A DNA stretch of 64,000 bases. It comes from Morinoia aosen (Eukaryota; Arthropoda; Malacostraca; Amphipoda; Talitridae). This document shows positions 1-64,000 of this stretch, one piece after another; position 1 is the stretch's first letter; every line of letters begins with the position of its first letter. The stretch covers positions 35,256,964-35,320,963 of the forward strand of contig CM059556.1 of assembly GCA_030386875.1 (NCBI GenBank). The letters run 5' to 3'. The notes beneath the pieces were generated by a model. It saw only the letters and a list, made by a program, of their open reading frames with translations. It did not search any database and was not told where the DNA came from. Position numbers and translations under genes: made by a program.

Positions 1-52
1 TTCTTTCTCATATCGTCGTCATATCATCGTCATCGTCTCATATCATCGTCAT

Positions 53-546
53 GTAACTTGCCATGGATAACATAACCGATCTTCAGTCTGCTCCTAAATC
101 TTTTTATTGAATATATTGTTAAATATAGCCGATACGACCTATACTGTAAAATACAGCATCAAATATCTAGTTAATTATCTCATTGATCAGTCTCATGAGA
201 AATTAGGTTAAGTGAATTAGGTTAAACATTATTGTACACCTTAGAATAACGTGATGGTAGGATGCCCTAGAAGTCGCTGAACTTGTTCGGGCCCACAGGT
301 AGCTATACTCTAGTTTAACCATTGCACTAGACTTAAGAAACATTCTACCTCTGTATCACCTGTGGTAAATAAATTGTTTAAATTGTCTAAATTGTTTAAA
401 TTGTCTAAATTGTTTAAATTGTCTAAATTGTCTAAATTGTCTAAATTGTTTAAATTGTCTAAATTGTCTAAATTGTTTAAATTGTCTAAATTGTTTAAAT
501 TGTCTAAATTGTTTAAATTGTCTAAATTGTTTAAATTGTTTACAAC
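53..546 (+). mobile_element. 5'-truncated CR1-like LINE copy, 3' UTR and tail only
   Basis: This segment matches the 3' untranslated end of the long LINE at about 47.15-47.52 kb almost base for base, for example the stretch around GTAGGATGCCCTAGAAGTCG. It ends in a long 8-bp microsatellite (alternating AATTGTTT and AATTGTCT, about 367-540). It is flanked by a perfect 14-bp target duplication, CATATCATCGTCAT, at 39-52 and 547-560. No coding part remains. Truncation at the 5' end with a repeated 3' tail is typical of target-primed reverse transcription. The tail makes meaningless leucine/asparagine and lysine-rich frames. Confidence 0.93.
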
Positions 547-560
547 CATATCATCGTCAT

Positions 561-690
561 TACAACCACCATTTGACTGCCACCGTCATCAGGTTGTCAC
601 CGAAATCAGAACGAGGATGGCACTGTCTCACGGCAGTGAATTTGAAAACACATGCATAAAGGCAATAAGAATTAAAATATTTTATGAATA
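561..690 (+). repeat. Dispersed repeat fragment, related to 26310-26430
   Basis: The block from about 568 resembles 26318 onward (AACCACCAT, then GGCAC, TATCAGGT or ATCAGGTTGT, ACCGA, a CACGGCA motif and an A-rich end). The relation is partial and judged by eye. The 26.3-kb copy lies within a TTAA MITE candidate, so this may be a fragment of the same family. Confidence 0.35.
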
Positions 691-2106
691 GGAATAAAAT
701 TTACAAGCATTTTTGAGTAATAAGATATAAAGATACGAATTTTTACCTCGTAAAATAAATATACTAAATTAATATTAAACTTTCAATAATAAATAAAATA
801 TATAGTGTATTATCATTGAGCGTTCCATAGTACAGCTTGAGCGGGGCAGGTAAGGGCTAAAACTTGTAATTAAAATAATAGTTTATTTATATATGTACAT
901 ATAATTCGACTCACGTAGTCAAACCGGTCAGCAGCTGCATATGTGGGCTGAAAAAAAAACGAGAAGTCATTCAGAAAAAATTTGAATGAGATTTCATACA
1001 CAACATTAGCAATCATATGCATTGTTCAATGCACTTATTCGAATCACAAAATGGGGCAAGACATTCGCAGTATAAAATTGAGCAGAAATTTTGAATCATT
1101 AAATCGACCATGAATGTGTAATCCCAAAATCGAGCTCAAAGTTTGCACCATTCAACTGAACAGAAAGTTCAAATGATGTAATCGAGTGCAGAGTTTGCAC
1201 CATAAAACTAGCACAATAGCATAAAGTTTGCATCATGCAATCGAGTGCAGAGATAACAACGTAAGATTGAGCATAAAGTTTGCATCACAAAATAAGACAC
1301 AAATTATGAAGCTCAATGACACGTCAGTTGCACAATGCCGCACGAGGCATTCTTTTTCAATCTTTGCAGATGTAAACCTAAATATCTTTTTAATTCACCG
1401 TCACTTTTATAACGCAAGTTTTGACTGAATCAAAGGGGAAGGACGAATTCAGTAATGAATTTATTTTATTCCCTTCCATTATGAATGTTATTTTAATTTT
1501 GTTGTTGAATTTTTAATAATATCATCTGTGTCCAGACGGCAACATGATTTGTATTAGTTACTGAACACAGTATTCGTCGGTGGTGTATTCAGAGACAGAA
1601 CCTTACTGTGAGAAAAACATTCAATCTTAATGCAGTAATCGTCGCGATAACATTTATCGCGTGAATATCACCTACGTACTCATAAGAAAAGACGCAATAA
1701 TTAAATAAAAAACTTTACATACGCCACTAGCACAGTGCAATTGCAACTTGAGAAACACAAAATTATGGAAACCAGGTATAAGGCTAACGGTACAGCCAAC
1801 AAATGTATATTTAAATGAATTTAGTAAAGACAAACATAAGTTAGAAATTATTGCATGCCTTTTGCAGCTTAGAGTTCTCGATTGCGTCATGAATACTGAC
1901 AGCATACGACGCCAGTCAAGCTGGTACCCATTATGCTTCTGGTCTAGTGGAGTAAATCTGACTGACAACCTTTTTTCAGGTAAAAACGTCGTTATCTGAT
2001 TCTTTTACAAACTCCGCAACATCTGAGAGTAATTAGTTGCTTTCATTTCTGAAAAAACGTTGAAACCCACATCAGATTTCTGAATACGCGCTGCTAATGA
2101 GGTTTT
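691..2106. other. AT-rich intronic DNA, no gene seen
   Basis: No credible exon is visible. About 1060-1300 holds a degenerate tandem repeat of roughly 30-45 bp (recurring AAAGTTTGCATCA and AATCGAGTGCAGAG). I looked on the minus strand for the next glutaminase exon after MTAALVK and did not find it, so this intron runs off the left edge of the window. Confidence 0.5.
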
Positions 2107-2395
2107 CCTCGATTTGACCGGCGATTTTTCTTACTTTGACCGGCGTTTTCTTTCACCATGAGCGGCGATTTTTTCCCCTTGAGCTGCGATTTTTCATACC
2201 TTGAGTAGCATTTTTTTCACCGTGAATGGCAATTTTTATCCCCTAAAGCGGTGATTTTTATCCCATTGAGCGGCAATTTTTCTCATCTTGGGTGGCAATT
2301 TTTGTTTCCTCAAGCGGTGATTTTTATCCCATTGAGCAACGATTTATTGTACCCTGAGGGGCAATTTTATCTTCTTGAGCAGCGATATTTCTCAC
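2107..2395 (-). repeat. Donor-derived tandem array, ~30-bp degenerate units
   Basis: About nine units occupy the first 290 nt of the intron after exon 2396-2454. Read on the minus strand the true junction is TCAAGGTGAGAAATATCGC, and units repeat it with changes, for example TCAAGGTATGAAAAATCGC near 2190. Each unit therefore contains both the exon end and the donor. Confidence 0.8.
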
Positions 2396-2454
2396 CTTGA
2401 CGAGAGCGGCAGTCATGATGGCTCCAGAGTTGATCATGGGGTTGTGCGGCTTGT
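2396..2454 (-). CDS. GLS: Glutaminase exon, substrate-site motif (last exon in window)
   Basis: A 59-nt exon encodes (N)KPHNPMINSGAIMTAALVK. It aligns with the family block DKPHNPMVNAGAIVVTSLIK, which carries the substrate-binding asparagine of MVNAGA (Asn335 in human GLS numbering, from family knowledge). The acceptor is GTTCCAG and the donor is AAG|GTGAGA. It starts with two bases that complete a codon left open by exon 9592-9707 and ends in phase 0. Its intron begins with a repeat made of copies of this same donor. The next exon, expected to begin near the family's QGVNNAEKF region, is not visible downstream. Identification is firm; start and end rest on the splice consensus and phase. Confidence 0.94.
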
Positions 2455-2577
2455 CTGGAACATTATTAAAGATTTTTATTACCCTAAAACTAATCAAGAA
2501 ACAAAGGCGACCGCGAAAAAATACGACGAAAAATGATGTTATTACAACAAAAAACTCCATTACAATAAAACATTTAC

Positions 2578-2900
2578 TGCAGCTGTACGTACAGCATCTG
2601 GTACAGCTGTACGTACAGTATCTGGTACAGCTGTTCATACGGCATCTTATACAAATTTGCTATCATCTTATGTAGCTTCCCTCTAGTCATATACAGCAGA
2701 ACTTTCACCTCGTACAACGTCACCATCACCTTATTCATTTTTAAATTCATCTTAAACAGCTTTAAAAATAAATCTAATACAGCTTTACAATCATCTAAAA
2801 CTGTTTTACAATCATCTAGTACAGCTTTACAACCATCTAATACAGCTCTACAATAATCTAATGCAGTGTAAAAATCATTTAAGACAGTTTCACAATCACG
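2578..2900 (+). repeat. Two short tandem repeats around 'CAGCTGTACGTACAG' and 'ACAATCATCTAA'
   Basis: At 2578-2650 a ~24-bp unit (CAGCTGTACGTACAGTATCTG) occurs about three times. At 2760-2890 a ~22-bp unit (ACAATCATCTAATACAGCTT) repeats with decay. Both share ACAGCT and may be one eroded array. It lies in the glutaminase intron, with no coding signal. Confidence 0.6.
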
Positions 2901-4390
2901 TGATGCACCTTTACCATCTCTTAGTAGTTATGCAATCAAGTAGACTGAAAGGACTCATCTAGTTTTAAACGCAAAATCATTTTCTTCCCTCTTTAATTTT
3001 CAGTAATATGAACGGTTAACACAAAAGCCTACATTCACGTGTAAATGTACGAGGAGACGTTCTTTATCAATGTGACTTTTTTCTGTCCGTACGTTTTTAT
3101 AAGCAGTCCCAGCCTTGGATAACTTAATCAAAGGAAAACATGTTTGCATTTTTCCTAGAATAAACTTATTTTATTTCCATTTACTTTTCTTGGGTCTTCA
3201 GTTAGTTTTGTTACAGTACCGTCTAGGTTATTTGCGCCGTCCCCTAGGTCAGTTACTTTGTCATTTATTGCAGTTAGAGTATGCTGAATGATTTCAAAAA
3301 TATCTTTAAACACAAGTCTATGTAGATAATAAAGTGTCTGTAAATGACTTAAACGTTTAAAAAAGTTAATCAAACGTTTGAACGCAGAACAAAATTGCTA
3401 AAGTGTTATAAATCAATATTTTACGTCTCTAAACAATTAAAACATTTATCGTTCGCTGATATTAACGTTCAATAAATTAAACATTTATGGATACAAACGG
3501 TGAAAAATGAAATGCCTAAAACATATTCATAAATTTCACATGTTTCATAAATGAAGCGTACTTCAGAGTTGCTGCGTATGCCACATAACTGAATACTTAA
3601 GTGTGATCAAAGTATGAGTGGATTACTGAATAATATCAATATCACTGAAAACATGAGCGTTTGATCATACCCTCGTGTATGATCATGCTTCAGTGTATAA
3701 ACATAATTAAGTGTATGATCATACCTGAGTGTATCACTTAATATAATCTATATAACTGAATACTTGAGTATGTTCAAAGTAGGAGTGTATGATCATACTT
3801 GAGTGTATCTCTGAATACTATCACCATCATTGAAAACTTGAGTGTATGATCATATTTAAGTGTATAATTAAACCGTGTATAGTTACTTATATACGGTCCA
3901 AAACAGACGCCCACGCTCCACATGCTGCACATGGACGTACCAATATATTGTTTGAAGAAATTTATTCGTGAAAGAATAAGTATTTTCCAAACTCAAAACT
4001 ATGAAACAAAAATTAATTGCTCAGACGAATGTGGAATTCGTTTTAAAAAAAATATATTACAGCCCACGACGACACAGCTGTAACAGAAACGAGATGAAAA
4101 ATTATCTTATATCGTACAAGAAACATCTTACGATCTAGAAGGATCTACAATAGTTTCAGGAATGCAAATTAAACCGTAAGAAAGTCATCTCTGAAGCATT
4201 TCAAGCCCATTTCTTTCAAGAATTTAACATCATGAAAATAATGTCAAGCAATGCCAAGGTAATTCAAGCCGAATTGTGAGAAAAAAATTTCATTCAATGC
4301 CGAAGAGATGAAATTTTCTCGAAAGCAAACTCGGATGAGTTTTCTTAGGATCGAGACACCGTCAGATCGAGAGGGTTACTGCCCATATTG
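2901..4390. other. Intronic DNA with a degenerate 'GTGTATGATCATAC' repeat
   Basis: No exon is seen. Between about 3590 and 3880 the words GAGTGTATGATCATAC, TGAATACTTGAGT and ATCACTGAA recur in a loose tandem pattern of roughly 60-110 bp. The rest is AT-rich without recognised structure. Confidence 0.45.
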
Positions 4391-4751
4391 AAAGGGTTAC
4401 TCCCCAGCTCGGAATGATTACTCGGTAGGTCGAAAGGATTACCTGCCAGTTCGAAAAGGTTACCCGGCAGGTCGAAAGGGTTATCCGCCAGTTCAAAGGG
4501 TAATCCGCCAGTTCAAAGGGTTACTCACTAGTTTAAAGGGTAATCCGCTAGTTTAAAGGGTAATCCGCCAGTTCAAAGGGTAATCCGCCAGTTCAAAGGG
4601 TAATCCGCCAGTTCAAAGGGTAAATCACTAGTTTAAAGGGTAAATCACTAGTTTAAAGGGTAAATCACTAGTTTAAAGGGTAAATCACTAGTTTAAAGGG
4701 TAACTCACTAGTTTAAAGGGTAACTCACTAGTTTAAAGGGTAACCCGCTAG
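4391..4751 (+). repeat. 20-bp minisatellite, left part
   Basis: Units such as AGTTCAAAGGGTAATCCGCC and AGTTTAAAGGGTAAATCACT repeat about 17 times. Several variants form local blocks (ATCCGCC, then AAATCACT, then AACTCACT). The array stops at 4751 where a TTAA-class transposon is inserted and resumes at 5851. Confidence 0.9.
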
Positions 4752-4755
4752 TTTA

Positions 4756-5846
4756 GCCCTCTATAACCCAAATTAATTTCCGAAATTAAAATTTTTTCTT
4801 TTTCACTTCTGATGAGTAATTTATGGTGACTTAGAGTAATTTCAATGACTGGAAAGCAAACTTTTGAAATAGTTTCATTTTTATTCTAACGTCCTACATG
4901 AAGGACATTGGGTCGTTAGGACATGCCGAATGGAGTTCAGAGTGGGACAAAAAATATCTCTCAGCTAAAACCATGGCAAATACAGCTGAAATGTACAAGT
5001 TTTTGGTTTGGATTGCATTTTTTACCCACCAAAAATTGCAATTATTGGATATATATTCAAATGTTGATATAATTTTGTATGAAAAGGAAAATCGTAGATA
5101 TGTATCAGAAATACTTATTGAAAAAAAGACAATCAAAATGAAATAAAACAATACCTAAATCATATGAAATTTAATGGGTCATGTCCAGAACCTGTTTCAA
5201 TTGTCATTTATAAGTGAATTTCTTCAGGTATAATTCTCCATGGTGTTCCTTCTGCTGACGTATCACATATAATTATTTATATGTATTGATATTTCGATAA
5301 ATAAACTTTATAATAGACTCAGCTTGTTCAATTATCGTAGAAGCATCTTGAACATTGCATCAGCACTTGTTTCTTTAGCAATAACTTCTGCAATGTGGCA
5401 AGTAGGAGAGGTAGTATAGAATCTGGGTGGATCCATTGTTACACAAAAGATTTTGCGTAACGACCCAATGTCCTACATGAAGGACATTAGAAAACTCACT
5501 CAATAATTCTACAAAACAAAGTTATTTGATTGAAAAGTTTTTCCAAAGGAATGTTCAATGATTTTTGCATGTTCATGAATTATTGTGGCGCTCTATGTTC
5601 GCTAAAAGCAAATAAATTTACACAAATATACGAAGTGTATGGTCACCTACAGGCATTTCACGCTCCACCAAACTAAGAAGCATGTGACAGTTTAGTGAGC
5701 GAAATATTATGACACACTACGCTCATTTATTAAAGCACAAGTCTCTGCTCTTCACTAACATGCAGTACTTCTTGAAAAAGCTTTCCTGAAAAAAATGAAT
5801 GGGATTTTTCTAATGTCCTTCAGGAAGGACGGTGGGTCATAGAGGG
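4756..5846. mobile_element. piggyBac-like TTAA element inserted in a minisatellite
   Basis: The left end reads CCCTCTATAACCCA and the right end TGGGTCATAGAGGG, an imperfect terminal inverted repeat. The flanks are TTAG (4752-4755) and TTAA (5847-5850), expected for TTAA target duplication with one later mutation. The interrupted 20-bp repeat contains GTTTAAAGGG, so the target TTAA belongs to the repeat unit. Inside are two further inverted end-like segments at 4887-4919 and 5458-5490, both built on the near-palindrome GTCCTACATGAAGGAC, and a related one at 5811-5830. A short open frame at 4898-5146 overlaps the inner end and shows no transposase motif. The element is non-autonomous and may be composite. 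Confidence 0.8.
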
Positions 5847-5850
5847 TTAA

Positions 5851-6530
5851 AGGGTAACCCGACAGTTCAAAGGATAATTCGCCAGTTCGGAAAAACTACT
5901 TTTCGAATCCAAAGGTTCGTACACTCAAAAGAGTCACTCGCTGAGTCGAAAGAGTCACCCGCTGAGTCGAAAGAGTCACCCGCTGAGTCGAAAGAGTCAC
6001 CCGCTGAGTCGAAAGAGTCACCCGCTGAGTCGAAAGAGTCACCCGCTGGGTCGAAAGAGTCACCCGCTGGGTCGAAAGAGTCACCCGCTGGGTCGAAAGA
6101 GTCGCCCGCTGGGTCGAAAGAGTCACCCGCTGTTTCGAAAGAGTCACCCGCTGTTTCGAAAGAGTCACCCGCTGGGTCGAAAGAGTCACCCGCTGGGTCG
6201 AAAGAGACACCCGCTGGGTCGAAAGAGACACCCGCTGGGTCGAAAGAGACACCCGCTGGGTCGAAAGAGACACCCGCTGGGTCGAAAGAGTCACCCGCTG
6301 GGTCGAAAGAGTCACATGCTGGGTCGAAAGAGTCACCCGCTGGGTCGAAAGAGTCACCCGCTCGGTCGAAAGAGCCACCCGCTGGGTCGAAAGAGTCACC
6401 CGCTCGGTCGAAAGAGTCACCCGCTCGGTCGAAAGAGTCACCCGCTGGGTCGAAAGAGTCACCCGCTGGGTCGAAAGAGTCACCCGCTCGGTCGAAAGAG
6501 TCACCCGCTAGTTCCAAAGAGTTACTAGTC
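5851..6530 (+). repeat. Minisatellite right part, 20-bp then ~28 x 21-bp units
   Basis: After the transposon, GGGTAACCCGACAGTTCAAA continues the 20-bp array. It grades at about 5930 into a 21-bp unit built on TCGAAAGAGTCACCCGCTG. Variants (GAGTCG, GTTTCG, CTCGGTCG, GAGACACC) occur in runs, a sign of local duplication. The resulting SKESPAG-type frame and its antisense frames are products of a unit divisible by three, not a gene. Confidence 0.92.
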
Positions 6531-9500
6531 GTTTTTCGCCAGCTCGAGACGACGCATCTTCAAACTTCGAGAAGCGACAGAATTCAACGTCGACAAGAAC
6601 GCGGAGTAAAATTAAATTGGAATTCAAATCACTTTACCGGTTTCGGAACGTGTAAGAAAGCGCGCACTTTGAAGTCGCTGGTTTTCAAGAGTAATCAAAA
6701 GTGGTGAGAATACTTCCAGGGTGAACGCAACTCGGATATTGGGCAATCCTGGGTAAAAGGTACTAGATTAGGTTAGGTAAATTATGAGGGATGAAAGAAG
6801 TAAACGTTGCTAGATAAGCTTGGGATATTGTATGATATTAATAGTTGGATTTTGCAGGATAACTTGGGGATATTGTAGGATATAAATAAGTTGCCGTTTC
6901 AAGGTAATAAAGGGTGACGTCGTAGGATATTAATATGCAAATGTTATAAAACAATCATGGGTCTGATCAACTCTTGTCATGCTACCTTTGAGTAAAAAAT
7001 ATTGACCTCGAAGCATAATCAACAACTCTGCTGAACTGTTTTCATGAATGTATTCTCAAGGTCTCTTGAAAGTTGCATTTTCTTGGGCAGCTCATAGAAC
7101 ATCTATGGGGCTACACAGCTGATGTGCATAATTTGCATTGTTGATCATTAACTGCGATAAACTACATCTATCAGGGGGATGCTGTTCTTTTCTTTTTTTA
7201 AATGCGAGCATTGCCACACATGTGCGTAACAATAGAACTCATAACCTTACAAAAAAAAAATAAATTATGTGACATTTTAGTGGTCTAAATGAAGGGATCG
7301 TGTCACTTTAAAATGAACCGACTTTGATAATTCGTTTTAATCCTAAACGTCTCGCCTATCAACCTACAGTAGAAGGACCGTGTCGTTTTCATACTTTCTT
7401 TGCACTTTCATCATTTTGTTATGCTGAATAATGCTTCCTTCAGTTGAATTTCATTTCATCATCTTTGATTTGTTATAGTCTACTTTATTGTCGAATTGAG
7501 AAACAATAGAGAAAGTTTTTGAAATTTGGGCTATGGTTTTTAGAAATCTCAGAGCAAACGAAGCAAACTGTGAGCTTTGAAAGGAGAAATCAAATTTCAT
7601 TACGCACGAAACATATCCTTCTAGATATATCATTGCTCTTAGCATCGATAAAAATTGACTAAAACAATATATTTCCAAGTATCTTGTTTCAAGATGAAGA
7701 AAAGAAAAAACTCTCTAGAAATAATTTAACAAAAAATAAAAATTTTAGAAACACCAGTCTCTGGAAACAAGTTCTGAAGGTGTCGCAATCATTTAAGACG
7801 GCATATGTCATTAGATTTATAATTTCATAACCTTACAAAAATCCCTCGCATCGTAAAAACTTATGCTGTTGAATTACGGCGAAGGATATTTGTAAGTGGT
7901 GGTTCCTCAAGGAGCGATTCCTGGCCCACCATCATTACAACTATATTGTTTGTCAGAAAGTAATTGATGTCTCTAAATCAATAGTTCCTCATCAGATCCA
8001 TTAACAAAATTCCTGTTTTATCAAACCACCAAACAATAATCTCAATATATTGCCCTACTCGATAACTGAGTTTGAGAGCTCACGACTCCAAAATTGCACT
8101 GCCAGTTATTTGACCAGACAGCTTAACGATACGGCCATTTGCTATTGAACCACAGAATAGATTGCCTGGAAATATTGATAGAGAGAGAGAGAGAGAAAGA
8201 ATTCGGTTAGAGAATTGAAGATTTCTTTATTTAAGCGAGCTCTTTATAATGGGAAATTATTAATTTAAGGACACTGGTGTAAACCATTGTGTTAGAAAAG
8301 TGAAGCCTTAACATTGTTTCCCATAAGTTGGTGAACTAGGGTGTTAGCAAAATTCTTATTCATCCATGAAATGTAGAGCTCCATGCTTAACATAATAAAT
8401 GTGCTCCGAAGAACTGAGAATACGAGGCAGCAGAGAGTTAGTGTTCTGCGAAGTGTTAGCGAATTGCAGGTTTAGCGAAATTAAAATGCATCCAAAACTG
8501 GAGACATAATAAAATTATTCTATATCGTAAAATTAGTAGGAAACATGCATAATGAAGGTATTATTTTCATGAAACTGACTGATACGAAGTTGAATAGAGT
8601 CAGTGTTCACCCAGGATTCGAGTGTAGGAAGTCGAATGAAACTATGAGGTTGAACGAATTCAATATTCAACGTAAGGTTAGAGTGTACGTACAAGGTGGA
8701 TCGAAATTATTTTCTGTGGAATTAACAGGTAGGTGGTTGAATGAAGTTAATATTTACCGTGATATTACACTGGAGGTAGAACGAATTTAATGTTTTAGAC
8801 AGGAACGTACTTTGAGGGTCAAGTCCAAGATTGGCGACCTCCCGACCTGACGGCTCCATGCCCACCCTATGGTGGATAACCTCCTCTGAGGTATCGGATG
8901 CAGCAATACCGTAATTCAGAGGGAAGCTGAAGGGAAATGAAGCATTCTCTTAGTGCTTCAGCAACATTCACCGGGATATGGTTTGAAATGCCTTCGAGAT
9001 GAACACAGACAGAAACAAGTGAACGCGCTCGTCCGTTATCGCGGTTTGGCTCAAAATATAATGTGGAAGTTCATTTAAAATTTTTGTTGCAATCCACGTC
9101 GGTATTTGATATTTTGACTCAGTCACGGCAATAAAATACATGAAGTCACGTACCGAGAAATTGAATAAGGTCTGAAAACGCAGGAGTGATCAGACTATAA
9201 GAAATAAGTTTTTCAATTTGCATAAATGCTCAACCTTTCCAGAGAACATAAATGTGAACTCGAAGTAAATCAGTATAAATATGGTCTCTAATAAATCTCT
9301 TCTTAAAACATCAAAACCAAAAATGCAGGCTTATTTTTAGGAGCAATTCCCAAAAATTTCATCGCTTCAAAATCGAAACCTTTACCGTGCACTACAAGAC
9401 AGCAGGAGTTCACTAATAACTCACCCCCGTAACTCATTTAGAATGACCAACTCGCGATATTCAATGACGTCTAGAAAAACATTTAATTCCATTGAATCTC

Positions 9501-9591
9501 ACAATGAGCATGGATAAAACAAGCAAGTTCACTGGTTTCTGTCGACAGGTAGAAGAAGCGCACCAGCCGTAGTAAAGACAAGGCAACTTAC
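6531..9591. other. Intronic DNA, no gene recognised
   Basis: AT-rich sequence with a short (GA)n tract near 8180-8198. The stretch 8830-9060 is richer in GC (CCCACCCTATGGTGGATAAC) and could be an old repeat, but I cannot name it. Short open frames here have no recognisable domain. Confidence 0.4.
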
Positions 9592-9707
9592 TTTTGTAAT
9601 CAAGGCAAAGTTCATTGAAGAACCTGCCCGAGGGCTCCAGTCCAATGTACTGGTGCATCTTGTCCGGCCCGTTGTCAGCACACGCTATCGCGTACGTTAG
9701 TGGCTTG
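9592..9707 (-). CDS. GLS: Glutaminase exon with catalytic lysine
   Basis: The 116-nt exon encodes KPLTYAIACADNGPDKMHQY and continues IGLEPSGRFFNELCLDYK. It matches human VKPLKYAIAVNDLGTEYVHRYVG and EPSGLRFNKLFL. Its first base completes the serine codon AG|C, so the catalytic motif S-x-x-K (SCSK here) is split: Ser lies in exon 12087-12214 and Lys is the first full codon of this exon. The acceptor is GTGTGATTTTAG and the donor AAAA|GTAAGT. Upstream, a 54-bp array ends about 50 nt before the acceptor. This is one of two main donors without a minisatellite behind it. Confidence 0.96.
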
Positions 9708-9759
9708 CTAAAATCACACGATCTTGTGAGTACATACTTAATTCTACACACACAAAGGA

Positions 9760-10035
9760 ATGAGGCACCACGATATTTGCGCTAATGTTAGAACCTTAAA
9801 TTCTGAACACAAAAAGGAGTACTGCAATATTTGTCCTAATGGTAGAAACTTATATTCTGAACACAAAAAGGAGTACTGCAATATTTGTCCTAATGGTAGA
9901 AACTTAAATTCTGAACACAGAAAGGAGTACTGCAATATTTGTCCTAATGGTAGAAACTTAAATTCTGAACACAGAAAAGGGTACTGCAGTATTTGTCCTA
10001 AAAGTGGATTCGTAATTCTGAAAACAGAAAGGAAC
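9760..10035 (-). repeat. 54-bp tandem array just upstream of a splice acceptor
   Basis: Five units of 54 bp, so every frame stays open (18-residue period). On the minus strand each unit contains CTCCTTTTTGTGTTCAGAAT, a pyrimidine tract followed by CAG. The degraded last copy near 9740 (ATTCCTTTGTGTGTGTAGAA) merges into the intron end of the next exon. Confidence 0.88.
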
Positions 10036-10248
10036 ACCCCGGGATTTGCCACGTAAGATTACGCTAACATAATTTCCCTTAATATCAGTGCCAAGGCCGA
10101 CATGCCCCAACATTTTGCAAACTATCATCAGTTATCCTAAATTCCCCCTTACAACACAGCTCCAAAGTACCTTGTGATCACGGTTGTCTGTCTTGAACGT
10201 GTTTGATTGACCTAGTTCTTCCTTAATGACTATAATGCAATATTGACT

Positions 10249-10470
10249 CATTGACTGCGATATGACCCACCGGTGGCCGTGGGTCGGGCTCAAGTTTTTC
10301 CTGCTACGAAATAACCCATCGATGGGTCGTTTGAAAATGTTTTAACAATCTATTAAAATATAACGTATTTAGTGGACCCAGTTAATTTTGGTTTTTATAA
10401 ATTTCTAATAACTTGTGAATTTAAATTTCAGTTGAATACTGAACTTTAGTTGAACCCATCGCAGTCATTG
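10249..10470. mobile_element. Candidate MITE, 13-bp terminal inverted repeats
   Basis: The left end CATTGACTGCGAT (10249-10261) and the right end, reversed CAATGACTGCGAT (10458-10470), agree at 12 of 13 bases. A subterminal palindrome-like GACCCACCGGTGGCCGTGGGTC-type block follows at 10264. There is no coding capacity, and I could not fix a target duplication. Confidence 0.5.
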
Positions 10471-11484
10471 TGTTGAACATGTCGTGACGTGTATTCTAAC
10501 GACCCTATATTATCCTAATCTGCCCTAAAACAATGCTAATGCACACTCAGATAAACCAAAGAATTATTTCTTATGGTCCTTACTTGTTTGCTTTTGTTTT
10601 CCTTCATAATTCGTAAAGAACGAGAAATATCATTGCATATTTTCCAAAGAAAACGATAAGTTTTAGCGACGGTTTCTCAAGAACTTTCTCTACTTAGTAC
10701 GACCGTTACGTGTGCCACCGGTCGCCACGGATGGGATTTTCGTAATGCTACTAGCAGACCTGCGGTCACAATCTTAATATTCATATATACTCAAAGCAAA
10801 ATAAAGGCATGATTCATTTACTGTTTGCTCTTTCATAATTGCTCACAACATTTGACTTTAAATTTGAGATGAATACTGAACTTCAGTTTAACTAACTACC
10901 ATAAAAGTGTTAACTCACAAAGTCAAAATAAAGAGTGGCATGATAAGTAAAGAATAAGCATAGAGGCGAATACATTGTTTGGTTGCACACCTTCCGTGGA
11001 TCATTTATCAGTTAATAAGATTTGATTTTAAGTCAAGTCAAGCCTCAATCACCTCAACGAAGGTGTTCCCTAGAGAGGAATAAACTACTGTTCATTTATC
11101 TCCTCACCCAGATTGAAACGTTCAGCCTTTACGTCACAGAGGAGGTATTAAAGACAAAGAAAAATGAAAATTGAACGTGTTTCAAAAATAACTTGAAAAT
11201 TTCTTTAGAAATGACCTAGATTGTCCCATGATGAATGAATATGTAGGGGTAAAAAACGTGTCTGAATGAAATTTATTTGAATCAAAGCTACTGATCAAAT
11301 TTGAGGGAATAAAAATTTAAATTGGATGGAAAAGATAATGATACGTGAATAAAGAACGAACTGAACTATATAAAGAAGGTACAGCAAATTACGAAAGGAA
11401 TGTAACAACACACCAAAATAAATTAACCTTTGAAAGTTTATTCGACATATCATACAATTTCCCTAAGTGGTATAAGCCTCAACT
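10471..11484. other. Intronic DNA, nothing identified
   Basis: AT-rich. At 11025-11110 there is a weak match (TCAAGCCTCAATCACCTC...AAGGTGTTCCCTAGAGAGGAA) to the start of the ~355-bp dispersed repeat, so a decayed copy is likely. Confidence 0.4.
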
Positions 11485-12062
11485 TATATCACCTTGGTAT
11501 AACAACTATGTGGCATAACACCTAGTTCCTAATAAATACCTAACTAAGTAGTATTTATAACTAGTACCTAATTAATAAATAAATAAATAGGTAGAATCTA
11601 TACCTAGTACCTTATAAATACCTAACAGCTAGGTGATATTTATACATAGTTCCTAATAAACACCTAGCAACTAGGTGGTTTTTATCCCTAATAAATACCT
11701 AACATCAAGGTGGTATTTATACCTAACAAATACCTAACATCAAGGTGGTATTTATACCTAACAAATACCCAACGACTAGGTGGTATTCATAACTAACAAA
11801 TACCCAACGACTAGGTGGTATTTATAACTAACAAATACCCAACGACTAGGTGGTCTTCGTAACTAACAAATACCCAACGACAAGGTGGTATTTATAACTA
11901 ACAAATACCCAACGACTAGGTGGTATTCATACTTAACAAATACACAACGACTAGGTGGTATTTATAAATAACAATTACATAATGAATAGGTGGTATTTAT
12001 ACCTAACAAATACCCAACAACTAGATGGAATACCCAACAAATACCCAACAATACCAAACAAC
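11485..12062 (-). repeat. ~34-bp minisatellite starting ~25 nt after a splice donor
   Basis: Units of about 34 bp (AAATACCCAACGACTAGGTGG plus a short AT spacer) repeat about 14 times and decay toward 11485. The array begins within about 25 nt of the donor of exon 12087-12214. Unlike other arrays here, the unit contains no copy of the donor. Confidence 0.88.
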
Positions 12063-12086
12063 CAGGTAAAACAAGTCAGCACACAC

Positions 12087-12214
12087 CTGCACGACTGGAT
12101 AGAGAAGGGATGCTTCACGTCCCCCACAGAGTACCGCTGGCCGTCCACTGTGCAGATGGACACTCCCCAGAAGTCGGGGTTCATGTTCGACAGCTGGGGG
12201 ATGTATTGCGCTGC
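12087..12214 (-). CDS. GLS: Glutaminase exon, start of catalytic core with Ser
   Basis: The 128-nt exon encodes [20 protein letters not shown], then [22 protein letters not shown]. It aligns along its whole length with human [42 protein letters not shown]. The Tyr of YIPQL (Tyr249 in human numbering) and the catalytic Ser of QSC (Ser286) are present. The acceptor is CCTCCCCAG and the donor TGCAG|GTGTGT. It starts in phase 0 and leaves AG for the next exon. This is the strongest single piece of evidence for the gene. A non-canonical +3 to +6 donor (GTGTGT) is noted. Confidence 0.97.
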
Positions 12215-12430
12215 CTGGGGAGGAAGGGGCGTGTTATACAAAGTCGTGGGGAGTGGGGGAATGTGTTATCTATACAGCGCTGGGGAGTGGGGGGATCAGA
12301 CCTATACAGCGCCCTGGGGAGTGGGGATATTAACATATATGAACGGAAAATATTTAAGTAAAAATACTGCTATTTGGTAGGAGAGGGGAGTAAATTAGAA
12401 TTGGAAGAAAAAATAACGATACATAAAACT
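12215..12430. other. Short intron stretch upstream of the glutaminase exon
   Basis: The sequence contains GGGGAGTGGGG-like partial repeats (three copies of CAGCGC...GGGGAGTGGGG at 12245-12330). No exon is seen. Confidence 0.5.
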
Positions 12431-12431
12431 G

Positions 12432-12615
12432 TATTATCTAGGGGCTGTATAATCTAGGGGCTGTATAATCTAGGGGCTGTATATTCTAGGGGCTGTATAT
12501 TCTAGGGGCTGTATAATCTAGGGGCTGTATAATCTAGGGGCTGTATAATCTAGGGGCTGTATAATCTAGGGGCTGTATAATCTAGGGGGCTGGCTGTGTT
12601 ATCTAGGGGGCTGTG
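12432..12615 (+). repeat. 17-bp minisatellite
   Basis: About 11 near-identical units of CTGTATAATCTAGGGG with few changes (ATATTC, GTGTTATC). It directly adjoins the 22-bp array that follows. Confidence 0.92.
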
Positions 12616-12619
12616 TTAT

Positions 12620-13489
12620 CTAGGCGGACCAAAAGGCGGACCAATATGGCGGACCAAAAGGCGGACCAATATGGCGGACCAAAAGAGCTAACACGGCGGA
12701 CCAAAAGAGCCAACACGGCGGACCAGAAGAGCCAACACGGCGGACCAGAAGAGCCAACACGGCGGACCAAAAGAGCCAACACGGCGGACCAAAAGAGCCA
12801 ACACGGCGGACCAAAAGAGCCAACACGGCGGACCAAAAGAGCCAACACGACGGACCAAAAGAGCCAACATGGTGGACCAAAAGAGCCAACATGGTGGACC
12901 AAAAAAGCCAACATGGTGGACCAAAAGAGCCAACATGGTGGACCAAAAGAGCCAACATGGTGGACCAAAAGAGCCAACATGGTGGACCAAAAGAGCCAAC
13001 ATGGTGGACCAAAAGAGCCAACATGGTGGACCAAAAGAGCCAACATGGTGGACCAAAAGAGCCAACATGGTGGACCAAAAGAGCCAACATGGCGGACCAA
13101 AAGAGCCAACATGGTGGACCAAAAGAGCCAACATGGCGGACCAAATGAGCCAACATGGCAGACCAAAAGAGCCAACATGGTGGACCAAAAGAGCCAACAT
13201 GGTGGACCAAAAGAGCCAACATGGTGGACCAAAAGAGCCAACATGGTGGACCAAAAGAGCCAACATGGCGGACCAAAGGAGCCAACATGGCGGACCAAAT
13301 GAGCCAACATGGTGGACCAAAAGAGCCAACATGGCGGAACAAATGAGCCAATATGGCGGACCAGAGGAATCAACATGGACGGCCAAAAGAGCCAACATGG
13401 CGGACCAAGAGAGCCAGAATGGGAGACTAAAAGGGTCAGAATGGGAGACTCAAAGGGCCAACAAGGCCGACCAGAAATCAAGAGCTCAC
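12620..13489 (-). repeat. 22-bp minisatellite filling the start of an intron
   Basis: About 38 units of GGCGGACCAAAAGAGCCAAC plus two bases, in two variants (ACACGG and ACATGG) that form blocks. Toward 13489 the units become degenerate and run straight into the donor of exon 13490-13619. The first intron bases (GAGCTCTTGATTTCTGGTCG on the minus strand) resemble a unit. The unit length is not divisible by three, yet all frames stay open because the unit lacks stops. Confidence 0.92.
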
Positions 13490-13619
13490 CAGACCCTCAC
13501 GGTTGCCCCTGCAGAGGTTGTAGAGCTTGTCGACGTCGTCACAGAAGGACCCAAACTCCGGGATGATGAACGAGTGGCTGAAGGCTCTCACCACGATCTC
13601 CAGATTCTCAGAGATGATT
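13490..13619 (-). CDS. GLS: Glutaminase exon, linker into catalytic domain
   Basis: The 130-nt exon encodes IISENLEIVVRAFSHSFIIP, then EFGSFCDDVDKLYNLCRGNREGL. Its counterpart in human GLS is [36 protein letters not shown]. The first base completes the glycine codon opened by exon 15538-15671, and the exon ends in phase 0 before AAQYIPQL. The acceptor is TTTCTGTGGTTAG and the donor GTCTG|GTGAGC. The GC content is much higher than in the surrounding intron, as in the other coding exons. The 22-bp array starts immediately after its donor. Confidence 0.94.
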
Positions 13620-13972
13620 CTAACCACAGAAATTAACCCATACTACATAGTAAAACCAAATAAACATAAAAAACGCCTAATCATAAGTGAATAAGATACA
13701 ATGATTCACGATAGAAAATTCGTTTTACCCCTTATGGGAAGTAGAAACGATGCGTGTGTTATCTCTTAGCTAATGTTTTTTCAAGAGTCTCAGTCTGTAA
13801 GAGCGTATTTAACGGAGTAGGTTCAAATCAGTTTTGAGTTTGAAATATAATTTAACTCCATGGCCCAGAGAATCGATTTAAGTCGTCATAAAATAGAACT
13901 CAATAGGTTCGCGTTTTGGTTTAGCAATAAAATAGGGAAAGTTTTTAGAACAAATTATAGAGCATCAGCTAC

Positions 13973-14166
13973 TTAACCCTATTTCGACCACAATGACCAC
14001 ATATGATTTCCTAATGTCTGAAAGACATTAGGAAATCATATCGTTTTTATTCTCTGAATGCTTCGATGAAAATTTCATATATACTCAATTTTATTTATGA
14101 TAATTTAGAAGAAATTACAGTAATATTTCGCTCAAGACTTACAAAAACCGGTCGTTATGGAGTTAA
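13973..14166. mobile_element. TTAA MITE with a 19-bp perfect hairpin
   Basis: TTAA flanks both ends. The left terminus TTAACCCTATTTCGACC and the reversed right terminus TTAACTCCATAACGACC share most positions. Close to the left end, 14001-14019 and 14023-14041 form a perfect 19-bp stem with a GAA loop (CTAATGTCT/AGACATTAG core). The core resembles the subterminal palindrome of the 4756-5846 element. Confidence 0.65.
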
Positions 14167-14924
14167 GGACATGTGTTGAAGGATCTGTGTTGAACCAATA
14201 ATTTAAAAAAATTCAAAACCGAGCTCGAAACAAATTTTTTGAACAAACTTTTTTGGCAATATTCGGCTGGGAAAATGAGCAAAATTGAAAAAAATTGTTC
14301 TACTGTAAACCGATTTAAAAAATGAAAATATGAGCGCAAATAGGTTTGACTATTCAAATACAATAAAGAAAGAATTTTGAAGCCAAATTTTTCACTTTTT
14401 TTATTATGATAAAAACGAAAACAGAAAAAAATACATTTCATTCAACAACTAAAAGTAAAAACTTGTTTCTAAAAATATAAATACAGTCTATCAAGATGCC
14501 ACTACACCTTTGAGAAACGTTTTGACAGTATTTGGCGACGAAGAATCGAAAAAATGTATAAATTTTTGTTACGAAACTGGGCTACAAAATGTACAAACCC
14601 TTATTGAATTGACGAAAAAATCTTCCAACCTGCTGCTATCTCAGACTCCATGCATACATGAACATAGACGTAAGAATTTCGAGTCAATTCATGAAAGACT
14701 TTCGTTGCTCAAAGCTACTAAAACTAAATACTAAAAGAATACTATGCATACTATACCGTATGAACCATAAAAAGGAAATCTAACTTTGAATGTTAATAAC
14801 TTTACAGCGTATGAAGATAATTTAATTCAGTTTCAGTATAAAGCGGAGAAAAATGTGTTCGCTTAGAAATGTTAATTCCCATTAAAATTGATAAAATTGG
14901 TCTCTTTTCACTGCAAATCCCCAC
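14167..14924. other. AT-rich intronic DNA, nothing identified
   Basis: A short open frame at 14510-14734 (plus strand) has no recognised domain and lies inside the glutaminase intron. It may be a transposon relic. Confidence 0.4.
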
Positions 14925-15537
14925 AGCTCCATTTCCCCCCCTCTCCCTTTCCCCACTTCCCACTCACCCCATGAACGTCTCGTATTCCACTCTCTCCTCT
15001 TCTACACTCCTTCCCCACTCCACCTCTCCCTTTCCTCACTCTGCACTTTCCCTTCCCCCAGTCCCCACTCTCCTCATCTTTTCCCCACTCCCCACTCCCC
15101 CTTTCCTCACTCCCCATTCACCCTTTTCCAACTTCCCACTCTCCTCACCCTTTTCCCGCTCCCCACTCCCCAATCACCCTTTTCCTACTCCCCACTCACT
15201 CTTTCCCCCACTCTCATCACCCTTTTCCTACTCCCCCACTCTTTCCTTATTCCCCCCCATCTCCTTTTCCCCACTCCCCACTTTCCCCTTCCCCACTCTT
15301 CTCATCCTTTCCCCACTCCCCACTCCCCCTTTCCCCACTCCCCACTCCCCCTTTCCCCACTCCCCCTTTCCCCTCTCCCCATTTTACCCTTTTCCCACTC
15401 CCTACTCTCCTCACCCTTTTCCCACTCGCCACTCACCTTTTCCCGACTCCCTCTCTCCTTTTCCCTACTCCCCACTCACCCTTTCCCCCATTCCTAGTCT
15501 TCCTTTCCCTACTCTCCCTCTCCCCACCCCTACTCAC
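14925..15537 (-). repeat. Donor-derived C/T-rich array with a second exon-end copy
   Basis: On the minus strand the array is variations on GTGAGTGGGGAGTGGGGAAA, beginning at the donor of exon 15538-15671. At the far end, 14961-14990 repeats the exon/intron junction: ACGTTCATGGGGTGAGTGGG against the real ACCTTCATGGGGTGAGTAGG. The array is thus bracketed by two copies of the junction. Confidence 0.85.
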
Positions 15538-15671
15538 CCCATGAAGGTCTGGTAGTCCACCACGAGGCTGTCGTCATCCACCTTGTCGCCCCTGCTCTTG
15601 ACATCCTCGACGTTCTCGTACATCTCGCGCAGCCGCGGGTCGTCCCCTCGCAGGCCCGTCGTCAGCAAACC
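15538..15671 (-). CDS. GLS: Glutaminase exon, EF-hand-like N-terminal domain part 2
   Basis: The 134-nt exon encodes GLLTTGLRGDDPRLREMYEN, then VEDVKSRGDKVDDDSLVVDYQTFMG. It corresponds to human ALKSTGLRTSDPRLKECMDMLRLTLQ and the LDKDLFKKCV helix. The TTGLR..DPRL signature is clear. It starts in phase 0 after FLA of exon 17480-17576 and ends in phase 2 (ATG GG|). The acceptor is TTCCGCCACAG and the donor GGG|GTGAGT. High GC content, with a repeat array made from its own donor behind it. Confidence 0.94.
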
Positions 15672-15903
15672 CTGTGGCGGAAGCGACACATTGTATTTTA
15701 TTTTTTATACCGATGTACCGTATTTTTGATTCTTATTTTTGACACTGACATTCCGTACATTTCAATTTTTATTTTTGACATTGACATCCCGTATTTTTTC
15801 AATTTTAACTTCTAATGAGACATTCCGTCAAAGGGGATTTCGAAATCCCCTTTCATAAACAGCTCTAATGTGTTTCATTCCTTGTGAAATTTGTGACCTA
15901 ATA

Positions 15904-15930
15904 TGTGTGTGTGTGTGTGTGTGTGTGTGT
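15904..15930 (+). repeat. (GT)n microsatellite
   Basis: About 13 uninterrupted GT dinucleotides. Confidence 0.95.
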
Positions 15931-16137
15931 TCTACGTAGTCCGTTGTCGAGTGGCAGTCACTCCCTCGTTATGATTTCGGTGACTACATGATACCGGTGC
16001 CAGTGTAATGAAGGTGGTTGTGACAACGGTAATATGAGTTGCAAAATGAACACATTAAATGGTTATAGATCGCTCCTTTGTTATAATCGAGTTTGAAAAT
16101 GCAATGCAAGCGCAACCCAAGCAACACCTATGATGTT

Positions 16138-17024
16138 TTAGTGTTGCCTATAGGAATTATTATTTGCATCCCCTGGTCCCGGATGATTTGGGGCTGAAAT
16201 TTCCCAATCCGGGAATCCCTTTTTTCCCAGGGAATCCCCGGGATTCTAAACAATATATACATATGTGAAGATATGAATGAGAAAATAATTTAAAATCATG
16301 CTGTTTATTGTGATTTATCAATTAGAAGTCAAGATTGGACTTTAGTGTTATAGTATTATTTCAATTCACATCACTACACAGTGTAGTGTACGCTATCTCA
16401 CAATATAGCATCAGAATATATTTTGTGGTTTGGTTTTGAAGGTAATAAGGAATAAATTGTAATAGATACGGTCGCAAGTGCCGATGTTGTAGAAACTAAA
16501 GCCTTTGTGTGGCGATACTATGTTAAAAATGCAACTGACAAAAGAGCAAAGTGTATAAAGTGCGGCACGAGTTTACGTTACAAAGGCTGGTCTACCAGTT
16601 GTTTGTCACGTCTCCTAAAGAGTAAGCACAGCATAGAGAAGCCTGAAACTGTAGACCCAGTAGCGTCAACTAGTAGCTCAGAAGACAGAATTCGTATTGG
16701 AACAAAGCGCCCTCATGGAAGGGAGAGCAGTAGTGAAAGCACTAAAACTAAACAAACAAAAATAACAAGTTTCGTAAAGGTGCACCAAAGTACTCCGGAA
16801 GAACAAGGAACCAAGCTTGCAGCAGTTGATGGCGTGTCAGTAAATACAGTTACAAAGAGTGAATTCATTAGAGAATCCTTCTCAGATTAAAGGTTTTTCG
16901 CTCCCTAAATCTCCAAATACTATGATAGGCATAGGCAACAAATTATTACAATAGCATAAATGTATAAATATGAAGAAATCCCAGGATCCAGGGATTTTCA
17001 ATTTGTCCCGAGGTTGTAAACCCT
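16138..17024 (+). mobile_element. Decayed hAT-like element
   Basis: A BED-finger coding remnant sits between ends that look hAT-like. The left end is TAGTGTTGCCTATAGG with GGGAATCCC-type runs. The reversed right end is TAGGGTTTACAACCTCGGGA with AAATCCCTGGATCC. I could not establish an 8-bp target duplication. The boundaries are therefore approximate. Confidence 0.55.
16507..16890 (+). pseudogene. hAT transposase N-terminal fragment (BED zinc finger)
   Basis: The frame, open from about 16460, encodes FVWRYYVKNATDKRAKCIKC, then GTSLRYKGWSTSCLSRLLKSKH. The spacing W-x-Y-F/Y ... C-x2-C ... L-x3-H fits a BED-type zinc finger, the usual N-terminal DNA-binding domain of hAT transposases. It is followed by a Ser/Lys-rich linker (KTKQTKITSF) and then a stop after RESFSD. 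No RNase H-like catalytic core or C-terminal dimerisation region follows, so only the first ~130-140 residues of a 600-residue protein remain. It lies in a glutaminase intron in the opposite orientation and is probably non-functional. Confidence 0.65.
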
Positions 17025-17479
17025 AGTAGGGATGGAGTCTGGTAAGTGTGAGATCAGAGTTCCTTTAACCTCTTCAACTATTAAGTGACCCTTTAACCTC
17101 TGCAACCTATAAGATTTCCTTCAACCTCTTTAACCTTTGAGTACAACTAAAGAGTTTAATTGAAACTCAATTAAATTTGATACAACTATAAAACGAATGT
17201 TCCGCCATACTTTAGGACTGGAACGTGTAAGTCTATTTTTTGATGTGTTACTCTAGAGAAGAAATAAAGCTTTACTTGTGCACCATTGCACGTATCTTCA
17301 TAAGTGTGTAGGCAACCAATTCTAAAGTACTGGTAATGTGTTAATTTTAATATTGGTTGTGAATTTTAAATATTTGGAAGCACGTGAGTATATTTGAATA
17401 GGTAATTTAATGAACAAGATATGGAAAAGCGTGCTAACTTCCATTACCAAAATTTACTGATGAGAAATGATCAACTTAC

Positions 17480-17576
17480 CGCTAAGAATTTCCTGACGTT
17501 GATGGTTTTTGTTTGTTTGTTGCCAAACATTTCGAAGAGGCGATTTTCCACATCGGAGAAGTGCAGCTTCACCAGC
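17480..17576 (-). CDS. GLS: Glutaminase exon, EF-hand-like N-terminal domain part 1
   Basis: The 97-nt exon encodes LVKLHFSDVENRLFEMFGNK, then QTKTINVRKFLA. It matches the family pattern [25 protein letters not shown]. The first base (G) completes a glutamate codon opened by an upstream exon ending in GA. Both exon 31539-31644 (TAC GA|) and the long open exon 19955-21783 (GTC GA|) fit this phase. The acceptor is GATTTTCTCAG and the donor GCG|GTAAGT. This is one of two main donors not followed by a tandem array. Confidence 0.9.
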
Positions 17577-18009
17577 CTGAGAAAATCAAACAAGAGTATG
17601 AATAAAATACGAATATCTATTCAAATTAAACCTTGGTAAACCCTAAATTAAAATCCTTTCACGCCATAGGTCTCCATTAAAACCCTCTGTTACACCCCTC
17701 GAGATAATTCTGCGTTGAAACCCTTTTAAAATTCTATATAGAAATTCTCTGTTGAACCGAGTAATTCTATTGTTAACCATTTTTTAGAATTTTCCACCGA
17801 CTCATTACGCTAAGGAAAAAATTCCGTTAAAATCCCATAACAACGTTCTTCTACAACTCCCAAAAAATTCAGAACAAATTTTTCACTTAAACCCTGTTAC
17901 ATCCCTTAGGTAAATATCTTTAATTTTAGGCGTTCATAAAGTCTATCTGAAAATTTGTACCAGTTGTTGATGCAATAGATTAGCAACAGTGACAGGGATT
18001 CGCTTGATT
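17577..18009. other. Intronic AT-rich DNA
   Basis: There is a loose repetition of GTTAAAACCCT-type words at 17640-17910. No exon is seen. Confidence 0.4.
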
Positions 18010-18370
18010 TGATTGTAAGTCAGTTTTAGTCCCCCTAATCACAATAAAGATGTTCCCAAGGGAGGAATGGTCCTAAGGGAGGAAGGAAGAAGGCACTATT
18101 TAGTATGAAATTATGAGAACGGAAAATCTAAGCACATGATATGTCGCACATGTCCCACACATGGAAACAGCAAAATTAAAAGAATTCATGGAAAAGGATC
18201 TGAAGAAGAAAGTTGTAGCCACTAAAAAAAAAACAGACAGCAGTGAACTGAAGAAAACACCCTGTATAATAATAAAAAATAAAAAAAAAAACCTATCTAC
18301 TGTAATCTTTGGCTCGTGACCTCACAACCTCCAGTAGACCGAGTTCCAGTAGACCCAGTGCCAGTAAACG
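18010..18370 (+). mobile_element. Decayed copy of the ~355-bp dispersed repeat
   Basis: Shares the ordered landmarks of the family: GTAAGTCAGTTTTAGTCC, AAGGGAGGAAGGAAGAAGGCA, CATTTAGTATG-like, AGAAGAAAGT, ACAGCAGTGAAC and GGCTCGTGACCTCAC. The 5' part carries an internal duplication. Confidence 0.6.
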
Positions 18371-18577
18371 TATTCTAAGGAAATCTAAGACTTGCTGACC
18401 GATCAGTAACTGAGCGCATTGACTAAACCAAACAACTTCATCATACTCTTCTGGTACAATAATGGCAAGAAAATACTGTCAAAAAGACATTTCTCAGCTC
18501 AATCGCTTTCGAGATGTCGCAGTACTGCAGTTGCACAACACTTGCTCGCTTCTACCTAGAGCCTAGTTCTCTTGGAT

Positions 18578-18665
18578 AAATCGTATAGCCGGCATGAGGG
18601 ATCGATCTCTGCACCTTGTAAGTCGAAGCACCTATCGTCATTGTAAAAAAGCACGTTTGATATCA
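18578..18665 (-). repeat. Possible tRNA-derived SINE relic
   Basis: The minus strand reads GATAGGTGCTTCGACTTACA, then AGGTGCAGAGATCGATCCCTC. This resembles the anticodon/T-arm half of a tRNA with a box-B-like AGATCGATCCC. Box A is not clear, and a functional tRNA is unlikely. Confidence 0.4.
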
Positions 18666-19204
18666 GCTTGAGGAAATGCTTATTTTGTATTACAGCTTTG
18701 TTCTGTGATGATTGTCCATGCAGTCTTCGCTGTACTGGAATTTGAGTGTGGGACGATTACCTTATCTAGTAGCCCTCAGTTATCGGCTGAGGTTCGCTGT
18801 TGTACGTGGAAAAAGTAAATTATTTTCTAGAATATTCTACCGAATTAATAGCTCGTAAATTGCCCTAGAAGGTACTACGACTATTTGTTATTTCTTTAAC
18901 ACGGCGTTTGTGAGAGTGTTGGATAATTTTTAACTAAATAATTTATCACTTATGTTGATATCATACTTATGTTTTACTTTTGATTATTCTTACAACGAAC
19001 TAGTTTTCAGCTCACAAAAAAGATTTGAAGTTCAATTCTCGGTGAAATTCATGTTGTGTAACTATAGTGAGTTAACTTTTCAGTATGTGTCGGATCTTTG
19101 TTGCGCCCATTGTACAAGCGATTTAATATCGCGTTATCATTTACCTCTGCACTGAGACTCGAATTTAAGAATGTAATTACTCTGGTCACCCCTAAGTTTG
19201 ATTA

Positions 19205-19560
19205 GATTAGATTATTAGTTAGTTTAAGCTTCCCTATCCGCAACAAAGGCTATCCAAAGAGAGGAAGGAAGAAGGCACCATTTAGTATGGAGTTAAAGAA
19301 ACGCAGAATCTATGCAGAAAGGGCACAGAAACAGAAAGCTAAGAAAGAATATCATGAAACAAGAAAAAGTTGAAGAAGAAAGTAGTAGGTACTGAAAAAA
19401 CAGGACAGCAGTGAACCAAAAAAAGATGGCCCTTTACAAAACAAAAACCTATGTTATTTTAACAAAAAGAAAGCCTACTTAACCCTTAGCTCGGGACCTC
19501 ACATATTCCCCGTGGGAGCGCTAATTCCCATAGATACAACAGTTGTATCCCCCTGAGGGG
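19205..19560 (+). mobile_element. ~355-bp dispersed repeat, well preserved copy
   Basis: Starts ATTAGATTATTAGTTAGTTT and ends GTTGTATCCCCCTGAGGGG. It is close to the copy at 41097-41450 and includes AAGAGAGGAAGGAAGAAGGC and CCATTTAGTATGGAGTTAAA. There is no long ORF, no clear inverted repeat and no poly(A). Confidence 0.85.
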
Positions 19561-19654
19561 CCCTAGGTAAGTGATGCAGGTTGTAAAAATAAATAAAATT
19601 GCTCAAGTAATAAACAAACTTCCAGTAAACTCAGCACAAACTGGCTATCAACAC

Positions 19655-19934
19655 ACTAATGCGCATCTAGGTTAACTGAATTACGTTGAACATAATTGTA
19701 CACCTTAGAATAGCGTTGTTGATAAGGTGCTCTAGAAGTCAATAAACCTAGTCGGGCCATTGTGACGTCTTGGGCATCTTAGTCGAGCTACTCAAATGTG
19801 TCCTAAAAGCCTCAAGAAACAATCTACTGAAGTATCGTTTGTGAAAACTAAATTGCTCAAATTGTTGGAATTGTATAAGTTGTTTAAATTACTTAAATTC
19901 TGTAAATTGTTTAAATGATTTACATGATTTAAAC
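19655..19934 (+). mobile_element. Old CR1-like LINE 3' end
   Basis: Follows the 3' UTR of the 47-kb LINE with many changes (AGGTTAACTGAATTACGTTG, TACACCTTAGAATAGCG, TCTAGAAGTCAATAAACCTAG). It ends in an eroded AATTGTTTA tail. It stops about 20 bp from the donor of the 19955-21783 exon. Confidence 0.75.
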
Positions 19935-19954
19935 ACGGCACAGAAGTCACTTAC

Positions 19955-20188
19955 TCGACACAGTGCGACACCGTCCGGCTCAAGCGCTTAGGTGTCGATT
20001 TACCACGGCCCAGCGACAGATACAGAGGCTCTAGCCGACGCCGAGGTTTCTTTCGATATTCGATGACCTCCGAACTATTTGTGTTGCATGGGTTTGGTGG
20101 ACTACACATGGGACAGTTCTGGGCCTCCATTACAGAAATTTTACTCCTGCATGAATAGGGTTCTTTTTCTCTATGTGAAAGACGCTTC

Positions 20189-20239
<51 letters not shown>

Positions 20240-21783
20240 CTGTACGTGTTGCTTTCCAGTCCTTTTGGCGAGATTCGTTTAGCGTTAGGAGAGAGATTAT
20301 CTGCTTCCTCACCTGAATTTTCCTCATCTTTATCAAGAGAAACAAAGTTGACTGCCTGACATATGCCAGAAGCCTTGAGGGTTTTGTTCATGCGTTCCAC
20401 GGATGGCAAGAGTTTTTCCAAATTTTTGGACGAGTTTATCTCGCGGATGTCTTCCAGAGAGAATGAAACTTCCTTACGCATATCATCTTTAACATTTATG
20501 GAAGTTTTCCTGGACTGCAAAAATAGCCTCGGATATTCCGGATGACTTGCCGCTTCTTCTACATTTAATTCAGTCAGCGGAACAGGCGTGGATGGGTAAC
20601 CGCAAGACGCTGGGGGCTCTGAGCTGTTAGAATCTGCACAAAATTTCTCCGCCGTATTTTGAGCACTTCCTACTTCACTTAAACGGCTTGATAAAATCAG
20701 AGGTCCACTACAAACCCGTTTTTCTTCCCGTCGATTTTTACCGTCCAGTTTCTTATTAGCAAAACACAGGTCTCTATCATGGTTTCCTGAAACGTGCATT
20801 CCATTTAGGACAAGGCCTGTTTTAGAAACAGCGCAGGGCTGCACCGAATGGCACATTCTGCATTGAAGTTTGTTAGCACAAATGTCAGTATCATCTGAAT
20901 CGCTTGAAGTGCCACAGTTGCTGCTACCAAGGTGACCAGAGCGGTAACGCAAGATGCTAGAGATTGGTTTTGATGACATTTCGTCTTCCGCACCGTCAGC
21001 CGTGTTGGCCAATTCACGTTCTGAGGCCGAAGGTACTGATACCCCTCCGATTTCATTCATGTTTTGGCGAATAGTCTTCTGTACGGTCAAGTTTGTCTTA
21101 TGAACGAGACAAGTCTGAGATGAGCTCGAAAGGTCTTGAATCTTGTTCATGCACGTTCTAGTGGACCTTTTATAGGTTTTTGTATGACCACATCCCGTCT
21201 TGCAACAACAGCATCCTGTTGGTTGCGCGTATCCCGTGCATCTTGACTTGCCATTTTGGTTTCGTACATCAAGCCTTTGATCTTCGTGCGCGCAGGGGCA
21301 GTTGTGGTCAAAAGGAACGCCGCTTGAGTCACTCACGTCATCGCCCTCAGAGCCACGCGATGAGCTGGTCGCGGAGGAAGCTGATATTAAATCAGACCGA
21401 GACATCGTGATATGTCTGACTGATTTAAAGAATGGATTACCGCAGTCTGCATGCTGCTTCTTCTGATCTCGGGCTCGACTTGTGAGTTTGTTGACTTGCT
21501 TGTCGCCATCTCGATTAGTAGAACGTTTGTTGGTTCCCTTACTACGCGGCGCGTGCACCGACGGATGAGGAGTGCAAATTATCTTTGGACGTAGCTTAGG
21601 GGAACCTTTGTGAATTCCCGCTCCGTTTAGATCTAGGTGTAACTTCTCGGTCACGCTTCGAGATTCGTTGGAGTTGAGTCCACTAGCAGCCGGAAGGTTT
21701 GACGTTTTATGAACTCGACTGCATTGTCCTGGAATGGTCTTCATGCTCGAACTTCGAGGGCTTGGTTCTGTTTCTATGCGCAT
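19955..21783 (-). CDS. Probable alternative first exon of glutaminase, 609 codons, unknown protein
   Basis: An uninterrupted ATG-initiated frame, with an in-frame TAA 12-15 nt upstream of the ATG, encodes about 610 residues of no recognised family. It is Ser/Lys/Arg-rich, with a Cys-rich segment at about residues 162-211 (CPC, CCCCKTGCGHTK), a second cysteine group near 302-317, a 17-residue aspartate run near 516-532, and CPMC/NPC near 558-567. The frame would stop one codon after GTC GAG, but GTC GA is followed by GTAAGTGAC, a near-perfect donor. It leaves phase 2, exactly what exon 17480-17576 accepts, giving ...SHCVE-LVKLHF. The simplest reading is an alternative promoter and N-terminus for glutaminase. 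A nested single-exon gene is the alternative. No acceptor in phase with the upstream exon was found near the ATG. Confidence 0.65.
20188..20239 (-). repeat. (ATC)n microsatellite inside coding frame
   Basis: About 17 pure GAT codons on the minus strand encode a poly-Asp run in the open exon. The purity suggests recent expansion and length variation. Confidence 0.95.
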
Positions 21784-22200
21784 TACGATACAAAATTAGG
21801 GCCTAGATTGTAAAATGTCAGCGAAGGTCTCGCAGTCGCCAAGTAGGAAAAATATCTCTAATGCTGTATTCGCTTTTCGTCGATTACTAGTATGAACTAC
21901 TCTAACTCAAACTTTGAAATCTGCTAGAAATAATTTGCATTTTAACGTCCACATTCAATAATTATTACGAGACTATGAGTATTATTTCTATAACATTTAA
22001 TAAAGTCTAAACGATGCGGGAGCTATGCTGAAAATAAGTGCAGACGACGTCACAGTTCTGAGAGACAATCGTCCAAACAACACCAGCGTTCTGCGCTCTA
22101 ACGACACGGATCTCGAGGAAAAAATAATGACTACGAATAGGGCCAATAACTTTTGGAAAACAATCCGTACGCATAGTTTAAGGAAAACTGATTCAAAAAA
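21784..22200. other. Putative 5' flank of the long open exon
   Basis: AT-rich sequence upstream (in minus orientation) of the 610-codon frame. If that frame is a first exon, its promoter should lie here. I see no convincing core promoter element. Confidence 0.3.
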
Positions 22201-22227
22201 TGCGATTCAACACTTTAACCGTAATTG

Positions 22228-22955
22228 GTGAAACTGAAGTCCAATATTCAGTTCAAATATAAAGTCAATTGTAATAAGGAGTAAACTGAAGTCCAATCTT
22301 CAGTTCAAATTTAAAGCCAATTGTAATAAGCGGTAAACTGAAGTCCAATATTCAGTTAAAATTTAAAGTCAATTGTAATAAGCAGTAAACTGAAGTCCAA
22401 TCTTCAGTTCAAATTTAAAGCCAATTGTAATAAGCAGTAAACTGAAGTCCAATATTCAGTTAAAATTTAGAGTCAATTGTAATAAGCAGTAAACTGAACT
22501 CCAATTTTCAGTTAAAATTTAAAGTCAATTGTAATAAGCAGTAAACTGAAGTCCAATATTCAGTTCAAATTTAAAGTCAATTGTAATAAGCAGTAAACTG
22601 AAGTCCAATATTCAGTTCAAATTTAAAGTCAATTGTAATAAGCAGTAAACTGAAGTCCAATATTCAGTTCAAATTTAAAGTCAATTGTAATAAGCAGTAA
22701 GCTGAAGTCCAATATCCAGTTCAAATTTAAAGTCAATTGTAATAAGCAGTAAACTGAAGTCCAATATTCGTTCAAATTTAAAGTCAATTGTAATAAGCAG
22801 TAAACTGAACTCCAATATTCAGTTCAAATTTAAAGTCAATTGTAATAAGCAGTAAACTGAAGTCCAATATTCAGTTCAAATTTAAAGTCAATTGTAATAA
22901 GCAGTAAACTGAAGTACAATATTCAGTTCGAATTTAAAGCCAATTGTAATAAACA
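22228..22955 (+). repeat. 52-bp tandem array, ~14 units
   Basis: Units built on AAACTGAAGTCCAATATTCA, then GTTCAAATTTAAAGTCAATT and GTAATAAGCAGT. Changes are mostly single bases. Each unit contains CTGAAGTCCAATATTCAG, a near palindrome. It is mid-intron and has no splice-site content. Confidence 0.93.
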
Positions 22956-24175
22956 ATTTTGAAAACAGCAATCATTAACTGAATCACACCCTCATTTAGC
23001 TTTAATTATTTATGAAAATTGAGTTTGCGACTACTGGTCATTCAGCAGCATTCTGAAAATTTCCTCCGTGGCCACTGGTGGCACACGTAGCGGTCAAAGT
23101 GTTAAAGGTTGGAGAATTTACTGTAGGGATTACCTGCGTAGCCAAAAGCTGCTTTCCGCTGCTGAGAGTTTGACGAAAATAAAATTTAGGATATAAATCG
23201 GAGATGAAAACAATTCGCGTTTTAACTCGATAGCCGAAAATTAACTTTATCAAATATCGGCAGTATTTTCCTGATAAACATTGCGTGAAATACTTTTCTT
23301 CAATGAACAATTCAAGTAACATTCAATTCAAGTCTCTCAATTAGCACAAGACCCATCACTAACCGCATAACCTGCTCTTCATTCAACGACTCATTCAGTT
23401 TTATCTTCATCAAGTTTCCAATACTTAATTACTCAACCAAAAATCCTTCAATATCCTACTTAATAGCCATTACTGCAACCATAATTTTATTATTATTAAT
23501 ATTTAAAAAATCAACCAGCTTGAACGCTATTCCTTCCGCATAAGTTTAATTACTCAACTAAGAATCGTTTAATTTCTTGCAAAATACCCCATTCTACCAG
23601 CATCATCTACTTATTAGGTGTAGAAAATAACTTTACCAAACTTCATGGAAATTAGGAAAGGGTTGAGGTTCGGACAAGTTCAACCTCAAAGCATTAAAAA
23701 ATGAGCGAGTTTATAACTCAATTCAACGCTGAAAACAAGGCCGTATATTTCGTTTTGAAATGACAGTTTATAAAGTTTTATGTGCCAGCGATGGATACAC
23801 GAAAGATCATTCTTATCATGAAGAAGATAAGTATAAGATTGAAGCATATTCACAAGTGCATACACCATAACTAAACAATGATAAACGCTCAGACTTTCCT
23901 TCAGCGTCATGAGGGGATAACTATTTTCAAGTCGAAGCTTATTTACAGCGAAATAACTTCACGATACTGTTGCCTCACATTTGTTACATGACCTATTATT
24001 TAACACTTTATAGCATGTACAACCGACATGAGTGTTCGCATGCACAGAATATATATGTATTTATATCACTCGTATCATAGGGCACGAAGATATGTGGAAG
24101 TGATACTATGACACCATCATCATTTTGTATAAAATTTCACAACGGAAACGCGAATACAAAGGAGCAGAATTGCAC
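22956..24175. other. Intronic DNA, no gene recognised
   Basis: Several short frames only. On the minus strand CTACGCAG|GTAATCC near 23135 resembles a donor, but the preceding sequence matches no known domain. Confidence 0.35.
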
Positions 24176-24179
24176 CAAC

Positions 24180-24815
24180 CAACACTATACCACCCAGCAC
24201 TAACACCACCCAACACCAACACCACCCAACACCAACACCACCTAGCACCAACACCACCCAGCACCAACACCCCCCAGCACCAACACCCCCCAGCACCAAC
24301 ACCCCCCAGCACCAACACCCCCCAGCACCAACACCACCCAGCCTCAACACCACCCAGCCTCAACACCACCCAGCCTCAACACCACCCAGCCTCAACACCA
24401 CCCAGCCTCAACACCACCCAGCCTCAACACCACCCAGCCTCAACACCACCCAGCCTCAACACCACCCAGCCTCAACACCACCCAGCCTCAACACCACCCA
24501 GCCTCAACACCACCCAGCCTCAACACCACCCAGCCTCAACACCACCCAGCCTCAACACCACCCAGCCTCAACACCACCCAGCCTCAACACCACCCAGCCT
24601 CAACACCACCCAGCCTCAACACCAACCAGCCTCAACACCACCCAGCCTCAACACCCCCCAGCACCAACACCACCCAGCCTCAACACCCCCCAGCACCAAC
24701 ACCACCCAGCCTCAACACCACCCAGCACCAACACTACCCAGCCTCAACATCCCCCAGCACCAACACCACCTAGCACCAACACCACCCAGCACCAACACAA
24801 CACTACCACCACTGC
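24180..24815 (+). repeat. 17-bp minisatellite, ~37 units
   Basis: Units of CAGCCTCAACACCACCC in the centre, and CAGCACCAACACCCCCC or ACCACC variants at both edges, so two subtypes form blocks. The Pro/Thr/Gln-rich frame across it is an artefact. Confidence 0.93.
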
Positions 24816-24984
24816 CACACATATGCTCGCACTAATAACCAAACCTCCCAAAGATGTGACTCAAGGACTCCACTTGTCAAATTTTTTCCCCTACTCCGTA
24901 CCCTGAAGTTCACGATCACTGTGCGAGTCTCTGCGTTTAATAATAGGCTCGACTTGGCACTCGCTCGCCTCTGTGTGACGTACA

Positions 24985-25440
24985 GAGGAAGACCGTGCTT
25001 GAGTAATGCAAACAGATGCGTATTTTTAGTTTCAGCTGAGCAAGGGGTATCGAAGATTATTGAGTGGAGCGATTTAATCGTGTGGGGTTTTCGAGGGCAC
25101 ATTGAACGGATGATTTCGTTGTATATTGGTTAAACCTAATGTCGGCATGCTTGAGTAATGCAAACAGTTGTGTATTTTTAGTTTCAACTGGGCAAGGGGA
25201 AATCGAAGATACCGAGCGGAGCAATTTAACCGTGTAGGGTTATCGATGGGTGCATTGAAGGGATGATTTCCTGATATATTGGTAAGACTAATTGCTAGCA
25301 TGCTTAATAATTGAGCGTTTTTACTTTCAGCTGAGCATAGGAGATAGGCGAATGCCGAAATGAGCAGTTTAATGGCGCAAGTTTTTAAAGGGTGAGTTAA
25401 ATGGGTGATTTCCAAGTATTTGAATATATTGTTTAATTTC
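24985..25440 (+). repeat. ~150-bp tandem repeat, 3 copies
   Basis: Copies begin near 24997, 25148 and about 25296. They share GCTTGAGTAATGCAAACAG, GTATTTTTAGTTTCA(A/G)CTG, a GATGATTTC block and TATATTGGT. The third copy is the most diverged. Confidence 0.75.
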
Positions 25441-26274
25441 AATGTGTAAGACGAGGTTATTGAAAATTCATAAAAAGATCTATTTACCGAAATGAAAAAC
25501 TATAGGTGAACTTCATTTTCAATTCTGATGCAGAACAAAGTTGCTTCTGATATTTTCGTGGTATATTTTGGCAGCATATATCATTCTATATTGAAAAATA
25601 TGTGACAACTCTTATTGCAGAATTTGGTAGTGTTTTTTTCAACAATGTACTAAATTTTCTGACATAACACTATTATTTTATAGAATTCCTGACTCTAAGG
25701 ACCCAGCGTCATGACATAAAAAATAAAATAGCATCTGAGCTTCTTTGCCTAACTTGGCAACTGCCATGTCACACTTGGCAACTGCCTTGACAGCTGGAAC
25801 TGTCAATCAGTAGGGCGCCCATTAGACCTGACAAGGAATTTCCGCACTGAATGAAAAAGTTGAGAAAAAAACTGCTCCTACATGAAAATTTGCATGCCCA
25901 GATAACTTTAAGGAAGTTATCTTCAGTAAATAGTACGTGGCTTTGTTCACTATTATTGTTGCTTGAAATAGAACGGGGCTTTGTATCCTCTTACAGTAAT
26001 GGATATAAGCATACGCTATCGAACACAATTAGAATGCAACAATTTGAATATTTTCTAAACGAGTAAATTTAGCGAGTAATGAAACATATTCAAGTCCGTA
26101 CTATAAGTCCGTACTATAACGAAGTGAGAAGTTAAAATCAAAGTACGAAAGCTTCGACAAAAATATAAGATTCTGCTCGCAAAATAACGAATTATTACAA
26201 ACGATGATAATGACAGCATAAATGTTTCATATGCGAGCATATCATGTGAATTACAAAAATATGGATTTCATCCC
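25441..26274. other. AT-rich intronic DNA, nothing identified
   Basis: A direct repeat CTTGGCAACTGCC occurs at about 25755-25785, and AGTCCGTACTATAA is doubled at 26095-26120. No exon is seen. Confidence 0.4.
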
Positions 26275-26500
26275 TTACCCTTTAGAGCCGGCATTTTTGT
26301 CCTCATATCACTGTGATCACAACCACCATCATTAAACTGGCACTGGTATCAGGTAGTTACCGAGTTCAAAATAAGGAAGAAACTGCCACACGGCAAGGAC
26401 TTTAAAAACGCATTTGGGAACGAATTAAACAAGAAAAACAACACATTGAGGCGATTTCCGAAAGAGGGCCGTGCAGTCGTTTGAGGCAATGAAGGGTTAA
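26275..26500. mobile_element. Candidate TTAA MITE
   Basis: The left end TTACCCTTTAGAGCCGGC and the reversed right end TTAACCCTTCATTGCCTC share the TTA(A)CCCTT terminus. ATCACTGTGAT near the left end is palindromic. Part of its body resembles 561-690. Confidence 0.45.
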
Positions 26501-26654
26501 CTCGACATAAGTACCTCGTGATAGTTGCTTTAAAAGTTCTGAACTTGACACGAATTATCTCGTGATCGAGTCAGGTAGCTAATTCATTTTAGAACATAAT
26601 TATAGGATCTAGGCACAAATAAGTCCGATCGTAAATTTTGCTCTTACTGATGTG

Positions 26655-27080
26655 TTATGCCGATCTCCCTATCTACAGCAAAGGTGTTCCCAATACAGGA
26701 AATAAGAGTTGATTATAAGTTAGTTAAGCCTAGTTTATTCCCTCAAATGTATTTGCAAGAAAAGGAGGAGCAAGACTCCATTCAGTTTGGGATCAGAGAA
26801 TTGGAAAGCTTGGCCAAGGTGTGTCCCCACACTCTGCGCATAAAAACAGTAAGATTGAAAAACGTTTCTGAAACAAAAATAAAGCTGAAGAAGGAAGTAA
26901 CAGGTGCTGAATAAATGACAACCATTAACCGAAAAAAGATGGTCCGTAACAAAACCAAAAATGTATCCTATTTACACCGAACTGAGGCTTTCTAATATGA
27001 AGGTCAAGACCTCACATCTTTCCTCCGTAAGCGCTAATTCCCATCAATGCAAAAGTTACATCGTCATGAGGGTGTTTTTG
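26655..27080 (+). mobile_element. Old copy of the ~355-bp dispersed repeat
   Basis: Retains CAAAGGTGTTCCCAA, AGGTGCTGAATAAATGAC, CCGAAAAAAGATGGTCCGTA, AAGACCTCACAT and GCTAATTCCCAT in the family order, with extra sequence inserted after the first block. Confidence 0.7.
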
Positions 27081-27309
27081 TGCCAGTGGAAGTCATTCCT
27101 CGGTAATTAAACGTGTGCTTCGAATTAACGGAGAACTTATATCATCCTAGAACAATAGTTATATTCATATATCAGCTGAAACAATTAGAATGATCAAGTT
27201 TTTAGTTTGAGGATATCGTTACAATATTTTTCCTTACGGATTCCTGAAAATTTATTGTATATGATTTCTAGGAAGAGAGACTTACACCCACAAGGTAAAT
27301 TATTATTAT

Positions 27310-27620
27310 ATCAGAAAGTTTTAGCCTCCCTTAACCACGACAAAGATGTTCCAAGAGAGGAAAGAGGAAGGCACCATTTAGTATGGAGTTGAGGGAACGA
27401 GGAATCTATGCACAAGGTGCACAGAAACAGTAAGCTAGGAAAGAAGTTCATGAAACAAGAAAAAAGTTGAAGAAGAAAGTAGTAGGTGCTGAAAAACAGG
27501 ACAGCAGTGAACCGAAAAAAGATGGTCCGTAACGAAACAAAAACCTATTTTATTACAACAAAAGGAAGCCTACCTAACCTTTAGCTCGGGCCCTAACATA
27601 GTCCCCCTGGGAGCCCACAA
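27310..27620 (+). mobile_element. Copy of the ~355-bp dispersed repeat, 3' end lost
   Basis: Runs from TTTTAGCCTCCCTTAACC through GGCACCATTTAGTATGGAGT and ACAGCAGTGAACCGAAAAAA to TAGTCCCCCTGGGAGC, then diverges before the GTTGTATCC end. Confidence 0.8.
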
Positions 27621-27899
27621 GGTAAAAGTGAAGTAAAATTAATCAGCTGATAATTTATGGATGACAATCATCACCAACAATCAGTAGCAGTTAACTGAAA
27701 GCAATAATGAAATTACTTTAGGCAAGATAATTAACAACACCTCTCAAAGATATTTAAAACTCCTCTCAAAGCTTACGAAGAGTTTGACGTCTCATGATTG
27801 AAGGCAAGTTTTCATCTCTAAAAGTTCAATTTTAGTTGCGCTGCGCTGTAGTTTCTTCAAGGTTAGCCTACAAACGCGCTGTGATTGGCTACATGAACA

Positions 27900-28215
27900 T
27901 GGGTGATGACCTAGATACATGACGCGTGGCGCGTTGTCATTGGACGCCTGGGTGGCGTAAGCTAGAACAAGCCGCGTGGCGCGCTGTGATTGGACACCTG
28001 GGTGGCGTAAGCTAGACACAAGCCACGTGACGCGCTGTGATTGGACACCTGGGTGGCGTAAGCTAGACACAAGTCACGTGACGCGCTGTCAGTGGACACC
28101 TGGGTGGCGCAAGCTAGACACAAGCCGCGTGACGCGCTGTGATTGGACGCCTGGGTGTTCAGCTAGACACAAACTGCGTGGCGCGCTATCATTGGACGCC
28201 TGGGTGGCGTGGTTT
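27900..28215 (+). repeat. 51-bp tandem array, ~6 units
   Basis: GC-rich units with CACCTGGGTGGCGTAAGCTA and GCGCGCTGTGATTGGA. The ATTGG motif is an inverted CCAAT box in each unit. The 51-bp period keeps a 17-residue frame (CDWTPGWRKLDT) open, which I treat as an artefact. Confidence 0.88.
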
Positions 28216-28481
28216 GCAACTTTCGTAGGTGGCATACTTTGAACGCAGCACGCGTACTGCTCCAGGTAAAAAACTGATGTAAATTCTGCGTTAATGGGAA
28301 GTAATTTATAATTTACGAGCTCCAACCTGGGGGTCTGAGAGGTTATTGCGGTCTAAAATGCTTTAATTATAAGTTGTATATAATTCGCCAATTATGATCA
28401 CATCGCAGCTGTTTGGCTCATGGACAACGACTGATCTAATGGTCATTTTAGCACACAAAACGCCTCAGGAAAAATTGGCAT

Positions 28482-28501
28482 CCTAACCTAACCTAGCCTA
28501 A
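28482..28501 (+). repeat. Short interstitial CCTAA-like repeat
   Basis: CCTAACCTAACCTAGCCTAA is four units of CCTAA with one change, the complement of the arthropod telomere repeat TTAGG. It is too short to imply a former telomere. Confidence 0.6.
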
Positions 28502-28919
28502 CTTGACGCGCTCTGTCACTGACGAGTTCTGTCAGTGAACTGTTGCCGAAAATCGTTGAATCACGATTGAAAACGGCAAAGAAAAATAGTACACGTAGTG
28601 AAAATAGTTTTATGCTCACACTATGAATTGTAAAATTCGCACTTTTTTTAAATTCAAATGTAAGTCATATTATTTTAAAAATGGAGTAAAAACATGCGAA
28701 GAGATGTGTTTTTGAGGAAAATACTAAAATGTAACAACGCTTTCATTGATTCCTTGCAGTTTTTTTGAAGTAAAGACTAAATAAGGAACAAACTTTTACT
28801 GATTTCTTGTAGTTCTCGACATCACGTAATAAAAAATTAATGTTTGTGACACAAAGAACCATCACATGCGTTCGGGTACGTCCATGTGAGTGTGATCGAC
28901 TCCCAACTGGTTATATACT

Positions 28920-29465
28920 TGCTAAACTCAGTTGAAAATTCTTGTTGATCTCAACTAAAAATTCTTGTTGATCTCAACTGAAAATTCTTGGAAAGCTACA
29001 CTGGAAATCTTCAGCAATGTCAACTGAAAATCTTCAGCAATGTCAATTGTAAATTTTCAGCAATGTCAATTGTAAATTTTCAGCAATGTCAACTGGGAAT
29101 TCTAGGAAATCTCAATTGAAAATTCTCGGCCATTTCGTCTGAAAATTCTCGACCAACTCGTCTAGAAATCCTCGGCAATCTTAACCGGTTCTCCAAAGGA
29201 ATTTCAACCGGGTCATCTAAACAATCTCAACAAATTCTCCTACGTAAGCTCAACCGGTTCATCTAGACAGTCTCAACTATGTAGTTTTCCTAAGTATTCT
29301 CAACTGGTTTTCCTCGCTAATTTCAAGTAGTAAACTCCGGTAATTTCAACTGTTAACAAGTCTAATTTCATGTGATGATTTTCATATTCCCAACTGGTAA
29401 TCTCCGGTACAATCAATTAGTAATCCTCGATAACCTTTAATGATAACCCTTAGAAATCTTAACTA
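28920..29465 (+). repeat. Degenerate ~21-bp tandem repeat
   Basis: Variants of CTCAACTGAAAATTCTTGG and CAGCAATGTCAATTGTAAAT repeat about 25 times and decay toward 29465. The word TCAACTG also occurs in the neighbouring 31-bp array. Confidence 0.75.
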
Positions 29466-29569
29466 GGAACATGTCCGTTGTACTTTGCTTGTAGTAGTAC
29501 GAGTAGTAGTTACATGGGTTTGCTAGCGCATCAGTTACTTACCTATATCGCACCGAAGGTTCTTTGCTA

Positions 29570-30066
29570 GTAACTCTGGCACACCTGCTTTACTCAACTG
29601 GCAACTCTGGCACATCCGCTGTGCTCAACTGGCAACTCTGGCACATCCGCTGTGCTCAACTGGCAACTCTGGCACATCCGCTGTGCTCAACTGGCAACTC
29701 TGGCACATCCGCTGTGCTCAACTGGCAACTCTGGCACATCCGCTGTGCTCAACTGGCAACTCTGGCACATCCGCTGTGCTCAACTGGCAACTCTGGCACA
29801 TCCGCTGTGCTCAACTGGCAACTCTGGCACACCCGCTGTACTCAACTGGGAACTCTGGCACACCCGCTGTACTCAATTGGGAACTCTGGCACACCCGCTG
29901 TACTCAACTGGGAACTCTGGCACACCCGCTGTACTCAACTGGGAACTCTGGCACACCCGCTGTACTCAACTGGGAACTCTGGCACACCCGCTGTACTCAA
30001 TTGGCGACTCTGGAACACCCGCTGTGCTCAACTGGCAAATCTGGCGCACCCGCTGTACTCAACTAA
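29570..30066 (+). repeat. 31-bp minisatellite, ~16 units
   Basis: Unit CTCAACTGGCAACTCTGGCA plus CATCCGCTGTG. The second half of the array uses GGGAACTC and CACCCGCTGTA variants. There are no spacers, so this is not a CRISPR. All three frames stay open by chance because the unit has no stop. Confidence 0.93.
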
Positions 30067-30409
30067 CTAGCAACAGTGGTGCGTGCCATGGACTTATAGA
30101 CAAATAACATTAAATGGCCAGGAAGCTGGTCTTCACATGTGTAGGTTTAGTGGAGTGTAAACTTTGTCATCAGATATTCGGGTTTGACAGGTGTGTAGTA
30201 GGGGATAAGTTGAAAATTACCGAAATTACCGAGAATTAACGTGTCCAGTGTTTTTTGACGCTACTACCTCCACACGAAGAATGTCAACTTCAGAAATTAG
30301 TCCAAATAAATGATACCTATAAATCTCAGTCTACTGCCGTTTTTTCAAAAATCCTTCGATTACATCAAAAGTTATTAATGATTTTTTCGGTTCCCGTATT
30401 TAATAAAAA

Positions 30410-31538
30410 CACCCTGTATTTACAAATTACACACTCTTATTTCGCCTTTTCCTCACAAATATCAGGAATTACACTTAGACCACACCACAGCATTATATTT
30501 TGTAATTACTTAACCTTATTTCGCCTATTTCTCATAAGCATCAAAAAGGTGTATTTGAACCATTCCCACCACAATATATTTCAAAATAACTCACTCTGTT
30601 TAATAATAAACAGATTAGATTAGTCGTTTGTTTTAGTCTCCCTACCCGCAGCAACAAATGCGATCCAAAGAGAGGAAGGAAGAAGGCACTATTTAGTATG
30701 GAGTAAAGGGAACGCGGAATCTATGCAGAAAGGGCATAGAAACAGTAAGATGAGAAAGAAGTTCATGAAACAAGATCAAAGTTGAAGAAGAATGTAGTAG
30801 GTGCTGGAAAAATGGAAAAAAGGACAGCGGTGAACCGAAAAAGATGGTCCGTAGCAATACCCGTAGCAATACAAAAACCTATTATATTTTAACAAGAAGA
30901 AAGCTTACCTGACCTTTAGCTCGGGCCCTCGCATTTTCCCCCTGTGAGTGCCAATTTCCATAGATACAATAGTTGTATCCCTCTGAGGGGAATCAATAAT
31001 AAACAAGTTACACTATGTCCAAACTCAGCGCATTACATTTCAGAATTACTTGCCTTTATCTTTCCCATTTTTCCCAAATATCAACGAGTTCTATTTATAA
31101 GACACTCACCGCATCAAATTTCAAAATAACAACCTTATTTCACCCTTTTCTCATAAATATCAAGAAGTTATACTTTGACCGCACTCATGGCATTATATGT
31201 CATAACCAACCATATTTTTCCGTTCGCTTAATAGTTAAGAAGTTGTTTCTTGACCATACTCACCGTATTATATTTAATAATTACTCAACCATATTTCACC
31301 TTTTTCTCATATACATCAAAAAAGTGTTTTTAAACTACACCCACCTCATTATATTTCAAAATTACTCAGTTTAATAATACATAACATGTTAAACGTTGAC
31401 CAAACTCACCGCATTATATTTCAGAATTACTCATCTTTGTTTCTCCTACACAATCACTGTATCATACTTCATAATTACACAACCTAATTTCTCCCATTTC
31501 TGGCAAATATCAATAAGTTCTATTCAGACAACACTCAC
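30410..31538 (-). repeat. Donor-derived ~85-bp tandem array, split by a transposon
   Basis: About ten decayed units share GGTGAGT, AATAGAACTT and TTGATATTT on the minus strand. Example: GTGAGTGTCTTATAAATAGA near 31090 against the true intron start GTGAGTGTTGTCTGAATAGA at 31538. Each unit contains a donor-like site. The dispersed repeat at 30612-30990 is inserted in it. Confidence 0.75.
30612..30990 (+). mobile_element. ~355-bp dispersed repeat inside a tandem array
   Basis: AGATTAGATTAG start, AAGAGAGGAAGGAAGAAGGC and CTATTTAGTATGGAGTAAAG body, and GTTGTATCCCTCTGAGGGG end. It interrupts the donor-derived array, so it is younger than that array. Confidence 0.85.
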
Positions 31539-31644
31539 TCGTAGACGTGGGATGACACCATGCTGCTCTTCCTGCGCTCCTTCCTCTTGGCGTCGTAGCT
31601 CGTGTTGGAGTCGGACGACAGGCCACGCATCAGGTCTTCTGGAA
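31539..31644 (-). CDS. GLS: Glutaminase N-terminal exon (basic/serine segment)
   Basis: The 106-nt exon encodes VPEDLMRGLSSDSNTSYDAK, then RKERRKSSMVSSHVYE. It has no strong family match, as expected for the variable N-terminal region before the EF-hand-like domain. Support is structural: the acceptor GCTTGTCAG, the donor TACGA|GTGAGT, a GC-rich island in AT-rich DNA, and matching phase at both ends. It completes AAA G|TT from exon 33394-33902 and leaves GA for exon 17480-17576. Its donor is followed by the ~85-bp array. The role is inferred from position only. Confidence 0.75.
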
Positions 31645-32289
31645 CTGACAAGCAAGAACATAAATTAATTTAAATTGAATTCAACTATATTAGATTAAAT
31701 TCAGTTAGATTAGAGTGAATTGAATTAAATTAAATTAAAATAGAATAAATTACAGTAAATTCGATTAGATAAAATTAGATTGAAGGTTGGTTTAAGATTT
31801 TATACTAACCCGTTTATTTAACCCGATAAGATTAAGAGTTAGTTTAAGCGTCCTTAACTACAACAAAGGTGTCTAGAAAGAGGAAGGATAAAGGCACCAG
31901 TTCAACTCTTCCTTATCTACCACTAAACTGATTCTACCCACTTATCTAATCTTGTTATCTACACATGTCTATGTATATAAATATGTTACCTGCCTGTATT
32001 TATAAGCATTATAAAACTTAAAATAATTGAACAAACGTCATGCATTTTCTCTCAATCATTTGTGCGATAATTCACATGGCTATTACGACACCCATGTATG
32101 TTTATCAACTAGGCATCTTCAAGTTAAAACATTTTAAAAACCAACGACCTTTTGTATCTCTATTGAAAATTGGAAATAAACTCTTTTTTCATCAATTCAG
32201 GGTAATTTTACTCATTTTACTCCCCACATCTTTCAACATCATCTAACTCTTGCAGAGAGAGACAACTTGTGGAACTATGGGAATCTGTG
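31645..32289. other. AT-rich intronic DNA
   Basis: AAATTAAATT-type simple sequence at 31660-31770. A fragment of the ~355-bp repeat start (AGTTAGTTTAAGCGTCCTTA...AGGAAGGATAAAGGCACCAG) lies at 31840-31905. Confidence 0.45.
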
Positions 32290-32545
32290 TTCCTTGCTAG
32301 AAGATGTGAGGTCCCTAGCTGATGGTAGGTAGGCCTTCCTTTGTTCAAATAGAATGGGTTCTTGTTTAATTCCGGCCCACCTTTCAGTTTCATAATATTC
32401 TTTCCTAACTTGCTGTTTGCGTGTACAGATATTTTGTGCATAGATTCTTCGTTCCCCTTACTTCATACTAAATGGCGCTTTCTTCCTCCCTTACTTTGGA
32501 ACACCTTTGTTTTGCTTAGAGAGGCTTAAACTAACATTTAATTTA
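32290..32545 (-). mobile_element. ~355-bp dispersed repeat, reverse orientation, partial
   Basis: Reversed landmarks: CTTTAGTATG-like (CATACTAAATGGCGC), TCTTCCTCCC, GGAACACCTTTGTTT and AGGCTTAAACTAACATTTAA. The terminal block near GTTGTATCC is missing. Confidence 0.65.
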
Positions 32546-32734
32546 ATCTTCCGTTCTCTAATCGTCTCGTTGATCTAATTAAGTTATATATTACACCAAA
32601 TCAAATTTTAATTCTCTATCTCATATGTTTAATTCATTTTTGTATCTACGAAATTCTACTCACGTATATCAATTAACTAAAATTGTAGCCGATAACGTAG
32701 AAAAAGGTAAACTAATTTCAAAAACAGGATTCGG

Positions 32735-32890
32735 TTTCAAACGTTGAAGAAGGTAAACGTTCGGTATAAGGAAAATAAGTAAGCTTTAGAACTCTCTGAA
32801 CTTAGTCGAGCCCCACTCCTAGTTATGCTGGTACCAGTCCATTGCAACAGTTTTAGTAAGCATTCACAAAATATTGTCCACACATCATTT
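32735..32890 (+). mobile_element. Very old LINE 3' fragment
   Basis: TAGAACTCTCTGAACTTAGT, then CGAGCCC, AGTTATGCT and CCATTGCAACAG follow the order of the LINE 3' UTR (AGAAGTCGCTGAACTTATTC...GGTAGCTATACT...CCATTGTACTAG). Confidence 0.45.
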
Positions 32891-33019
32891 TAACCAGGTG
32901 GACTACTTTAGTTTTTGCCCTTAACTTCTTATTGAAGTGACTCACTAATCAAAATTTATCTTTTTTGAGGAATACTCGCCTGTTCTATAGAAATTAAATA
33001 TTATCGTTTTTAACCTTAT

Positions 33020-33393
33020 TCTAACGGCAAGCATTCATATTAAATACTCACTTGTTGTATCAATACCAAATATTGCATATTGTAACCATATTCGAATAGC
33101 AAGCGTCCATATTAAATATTCAAATGTTCTATAAATATTCAATATTACCAATTGTAATCATATTCGAATAGCAAGCGTACATATTAAATATTCCCCTGTT
33201 GTATGAATATAAAATATCACCTGTTGGATAAATATTAAATACTACATGTTGTATAAATACTATGTATCACCTCTTGTATATATGTTAAACATCATCTATT
33301 GTATAAATATGAAATATCACTTGCTGCATAAATATAAAAATATCACTTATATAAATACAAAATATTACCTATTGTACATGTCTCAAATATTAC
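33020..33393 (-). repeat. Donor-derived AT-rich array, ~24-30-bp units
   Basis: Starts at the donor of exon 33394-33902. Minus-strand units such as AATAGGTAATATTTTGTATT and AACAGGTGATATTTTATATT copy the junction AAAAGGTAATATTTGAGACA. About ten units, becoming longer and more diverged toward 33020. Confidence 0.8.
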
Positions 33394-33902
33394 CTTTTGC
33401 AACGGGCCACGCATCAGAGTTCCCTCCATTCATGCCACCTTGGGCGAGAGCATCGGCAAAGCAGTCGCTCAAGTCGGACATTTCGATGCTGGTCTTCCTG
33501 AGAGCGCTCTTGACCGGCCCAATGGCGGTCAGCGAGGCTGTTCTTTCGTTCGTTCTGGACGACGGTGAGGAGGGGGTTTTGGCTGTCTTTCCGTCGCTCA
33601 CGGATGGACTGTTGCGGGAAGACGATGTGAATGTGGTAGACGGGATAGACATTGTGGACGGTATGGATGGCGTGCACGTGGTAGACGTCGTGGATGAAGA
33701 GTACGAAGTAGAAAAGGTAAACTGTGTGGACGAGGTGGTTGAAGTGGACGTGGTAGACGGAGGAGGTTCAGTCAAAGATATGATCGGTGGAGTTACAACT
33801 GGGGACCCTGCTCCTACGATAGCTCGTTTGCGTCCTGACGTTGTGATGTCGCGGGTGCCTCCATTAGAGGTCGGCACAGAGTTCGTTTCTTGCTTCCCAC
33901 CG
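33394..33902 (-). CDS. GLS: Glutaminase N-terminal exon, Ser/Thr/Pro-rich
   Basis: The 509-nt exon is open throughout and encodes about 169 residues of low complexity: a PTSNGGTRDITTSGRKRAIV start, a Ser/Thr-rich middle (PPPSTTSTSTTSSTQFTFST), and a more ordered end SALRKTSIEMSDLSDCFADA then LAQGG and SDAWPVAK. The acceptor is TTTTGCTACAACAG and the donor AAAAG|GTAATA. Phase fits exon 37499-37576 (AA|C) on one side and exon 31539-31644 (G|TT) on the other. This could be the disordered segment after a mitochondrial presequence, but no family match supports that. The first internal ATG codons lie mid-exon. The assignment to glutaminase is by phase, strand and order. Confidence 0.75.
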
Positions 33903-34249
33903 CTGTTGTAGCAAAAATAATTTCATTTAATGCAAGCATTCAGGTGCATTGTCGAATGAGTTATATGGATACATTTTCAAAAGTCAATCGTTGCACCATA
34001 TTTTATGACGCGTGAACGCCGTAAGCCGTTTGTTAACAAGGCCGTTTTTCTGTCGAACGCAAATGAACGAGTAACAATGCAGCACAAATTAAAATACAAG
34101 ATCGTTGCTATTGGATTTAAAGAATTACCTAACTAAAGCTAATTTATGTGTGTAAATCATACTCTCTCTTCAAGAGTAATCCTCTTTCAGTAAGTATTAA
34201 TATTTTTCAAGCAATTTTCCTGCATTTTCTTCGAATCAACAATCGATTA
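33903..34249. other. AT-rich intronic DNA, nothing identified
   Basis: No exon, repeat or mobile element is visible between the acceptor and the MITE. Confidence 0.4.
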
Positions 34250-34352
34250 CCCAGCCTAACTTTTCGCAATTATGTCTATAATTTTAGCCGCTATATGCAG
34301 AAGATTTACTTGGGCGTCTAGAATCGTAAATGCTGGGAAAAGTTAGGCTGGG
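34250..34352. mobile_element. 103-bp MITE with near-palindromic ends
   Basis: CCCAGCCTAACTTTTC at the left is the exact complement of GAAAAGTTAGGCTGGG at the right. TA stands directly outside both ends, consistent with a 2-bp target duplication. Same family as 53718-53825 (CCCAGTCTAACTTTTTCGCC). Confidence 0.75.
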
Positions 34353-34544
34353 TAAAAGAATACCTCGGTTCATAAGAAAAAGTACAAAAACGTTCACGCT
34401 AACATACCGAACAACATAGCACGAATTACCGCAGTACGACACACCCAGAATGACATTTTCGCCGGATCATGTATGAAATTAGCCACCCAAGTGCGGCCTC
34501 AGCATTGGGCGGCTAAAATTATAAATCTTCCGGTGATAAAGTCA

Positions 34545-37498
34545 GACCGGGCATCGCAGTACAATACAAAACACAACACGCAGCAAAGTGCAGTGCAAAA
34601 CTGAACTCGATACACAGCACAACGCACAAAGTAACACACAATGATACATACAACACGAAACATACATCCCAACACCCAACACCACACAGAAGGTAACACA
34701 ACACACATAACAACACACCACAACTCGGACCAAAACACAACACGGAGCTCAACATAGTACAACACTAGACAGCACAACAGAACAGCACAGCGTAACCCAA
34801 CACACACTGCAGCACAATACAAAGTAAGACACAATACATCAAGCAATACAACTTATAGCACAGCGCAACACAACACACAGCACCACACAACAAAAATATG
34901 CATAGCACTACACAACACAACGCATTACACATCACAACGCACTACACAATACTATATCATATACAGCACAATAGGGAGCTCACCGCAACATAGAGCACAA
35001 TAGCGCCATACAACACACAGCATTACACAGCACAATACAGAGCACAACATAGAGCCCATCACAGCGCAACACAACGCACAACACAACACAACATAACACA
35101 ACAGCACACACCACTGCACGACATAACACAGCACATCGTAACAACACAACGTAACACAAAACACTCCACAATACAAAGCTCAACACACAACATAACACAA
35201 TATACAGTACAACACAGTACACAGCCAAACACCACACACAACACAACACAATATACAGTATAACACAGTAAACAGCCCAACACACACAACACAACGCAAT
35301 TTACAGTACAACACAGAACACAGCCCAACACACACCACACAACACAAAGCTCAAACAAAGCTCAAACAAAGCTCAAACAAAGCTCAAACAAAGCTCAAAC
35401 AAAGCTCAAACAAAGCTCAAACAAAGCTCAAACAAAGCTCAAACAAAGCTCAAACAAAGCTCAAACAAAGCTCAAACAAAGCTCAAACAAAGCTCAAACA
35501 AAGCTCAAACAAAGCTCAAACAAAGCTCAAACAAAGCTCAAACAAAGCTCAAACAAAGCTCAAACAAAGCTCAAACAAAGCTCAAACAAAGCTCAAACAA
35601 AGCTCAAACAAAGCTCAAACAAAGCTCAACACAAAGCTCAACACAAAGCTCAACACAAAGCTCAACACAAAGCTCAACACAAAGCTCAACACAAAGCTCA
35701 ACACAAAGCTCAACACAAAGCTCAAACAAAGCTCAAACAAAGCTCAAACAAAGCTCAACACAAAGCTCAACACAAAGCTCAACACAAAGCTCAACACAAA
35801 GCTCAACACAAAGCTCAACACAAAGCTCAACACAAAGCTCAACACAAAGCTCAACACAAAGCTCAACACAAAGCTCAACACAAAGCTCAACACAAAGCTC
35901 AACACAAAGCTCAACACAAAGCTCAACACAAAGCTCAACACAAAGCTCAACACAAAGCTCAACACAAAGCTCAACACAAAGCTCAACACAAAGCTCAACA
36001 CAAAGCTCAACACAAAGCTCAACACAAAGCTCAACACAAAGCTCAACACAAAGCTCAACACAAAGCTCAACACAAAGCTCAACACAAAGCTCAACACAAA
36101 GCTCAACACAAAGCTCAACACAAAGCTCAACACAAAGCTCAACACAAAGCTCAACACAAAGCTCAACACAAAGCTCAACACAAAGCTCAACACAAAGCTC
36201 AACACAAAGCTCAACACAAAGCTCAACCCACAGCTCAACCCACAGCTCAACCCACAACTCAACCCACAACTCAACCCACAACTCAACCCACAACTCAACC
36301 CACAACTCAACCCACAACTCAACCCACAACTCAACCCACAACTCAACCCACAACTCAACCCACAACTCAACCCACAACTCAACCCACAACTCAACCCACA
36401 ACTCAACCCACAACTCAACCCACAACTCAACCCACAACTCAACCCACAACTCAACCCACAACTCAACCCACAACTCAACCCACAACTCAACCCACAACTC
36501 AACCCACAACTCAACCCACAACTCAACCCACAACTCAACCCACAACTCAACCCACAACTCAACCCACAACTCAACCCACAACTCAACCCACAACTCAACC
36601 CACAACTCAACCCACAACTCAACCCACAACTCAACCCACAACTCAACCCACAACTCAACCCACAACTCAACCCACAACTCAACCCACAACTCAACCCACA
36701 ACTCAACCCACAACTCAACCCACAACTCAACCCACAACTCAACCCACAACTCAACCCACAACTCAACCCACAACTCAACCCACAACTCAACCCACAACTC
36801 AACACACAACTCAACACACAACTCAACACACAACTCAACACACAACTCAACACACAACTCAACACACAACTCAACACACAACTCAACACACAACTCAACA
36901 CACAACTCAACACACAACTCAACACACAACTCAACACACAACTCAACACACAACTCAACACACAACTCAACACACAACTCAACACACAACTCAACACACA
37001 ACGCAACACACAACGCAACACACAACTCAACACACAACTCAACACACAACTCAACACACAACTCAACACACAACTCAAAACACAGCTCAACACACAACTC
37101 AACACACAACTCTAAACAACACACAACACGATACACAGCACAACATGACACATAACACACAATACACGGCACACAAACAACAATAAACACAACACTATGC
37201 ATAACACAACACAAAGCTCAACAATACAACCCACAACACAAAGCTCAACACACAACACAATAGACGACGCACAACAAACAACACAACCCACAACACAAAG
37301 CCCAACACACAACACAATACACGACACACAACACAACCCACAACACAAAGCTCAACACACAACACAATACACGACACACAACACAACCCACAACACAAAG
37401 CTCAACACACAACACAATACAAGACACACAGCACAACCCACAACACAAAGCTCAACACACAACACAATACAAGACACACAACACACAACTCAACACAC
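34545..37498 (-). repeat. 3-kb donor-derived array, 11/12-bp units in homogeneous blocks
   Basis: From 37498 downward the minus strand starts GTGTGTTGAGTTGTGTG, and the unit GTGTGTTGAGTT repeats. Blocks: about 37110-36800 (ACAACTCAACAC on plus), 36800-36225 (ACAACTCAACCC), 36225-35635 (AAAGCTCAACAC), 35635-35343 (11-bp AAAGCTCAAAC), then a degraded ACAACACAGCAC-like zone to 34545. The long Cys/Val/Leu-type frames across it are artefacts. Confidence 0.9.
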
Positions 37499-37576
37499 TT
37501 CACTAAAGCCGCCTTGCCAGGCGCGGGACCGCCGCTGCAGTCGAGAAAGGCGGAGAGGTCGTCCCCCACCGTCACT
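37499..37576 (-). CDS. GLS: Probable N-terminal exon of the same gene
   Basis: The 78-nt GC-rich exon encodes VTVGDDLSAFLDCSGGPAPG, then KAALV. The acceptor is TTGCCCCCAG and the donor GTGAA|GTGTGT. It leaves two bases (AA) that the first base of exon 33394-33902 completes, and it accepts two bases from exon 40587-40664. No domain is recognised. Support is the open frame, phase, splice sites, and contrast with the surrounding AT-rich and repeat DNA. The array behind its donor is made of the donor's own sequence. Confidence 0.6.
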
Positions 37577-38525
37577 CTGGGGGCAACAAAGGGGCCGCTC
37601 TTCAGGGTTCAGTGGCACATTTACCGTCATTCAAGCATCAAAGAGCTTATAGAGTAAAGAGATATTTGTTGGCAAACGCCAGAGGTAGTGTGAAGCACTT
37701 TTTGCGATGTAGCCATGTTTACAATACCTGACTTGTATTGGCGTTTTTGCCAACTGGTGATAAATTGAGAACGAAGATAGTGCAACTGATACTAGTATTT
37801 TACAGTTAAGTGATATAGATTGTATGGTGAAACTGTAATTCATATTGAATTATATCCAGGAAAAACTTTTGAGTTTAACCTTTAATTAATGGTTGATTTA
37901 ATTTAATCTTTAATGGTTGACCACTAAATTTCAAAACTTATTTCAACTTTCAGAGAAAAATTAGGGTCAAATTTCACTTCAAATTATAAAATAAAAAGGC
38001 ACTTCTTCCAACAGGACGGTGCTCCTTCTCACGGCTCTAGCAAATATTTCATTTTCATCCCACAAATTCTCCGGCCAAGTGAACAGCTAACTTTTGAACC
38101 CAACTTAGCCCTCTCACAGACATGACCTTAGTTTCTTAGTTTTGGGAGAGATGGAAACCACTGTTTACTAACGCAAGATTGATTCGAGGGGAAATTCGAA
38201 GAAATTTGAGAAAAAAACGAAGGGAAAAGGAACAAGGAAAAGGTTCGACGCATCACTGCTGTTGAGACCAGCTATCAATAAGACGGGTATTTTTCAGCTT
38301 GGATTTTAGTTTTCTCATTGCGAATGCTTCAATTCGAAATTCAACCTCTATCAATACAGACCCAGAATTCACAGGTAAACTTGTGAGCTTCCCCTGAAGA
38401 GTATTGACATAGTGAAAAATTTCAATAAATAATTTACTGTTTATGTGATTTAAACTAGCTTTTTTGATGTATAGAATACCAGTTAGGCGATAATTTATAA
38501 TTAGAGTGGCTAATCGTCAGTCATT
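37577..38525. other. AT-rich intronic DNA, nothing identified
   Basis: No recognisable exon, repeat or element. Short frames only. Confidence 0.4.
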
Positions 38526-38529
38526 CAAT

Positions 38530-40586
38530 GGGTGTAGTCAGCCACTCACGGGGTATAGTCAGCCACTCACGGGGTATAGTCAGCCACTCACGGGGTATAG
38601 TCAGCCACTCACGGGGTATAGTCAGCCACTCACGGGGTATAGTCAGCCACTCACTGGGTATAGTCAGCCACTCACTGGGTACAGTCAGTCACTCACTGGG
38701 TATAGTCAGCCCCTCACTGGGTATAGTCAGCCCCTCACTGGGTATAGTCAGCCCCTCACTGGGTATAGTCAGCCCCTCACTGGGTATAGTCAGCCCCTCA
38801 CTGGGTATAGTCAGCCCCTCACTGGGTGTAGTCAGCCCCTCACTGGGTGTAGTCAGCCCCTCACTGGGTGTAGTCAGCCCCTCACTGGGTGTAGTCAGCC
38901 CCTCACTGGGTGTAGTCAGCCACTCACTGGGTGTAGTCAGCCACTCACTGGGTGTAGTCAGCCACTCACTGGGTGTAGTCAGCCACTCACTGGAAGTAGT
39001 CAGCCACTCACTGGGTGTAGTCAGCCACTCACTGGGTGTAGTCAGCCACTCACTGGGTGTAGTCAGCCACTCACTGGGTGTAGTCAGCCACTCACTGGGT
39101 GTAGTCAGCCACTCACTGGGTGTAGTCAGCCACTCACTGGGTGTAGTCAGACACTCACTGGGTGTAGTCAGCCACTCACTGGGTGTAGTCAGACACTCAC
39201 TGGGTGTAGTCAGCCACTCACTGGGTGTAGTCAGCCACTCACTGGGTGTAGTCAGCCACTCACTGGGTGTAGTCAGCCACTCACTGGGTGTAGTCAGCCA
39301 CTCACTGGGTGTAGTCAGCCACTCACTGGGTGTAGTCAGCCACTCACTGGGTGTAGTCAGCCACTCACTGGGTGTAGTCAGCCACTCACTGGGTGTAGTC
39401 AGCCACTCACTGGCTGTAGTCAGACACTCACTGGCTGTAGTCAGACACTCACTGGCTGTAGTCAGACACTCACTGGCTGTAGTCAGACACTCACTGGCTG
39501 TAGTCAGACACTCACTGGCTGTAGTCAGACACTCACTGGCTGTAGTCAGACACTCACTGGCTGTAGTCAGACACTCACTGGCTGTATTCAGACACTCACT
39601 GGCTGTAGTCAGACACTCACTGGCTGTAGTCAGACACTCATTGGGTGTAGTCAGCCACTCACTGGGTGTAGTCAGCCACTCACTGGGTGTAGTCAGCCAC
39701 TCACTGGGTGTAGTCAGCCACTCACTGGGTGTAGTCAGCCACTCACTGGGTGTAGTCAGCCACTCACTGGGTGTAGTCAGCCACTCACTGGGTGTAGTCA
39801 GCCACTCACTGGGTGTAGTCAGCCACTCACTGGGTGTAGTCAGCCACTCACTGGGTGTAGTCAGCCACTCACTGGGTGTAGTCAGCCACTCACTGGGTGT
39901 AGTCAGCCACTCACTGGGTGTAGTCAGACACTCACTGGGTGTAGTCAGACACTCACTGGGTGTAGTCAGCCACTCACTGGGTGTAGTCAGCCACTCACTG
40001 GGTGTAGTCAGCCACTCACTGGATGTAGTCAGCCACTCACTGGATGTAGTCAGCCACTCACTGGGTGTAGTCAGCCACTCACTGGGTGTAGTCAGCCACT
40101 CACCGGGTGTAGTCAGCCACTCACCGGGTGTAGTCAGCCACTCACCGGGTGTAGTCAGCCACTCACTGGGTGAAGTCAGCCACTCACTGGGTGTAGTCAG
40201 CCACTCACTGGGTGTAGTCAGACACTCACTGGGTGTAGTCAGACACTCACTGGGTGTAGTCAGCCACTCACTGGGTGTAGTCAGCCACTCACTGGGTGTA
40301 GTCAGCCACTCACTGGATGTAGTCAGCCACTCACTGGATGTAGTCAGCCACTCACTGGGTGTAGTCAGCCACTCACTGGGTGTAGTCAGCCACTCACCGG
40401 GTGTAGTCAGCCACTCACCGGGTGTAGTCAGCCACTCACCGGGTGTAGTCAGCCACTCACTGGGTGAAGTCAGCCACTCACTGGGTGTAGTCAGCCACTC
40501 ACTGGGTGTAGTCAGCCACTCACTGGGTGTAGTCAGACACTCACTGGGTGTAGTCAGACACTCACTGGGTGTAGTCAGCTACTCAC
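38530..40586 (-). repeat. 21-bp donor-derived array, ~98 units
   Basis: Each unit on the minus strand is TGGCTGACTACACCCA followed by GTGAG. The real exon end at 40587 is TGGCTGACAATACCAA followed by GTGAG. So every unit is an imperfect copy of the last 16 exon bases plus the first five intron bases. Variants (CTATACCCA, CTACAGCCA, GTCTGAC) form blocks. A ~300-bp segment at about 39910-40150 recurs nearly identically at 40200-40480. Confidence 0.95.
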
Positions 40587-40664
40587 TTGGTATTGTCAGC
40601 CAGTTCGGCGGCGGTGCTGTCTCTCACAGATCACAACCCGCTGCTGCTTGACTCACTCCTGCTT
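40587..40664 (-). CDS. Doubtful 5' exon with an in-frame stop
   Basis: The donor ACCAA|GTGAGT is strong, and the acceptor TTTTGTACTTGCAG fits at 40665. The frame demanded by exon 37499-37576 reads RDSTAAELADNT-K at the exon end, but going upstream it meets TGA about 45 nt before the donor. The exon may be 5' non-coding at its start with no ATG visible, shorter with an unrecognised acceptor, damaged, or mis-assembled next to a 2-kb repeat. It is kept because its last 16 bases are the source sequence of the 21-bp array. Confidence 0.35.
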
Positions 40665-40942
40665 CTGCAAGTACAAAATTCCTTTTTACGGTCGCGTTGC
40701 GTGTGTCTTTAGTACATTTATTGCCAGTGATATGGAGTTATTGCCTGTTCTTAACGTGGAGTCTTTTGCTATGCCAAAATTGTCAAGTGCGAAATTTGGC
40801 GGCGCGTTTTTCTAGCAGCAGGACAAGGAGACTTCGACGCAGCATAGATAGTGATCTCTTTGGATTGATTCCTGGGTGTCGGTCTCCGTAATTGTTTGTC
40901 CAGAATAATCTTAATGATACTAATTCAAAGAATGACATGAGG

Positions 40943-41690
40943 GACATGAGTTAGTTTAAGCTTCACTAGCCTCAAAAATGGTGTTTTCAAAAGAGAGGAA
41001 GGGTGAAGGTACCATTTTGTATATAGGTGAAGAAACGCGCAATCTATGCTCAACGCTTGTTCCCGTAGAAGATACTCTGCGCGTAGGAACAGTAAGATTA
41101 GATTATTAGTAAGTTTAAGCTTCCCTTTCCGCAACAAAGGCTATCCAAAGAGAGGAAGGAAGAAGGCACCATTTAGTATGGAGTTGAAGAAACGCGGAAT
41201 CTATGCAGAAAGGGCACAGAAACAGAAAGCTAAGAAAGAAGATCATGAAACAAGAAAAAGTCAAAGAAGAAAGTAGTAGGTGCTGAAAAACAGGACAGCA
41301 GTGAACCGAAAAAAGATGGTCCGTAACAAAACAAAAACCTATTTTATTTTAACAAAAAGAAAGCCTACCTAACCTTTAGCTCGGGCCCTACATAGTCCCC
41401 CTGGGAGCGCTAATTCCCATAGATACAACAGTTGTATCCCCCTAAGGGAAGGAACTGTAAGTTACAGAAGGAGTTTATGAAACAAGATAAAAGTTAAAGA
41501 AGGAAGTAGTAGGTGCTGAAAAACAGACCGCATTGAATTAAAAAACGATTGTCAATAAGAAAACCAAAACCTATTTTAATTAAAAAAAAAGAAAAGACAT
41601 ACCTAAATTTTAGCTCATGACCTCGCATTTTTCACGTGGAATTGTTAATTTCTGCTGACACCTTAGTTTTATCACTCTATGCAGCCATAC
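40943..41690 (+). mobile_element. Older ~355-bp repeat copy interrupted by a younger one
   Basis: The 5' half at 40943-41096 (TGAGTTAGTTTAAGCTTCAC to GTAGGAACAGTAAG) and the 3' half at 41451-41690 (GGAACTGTAAGTTACAGAAG onward to TCATGACCTCGCATTTTT) are one copy split by 41097-41450. Confidence 0.75.
41097..41450 (+). mobile_element. ~355-bp dispersed repeat nested in another copy, 11-bp duplication
   Basis: Runs from ATTAGATTATTAGTAAGTTT to GTTGTATCCCCCTAAGGGA. It is flanked by GGAACAGTAAG (41086-41096) and GGAACTGTAAG (41451-41461), an 11-bp target duplication with one change. This gives the ends of the family. Confidence 0.8.
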
Positions 41691-42176
41691 TAATCCAAAA
41701 TACATAATAATAACAGCCTCCGAAATGACAAATTGAAACTGAAAATGCGAATTTACACGAATTCGCTGAAAAACATAAAAACAAATAATTATTGTACTGC
41801 GAAAGGTAGTGAAATTAAAGCCGTAAAATACCCACAATAATAACATGGAAAAAAATGGGCATTAATAACAGCAGTGAAAACTGCGGCAAAGTTTACATCA
41901 GAGGCAAAATAAACACTTAAATTCTGATATTCTGAGTGTCTTCAGTGACTCCGTGGCGTGAGGACGGGTGTGGCGCTCGCTCCGAAACAAAGTGCCTATT
42001 GTTAGAAAGAATGTACCTCTAACCTAAATGGGTACCCACTCGCGTCCTGAGTATTCAAATGTGATATAAATACCCCATATATAAAAATAATCAAACTAAG
42101 AGTATAATATTCCCTCAAAAGTGTGAGAGTATTCAACCCTCGTTTACACAACGACCGAATTCCCTCCATCCTCAAG

Positions 42177-43001
42177 ATGCCTAACAAACGACGCATTACT
42201 AACAACAGCAGCAACAACAGCATCGAGTTTGAACCGAAGTTTGGTCAATACCCTGATGTGTCTAGCCTTACGAAAGACGGTAAAGAAGTGGTTTCTGTCC
42301 TTATAAAATACTTCGATTCAGTGATGACAAAATTTAATAGTGATATTGTTCAAGTGCAAAATGAAATAAGCCACCTTAAAACGCTATTTGAAACAAAAGA
42401 AGCGGAACACAAAAAAATTCTCGAAGAACAGAATGAGAAAATAGATAGCTTAACCTCCCGCCTCGACCAGTTGGAAAAAAATGATCAGCGCCGAGACATT
42501 GAAGACAAAAAATGTACTCTCGTCATTTCTGGAAGGGAAATACCGCCATCTCACGCAGGCGAAATCTGTAAGGATACAGTCTGCCAGCTCCTGAAGGACA
42601 AGATCAACATTGACCTCTCCGGCACTGACATTACGTCAGCTACAAGAATGGGGAAAAAAACAATAACTGGGAATGTAGATCAAAGAAACATTGCATTTGA
42701 ACTAAAACATTATAACAAAAAACGTGAAATTCTCAACGCCTGCCGAGAAAAGAAACCACAGTTCTTCTTCATAAATGAATACCTCATACCTTCACGAGCT
42801 AACCTCATGTACATTCTAAGGATGGCCAAAAGGAAATTCCCGGATAAAGTTGGAGTCCCAAGAACACAGGATGGAAACATCTTCATATTCAACCCAGGAA
42901 ACCCAGATTCAAGACGCCGCGAGATCAACACGCCAGATGACCTCGAGCAATACCTGATGCAACAACTAAACATGTCATCACAGCAGATCATGGGTGACTA
43001 G
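42177..43001 (+). CDS. LINE ORF1 protein (RNA-binding, coiled coil)
   Basis: A 274-residue protein beginning MPNKRRITNN; the frame is open a further 18 codons upstream without an ATG. Residues about 50-110 form a heptad-rich, charged coiled coil (VQNEISHLKTLFETKEAEHK, LEEQNEKIDSLTSRLDQLEK). The next ~100 residues (KCTLVISGREIP to FELKHYNKKREIL) fit an RRM-like fold. The end carries FFINEYLIPSRANLMYILRM, a conserved motif of ORF1p C-terminal domains in CR1/L2/Jockey-type elements. By family knowledge such proteins trimerise and bind the element RNA. No frameshift or stop is present. No zinc knuckle or PHD finger was found. Confidence 0.88.
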   Translation: MPNKRRITNNSSNNSIEFEPKFGQYPDVSSLTKDGKEVVSVLIKYFDSVMTKFNSDIVQVQNEISHLKTLFETKEAEHKKILEEQNEKIDSLTSRLDQLEKNDQRRDIEDKKCTLVISGREIPPSHAGEICKDTVCQLLKDKINIDLSGTDITSATRMGKKTITGNVDQRNIAFELKHYNKKREILNACREKKPQFFFINEYLIPSRANLMYILRMAKRKFPDKVGVPRTQDGNIFIFNPGNPDSRRREINTPDDLEQYLMQQLNMSSQQIMGD

Positions 43002-43009
43002 ACTAGGTG

Positions 43010-44100
43010 ATCCCCTAAATTAGTCAATTTCATTTTCATCCCCTAAATATGTCAATTTCGTATTAATTTAACCTCAATTAGGTATCATGTCAGTAAACCT
43101 CAACTTGATGCCAGTTCAACCTGAATCTATACAAATGTATAACAGATGTGCTTGTAAACATTTATGACAGCTGTGTGTGAACTTTTGAAACAACGCAATC
43201 AGCAATTTTTTACCTCCCAATGTTACTGTGAATTTTTTCTCTTCTTAACCACTTAAGTATTATTACGCGTAAACCATATTAGCTGATTATATCATTGTCG
43301 TTGTAATCTTCTTATAACCTGATAATCGCTTCTGCCCTCCACTGCCATCGTACAACCATATTAGCTGATTATATCATTGTCGTTGTAATCTTCTTATAAT
43401 CTGATTATATCATTGTCGTTGTAATCTTCTTATAATCTGATTATATCATTGTCATTATAATCTATCAGCAATTTTTCACTTACCAATATTACTGTGAATT
43501 CTTCCTTATTTACCACTACAGTCATTATTACGCGTAAACCATATTAGCTGATTGTATCATTGTCATCATAATCTTTAAAACTTATTCCCTCTTGTATGTG
43601 AACTTATGAAAACGCCCTCAGCAATCTGTTTGCACCAATGTAGTGATATCGAACTCCAATATTATAACAAATAAATAATAGATGTGTGTGTAAACATCTA
43701 TGACATCTGTGTGTCACATTTTGTAACATCGCAATTAGTAATTTTTCACCAACCAATGTTACTGTGAATTCTTCTTTATTTACCACTACAGTTATTATTA
43801 CGCGTAAACCATATTAGCTGATTGTATCATTGTCGTCATAATCTTTAGAAACTTATTACCTGTTGTATGTGAACTTGCGAAAACGCCCTTAGCAATCTGT
43901 TTGCACCAATGTTGTGATATTGAACTCCATTATCACTCGCTCATGGACTGAGTTTGTGTGTACTCACGAAATCGCGCTAGATTTTTCTTTTCACTCTATT
44001 CTCTCTTACTTAATAAGCTACTTTTTAGACTGGAATATCCCTTTAAGCTTGACTCTGTATTTCGTTTTAAGCTCTATAGTACCTAATTCTTACTTTTACT
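43010..44100 (+). repeat. LINE inter-ORF spacer with internal duplications
   Basis: The ~1.1-kb spacer contains ACCATATTAGCTGATT at about 43273, 43355, 43538 and 43808, each followed by TATCATTGTCGT or similar. A larger unit (AGATGTG..TGTAAACAT, CCAATGTTACTGTGAATT, TTATTACGCGTAAACC) is present about 530 bp apart. No ORF is seen. Confidence 0.75.
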
Positions 44101-44108
44101 TATTTTAA

Positions 44109-47100
44109 ATGACTGATCACCCTGTAATATTTGAGGAAATCGATCCAGATTTCAATCATTTGAACAGAATATATCCAAACCTAAACGACTCTCAAGAGTG
44201 TAGGTATACTAATATATCAGAATTCAACGAAACTATACGAATAACTGACCGAGATTTGTCACTCCTGTGTTGGAACTGTAGGTCACTCTATCAAAAATTG
44301 GAAGAGATACAATGTACTATTACTGAACTTAAATATAACCTAGACGTGATTAGCTTCACCGAAAGCTGGCTAGATGACTCGACAAAAGACATGATTCGAT
44401 TTGAAAATTATCATAGTTACCATTCGCTAAGAAAAAACCAGCGGGGCGGAGGCATCAGCACATATATATCTAACCACATAGACTCGAGAACCATAGCAAG
44501 TGCAACCATGAATCAGGATCATATAGAATCACTCTTCGTAGAACTTTTTAGAGATGGTAAACGCATTGTGCTTGGAACGGTGTATAGGCCTCCTACAGCC
44601 TGTCCTATATCCTTCCTGAATGAATTGAATCGTATTATTTCTCAGTTCAACAGGCCCTTATACAATGACATAATAATATGCGGTGACTTCAATTATGATC
44701 TACTGAAACATGAAAGCCATGAACCAATCTCTAATTTCCTAACTACCTTTCAGTCTCAATCCTTCCTTCCGATCATTACAAAGCCTACACGAATAACCTC
44801 AGAGTGTGCTACGCTGCTTGACAATATCTTTATGACAGACCCTAGTGATTTTCTTGCTGGAATAACTACTTCTGACTTATCAGATCACTTCCCAGTTTTT
44901 CTTATTAAGAAAAATGTCTATATTGCTTGCACCAAGGCACGGGCTGAAACTTACTCATATCGTAAAATAAACGAATCAAATCTTGAAGAAATGCGCACCG
45001 TTCTAGAAGAATCAATGCCTACATTGCACATCTCTCAACAAAACAATAATACTACGAGCATTGATGAAGCAGTAGTAAAGTTGACTGAAACTATAATGAC
45101 CGCATACAATCAGTGTTGCCCAATTGTAACTCGTACAGTTACCCCGAAAAATAAACATAAGCCCTGGATTACTAGAGACATCGTGATAAATATAAAGAAA
45201 CGTCAAGCGTACCTAGCCCTCCTTTTCGAAGGACGAATATCTAGAGAAACATATAACCGATTTAGAAACTATGTAACAAACCAGATAAGAACATCAAAAA
45301 AGAACTACTTTACGCTCAAGTTTACTCAATTCAAAACTGACGTTAAAAAGACTTGGCATCTCCTTAACTCCTGCTGTAAACCGAATAATGCCGATAAAAA
45401 GAAAATTGAATATGTTGTTCAAGATAATGTAAAATATCATGAGAAGAAAGAAATTGCTAATCTCTTTAACAACTTCTTCGTAAACGTAGGGAAAACAATA
45501 GCTGATGGTATTCTAAGTGAACCTACTGATCACCTGGAATTTATGGATCATATTCGAGAACCCAACTCCTTTTTCTTTACGCCTACAAACTCCTCCGATG
45601 TAATTACGTGCATAAACAACATGAAAAATAAATCGAGTGGGTTACAAACGTTTCCGACTAAAGTACTTAAAGTTATTGCTGACATTGTAGCCCCACTGAT
45701 ATCAAATATTATTAACCAGTCTCTCTTACTAGGCACTTTCCCGAACTCCCTCAAAATTGCTAGAGTAACCTCAATCTTTAAAAGTGGTGAAAAAACCTGT
45801 GTAAACAATTATCGACCTATCTCCATTCTACCAATTATTAGCAAAGTATTCGAAAAGATTGTGTATAAAAAGTGTACTCTTATTTTGAACAAAAATCATT
45901 TCTTTACGATAAACAATACGGTTTTCGCTCTAAAAAATCAACAACACAGGCTATATTAAATCATTTACAATTCCTCTATTCTAATATAGATGAAGGAAAG
46001 CCTGTCTTCTCTGTATTTCTTGACTTCCGAAAAGCATTTGATTGTGTGGACCATAAAATACTATTATCGAAACTACACTGTTATGGCATTCGAGGGATTG
46101 CCCATGATTGGTTCAGATCATACCTAACAAATCGGAAGCAATACGTTGTCATTGACGACGCAAAATCGGACCCACAGACAATTAGCCATGGAGTTCCACA
46201 AGGATCTGTTCTCGGGCCTCTCTTGTTTCTGATTTTTATCAATGATATTGTAAAATCTACATCATTCTTCAAATTCATACTTTTTGCCGATGACAGTACG
46301 CTTTCTGCGGTCCTTCCGAACCAAAATCCTGCTATGATTGTGGAGAGTATAAATACTGAACTTCACAAGGTTTCATCGTGGCTCAAAGCTAATAAAATAA
46401 GCCTAAATATCGATAAAACAAATTATATTACTTTCTCATACAAGAAAGATGTATCTCTCCCATGCATTAAAATTGGCGAAGGTGAAATCGAAGAAACCAA
46501 CTCATGTAAGTTTCTGGGCATCATAATAGATAAACATCTGACCTTCAAAGAGCACATCACTCATATTAGTTCTAAATTATCAAAATCCATCGGAATCCTA
46601 AATAAAGTTAAAAATTTTCTGCCTGAAACAGCTTTACAAATGCTCTACCGAACGCTCATTTCTCCATACTTGCAATACGGAATAGAAGCATGGCACGGAA
46701 CTGATAAAAATAAAACCAACAAAATTTTTACTCTGCAGAAAAGGGCTGTCAGAGCGGTAAAGAACCTAGAATATAATGCTCACACAAATGATTCTTTCAA
46801 AAATTTACAAATACTTAAACTTTCGGATCTCGACAAAATCTCCATCTGTAATTTCATTTACAAAACATTAAGAAATGATGGCGACAATAGCCTAAGACAA
46901 TTATTGACTGCGCAAACTGGTCATCACGACCATTTAACCCGAAATAGAAGTAAATTCATGCTTCCTTATTATTCAAAGGCCAGGTCGCAACACAGTATTC
47001 TCTTCGTTGGAACCAAAACTTGGAACTCTATACCTGCAGAGTTCCGTGAATGTAATTCGTACACAGTATTCAAAAGACATCTTGAGTCTCACTTCCTATC

Positions 47101-47110
47101 AGAATACTAG
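44109..47110 (+). pseudogene. LINE ORF2 (AP endonuclease + reverse transcriptase), frameshifted
   Basis: Would be about 1000 residues. The N-terminal part shows an apurinic endonuclease: LCWNCRSL, ISFTESWLDD, RGGGISTYI, GTVYRPP, ICGDFNYDL and TSDLSDHFPVF. The reverse transcriptase follows: VTSIFKSG..NNYRPISILP, then after the shift QYGFRSKKST, VFLDFRKAFDCVDHKILL, HGVPQGSVLGPLLFLIFIND and FILFADDSTL (the FADD catalytic box). It continues to CKFLGIIIDKHLTF and a C-terminal helical part ending HFLSEY. Near 45862-45875 (an A-rich run) the reading frame changes by one base, so the first frame ends at 45959 and the second carries on to 47110. No other stop occurs, indicating a young copy. A programmed shift is not suggested by the position inside the RT domain. 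Confidence 0.92.
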
Positions 47111-47525
47111 TCGTGTAAGATCACCGTGTCGAAATCTTGCCTCCTACATGTAACTAATGATAATGTCATAATGTAACTTGCCTTGTGTACCATAACCAAT
47201 CTTCTCTCTGCTCTTGAATCGTTTTATCGAACATACTGTTAAATATAGCCGACTTGACCTATATTGTAAAATACAGCATAAAATATCGAGTTAATTATCT
47301 CAATGATCAGTCTAATGCGAAACTAGGTTAAGTGAACTAGGTTAAACATTTGTACACCCTAGAATAACGTGATGGTAGGATGCCCTAGAAGTCGCTGAAC
47401 TTATTCGGGCCCACAGGTAGCTATACTCAAATTTGACCATTGTACTAGACTTAAGTAAAATTCTACCTCTGTATCACCTGTGGTAAATAAATTGTTTAAA
47501 TTGTTTAAATTGTTTAAATTGATAT

Positions 47526-49528
47526 CAGACCCCGCCGAACTCGGTATCCACGATACGGGCTTGAGTATATAAGGCTCTAGATCTCTCTAATTCTTTTCAA
47601 AGTGACTTATTATAGTGCTCTTGGACATCGAAAATGAGTGTATTAATTTACCAATGAAGTGAAACCAAGACCGCCAGTACTAATTTCTTCCTATCTATTC
47701 TTAAGAGCGTGACACGGAACATATAAATACACGACGGTCATTCTTAGCACTATATTACTAGTGTACCCGAGCCATTAAAAATGATGGCAAATACTGTTGG
47801 AAAGATATTGAATAAAATTTCATATAAGAACGCAATGCAATCTATCCCTCTGTCTGTCAGTGTGTCACACTCTTCTAAACGATAGCTTTGATAGCAACAC
47901 GGATGAAGCTTGAGAAATACAAGAAATCATTCTATTGCGTGTTTTTTCTGTGGTAATTCAATTTCCTTACACTTGCATTATGGTATCTAGAATGCACAAT
48001 CGATTTATTATTACAAATAGAAATTTTCTTTGGACTATTTTCTATTGAAATTGATCATCAAAAAGAAATGTTTTAAATTAGTTTGACAAGTAACCTGGCT
48101 ACCACTTAGTATAACGCCCAAGATTTTGAAAATTGAGTTATCGTTTTCAGAATTGTGATTTTTCTTCAACAGCTTCAAAGAGATCATAGAGGATATTTTA
48201 GAATTAAATTCTTGTAAAAAAAGGCCAACATGGTTAGAAACATGTCCAACCGATGAAAACTAATTCGTCGAAGCAATAAATGAAATTCATAGTAAAAATG
48301 GATGATGTTCGAGAGGTTTCCGCGCGCTTTTCGAATTACGTACAGTTCAAAAAAGGTGCAAAAGTTCGTTGGCTTAAAAAAGGAAAAATAATTCGTTAGT
48401 GCAAAGAAGGTCACACTCAGCATAATTTATAATCGCCATACAGATTTAAGCCCTGGATTCTATATTGTGTGAATGATGGGTAAAATATTCCTCATTCGCA
48501 TAATATTCCGTATACGAAAAACCAAAAATAAACAGCAAGCAAATTACGGTCTATCTATGAGCTGCACATTAGCTTTCGCAAACCCCAGCTCGTAAAAGTA
48601 AAAATTTGCTGGAGTTGCTAACTTGAATCAGGCACTGCATCAGTAGAACAATTATGTAGTAGCATTAGTATAACTATTAATATTAGTAGAACAACTTAGA
48701 ATAACTTTAATTCGAACACGCTGAGATTCACTTAGCAAGAGTAGCTGGGACTAAATTCAATTCGTGCCAGTTTAACTAACTTTTATTTGTAAGAGTTGGC
48801 GATCTCATAAGATGAAATAACTCTAGGATGAACTGCATAACGCTGGAAAGATACGGACCAGAAGTGATCGGTGCGGAGGCTGCAGCGAGTATGAGCATCG
48901 AGGTGGTCAGGTGGTGGTCACCAGATATTTCTGCAGATCACCTAGCCTGCGTGATCCTCATTTTAATGGCCTGCAGTCCTCCTTACCTCGCCCCTTTCCC
49001 ATCCCTTGCCCCTTTCCCCACCCCTTGCCCTTTTCCCTCACACACCAAACCCATATAGTTGTCTTACCCCATCTATGTCGTCTGTAACAAAGACGGAGTA
49101 GCCGTAACAGGGTTGCAACACATTTTTTTCTTTACCCCAGATTTGCAGTAAAAATTCCCCCATATTCAGCAAAAATCACCAAAGATTAAAAAAACATGAT
49201 ACGGTATAGATTACCTAAAAACTGACTTTACACAAAGTATATTTAGCATGTAAAGTTTTTCCTCTACTCCAGCTTGTACGGTCATAGTTGTTTGGCTACC
49301 TTGAGCAGAACCTGAGTTGCATCTCACGGGACCCACCTTCACTTCTACTGGAGAGTTACAAGAATCTTTTCCTAAAAAGACTACAAGAAAATTTGCAGCA
49401 TAGTGTAAGAATAAATTGTGAAGTTTACTTCAAATCCAAGGGCGTCCAGGCAAACAAATTAACATTTCAGAGTCATGGCTGGGTGAGCTTTTCATGGAAT
49501 GTTTTTTCATAGCTGGCAAGCGATAAGT
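47526..49528. other. Host DNA, no gene recognised
   Basis: A GC-richer patch at 48835-49040 (GAGGCTGCAGCGAGTATGAG, with CCCTTTCCC/CCCCTTGCC repeats) stands out but gives no recognised protein or confident splice sites. The rest is AT-rich. Confidence 0.4.
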
Positions 49529-50119
49529 TTAACCCTTTCGGTACTGACGGCTACTCCAGTGCCAAGTTGGCTAGTGCTTCCAGTTTAGGGCATCTAACCT
49601 AGTTTTGAAGTAATTAAACTAGTGAGGGAATATTTTGAAGTACATAAAAAAATTAGGGAAATTACAAACATTCTTTAAACTAGTTTTTAAACAATTCCAG
49701 AAGCCTGCACACGGAAATTACCATAGAAGACCATAGGACCCTGTAATTACCATGGGACCCTCTAGCATAGGCGAGCGTAAGTTCATGTCACAAGGTCCGT
49801 GCAACACATTCACTACCTTTTCCATTTAACTTGAGCAAGTTCTTTCTGAACTTTGTTTATTTTTGGTAAATTCTAGCAAAAACTTATAAATGATTTCTTC
49901 GTAAAACAAAAACTTTATCATCAACATCAAAAATTGCTTTCGCCAAGCATAGAGCTTCAAAGATTTAAAAAAATTTAAAATTGAAATAAAGAAGTAGGGA
50001 CTTGCTTAAGCTAAAGCACCCACACTAGGACAATTTTACTGAATATTCAGAATAACGACAACTTTTTCCCCAGGAAGTTTTTCCCTAAACCGTTTAAATT
50101 ATCGTACAGAAAGGGTTAA
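49529..50119. mobile_element. ~590-bp TTAA MITE
   Basis: TTAACCCTTTCGGTAC at the left matches the reversed right end TTAACCCTTTCTGTACGA. TTAA is at both boundaries (49529-49532, 50116-50119). No transposase frame. A piggyBac-like non-autonomous element. Confidence 0.75.
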
Positions 50120-50555
50120 ATTTGACCATTTTACTTTGTCAAAAAACTGCCTGACTAAGGAGGTAAGCTTTCATTCAGCTAAGTGGGGTTTCAATAGTAC
50201 TTATTATATTATAAGGTAATTAAAACCTTCCTAACCTCAATTGTTTCTTTGAAAAATTCATATACATTCCCACTATAAAATTCACTATATTCCTCATTGA
50301 ACTTTTGATATATTCTACACTGAAAGATCGTTGTTACGTGTCGAATATCTGAACATAATCAATGACTAAAAAATATCTGTGAGAATATCTAAATAACGCT
50401 GAGTTATCCACCCTGGAAGATCTTGACGGTCTATATGAGTGTGCTGTGGCATTCCAGAGGTCTGGCTGCAGCTCGAAGTGGAAAACGGGATGCTTGAATC
50501 CTAAGGGGTCTACGTCGTCCAGAATTAATGGAATCGCATTCTTAATGAGACGGGC
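50120..50555. other. Unassigned DNA with a GC-richer block
   Basis: 50400-50540 (CACCCTGGAAGATCTTGACG, CAGCTCGAAGTGGAAAACGG) is less AT-rich than its surroundings, but no frame holds a recognised domain. AGGTAAGCTTTCATTCAGCT near 50160 resembles AAGTAAGCTCTCACCCAGTC near 51870, on either side of the array. Confidence 0.35.
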
Positions 50556-51790
50556 ATCTTCCTAGTGTTGCTGGACTTCTTCATGCTAACTGTACGAGCA
50601 TCTTTCTAGTGTTGCTGGACACCTTGCTAACTGAACGAGCATCTTCCTAGTGTTGCTGGATACCTTTCTAACTTTACGAACATCTTCCTAGCGTTGCTGG
50701 ACTTCTTCATGCTAACTGTACGAGCATCTTTCTAGTGTTGCTGGACACCTTGCTAACTGTACGAGCTTCTTTCGAGTGTTGCTGGACACCTTGCTAACTT
50801 TACGAACATCTTCCTAGTGTTGCTGGACACCTTGCTGACTGAACGAGCATCTTCCTAGTGTTACTGGATACCTTTCTAACTTTACGAACATCTTCCTAGT
50901 GTTGCTGGACTTCTTCATGCTAACTGTACGAGCATCTTTCTAGTGTTGCTGGACACCTTGCTAACTGTACGAGCATCTTTCTAGTGTTGCTCGACACCTT
51001 GCTAACATTACGAACATCTTCCTAGTGTTGCTGGACACCTTGCTGACTGAACGAGCATCTTCCTAGTGTTGCTGGATACCTTTCTAACTTTACGAACATC
51101 TTCCTAGTGTTGCTGGACTTCTTACTAACTGTTCGAGCATCTTCCTAGTGTTGCTGGACTTCTTGCTAACTGTTCGAGCATCTTCCTAGTGTTGCTGGAC
51201 TTCTTGCTAACTGTACGAGCATCCTCCTAGTGTTGCTGGACTTCTTGCTAACTATACGATCATCTTCCTAGTGTTGCTGGACTTCTTGTTAACTGTACGA
51301 GCATCTTCCTAGTGTTGCTGGACTTCTTGCTAACTGTACGAGCATCTTTCTAGTGTTGCTGGACTTCTTGCTAACTGTTCGAGCATCTTTCTTGTGTTGC
51401 TGGACTTCTTGCTAACTGTTCGAGCATCTTCCTAGTGTTGCTGGACTTCTTGCTAACTGTACGAGCATCTTACTAGTGTTGCTGGACTTCTTGCTAACTG
51501 TACGAACATCTTGCTAGTGTTGCTGGACTTCTTGCTAACTGTACGAGCATCTTCCTAGTGTTGCTGGACTTCTTGCTAAGTGTACGAGCATCTTGCTAGT
51601 GTTGCTGGACTTCTTTCTAACTGTACGAACATCTTGCTAGTGTTGCTGGACTTCTTGCTAACTGTACGAGCATCTTGCTAGTGTTGCTTGACTTCTTGCT
51701 AACTGAACGAGCATCTTCCTAGTGTTGCTGAACTTCTTGCTAACTGAGCGAGCATCTTCCTGGTATTGTTTGTCAACTTGCTAATAAAAT
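50556..51790 (+). repeat. ~41-bp minisatellite, ~30 units
   Basis: Units built on GAGCATCTTCCTAGTGTTGC, then TGGACTTCTTGCTAACTGTAC. The left part mixes a shorter TGGACACCTTGCTAACT variant with a longer CTTCATGCTAACTG variant. A compound of three units repeats at about 50580-50700, 50700-50815 and 50890-51000. Confidence 0.92.
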
Positions 51791-51921
51791 AAGCAATTTC
51801 AAAGTGTTGCTGGACACGCAGTGGAATACATAAGTTTTTTCTTTGCCCGAAACAGCTCTAAAGAGAGAAAGTAAGCTCTCACCCAGTCAAGTAGACGTTT
51901 AACTATGTTTAGATACGAGAG

Positions 51922-52290
51922 ATTAGATTATAAGTTAGTTTAAGCCTCCCAAACTGCACCGCTACAAAAAAAGAGCGTATCGAAGAGAGGAAGGAGGAAG
52001 AAACCATTTAGTATGGAGATAAGAGAAGGAGGAATCTATTCAGAAGGGACATAGAAACCGTAAGTTGAGAAAGAAGTTCATAAAATTAGATAAAAGTTGA
52101 ATAAAAAAGTCAGAGGTGCTGAAAAACAGGACAGTAGTGAACCGAAAAAAAGTGGTCCTTAACATAACAAAGAACATTTTATTTCAACAAAAAGAAGGCC
52201 TACCTAACTCTCAAATCGGGCCGGCCCTCACATTTTCCCCCCGGGAGCGCTAATTTCCATAGATACAATAATTGTATCCCCCTGAGGGGA
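51922..52290 (+). mobile_element. ~355-bp dispersed repeat copy
   Basis: AGATTAGATTATAAGTTAGT start, AAGAGAGGAAGGAGGAAGAA and ACCATTTAGTATGGAGATAA body, ATTGTATCCCCCTGAGGGGA end. Confidence 0.85.
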
Positions 52291-53248
52291 GATACGAGGG
52301 ATAGCCGAGGAATGGATTCGTCTCACCCGATAATGAGTTCACGAAGACGGTGAAGAAATTTGTAAGCACTCCATTTCATGCGACTGGAGTGAGAATATCT
52401 CGCTTGTCAACGGGAATTATACTATAGATTATACATTAATCAAACCTTCCTAGACACAACAAAGGTATTTCAAAGAGAAGAAAGAGGCGAGTACCATGAA
52501 GTATGGAGTAAACACGGATTAAGTTAGATGCACGGACATTTTTCAAGCTGTCGACTAAAACATTCAACGGGTGACTGACGCCACCTTTTTTTGATAAATA
52601 ATAAGAAAAAATTCCAAGACAAATTCGACAATTTTAACGTTAAGTTTCCCAATTTTCCCATTCGAAATTTGCAATATTAAGGCCCTTCTTATTTTTCTGC
52701 AATGCTATCGCCCTCGTTTCTGATATACTACTAAGGTCCTCTCCATTTCTCACAGCACTCAGGCCTTCTTATTTCAAGCAGTGAAAAATTTACAAGTTCC
52801 TGCAGTGCTGAGGCCCTTCGAATTTGCTGAAGAACTAAGAAGCCCATCATGAAATATGTTTGCTGTCACTACATTACGTCCCAATTTGGCCAATAGAACA
52901 CTCATGACAATGTTTTCTTTGCATATATATGGTAAGAAAATCATGAATGAAATTTTATTGGATGCACTGTTAAAAATATTCATATTTGAAGCCATCTGTA
53001 CATACTGTTTCTTGAAACTTCTTTTTCGCCGTCATATTTAAGAATAGACTTCAAGCTTTCCTTGATAGTAATCAAGAACCAAGCTTTCCTTGATAGTAAT
53101 CATAGCGTATATCTTCACATATTTTCCAAAAGGCCAACCGTTCCCTATCCAAGTCATAAAGCAGTGACAAGAAAGTAAATAATTAGATTTATATTCGTTA
53201 TGAAATTTAATCGTCCGGGATCGGTATTTTAAATTACGCACCGCTAAC
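52291..53248. other. Host DNA, no gene recognised
   Basis: A partial repeat-family fragment (ACCTTCCTAGACACAACAAA, AGGTATTTCAAAGAGAAGAA, CATGAAGTATGGAGTAAA) lies at 52440-52515. CTTGATAGTAATCA is doubled at 53060-53100. Confidence 0.4.
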
Positions 53249-53371
53249 AGCGAACGTTTTTCAGTCAACTAGGCTACGCTACGAGCCGTTTTCTTCCACC
53301 AAGATCCTCGACCTTTCGGTCAGAAAAAACACGTTGGGTAGCGTAGCCTAGTGGACTGACGAGCTTTCGCT
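53249..53371. mobile_element. ~97-123-bp MITE with long inverted repeats
   Basis: CAGTCAACTAGGCTACGCTAC (53262) pairs with the reversed right end, where CTAGGCTACGCTAC is perfect and CAGTC is shared. Pairing extends outward weakly to AGCGAA at 53249 and TTCGCT at 53371. There is no coding capacity. The family is different from 53718-53825. Confidence 0.7.
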
Positions 53372-53487
53372 GCCTGTTGTACCACTACGATGGCGTAAAA
53401 TGTTTGAAAATACAAACTCTGAGTACAATACTTTGATTCCAGGTACTGAAACCTGCGTACAGAACATTCACGGGCTCGCAAACGAGT

Positions 53488-53575
53488 CTAAAAGAAAGAA
53501 AGGAAGAAAGAAATACATAAATAAATAAAGAAAGAAAGAAAGAGAGAAAGAGAGAAGGGAAGAAAGAAAAGAAAT
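53488..53575 (+). repeat. (GAAA)n purine tract
   Basis: Imperfect AAAGAAAGAAAGAAAGAGAG low-complexity sequence. Confidence 0.85.
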
Positions 53576-53717
53576 AAAAACAGCTGATATCCAATGAAGA
53601 TGATACAAAAAACATCACTGGTTTTTAAAATTTCTCATCGTAAAAATCCTCACATGATATACACACATGGGTGTCGTAATGCTCATGTCAATAGACGAAA
53701 AAGATGATTGAGGGAAT

Positions 53718-53825
53718 CCCAGTCTAACTTTTTCGCCGCCTGCATGCATGCTTTCCGCGGCCCAAGCAATTAAATCGTTTGGGCGGCCAAAAACCTGCAT
53801 GCTCCGGCGAAAAAGTTAGACTGGG
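53718..53825. mobile_element. 108-bp near-palindromic MITE
   Basis: CCCAGTCTAACTTTTTCGCC at the left is complementary to GGCGAAAAAGTTAGACTGGG at the right. Inner blocks (GCATGC, CCGCGGCC/GGCGGCC) also pair, so nearly the whole element folds. AT lies outside each end. Same family as 34250-34352. Confidence 0.8.
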
Positions 53826-55270
53826 ATGATTTGGAAAATGTATTCCCTTCGTTAAACTTCTCTCTAGCGATAAGTCGCAATGATTAGCAACTTTTTGTCG
53901 CAAAAATGGAAAAGACCTCGAGTTTTTAGTGCGTCGACAGTGTAATTTTGGGATTTATGTGCCATTGTGAGGCTCTGGGCGACATACGACCTTGTCTGAA
54001 TGAGTATATGTATGATACCTCACAACTTGTACCCTAATGTGAAAGGTAAATTACAGTTCATGAGATACGATTTTAACAGGCAAATTACTTTGCCTTGCTA
54101 ACTTACGACCTTACTTAGATGGGAATCTTTAATTCAAAACCTCCAACATCCTCGTCAAAGAGGCGAATTTCTCCTTACGAAATACTACCTCACTTTTAGA
54201 AATTAGAGTTTAATACGAATTTTGTATACGACGATATTGACTTACAAAGCAAAAATGAACTAATATCGTGCAAAAGGAACTAATATTGTGTGACCTTGTG
54301 TTACAGGTGCACTGCAGCATGAGTAAGCGATTGTATAAGAACGTTTAATGACATCGACGGACGACTTTGCGGAAGTTTAAAAAAATGTACCAAAAAACTC
54401 ATTTTTCGTAAAAAAATAAGGCCTAAATCGAAAAAGTGACACGAGTAAAAAAGTTTACTTTTAAAAAAATGCATATACTGGCCAATTCTCAAACGAATCA
54501 GATGAAAAAAGTTGAAAAATCCGGATGATCCCTTTATTAAGCCACTTACTCCATGCTTGTAAATGGACGTTGTCTTTTGTGAGAGATTACTTTTATTAAA
54601 AGGTAAGCCTAAGGCTGCCAAGATTTTTAAAAATGAATAAAAAGGTGCCAATATCCAAAAGGATTTGGAATTTTTGCACAACTGATCTTTTCTGGAATGA
54701 AAAATAACCCGTAGTTAAACTCCAAAAATATTTTACGTTGTCTACTACTATATAATGGTAATGGTTGCCATTAAAGCACATCAAAGCAATAAAACACATC
54801 AACAAAACGTAGTTAGACTTCAGATATATACACTTTGGGTTTATAATGCAACTACAATTTGAAAGAAATACAATAACTACACTTCGCTGTCGTATACTCC
54901 GCTTTTCTCCGCTAGGGTTATAATAAAAACGTAAAATAAGAAGACAAAGTGTTGCAATGAACAACATAATCAATAAAAAAAATCATTTTACGATAAAGCA
55001 CAAAGACTAAAACCCATGAGTTATACACCCCATGATCCCAGATTCTAATGGGGTGTTCGGTCACAGGAGAAAAAAAAAGAGGCAGAAGAGCATCGATTCG
55101 AGACGCGGTCCAAAGATGACGCTAACGAGGGAAGTTCACTGCAGAAACCAAGATTTTGGCGCACGAGTGTTGGGTTATTTGAGGCGGCGTGTATAACTTG
55201 TGTTATCTTCGCAGAATACACAATGCAGTCGTGTCACACAGGTGACGCTGAGTGATCAGAACTATACTGA
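53826..55270. other. Host DNA, no gene recognised
   Basis: AT-rich with several short frames lacking domains. 55060-55200 is somewhat GC-richer (GAGACGCGGTCCAAAGATGA), without supportable exon structure. Confidence 0.35.
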
Positions 55271-55284
55271 TAAAACTTTCTATA

Positions 55285-55805
55285 CACACAGAGTGGGTCT
55301 GTATACTTCTAGAGCAGGAATAGATACACACAAAGCTGGAATGTATACTGCAGGAATGTATGAACACTTTGCAGGAATGTATACACACTTTGCAGAAATG
55401 TATACACACTTTGCAGGAATGTATATTTACCGAAACGGAATGTATACACACAGAGCCGGGATGTATACAAACAGAGCCGGGATGTATACACACAGAGCCG
55501 GAATGTATATACACAGAGCCGGAATGTATACACACAGAGCCGGAATGTATACACACAAAGTCGGGATGTATACACACAGAGTCGGAATGTATGCACACTT
55601 AATAGGTATGAATACACACAGAGCCGGAATGTATACACACAGAGCCGGAATGTATACACACAGAGCCGGAATGTATACACACAAAACCGGAATGTATACA
55701 CACAAAGCCGGAATGTATACACACAAAGCCGGAATGTATACACACAAAGCCGGAATGTATACACACAAAGCCGGGATGAATACACACGTAAATGAAATGT
55801 ATACA
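55285..55805 (+). repeat. 21-bp minisatellite, ~24 units
   Basis: Unit GGAATGTATACACACAGAGC plus C, with subtypes ACACTTTGCA, ACAAAGCC and ACAGAGCC in blocks. It fades into GTACACACAAACACACTC-type simple sequence up to 56120. The frames across it (AGMYTHR) are artefacts of the 21-bp period. Confidence 0.92.
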
Positions 55806-57025
55806 CATAGTAGGAATATATGCACAGAGAGCAGGTCTGTTCGCACTTTACACAGACAACAGGTCTGTACATGCAGTGCATATAGCATCTTTGTATATAC
55901 ACAGGGCAGGCTTGTATAAACACAGAGCACGTCTGCATGCGCAACGAATACGGATGTTCTAAGGGAATTGAAGAGAAAACGCAGAGAATACACATACACA
56001 ACAAACCTGTGTACACACAAACACACTCTTACGTACACACATACATGTATATACATTCACACAAACTTACCTACACACAGAGCAGACCTTCACCGAACAA
56101 ATCAAAAGTCACACACACGCACACTAACACCGTAACAACTGCGAGGTTTGGCATCTCCAGCACCTCATTTGTGGAGATGAAGTGAAGCGGCATCATTTGG
56201 AGATCAATTTTTAACATGGGGAGATTTTGAGAGAATGAACATTGACTTAAAACCGTAGGAGTATATGAAGTTAGCTAACGACGTTGTTTCAAAAACAAAC
56301 AGAGATGTTGCGTGAAATCGGTAAAGTGCTAAGAAGTTGAGTAAGAGAATAAATGGACTTTTCGATACACGCTGAAAATATAGCTAAAAATATATCACAG
56401 TTTTATTCACTTTTGATGTCAGGAAATCAAGAAAAAAAATTGTGCAAACTTACATTTACTGCAAGCCACGTATTGAGTATGTGTTTGTGTGTGTGTGAGG
56501 GGGGAGGGGGTTGAGCCCTCGCAAAGAAATGTATATGATTGAGGACACATCATGGATATCGGCACTTTCACTAACTATGGCCATCCGTAAATAAAAATGA
56601 TGAGATGGTACTCACCAAGTTTTGGCACGAAGACCGACAATCCGGCATCTTATTTTTCGCTGTTTTCCTTTGGGAAGGCTACTGCGACGACCGTGCCTGT
56701 TACATTCTAGAACAAATTACTGAAATAGAATACGTTCACTATATTCCAAAATATACCTACAAAAATTCTGTTCTGATAAACAATCTTAATGACATAATCG
56801 TGCTGTCACAATTTCATCTCAATAAATCAGCAGCATGGATGAACACAGGAACTTCCTATTATTTTCCTCTCACCTCCAGGAAACGAGTTATTGAAATATT
56901 TATGCAAAAGACGGTAAAATTTTGTTTTGGAAAACATAATCTAGAGTATTTAAAAGTATCATCATGCATTTAGCGCATGAAAAACTTCAATATAAATATA
57001 AAAATAAACACGCTCATTCACGTCA
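55806..57025. other. Host DNA, no gene recognised
   Basis: Includes GTGTGTGTGTGTGAGGGGGGAGG at about 56480-56506. The plus-strand frame 56605-56973 is open for 122 codons without a recognised domain. I cannot tell a gene fragment from chance. Confidence 0.3.
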
Positions 57026-57285
57026 TTAGTCCTTTACGCCTCAATTCTTTGCACAACCAGTAGGAGTGCTAGGAACCTTACGTCGCGCACACACTCAAAG
57101 GTTGTTGAATAACTTAAGTATCGCACGCAAAACTGACGCAAAAAAGAACTCTGCTTGAAGATAACGTGTGCCTAAGTCGTCATGTCATCACATTCATTTG
57201 CTAGAAGCTCTGCTTGTAATTTAGTACATAACAAGCTTGTATTTTTTGTGTGACGAATTCCTCACACTCGGGCGTAATGGGTTAG
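57026..57285. mobile_element. TTAA-type MITE, family B
   Basis: Left TTAGTCCTTTACGCC and reversed right CTAACCCATTACGCCC share their termini. The subterminal GTGTGACGAATTCCTCACAC is a one-mismatch palindrome. The interior (CTAAGTCGTCA, CATTCATTTGCTAGAAGCTC) is nearly identical to 63151-63368. Confidence 0.75.
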
Positions 57286-58526
57286 ATTTCATGAGAGCAC
57301 TCCTAGGCGTACCTTTAACACAACACTTACCAATACTTTATTCCCCATGGAAAAAGATGCAGAAGCATTACCTTAACACTGGTACGAAATCCTACTCACT
57401 CATTCATTCAAAGCTGTCTGCAATATTAGCTTATGTTCTTTTTGGTCGATCATTCAATTCTGGCTTGCTGATTCGTTTTAAGCTCACAAAGATTGCAAGA
57501 CTGTATGAGTACCTGTTAAATTGTTGTGCATCTTTTGTCCTCATCGTCAAATATTTTCTTTCATAAGACTATTCGCTTGTAATTGAGAGTCATAGGTTGC
57601 TTAATATTCCTAATTCAAAACATGTTTAGGTTCCCTGAGTTCCTTAATTCAATATGCTCTAATAATGCATCTATTTCATTCTCAGGTGATCACATGTCAA
57701 AAAAATATCTTCAAGTAACTATACATTAAAATTTCAACATTTCGCAAAACCCATTTCTAGTCGCCGATTTTCCTCAAAATCTTTCAAACTTGGAATTTGT
57801 GAACTTCCTGGTTGCCTTATCCTGTGAATCATCCATTTAATCGCCATGAAAATCAAGTAAATTTTTAGAGTATGATCAATATTAATTAAAATACTTTGGT
57901 CGATCAAGAAATTTATAAACACTTAATCTTCACGACGAATCTTCCATATGTGTAAATTTTCCAAACCGTATATATACACTTTACTCACTAATTTAGGCTG
58001 GTTAAGCCAATACATTCATTTTACTCCAGTACCCACAGCGATGGTCACTCATTTTTGTCCATGAACGCAGTAAAACTTAAAATCTCATCAAAGGATTTTT
58101 CCTCCAATTCACATTCTCTATCACACAGTTCTTGACGCACCTCTCTTGTTTTGTTGGCTTCTGGTATTCTATTAAACGTCATTCAAACAAAAATCTGCCT
58201 TTTCCTGTCTTTACCCTCGAAAGGACTGTCTAAGACGACTTGCTACGCCCATCGAAACAGAATGTGTCCCGTATGTGGCGTACCATCCAGGACTTTATAA
58301 AAAATATGTATGTACACATATATAAATTTTGTCAATGATAATCCAGATAGATGTTCAAATTCTCCACCCTCGGCTTTGACACTCGCATCAATTCTTTTTA
58401 TGAAACTTTGTCACCCATATCAGATCTAATCTGATACATAAAAATGAAATACAAATTATTGTATGGTCCATGACTTGGACACGCTGAATAGAATGTTACA
58501 CGGGCATATCTTTTGAATATTTTCAG
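57286..58526. other. Host DNA, no gene recognised
   Basis: Short frames only, with no recognisable domain. AT-rich. Confidence 0.35.
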
Positions 58527-58896
58527 ATAAGGTTATAAGTTACTTTAAGCCTCTCTAGCCACATTAAAGGAGTTCCAAAGAGAGGAAATATGAAGGCACC
58601 ATTTAATATGGAGTTAAAGGAACGCAAAATCTATGCACAAGGTGTGTTTCCGCAAATAATTTCCTTTTCCTGGAGACAGTATGGATGCAAGCTTATGAAA
58701 CAAGGTACAATTTGAAAAAATAAATAAGAGATGAAAATTAGACAGCAATGAACTATAAAAATAAGGTCATTAACAAAAAAAACCTATTCTATTTCAACAA
58801 AAAAAGAAGGCCTACCAAGCTCTCAGATCGGGACCTCACATTTTCCTATGGGAGCGCTAGCTCCCAAAGAGACAAGTTGTATCCTCCTAAGGAAAC
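58527..58896 (+). mobile_element. ~355-bp dispersed repeat copy
   Basis: TTATAAGTTACTTTAAGCCT start, AAAGAGAGGAAATATGAAGG and ACCATTTAATATGGAGTTAA body, GTTGTATCCTCCTAAGGAAA end. More diverged than the 41-kb copy. Confidence 0.8.
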
Positions 58897-60455
58897 TGAG
58901 TATTTCAAACACAAAGTCTAAATCACGTTTTAACATCCTTTTCTTGAGTTTGTGTTCCTCAAAATAATGATAATGATAATGATAATGATTGATAATGACC
59001 CTGGAGGTCGAAACGTTCCAGAAATTTTTGTTCATTGACTTTCCTAAATAAATAATGATCTCATTTAAGAGGTGTATCTTGGCACTTTTATTTACGAGTA
59101 TAATTCGAATATGCGGAAAGCAAACCACTTATAAATATCAATATGCAGTAACACATGTATAAAGACATGCGAGTAGTACATGTCAATAGCCTAATGGCAT
59201 TATGGTTAAAATTGTTCTGTGTTTTTGCTCTGAAATTTTTGTTCCATCTCGCTTCAGGACGATTTTTTCTTGGCAAAATTAAGGTTCCAACTCGGCCAAC
59301 TCGGTTTTATTTGCCTCATTATCTTTAGAATGGTTGTAACATTTTACTGGCAATAACCCTAAAACTGTCTCACGTGCCATATACGTGCCGAGAAAATACT
59401 CGAATATTGTATTTTTTAGCCAAATATGAGCTTCAATGTAGCTTCTGAATTTGCCTGCCATTCAGTAGTTCCATCCCTAGTCTAATGTCTGTGACCACCT
59501 CATGACATTGGTTATATCATCGGTAATATTGGTGCGAAATTTTGACGGTGAAAGACTTACGCAATGTTATTAATGTTATTTTCCCCTTTTGCCGGTCAGG
59601 AACTACTTTCAAAAGTGTGCAATTTTGAATTACTGTCCGCGCTAAGTGCCAAATTAAAAATTAAAAAGCTTGGCCAGAAGTTAAATTTGCGGGTTATCTG
59701 TTCTTGATTTTTGTTTATTTGTTCAATTTCAAAGCAATATAAATAGGGTAAGATTGAATTAGGATAGGCTAAGTTACGATGGGTCGGGTGAGTGTAGGTA
59801 GGCTTTTGGTTCCTTGTGACATAGAAAAATTTCAAGTATTCAGTTGAAGTTGAAGTTATGGTTGAAACGAATGTCAGGATCATTTTGGGGTACTTTTTGT
59901 TAGCATGTAAGTTTGATAAAACTAGATATGATATCGTGGCATCGAGAACGAAAAAAATCATTTCAAATTGAAGAAATGAAACTACATAGTATTGACCATC
60001 ACGAACGGAAAGGACGCCAATGTTATTGCCTAAAAGATAATCGTTTTTTAGTTTGACACTAATTGATTTTATTTGATAATTTAGAGCTACCTTCAATGTT
60101 AAACTCGTTACGTTTTCGCATGATTAGCAGAAGAATCAGAGTCCTTGAAAGTATTTTTAGATTTGCACCATTTGTAGGCCTCCGTGTAGCTACATGCCTT
60201 CAATACATAATGCGATGTGCTTCGCCTTACCCTCACCCCAGTTATCCCCCAACCCCGTTTATTTCCCCCAGTTATTCTCTCCCCCGCCCCTTCCTTTACT
60301 CCAACCCCCACGTAACTTTTAACTCATTTAGAGTTTACTTTTTCAACAACAATTTGCCCTCACCATCAACGTTTGCCTTGCATCAAGAAATTACTTTTCC
60401 CTAATTTAAGCCAATCTCTAGATCCCCAAACCAAGTATATCTCAATTTGCCTCTA
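58897..60455. other. Host DNA, no gene recognised
   Basis: A short (ATAATG)n run lies at 58965-58985. CCCCAGTTAT(C/T) doublets at 60235-60275 precede the 16-bp array. The open frame on the minus strand at 59596-60096 has no recognised domain. Confidence 0.35.
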
Positions 60456-60655
60456 CCTCAATAAACCTCTACCCCAATTTACCTCCACCCCAATTTACCT
60501 CCACCCCAATTTACCTCTACCCCAATTTACCTCTACCCCAATTTACCTCTACCCCAATTTACCTCTACCCCAATTTACCTCTACCCCAATTTACCTCCAC
60601 CCCAATTTACCTCTACCCCAATTTACCTCTACCCCAATTTACCTTTACCTCCACT
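60456..60655 (+). repeat. 16-bp minisatellite, ~12 units
   Basis: Unit CCCCAATTTACCTCTA, with CCTCCA variants, nearly uniform. Confidence 0.93.
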
Positions 60656-61324
60656 TAACCTTTACTTACCTTCAGTTAACCTTTACCACCAGTTTACTTG
60701 AATCTCATGTTTTACTTCTGTCCCCAGTTCCAATGTCCCCCATCACGCCAGTTCACCCCCACTTGCGCAAGAGCCAGGGGCTAAATTTTTGGCTGCCTCT
60801 GCACCGCAGCGCATTAACGTCCAGGCTGTGATCGATTGCTCGTTACGACGTGACCACCAAAACAGTAGAATTCTAAGAAGGCTTTTAAGAGGATAAAGGA
60901 GTACTTATTAGATGAAGCCGTCCATAAGATTAAGAGTGGATTGGGAATTGGATTTGCGTCGATAAACATGTGTATAGGAAGGGATTTTTTTGAGAAAATG
61001 TGAGAAAGTTTCTTTCTCGTTTTGTACGTGAATTTTTTTGTTTCGTTTGCTTGGTCATCGGTTTCTTTTCAGAAAAATAAAATATATCGATATTAGCCTT
61101 TATTTTTTCCTAACGCTGTTGTGTCACTGACGCTACAGGATTTTAAAAATGTACATGAATTTATGTTGCTAATAAATTCGAGGAGAATGGTAGGAACATG
61201 CTTCTTTAACTTTAAACGTTTCACGATTGATTGTTCACTAACTCTTTTTTAGTGTAACTTCCAATAAAACAGAAGACGAGTAAAATTACTACAATAACGA
61301 GACAAACTTACGGTTTTTTTAACA
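60656..61324. other. Host DNA, nothing identified
   Basis: A GC-richer stretch at 60720-60830 (GTCCCCCATCACGCCAGTTC) is without a supported gene model. Confidence 0.4.
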
Positions 61325-61655
61325 ACTAATACCAGTTACTCGGTTAAATCAATTTAAATCTACCAGTTACTCGTTTTAATCAATTTAAATCTACCAGTTA
61401 CTCGTTTTAGTCAATTTAAATCTATTAGTTACTCGTTTTAATCAATTTAAGTCTATCAGTTAATCGTTTTAATCAATTTAAATCTACCAGTTACTTGTTT
61501 TCATCAATCAAATCTACCAGTTACTCGTTTTAATCAATTAAATCTACCAGTTACTCGTTTTAAACAATTTAAATCTACCAGTTACCCGTTTAAATCATTT
61601 AGAAATACTATTAACTCGTTTAAATCAATTAAATCTACCAATTACTCGTTTTAAC
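61325..61655 (+). repeat. 31-bp minisatellite, ~11 units
   Basis: Unit CTACCAGTTACTCGTTTTAA, then TCAATTTAAAT. Some copies lose one to three T or A bases. Adjacent units touch without spacers. Confidence 0.93.
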
Positions 61656-63150
61656 CTAAATATAAAAAAAATCTTCCAGATAAATCTTGGCACGTGGGCA
61701 TGACCACACGCTCCCTCGCTGTTGGAGCGGCAGATCAGAGAGTTGTGAGTGTCGGCTCAGGTGTTCATCTCTCTGGCTCCATAGCTCGAGGTCATTTTGT
61801 GTTGTACTTGATTTGATTAAATCTGCTTAGTTAATTCTCAAATATAATACCTGAGACGTTTTAGCGTTCAAATAAACATGTATTCATGAACAGAACCTCT
61901 GAGTACCTTCTGAAAAACTAGTGTCACGATCTTCTGAAAAAAAGTGCGTTTTGTGCAACTGTTAAGCGTTTGATCGTAGTTCAGTGGTGTTATGTGTTTT
62001 GCTTGTTGTCAGAATATCTTAATTTTTTTCATTAAATCCATTGGAAATGCCTGTATATTCTTGTATTATGTACAACGCAATCGAAAGATCAACAGACCAA
62101 AAACATTATTCATAATGGATTTTCTCGGTAAAATCCTTAATTCGTGTGAGTTAGGACATCCAGAACTCTAGAACATTTCGACTATCACTTGCATTGGCCT
62201 TATACGCTACGTGTTATAAATTCTTCACAGGAAAGTCCAATAAAAGATCAGAACATCAGTCAATAAAGACGAGACGTTTGGAGTGGAAGAATACCTGTCC
62301 AGCTCTGGCTTCGACCACCACCAAAGTGCGCATGGACCTTCGCTCCAGTGGAGAACGTGTACGCGTGAGGCTATTTTTGAACGTGTCAATTAGAGCGTAA
62401 CACTTCACGCTCTGAAGCAAGACAGAAGTTGGAGGACTTTGCTGTGCACTCAATGCGTCCAGTCCGGAGTGGATGATCACCTCAACGGGGGAAGGTAAGT
62501 CAAAAATTATCCCTCGTTTCTTGTTAAACTGGTTTGTCTACTTGAAGCTCTGTCACTTTTATTGCTAGTTATCTCGTTTATTATTTAATTATTTTTGGTT
62601 TTAATTTATTTCTCTGGTCTTACTTTTTTCACTTGGTCTTTTTTAATTTATTTACAATTTATTTTTTTCATGAAACATTGAATTCAGATGCGCTTTGAAA
62701 TACGGGACATCCATTGCAGAGCTATAGCTCGTACGGACATTTTCTCTGCTATAAATATAAAATTGCTATGAATTTCATTTATTGCTTGTGCAGCTTTACG
62801 CGGTGTTTTAAACTGTCACCGTACCATGTTTGTCTTTATGGTGATATCAGCAATTTCAAGAATTTGAATCGCAGCAATTAATTCATTTCGTTCATTGAGC
62901 CAAATTCACATTAGTTTTCGGGACAGTCTAAAGTGATCTCGGATGAAGATTACTCAAATCCAGACATTTTTCACTTCCTCCTGTGAATCTTCATGAAGTT
63001 CCATCGGGAACAATCAGAAGAAAACAATCGGGTCCAAACTGTTGAACAATAGTGGCTACAGTGAATCCCTTATTCTAGAGAGATTCATGAGCTGATTAGG
63101 ATTCACTGCATCCCAAGGTGAGATTGGAGCTGCTATAATACTGCGTTCTT
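61656..63150. other. Host DNA with a possible plus-strand exon near 62.25-62.50 kb
   Basis: A moderately GC-rich block at 62270-62496 ends in GGGGGAAG|GTAAGTC, a good donor on the plus strand. More than one frame is open before it, and an ATG (GAGTGGATGATC) lies 24 nt upstream of the donor. There is no recognised protein. It could be the first exon of another gene or chance. 61690-61800 is also GC-richer. Confidence 0.25.
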
Positions 63151-63368
63151 TAGGGTGCTTGGAACTATACGTCGTACACACAAAGTTTGTTCAACAACTA
63201 GAGTATTGGACGAAAAACTCACGCAACAATAATCTCTGCTTGGAGATAATATGTACCTAAGTCGTCACGTCACATTCATTTGCTAGAAGCTCTGCATGTA
63301 ATTTAATACAGAAGACGCTTGTAATTTTTTGTGTGACGAATTCGTCACACTCGGGTGCAAAGGGTTAA
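63151..63368. mobile_element. TTAA MITE family B, left end lost
   Basis: Shares TTTGCTAGAAGCTCTGC and CCTAAGTCGTCA with the 57-kb copy and ends GGGTGCAAAGGGTTAA. GTGTGACGAATTCGTCACAC at 63331-63350 is a perfect 20-bp palindrome just inside the end. Confidence 0.75.
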
Positions 63369-64000
63369 CCTGTTAACCATCGGAGCGATTGCCATCGTAA
63401 ATAGGGAAAACCATGCGACGACGAATAATGAAATTTCTGTTTTTCACATAGAATGCATAACATGGACTAGGTAAACATATTACTGACGAAAGTTTTCAAA
63501 TTTAAAAAGGATTAAAACCCTTTTCAACTGGCTACTGCAGATGCCGTCAGTGATAGGGAATATGCAACGCACCACGGGACGTAACTGGACACTGACAGTT
63601 ACCACGTTAATTGCTCGGGTGCTAAAATGACTTGCAACACTCCCACTACAGCGTTCATATGAGTTCGGTAATATTTACTTTCATTATACCATGACCAGAA
63701 ACGGAATGATTTTTGAATTTTCATTTGCATACCAAATAATATTATCCATAGAGGTAGTTTAAAATATCAGCGGTGACCACACTGTAATTATATCAACCAA
63801 TGACTTGATTGCCTGATACAATTGCCTAGCTGATCGGTTGATTCGGTACTGTCTCATTTGGAGACTTTGTAAAATTAAATTCTACAACGAAGTTTGAATA
63901 TTATTCTCATAGTTATAGTTTTCTCATTTTTTTAATACTCAACATCGCATAGCGACACATGAGCTCCCTGTCATCAGGCCAATAATGGTGCCAGATTTGG
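63369..64000. other. Host DNA, nothing identified
   Basis: AT-rich with no recognisable exon or repeat to the right edge. Confidence 0.4.

Follow-up and report, generated by a model that had tools for sequence, protein, structure and literature searches.

Minisatellites copying exon-intron borders in a glutaminase gene and other genes of an arthropod-like genome

Results

Exons and donors of the glutaminase gene

The window, that is, the whole analysed stretch of 64,000 nt, belongs to a probably arthropod genome of 1.99 Gb and contains a glutaminase gene on the minus strand. Ten donors of this gene had been placed in the original prediction. A GT was present within two bases of all eight donor positions named there, and 13489 and 12086 were taken as the remaining two. 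The following exons were delimited:

13490..13621, minus strand: glutaminase exon (RIISENLEIVV...), up to donor 13489; tblastn E 2e-4
12087..12217, minus strand: glutaminase exon, up to donor 12086; tblastn E 1.5e-14; PF04960
9592..9706, minus strand: glutaminase exon, donor 9592; tblastn glutaminase match, E between 2e-4 and 2e-14
2396..2485, minus strand: glutaminase exon (ending ...DKPHNPMINSGAIMTAALVK at the junction), donor 2396; tblastn E 3.6e-6
31539..31644, minus strand: short exon, donor 31539; plausible open frame

Donors 31539 and 33394 each terminate a plausible open frame, and that at 33394 extends over at least 140 amino acids, for which a Pfam search yielded no match. The glutaminase match of the exon at donor 15538 is short and weak (tblastn E 0.92), its order being right. 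The exon at donor 17480 may encode the EF-hand region, which it resembles by eye. Upstream of donors 40587 and 37499, searches for homology and for a long open frame found neither, so that the exons at these two donors are unproven and could be either untranslated or non-existent.

Tandem arrays at the donors of the window

An array was assigned to a donor when it had a TRF score of at least 40 and a period of at least 7, and was located within 25 nt of the donor on the intron side. This applied to seven of the ten donors (40587, 37499, 33394, 15538, 13489, 12086, and 2396), instead of the eight that had been claimed. The fraction of random window positions with an array by the same definition is 0.263 (binomial p=0.005), and a rigid-shift test gave p=0.0008 for all ten donors and p=0.026 for the eight better supported ones. 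When 40587 and 37499 were dropped, five of eight donors retained an array (p=0.03). In addition to 9592 and 17480, which had been named as the only donors lacking an array, none was found within 660 nt of donor 31539, even when the TRF score was lowered to 30. At donor 9592 itself no array was present, and a 54-nt array (9773-10033) is situated about 65 nt ahead of the acceptor of exon 9592..9706. Copying of the junction was scored as the best copy of the 30-nt junction window in the adjoining intron. Mispaired comparisons reached a score of 18 in 2%, 19 in 0.4%, and 20 in 0.08% of the cases. The arrays and their junction scores are as follows (a slash marks the exon-intron junction):

38516..40602, minus strand: array of about 99 copies of a 21-nt unit (97% match), crossing putative donor 40587 and about 16-20 nt upstream of it; 26/30
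35330..37498, minus strand: 12-nt GT-rich array, about 180 copies, starting at the putative donor GT 37499, unit without exon bases; 22/30
32981..33399, minus strand: degenerate 25/72-nt AT-rich array adjoining donor 33394, first unit like CAAAAG/GTAATATTT; 18/30, chance about 0.02
15012..15525, minus strand: degenerate array, purine-rich on the minus strand, starting about 13 nt past donor 15538; 16/30, not above chance
12623..13473, minus strand: array with 38 copies of a 22-nt unit, beginning 16 nt past donor 13489, junction outside the unit; 14/30
11500..12061, minus strand: array complex starting 25 nt past donor 12086, junction outside the unit; 15/30
2114..2401, minus strand: degenerate 22/66-nt array at donor 2396, including the final five exon bases (TCAAG/GTGAGAAA...); 19/30, chance about 0.004

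Six donors had been thought to have the junction within the repeat unit. For three of these the claim can be retained in part: 40587, the sole strong copy of upstream sequence together with the donor, and 2396 and 33394, where the copies are degenerate. It was not confirmed for 37499, 15538, and 31539 (the last with a score of 14/30). The two highest scores in the window were thus obtained for the two donors without exon support.

Copies of exon borders outside the window

Quantification outside the window was based on exons of myosin (79 matches, nine dropped) and dynein (31 matches, three dropped). The dropped dynein matches were single full-length exons, and for two of the dropped myosin matches the domain ended inside the exon. 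This yielded 98 exons with 95 donors and 95 acceptors. After filtering on splice-site prediction, 79 donors and 85 acceptors were retained, and 15 donors and 12 acceptors from two glutaminase genes raised the sample to 94 and 97, respectively, all splice sites being predictions and not taken from transcripts. Aldehyde dehydrogenase exons were left out; 11 of 144 candidates were scored, and all 11 were uninterrupted matches on the same contig, C27.

For 10 of 94 donors and 3 of 97 acceptors, the intron next to the junction contained a copy of the 30-nt junction window. Mispaired junctions lead to an expectation of about 0.07 for 94 donors (0.0008-0.001 per site). The presence in introns of tandem copies of the exon-intron border that bounds them is thus far above chance, which supports the earlier claim that donor sequence occurs in intron arrays more often than expected. 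Donors were copied more often than acceptors, at the border of significance (Fisher p=0.046; 8/94 versus 2/97 with a stricter cut-off, p=0.055). The units of the copies were 18 to about 122 nt long, and border-spanning units were present at several exons matched by homology (L048, L059, L075, L037, C13:46791163, C1:35253263, and others). The myosin donor L048 had ten copies with at least 19/30, a spacing of 42 nt, and about 20 exon nucleotides; donor C13:46791163 of the glutaminase paralog had four copies with about 45 exon nucleotides; and the myosin acceptor L047 had one copy with about 30. Some of the counted copies were marginal: the donor of L046 is doubtful, exon bases are missing from L061:66-104, and acceptor L021 is AT-rich. 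The GT was retained in 10 of 10 listed copies of L048, 12 of 12 listed copies at 40587, and 3 of 12 listed copies of L075. Its retention at L048 and 40587 indicates that additional donors are tolerated. A count of the pattern GTAAGT-N6-GTAAGT was uninformative (1845 matches versus 7034 for the reversed pattern).

The absence of arrays copying a real acceptor, which had also been claimed, was observed for the seven acceptors tested in the window (0/7 with at least 20/30), but not for the gene as a whole. At a glutaminase exon 3.7 kb outside the window (C1:35253263) the acceptor and about 25 exon nucleotides were copied three times upstream with a spacing of 65 nt. In the remainder of this gene and its paralog, only 2 of 15 donors had an array within 25 nt, and the high share of the window was therefore not repeated. 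The two glutaminase genes, C1 and C13, have junctions in common, e.g., ...TTCCAG/ and ...TGCAG/GTGTGT. One common intron carries an array 16-17 nt past the donor in each paralog, and the units are unrelated (13489 versus C13:72090). Among 10 paralogous intron pairs there were 2 in which both genes carried an array no more than 25 nt past the donor (chance 0.13). Because the junctions are shared and the array units are not, the introns appear to be older than the arrays.

Array edges are concentrated near both ends of exons

Array edges were about fourfold denser at 10-120 nt from the exon than at 170-340 nt on the donor side, and about sixfold denser on the acceptor side. The rates of first copies and last copies were 0.07-0.12 at 10-120 nt on both sides and 0.012-0.027 beyond 170 nt; in the donor bin of 10-40 nt the filter against neighbouring exons left 115 of about 460 windows. 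Both glutaminase genes showed the same direction when positions less than 100 nt and more than 1 kb from exons were compared (0.095 versus 0.032 for C1, including the window; 0.048 versus 0.018 for C13). Uniform birth of arrays alone does not yield such densities.

A process tied to exons, e.g., co-transcriptional splicing, chromatin, or replication, might raise tandem duplication in the roughly 120 nt flanking an exon on each side. The ends of introns, and occasionally those of exons, would thereby be copied into the intron. The rates on both sides and the agreement of the two glutaminase genes speak for such a process, which we nevertheless regard as unlikely. The same distribution would arise without any special process if introns were short ancestrally and mobile DNA was inserted later; windows within one array are not independent, and the sample comprises two glutaminase genes and two further protein families. 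Pieces matching another compared locus, used as a test for mobile DNA, made up 13 of 177 near exons, 17 of 173 farther away, and 48 of 360 at random (near versus far p=0.45; near versus random p=0.04). This result weakly supports age as the explanation of arrays near exons.

The donor junction is not a maximum of copying

First-copy windows were determined at different offsets from the 94 donors. Their numbers were 8, 10, 12, 14, and 15 at -10, 0, +5, +10, and +15 nt, and 12, 10, 13, 11, and 11 at +20, +30, +45, +60, and +80 nt, respectively. In the exon, 45 nt from the junction, the count was 0/94; from there the profile rose and levelled off at 10-15/94 as far as +80 nt, and no maximum was found at the junction. 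A similar plateau (10-12/97) was observed 20-80 nt ahead of acceptors; the curve on this side starts only 20 nt into the intron, approximately the length of the pyrimidine tract. The rate at the junction (10/94) was higher than the 0.027 obtained for first copies in general (p=0.0002), but not higher than at neighbouring positions. For the myosin and dynein donors alone, 9 of 95 likewise exceeded a general rate of 0.030 (p=0.0025) and one of 0.048 within the sampled introns (p=0.05). Against the share of positions with any downstream copy (0.164 in random stretches, 0.098 in the C13 region, 0.233 in the window), these 9 of 95 donors showed no excess. First-copy rates were preferred because array length inflates the latter share.

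These results bear on the central proposal of the original prediction, namely that the 5' splice site, through its sequence, R-loops, or splicing there, starts tandem duplication and that introns lengthen by copying their donor. The surplus of donors over acceptors and over the general rate, the arrays at seven of the ten window donors, and the unrelated arrays past the same donor in two paralogs would fit this proposal. However, windows from +15 to +80 nt equal the junction in their frequency of first copies, acceptors are preceded by a like plateau and are themselves copied, arrays adjoin 2 of 15 donors in the rest of the glutaminase genes, and array coverage at 95 donors was 0.069 at 0-10 nt, as against 0.12-0.15 at 50-200 nt. 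A seeding role of the donor is therefore very improbable.

Discussion

The arrays are probably minisatellites of the kind known from amphioxus as "mirages". On this reading, the donor does not seed the duplication but is an edge at which it is tolerated. Tandem duplications would originate in intron sequence, possibly by slippage or repair. When the duplicated stretch extends across a donor, the exon would remain intact as long as the spliceosome takes the first, upstream donor, and all later copies would be intron. Such a duplication should be nearly invisible to selection, so that the array would be free to grow. A stretch across an acceptor would be harmless only where splicing goes to the last acceptor, located beyond an earlier full copy that has its own pyrimidine tract, and copies of acceptors should therefore survive less often. 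Duplications entirely within an exon would be lost. Regarding the clustering near exons, we infer that these regions are probably the old part of formerly short introns. Several observations count against tolerance as the explanation: the seven of ten donors in the window exceed what the background predicts, first copies are more frequent at donors than in general, array edges are concentrated near exons, the test of the age explanation gave weak support, 2 of 10 paralogous intron pairs have arrays at the donor in both genes, and some of the counted copies are marginal.

It is very improbable that the association arose by coincidence and choice, i.e., that in a minisatellite-rich genome arrays adjoin some donors by chance and some donors were placed at array edges because the units contain GTGAGT or GTGTGT. 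Arrays cover 24% of the window and 0-47% per 10-kb stretch, the best self-copies of the window lack exon support, and the claim for 31539 failed; however, the rigid-shift test and the border copies with 10-45 exon bases at conserved exons of other genes argue against it. Introner elements, in which one element is inserted at many introns, were rejected, as by inspection the units differ between introns in the window and in the sample.

The original mirage paper is reportedly that of Canestro from 2002. No described system of this kind had been named in the original prediction, but mirages have been published: the accessible text of two articles describes minisatellite-like tandem repeats of amphioxus with a unit across the exon-intron border (PMC3087553, PMC3902484). 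According to this text they occur in Adh3, the globins BflGb6 and BflGb9, and TnC, with similar repeats in PGBD5; they affect 5' and 3' borders, have units of 10-160 bp, and keep AG/GT in many, but not all, copies. The arrays described here likewise span borders of real exons, here matched by homology, affect both kinds of border, and have units within this size range. In the window, border-spanning units were confined to two degenerate cases, 2396 (with five exon nucleotides) and 33394, and to 40587, where the exon is unproven. In contrast to the mirages, the arrays probably occur in another animal group, the genome being arthropod-like by the ranking of its myosin exons, their frequency can be measured, and they are known from the sequence of one assembly. 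Border-copying minisatellites outside cephalochordates were not named in the titles and abstract openings among the matches listed, in a search that most subscription papers lay outside. While the kind itself is published, the arthropod-like genome, a frequency, and the crowding of array edges into the roughly 120 nt that flank exons at either end are new. A little-known curiosity of amphioxus is thus extended to a second, distant animal group. The arrays offer a natural series of competing, nearly identical donors and acceptors for studying the choice of the first donor or the last acceptor by the spliceosome. The accumulation of array edges next to exons would bear on intron growth if it holds genome-wide.

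In the model of Rogers, introns are gained by tandem genomic duplication of AGGT, and, according to the accessible text, a duplicate with splice signals is spliced out and leaves the mRNA unchanged (PMC3443670). Here, too, the duplicated stretch bears splice signals and would be removed without a change of the mRNA. Unlike in that model no new intron results, and intron gain was rejected, as the compared glutaminase introns are at common positions in both paralogs and the arrays are not common. Ordinary intronic minisatellites and VNTRs serve as the comparison class for unit lengths and degenerate edges. The arrays resemble them in both respects, but a minority crosses the splice junction into coding sequence.

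Arrays at the donors of the glutaminase gene

Judged by sequence similarity, the minus-strand exon chain of the window is a glutaminase gene. A tblastn search with a human glutaminase query gave collinear exon matches at 15668 (E 0.92, a weak hit), 13621, 12217, 9706, and 2485, and the series runs on beyond the left end of the window. PF04960 was found on several exons of this gene and on a paralog on contig C13. On myosin similarity, the genome is probably that of an arthropod: for one muscle-myosin exon, the best-scoring PDB chains were those of water bug, fruit fly, and tarantula (148, 148, 146, and 134 bits), above vertebrate (115) and scallop (111) myosins; for a second exon, tarantula and fly chains came first, by a small margin over vertebrates. 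The genome comprises 1.99 Gb in 29 contigs, and minisatellites are common in it: array coverage ranged from 0 to 47% across a background set of twenty 10-kb stretches (seven picked blind), and is 24% in the window. Therefore, some donors should adjoin an array in any case, and what matters is their number.

The original prediction placed arrays at eight of ten donors, with the exon-intron junction inside the repeat unit in six. Seven of the ten have an intron-side array no more than 25 nt away, versus 0.263 for random window positions (binomial p=0.005; p=0.0008 when all ten donors were rigidly shifted together). No array lies within 660 nt of donor 31539, one of those originally counted. The putative exons of 40587 and 37499 lack both homology and any long open frame; without these two, arrays adjoin 5/8 donors (p about 0.03). 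For the junctions, the 30 nt around each were compared with the 320 intron nt that follow, and the same junction paired with other introns gave the chance level: a score of 18 was reached in 2%, 19 in 0.4%, and 20 in 0.08% of mispaired comparisons.

Self-copies of the junction at window donors (minus strand)
40587: 26/30
37499: 22/30
2396: 19/30
33394: 18/30
15538: 16/30
31539: 14/30

Thus, of the six units, one is strong on an unproven exon (40587), two are degenerate (2396, 33394), and three fail or lack exon bases, the matching stretch at 37499 being of the latter kind.

At 15 further donors, from the rest of this gene and the paralog, an array within 25 nt and a junction copy were each found in two cases. 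At C13:46791163, strikingly, a stretch of about 45 exon nt together with the donor is repeated, four copies scoring 19/30 or more. As a mirror image of the donor case, the acceptor and about 25 exon nt of the second exon past the left end of the window (C1:35253263) were copied three times, 65 nt apart, upstream of the true acceptor, which goes against the claim that no acceptor is copied. At two of ten intron positions common to both paralogs, each copy has its own array no farther than 25 nt from the donor (chance 0.13), with unrelated units.

Copying around exons in an independent sample

The sample comprises 98 exons, each with about 350-500 nt of flanking sequence at both ends, drawn from 79 myosin-head and 31 dynein DHC_N2 matches; their splice sites were predicted. 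Arrays were present within 25 nt of 10/95 donors versus 4/95 acceptors; downstream of donors (n=95), array coverage rose from 0.069 over the first 10 nt to 0.12-0.15 at 50-200 nt. Junction copies were counted in the quality-filtered sample, to which the glutaminase sites from beyond the window had been added. At 20/30 or more, 10/94 donors versus 3/97 acceptors were copied (Fisher p=0.046, for predicted splice sites); at a cut-off of 22/30, the numbers were 8/94 and 2/97 (p=0.055). Among the ten copied donors, one is doubtful (L046) and one match contains no exon bases (L061:66-104); among the copied acceptors, one is AT-rich (L021).

First copies, that is, windows with a copy farther into the intron and none behind, were counted at each offset.

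First-copy counts by offset (nt) from the junction
Donor side (of 94), exon to junction: -45, 0; -30, 3; -20, 4; -10, 8; -5, 8; 0, 10
Donor side, near intron: +5, 12; +10, 14; +15, 15; +20, 12; +30, 10
Donor side, deeper intron: +45, 13; +60, 11; +80, 11; +100, 9; +120, 7
Acceptor side (of 97): junction, 3; 5-15, 4; 20-60, 11-12; 80, 10; 100-120, 3-4

The donor sits on the shoulder of a broad zone, and without a peak at the junction the profile speaks against the 5' splice site as a seed of duplication. The first-copy rate at donors exceeded the general rate of 0.027 in the twenty 10-kb stretches (p=0.0002), as did that of their neighbours, and it was not above the proportion of positions that are copied anywhere downstream (0.139, p=0.455). 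Inside the exon, copying drops to nothing within 45 nt; copies are about threefold commoner at donors than at acceptors; and the curve for acceptors is displaced by about one pyrimidine-tract length. All three features are as expected if duplications arose regardless of splice sites and survived where the first donor or the last acceptor remained usable for splicing.

In the sampled introns, array edges were about fourfold (donor side) and sixfold (acceptor side) denser at 10-120 nt than at 170-340 nt from exons. On either side, edge rates of 0.07-0.12 between 10 and 120 nt fell to 0.012-0.027 past 170 nt (pooled, near versus far: donor side 0.090 versus 0.021, acceptor side 0.083 versus 0.014), for windows that are not independent and after a filter that removed about three quarters of the donor 10-40 nt bin. 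Edge rates were also higher near exons in long glutaminase introns, including those of the window. The near-exon sequences may be the oldest parts of once-short introns that have since been filled with mobile DNA and arrays. Pieces matching another sampled locus numbered 13/177 near exons, 17/173 far from them, and 48/360 at random (near versus far p=0.45), a weak difference in the direction expected from age; a true exon-border process is a possible alternative.

Relation to amphioxus mirages

The name 'mirages' was given to tandem repeats across exon-intron borders in amphioxus Adh3 (PMC3087553, PMC3902484). The same reports describe mirages at both borders in amphioxus globins, with data that suggest regular splicing to their authors, and cite TnC and PGBD5 as further lancelet cases. 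A system of this kind had therefore been described already, contrary to the original suggestion. As far as literature searches show, the animal group, a frequency, and a profile around exons are new.

Additional features

In the window:
8818-8922: second version of glutaminase exon 9587-9706 (PLNYGIAASDTSEEVIHHRVGMEPSG...), flanked by a possible separate acceptor and donor; candidate for mutually exclusive splicing
16456-16890 (+): BED zinc finger open frame, perhaps derived from a DNA transposon
19951-21795 (-): 614-aa open frame with an aspartate run, on the gene's strand within the large intron of the glutaminase gene; without a Pfam match at E 0.001
44109-47110 (42108-43001 upstream): non-LTR retrotransposon whose endonuclease and reverse transcriptase domains occupy two frames that overlap
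47488-47521: TAAATTGTT repeat following this retrotransposon
370-539 and 19849-19933: arrays of similar 9-mers, perhaps tails of other retrotransposon copies

Elsewhere in the genome:
C1:35644596-35648320 (L027), about 320 kb from the window: muscle-myosin relay exon in six tandem versions, likely mutually exclusive exons
C27:56269717-72696909: eleven uninterrupted, bacteria-like aldehyde dehydrogenase matches (11 of 144 candidates scored), which may reflect bacterial sequence within this contig
C16:45757691 and 47110390, C2:33785279 and 37776474, C3:20912622 and 22748945: pairs of kinesin exons 1-4 Mb apart that score the same or almost the same, as recent segmental duplicates or uncollapsed haplotypes would; array copy numbers could be compared between them
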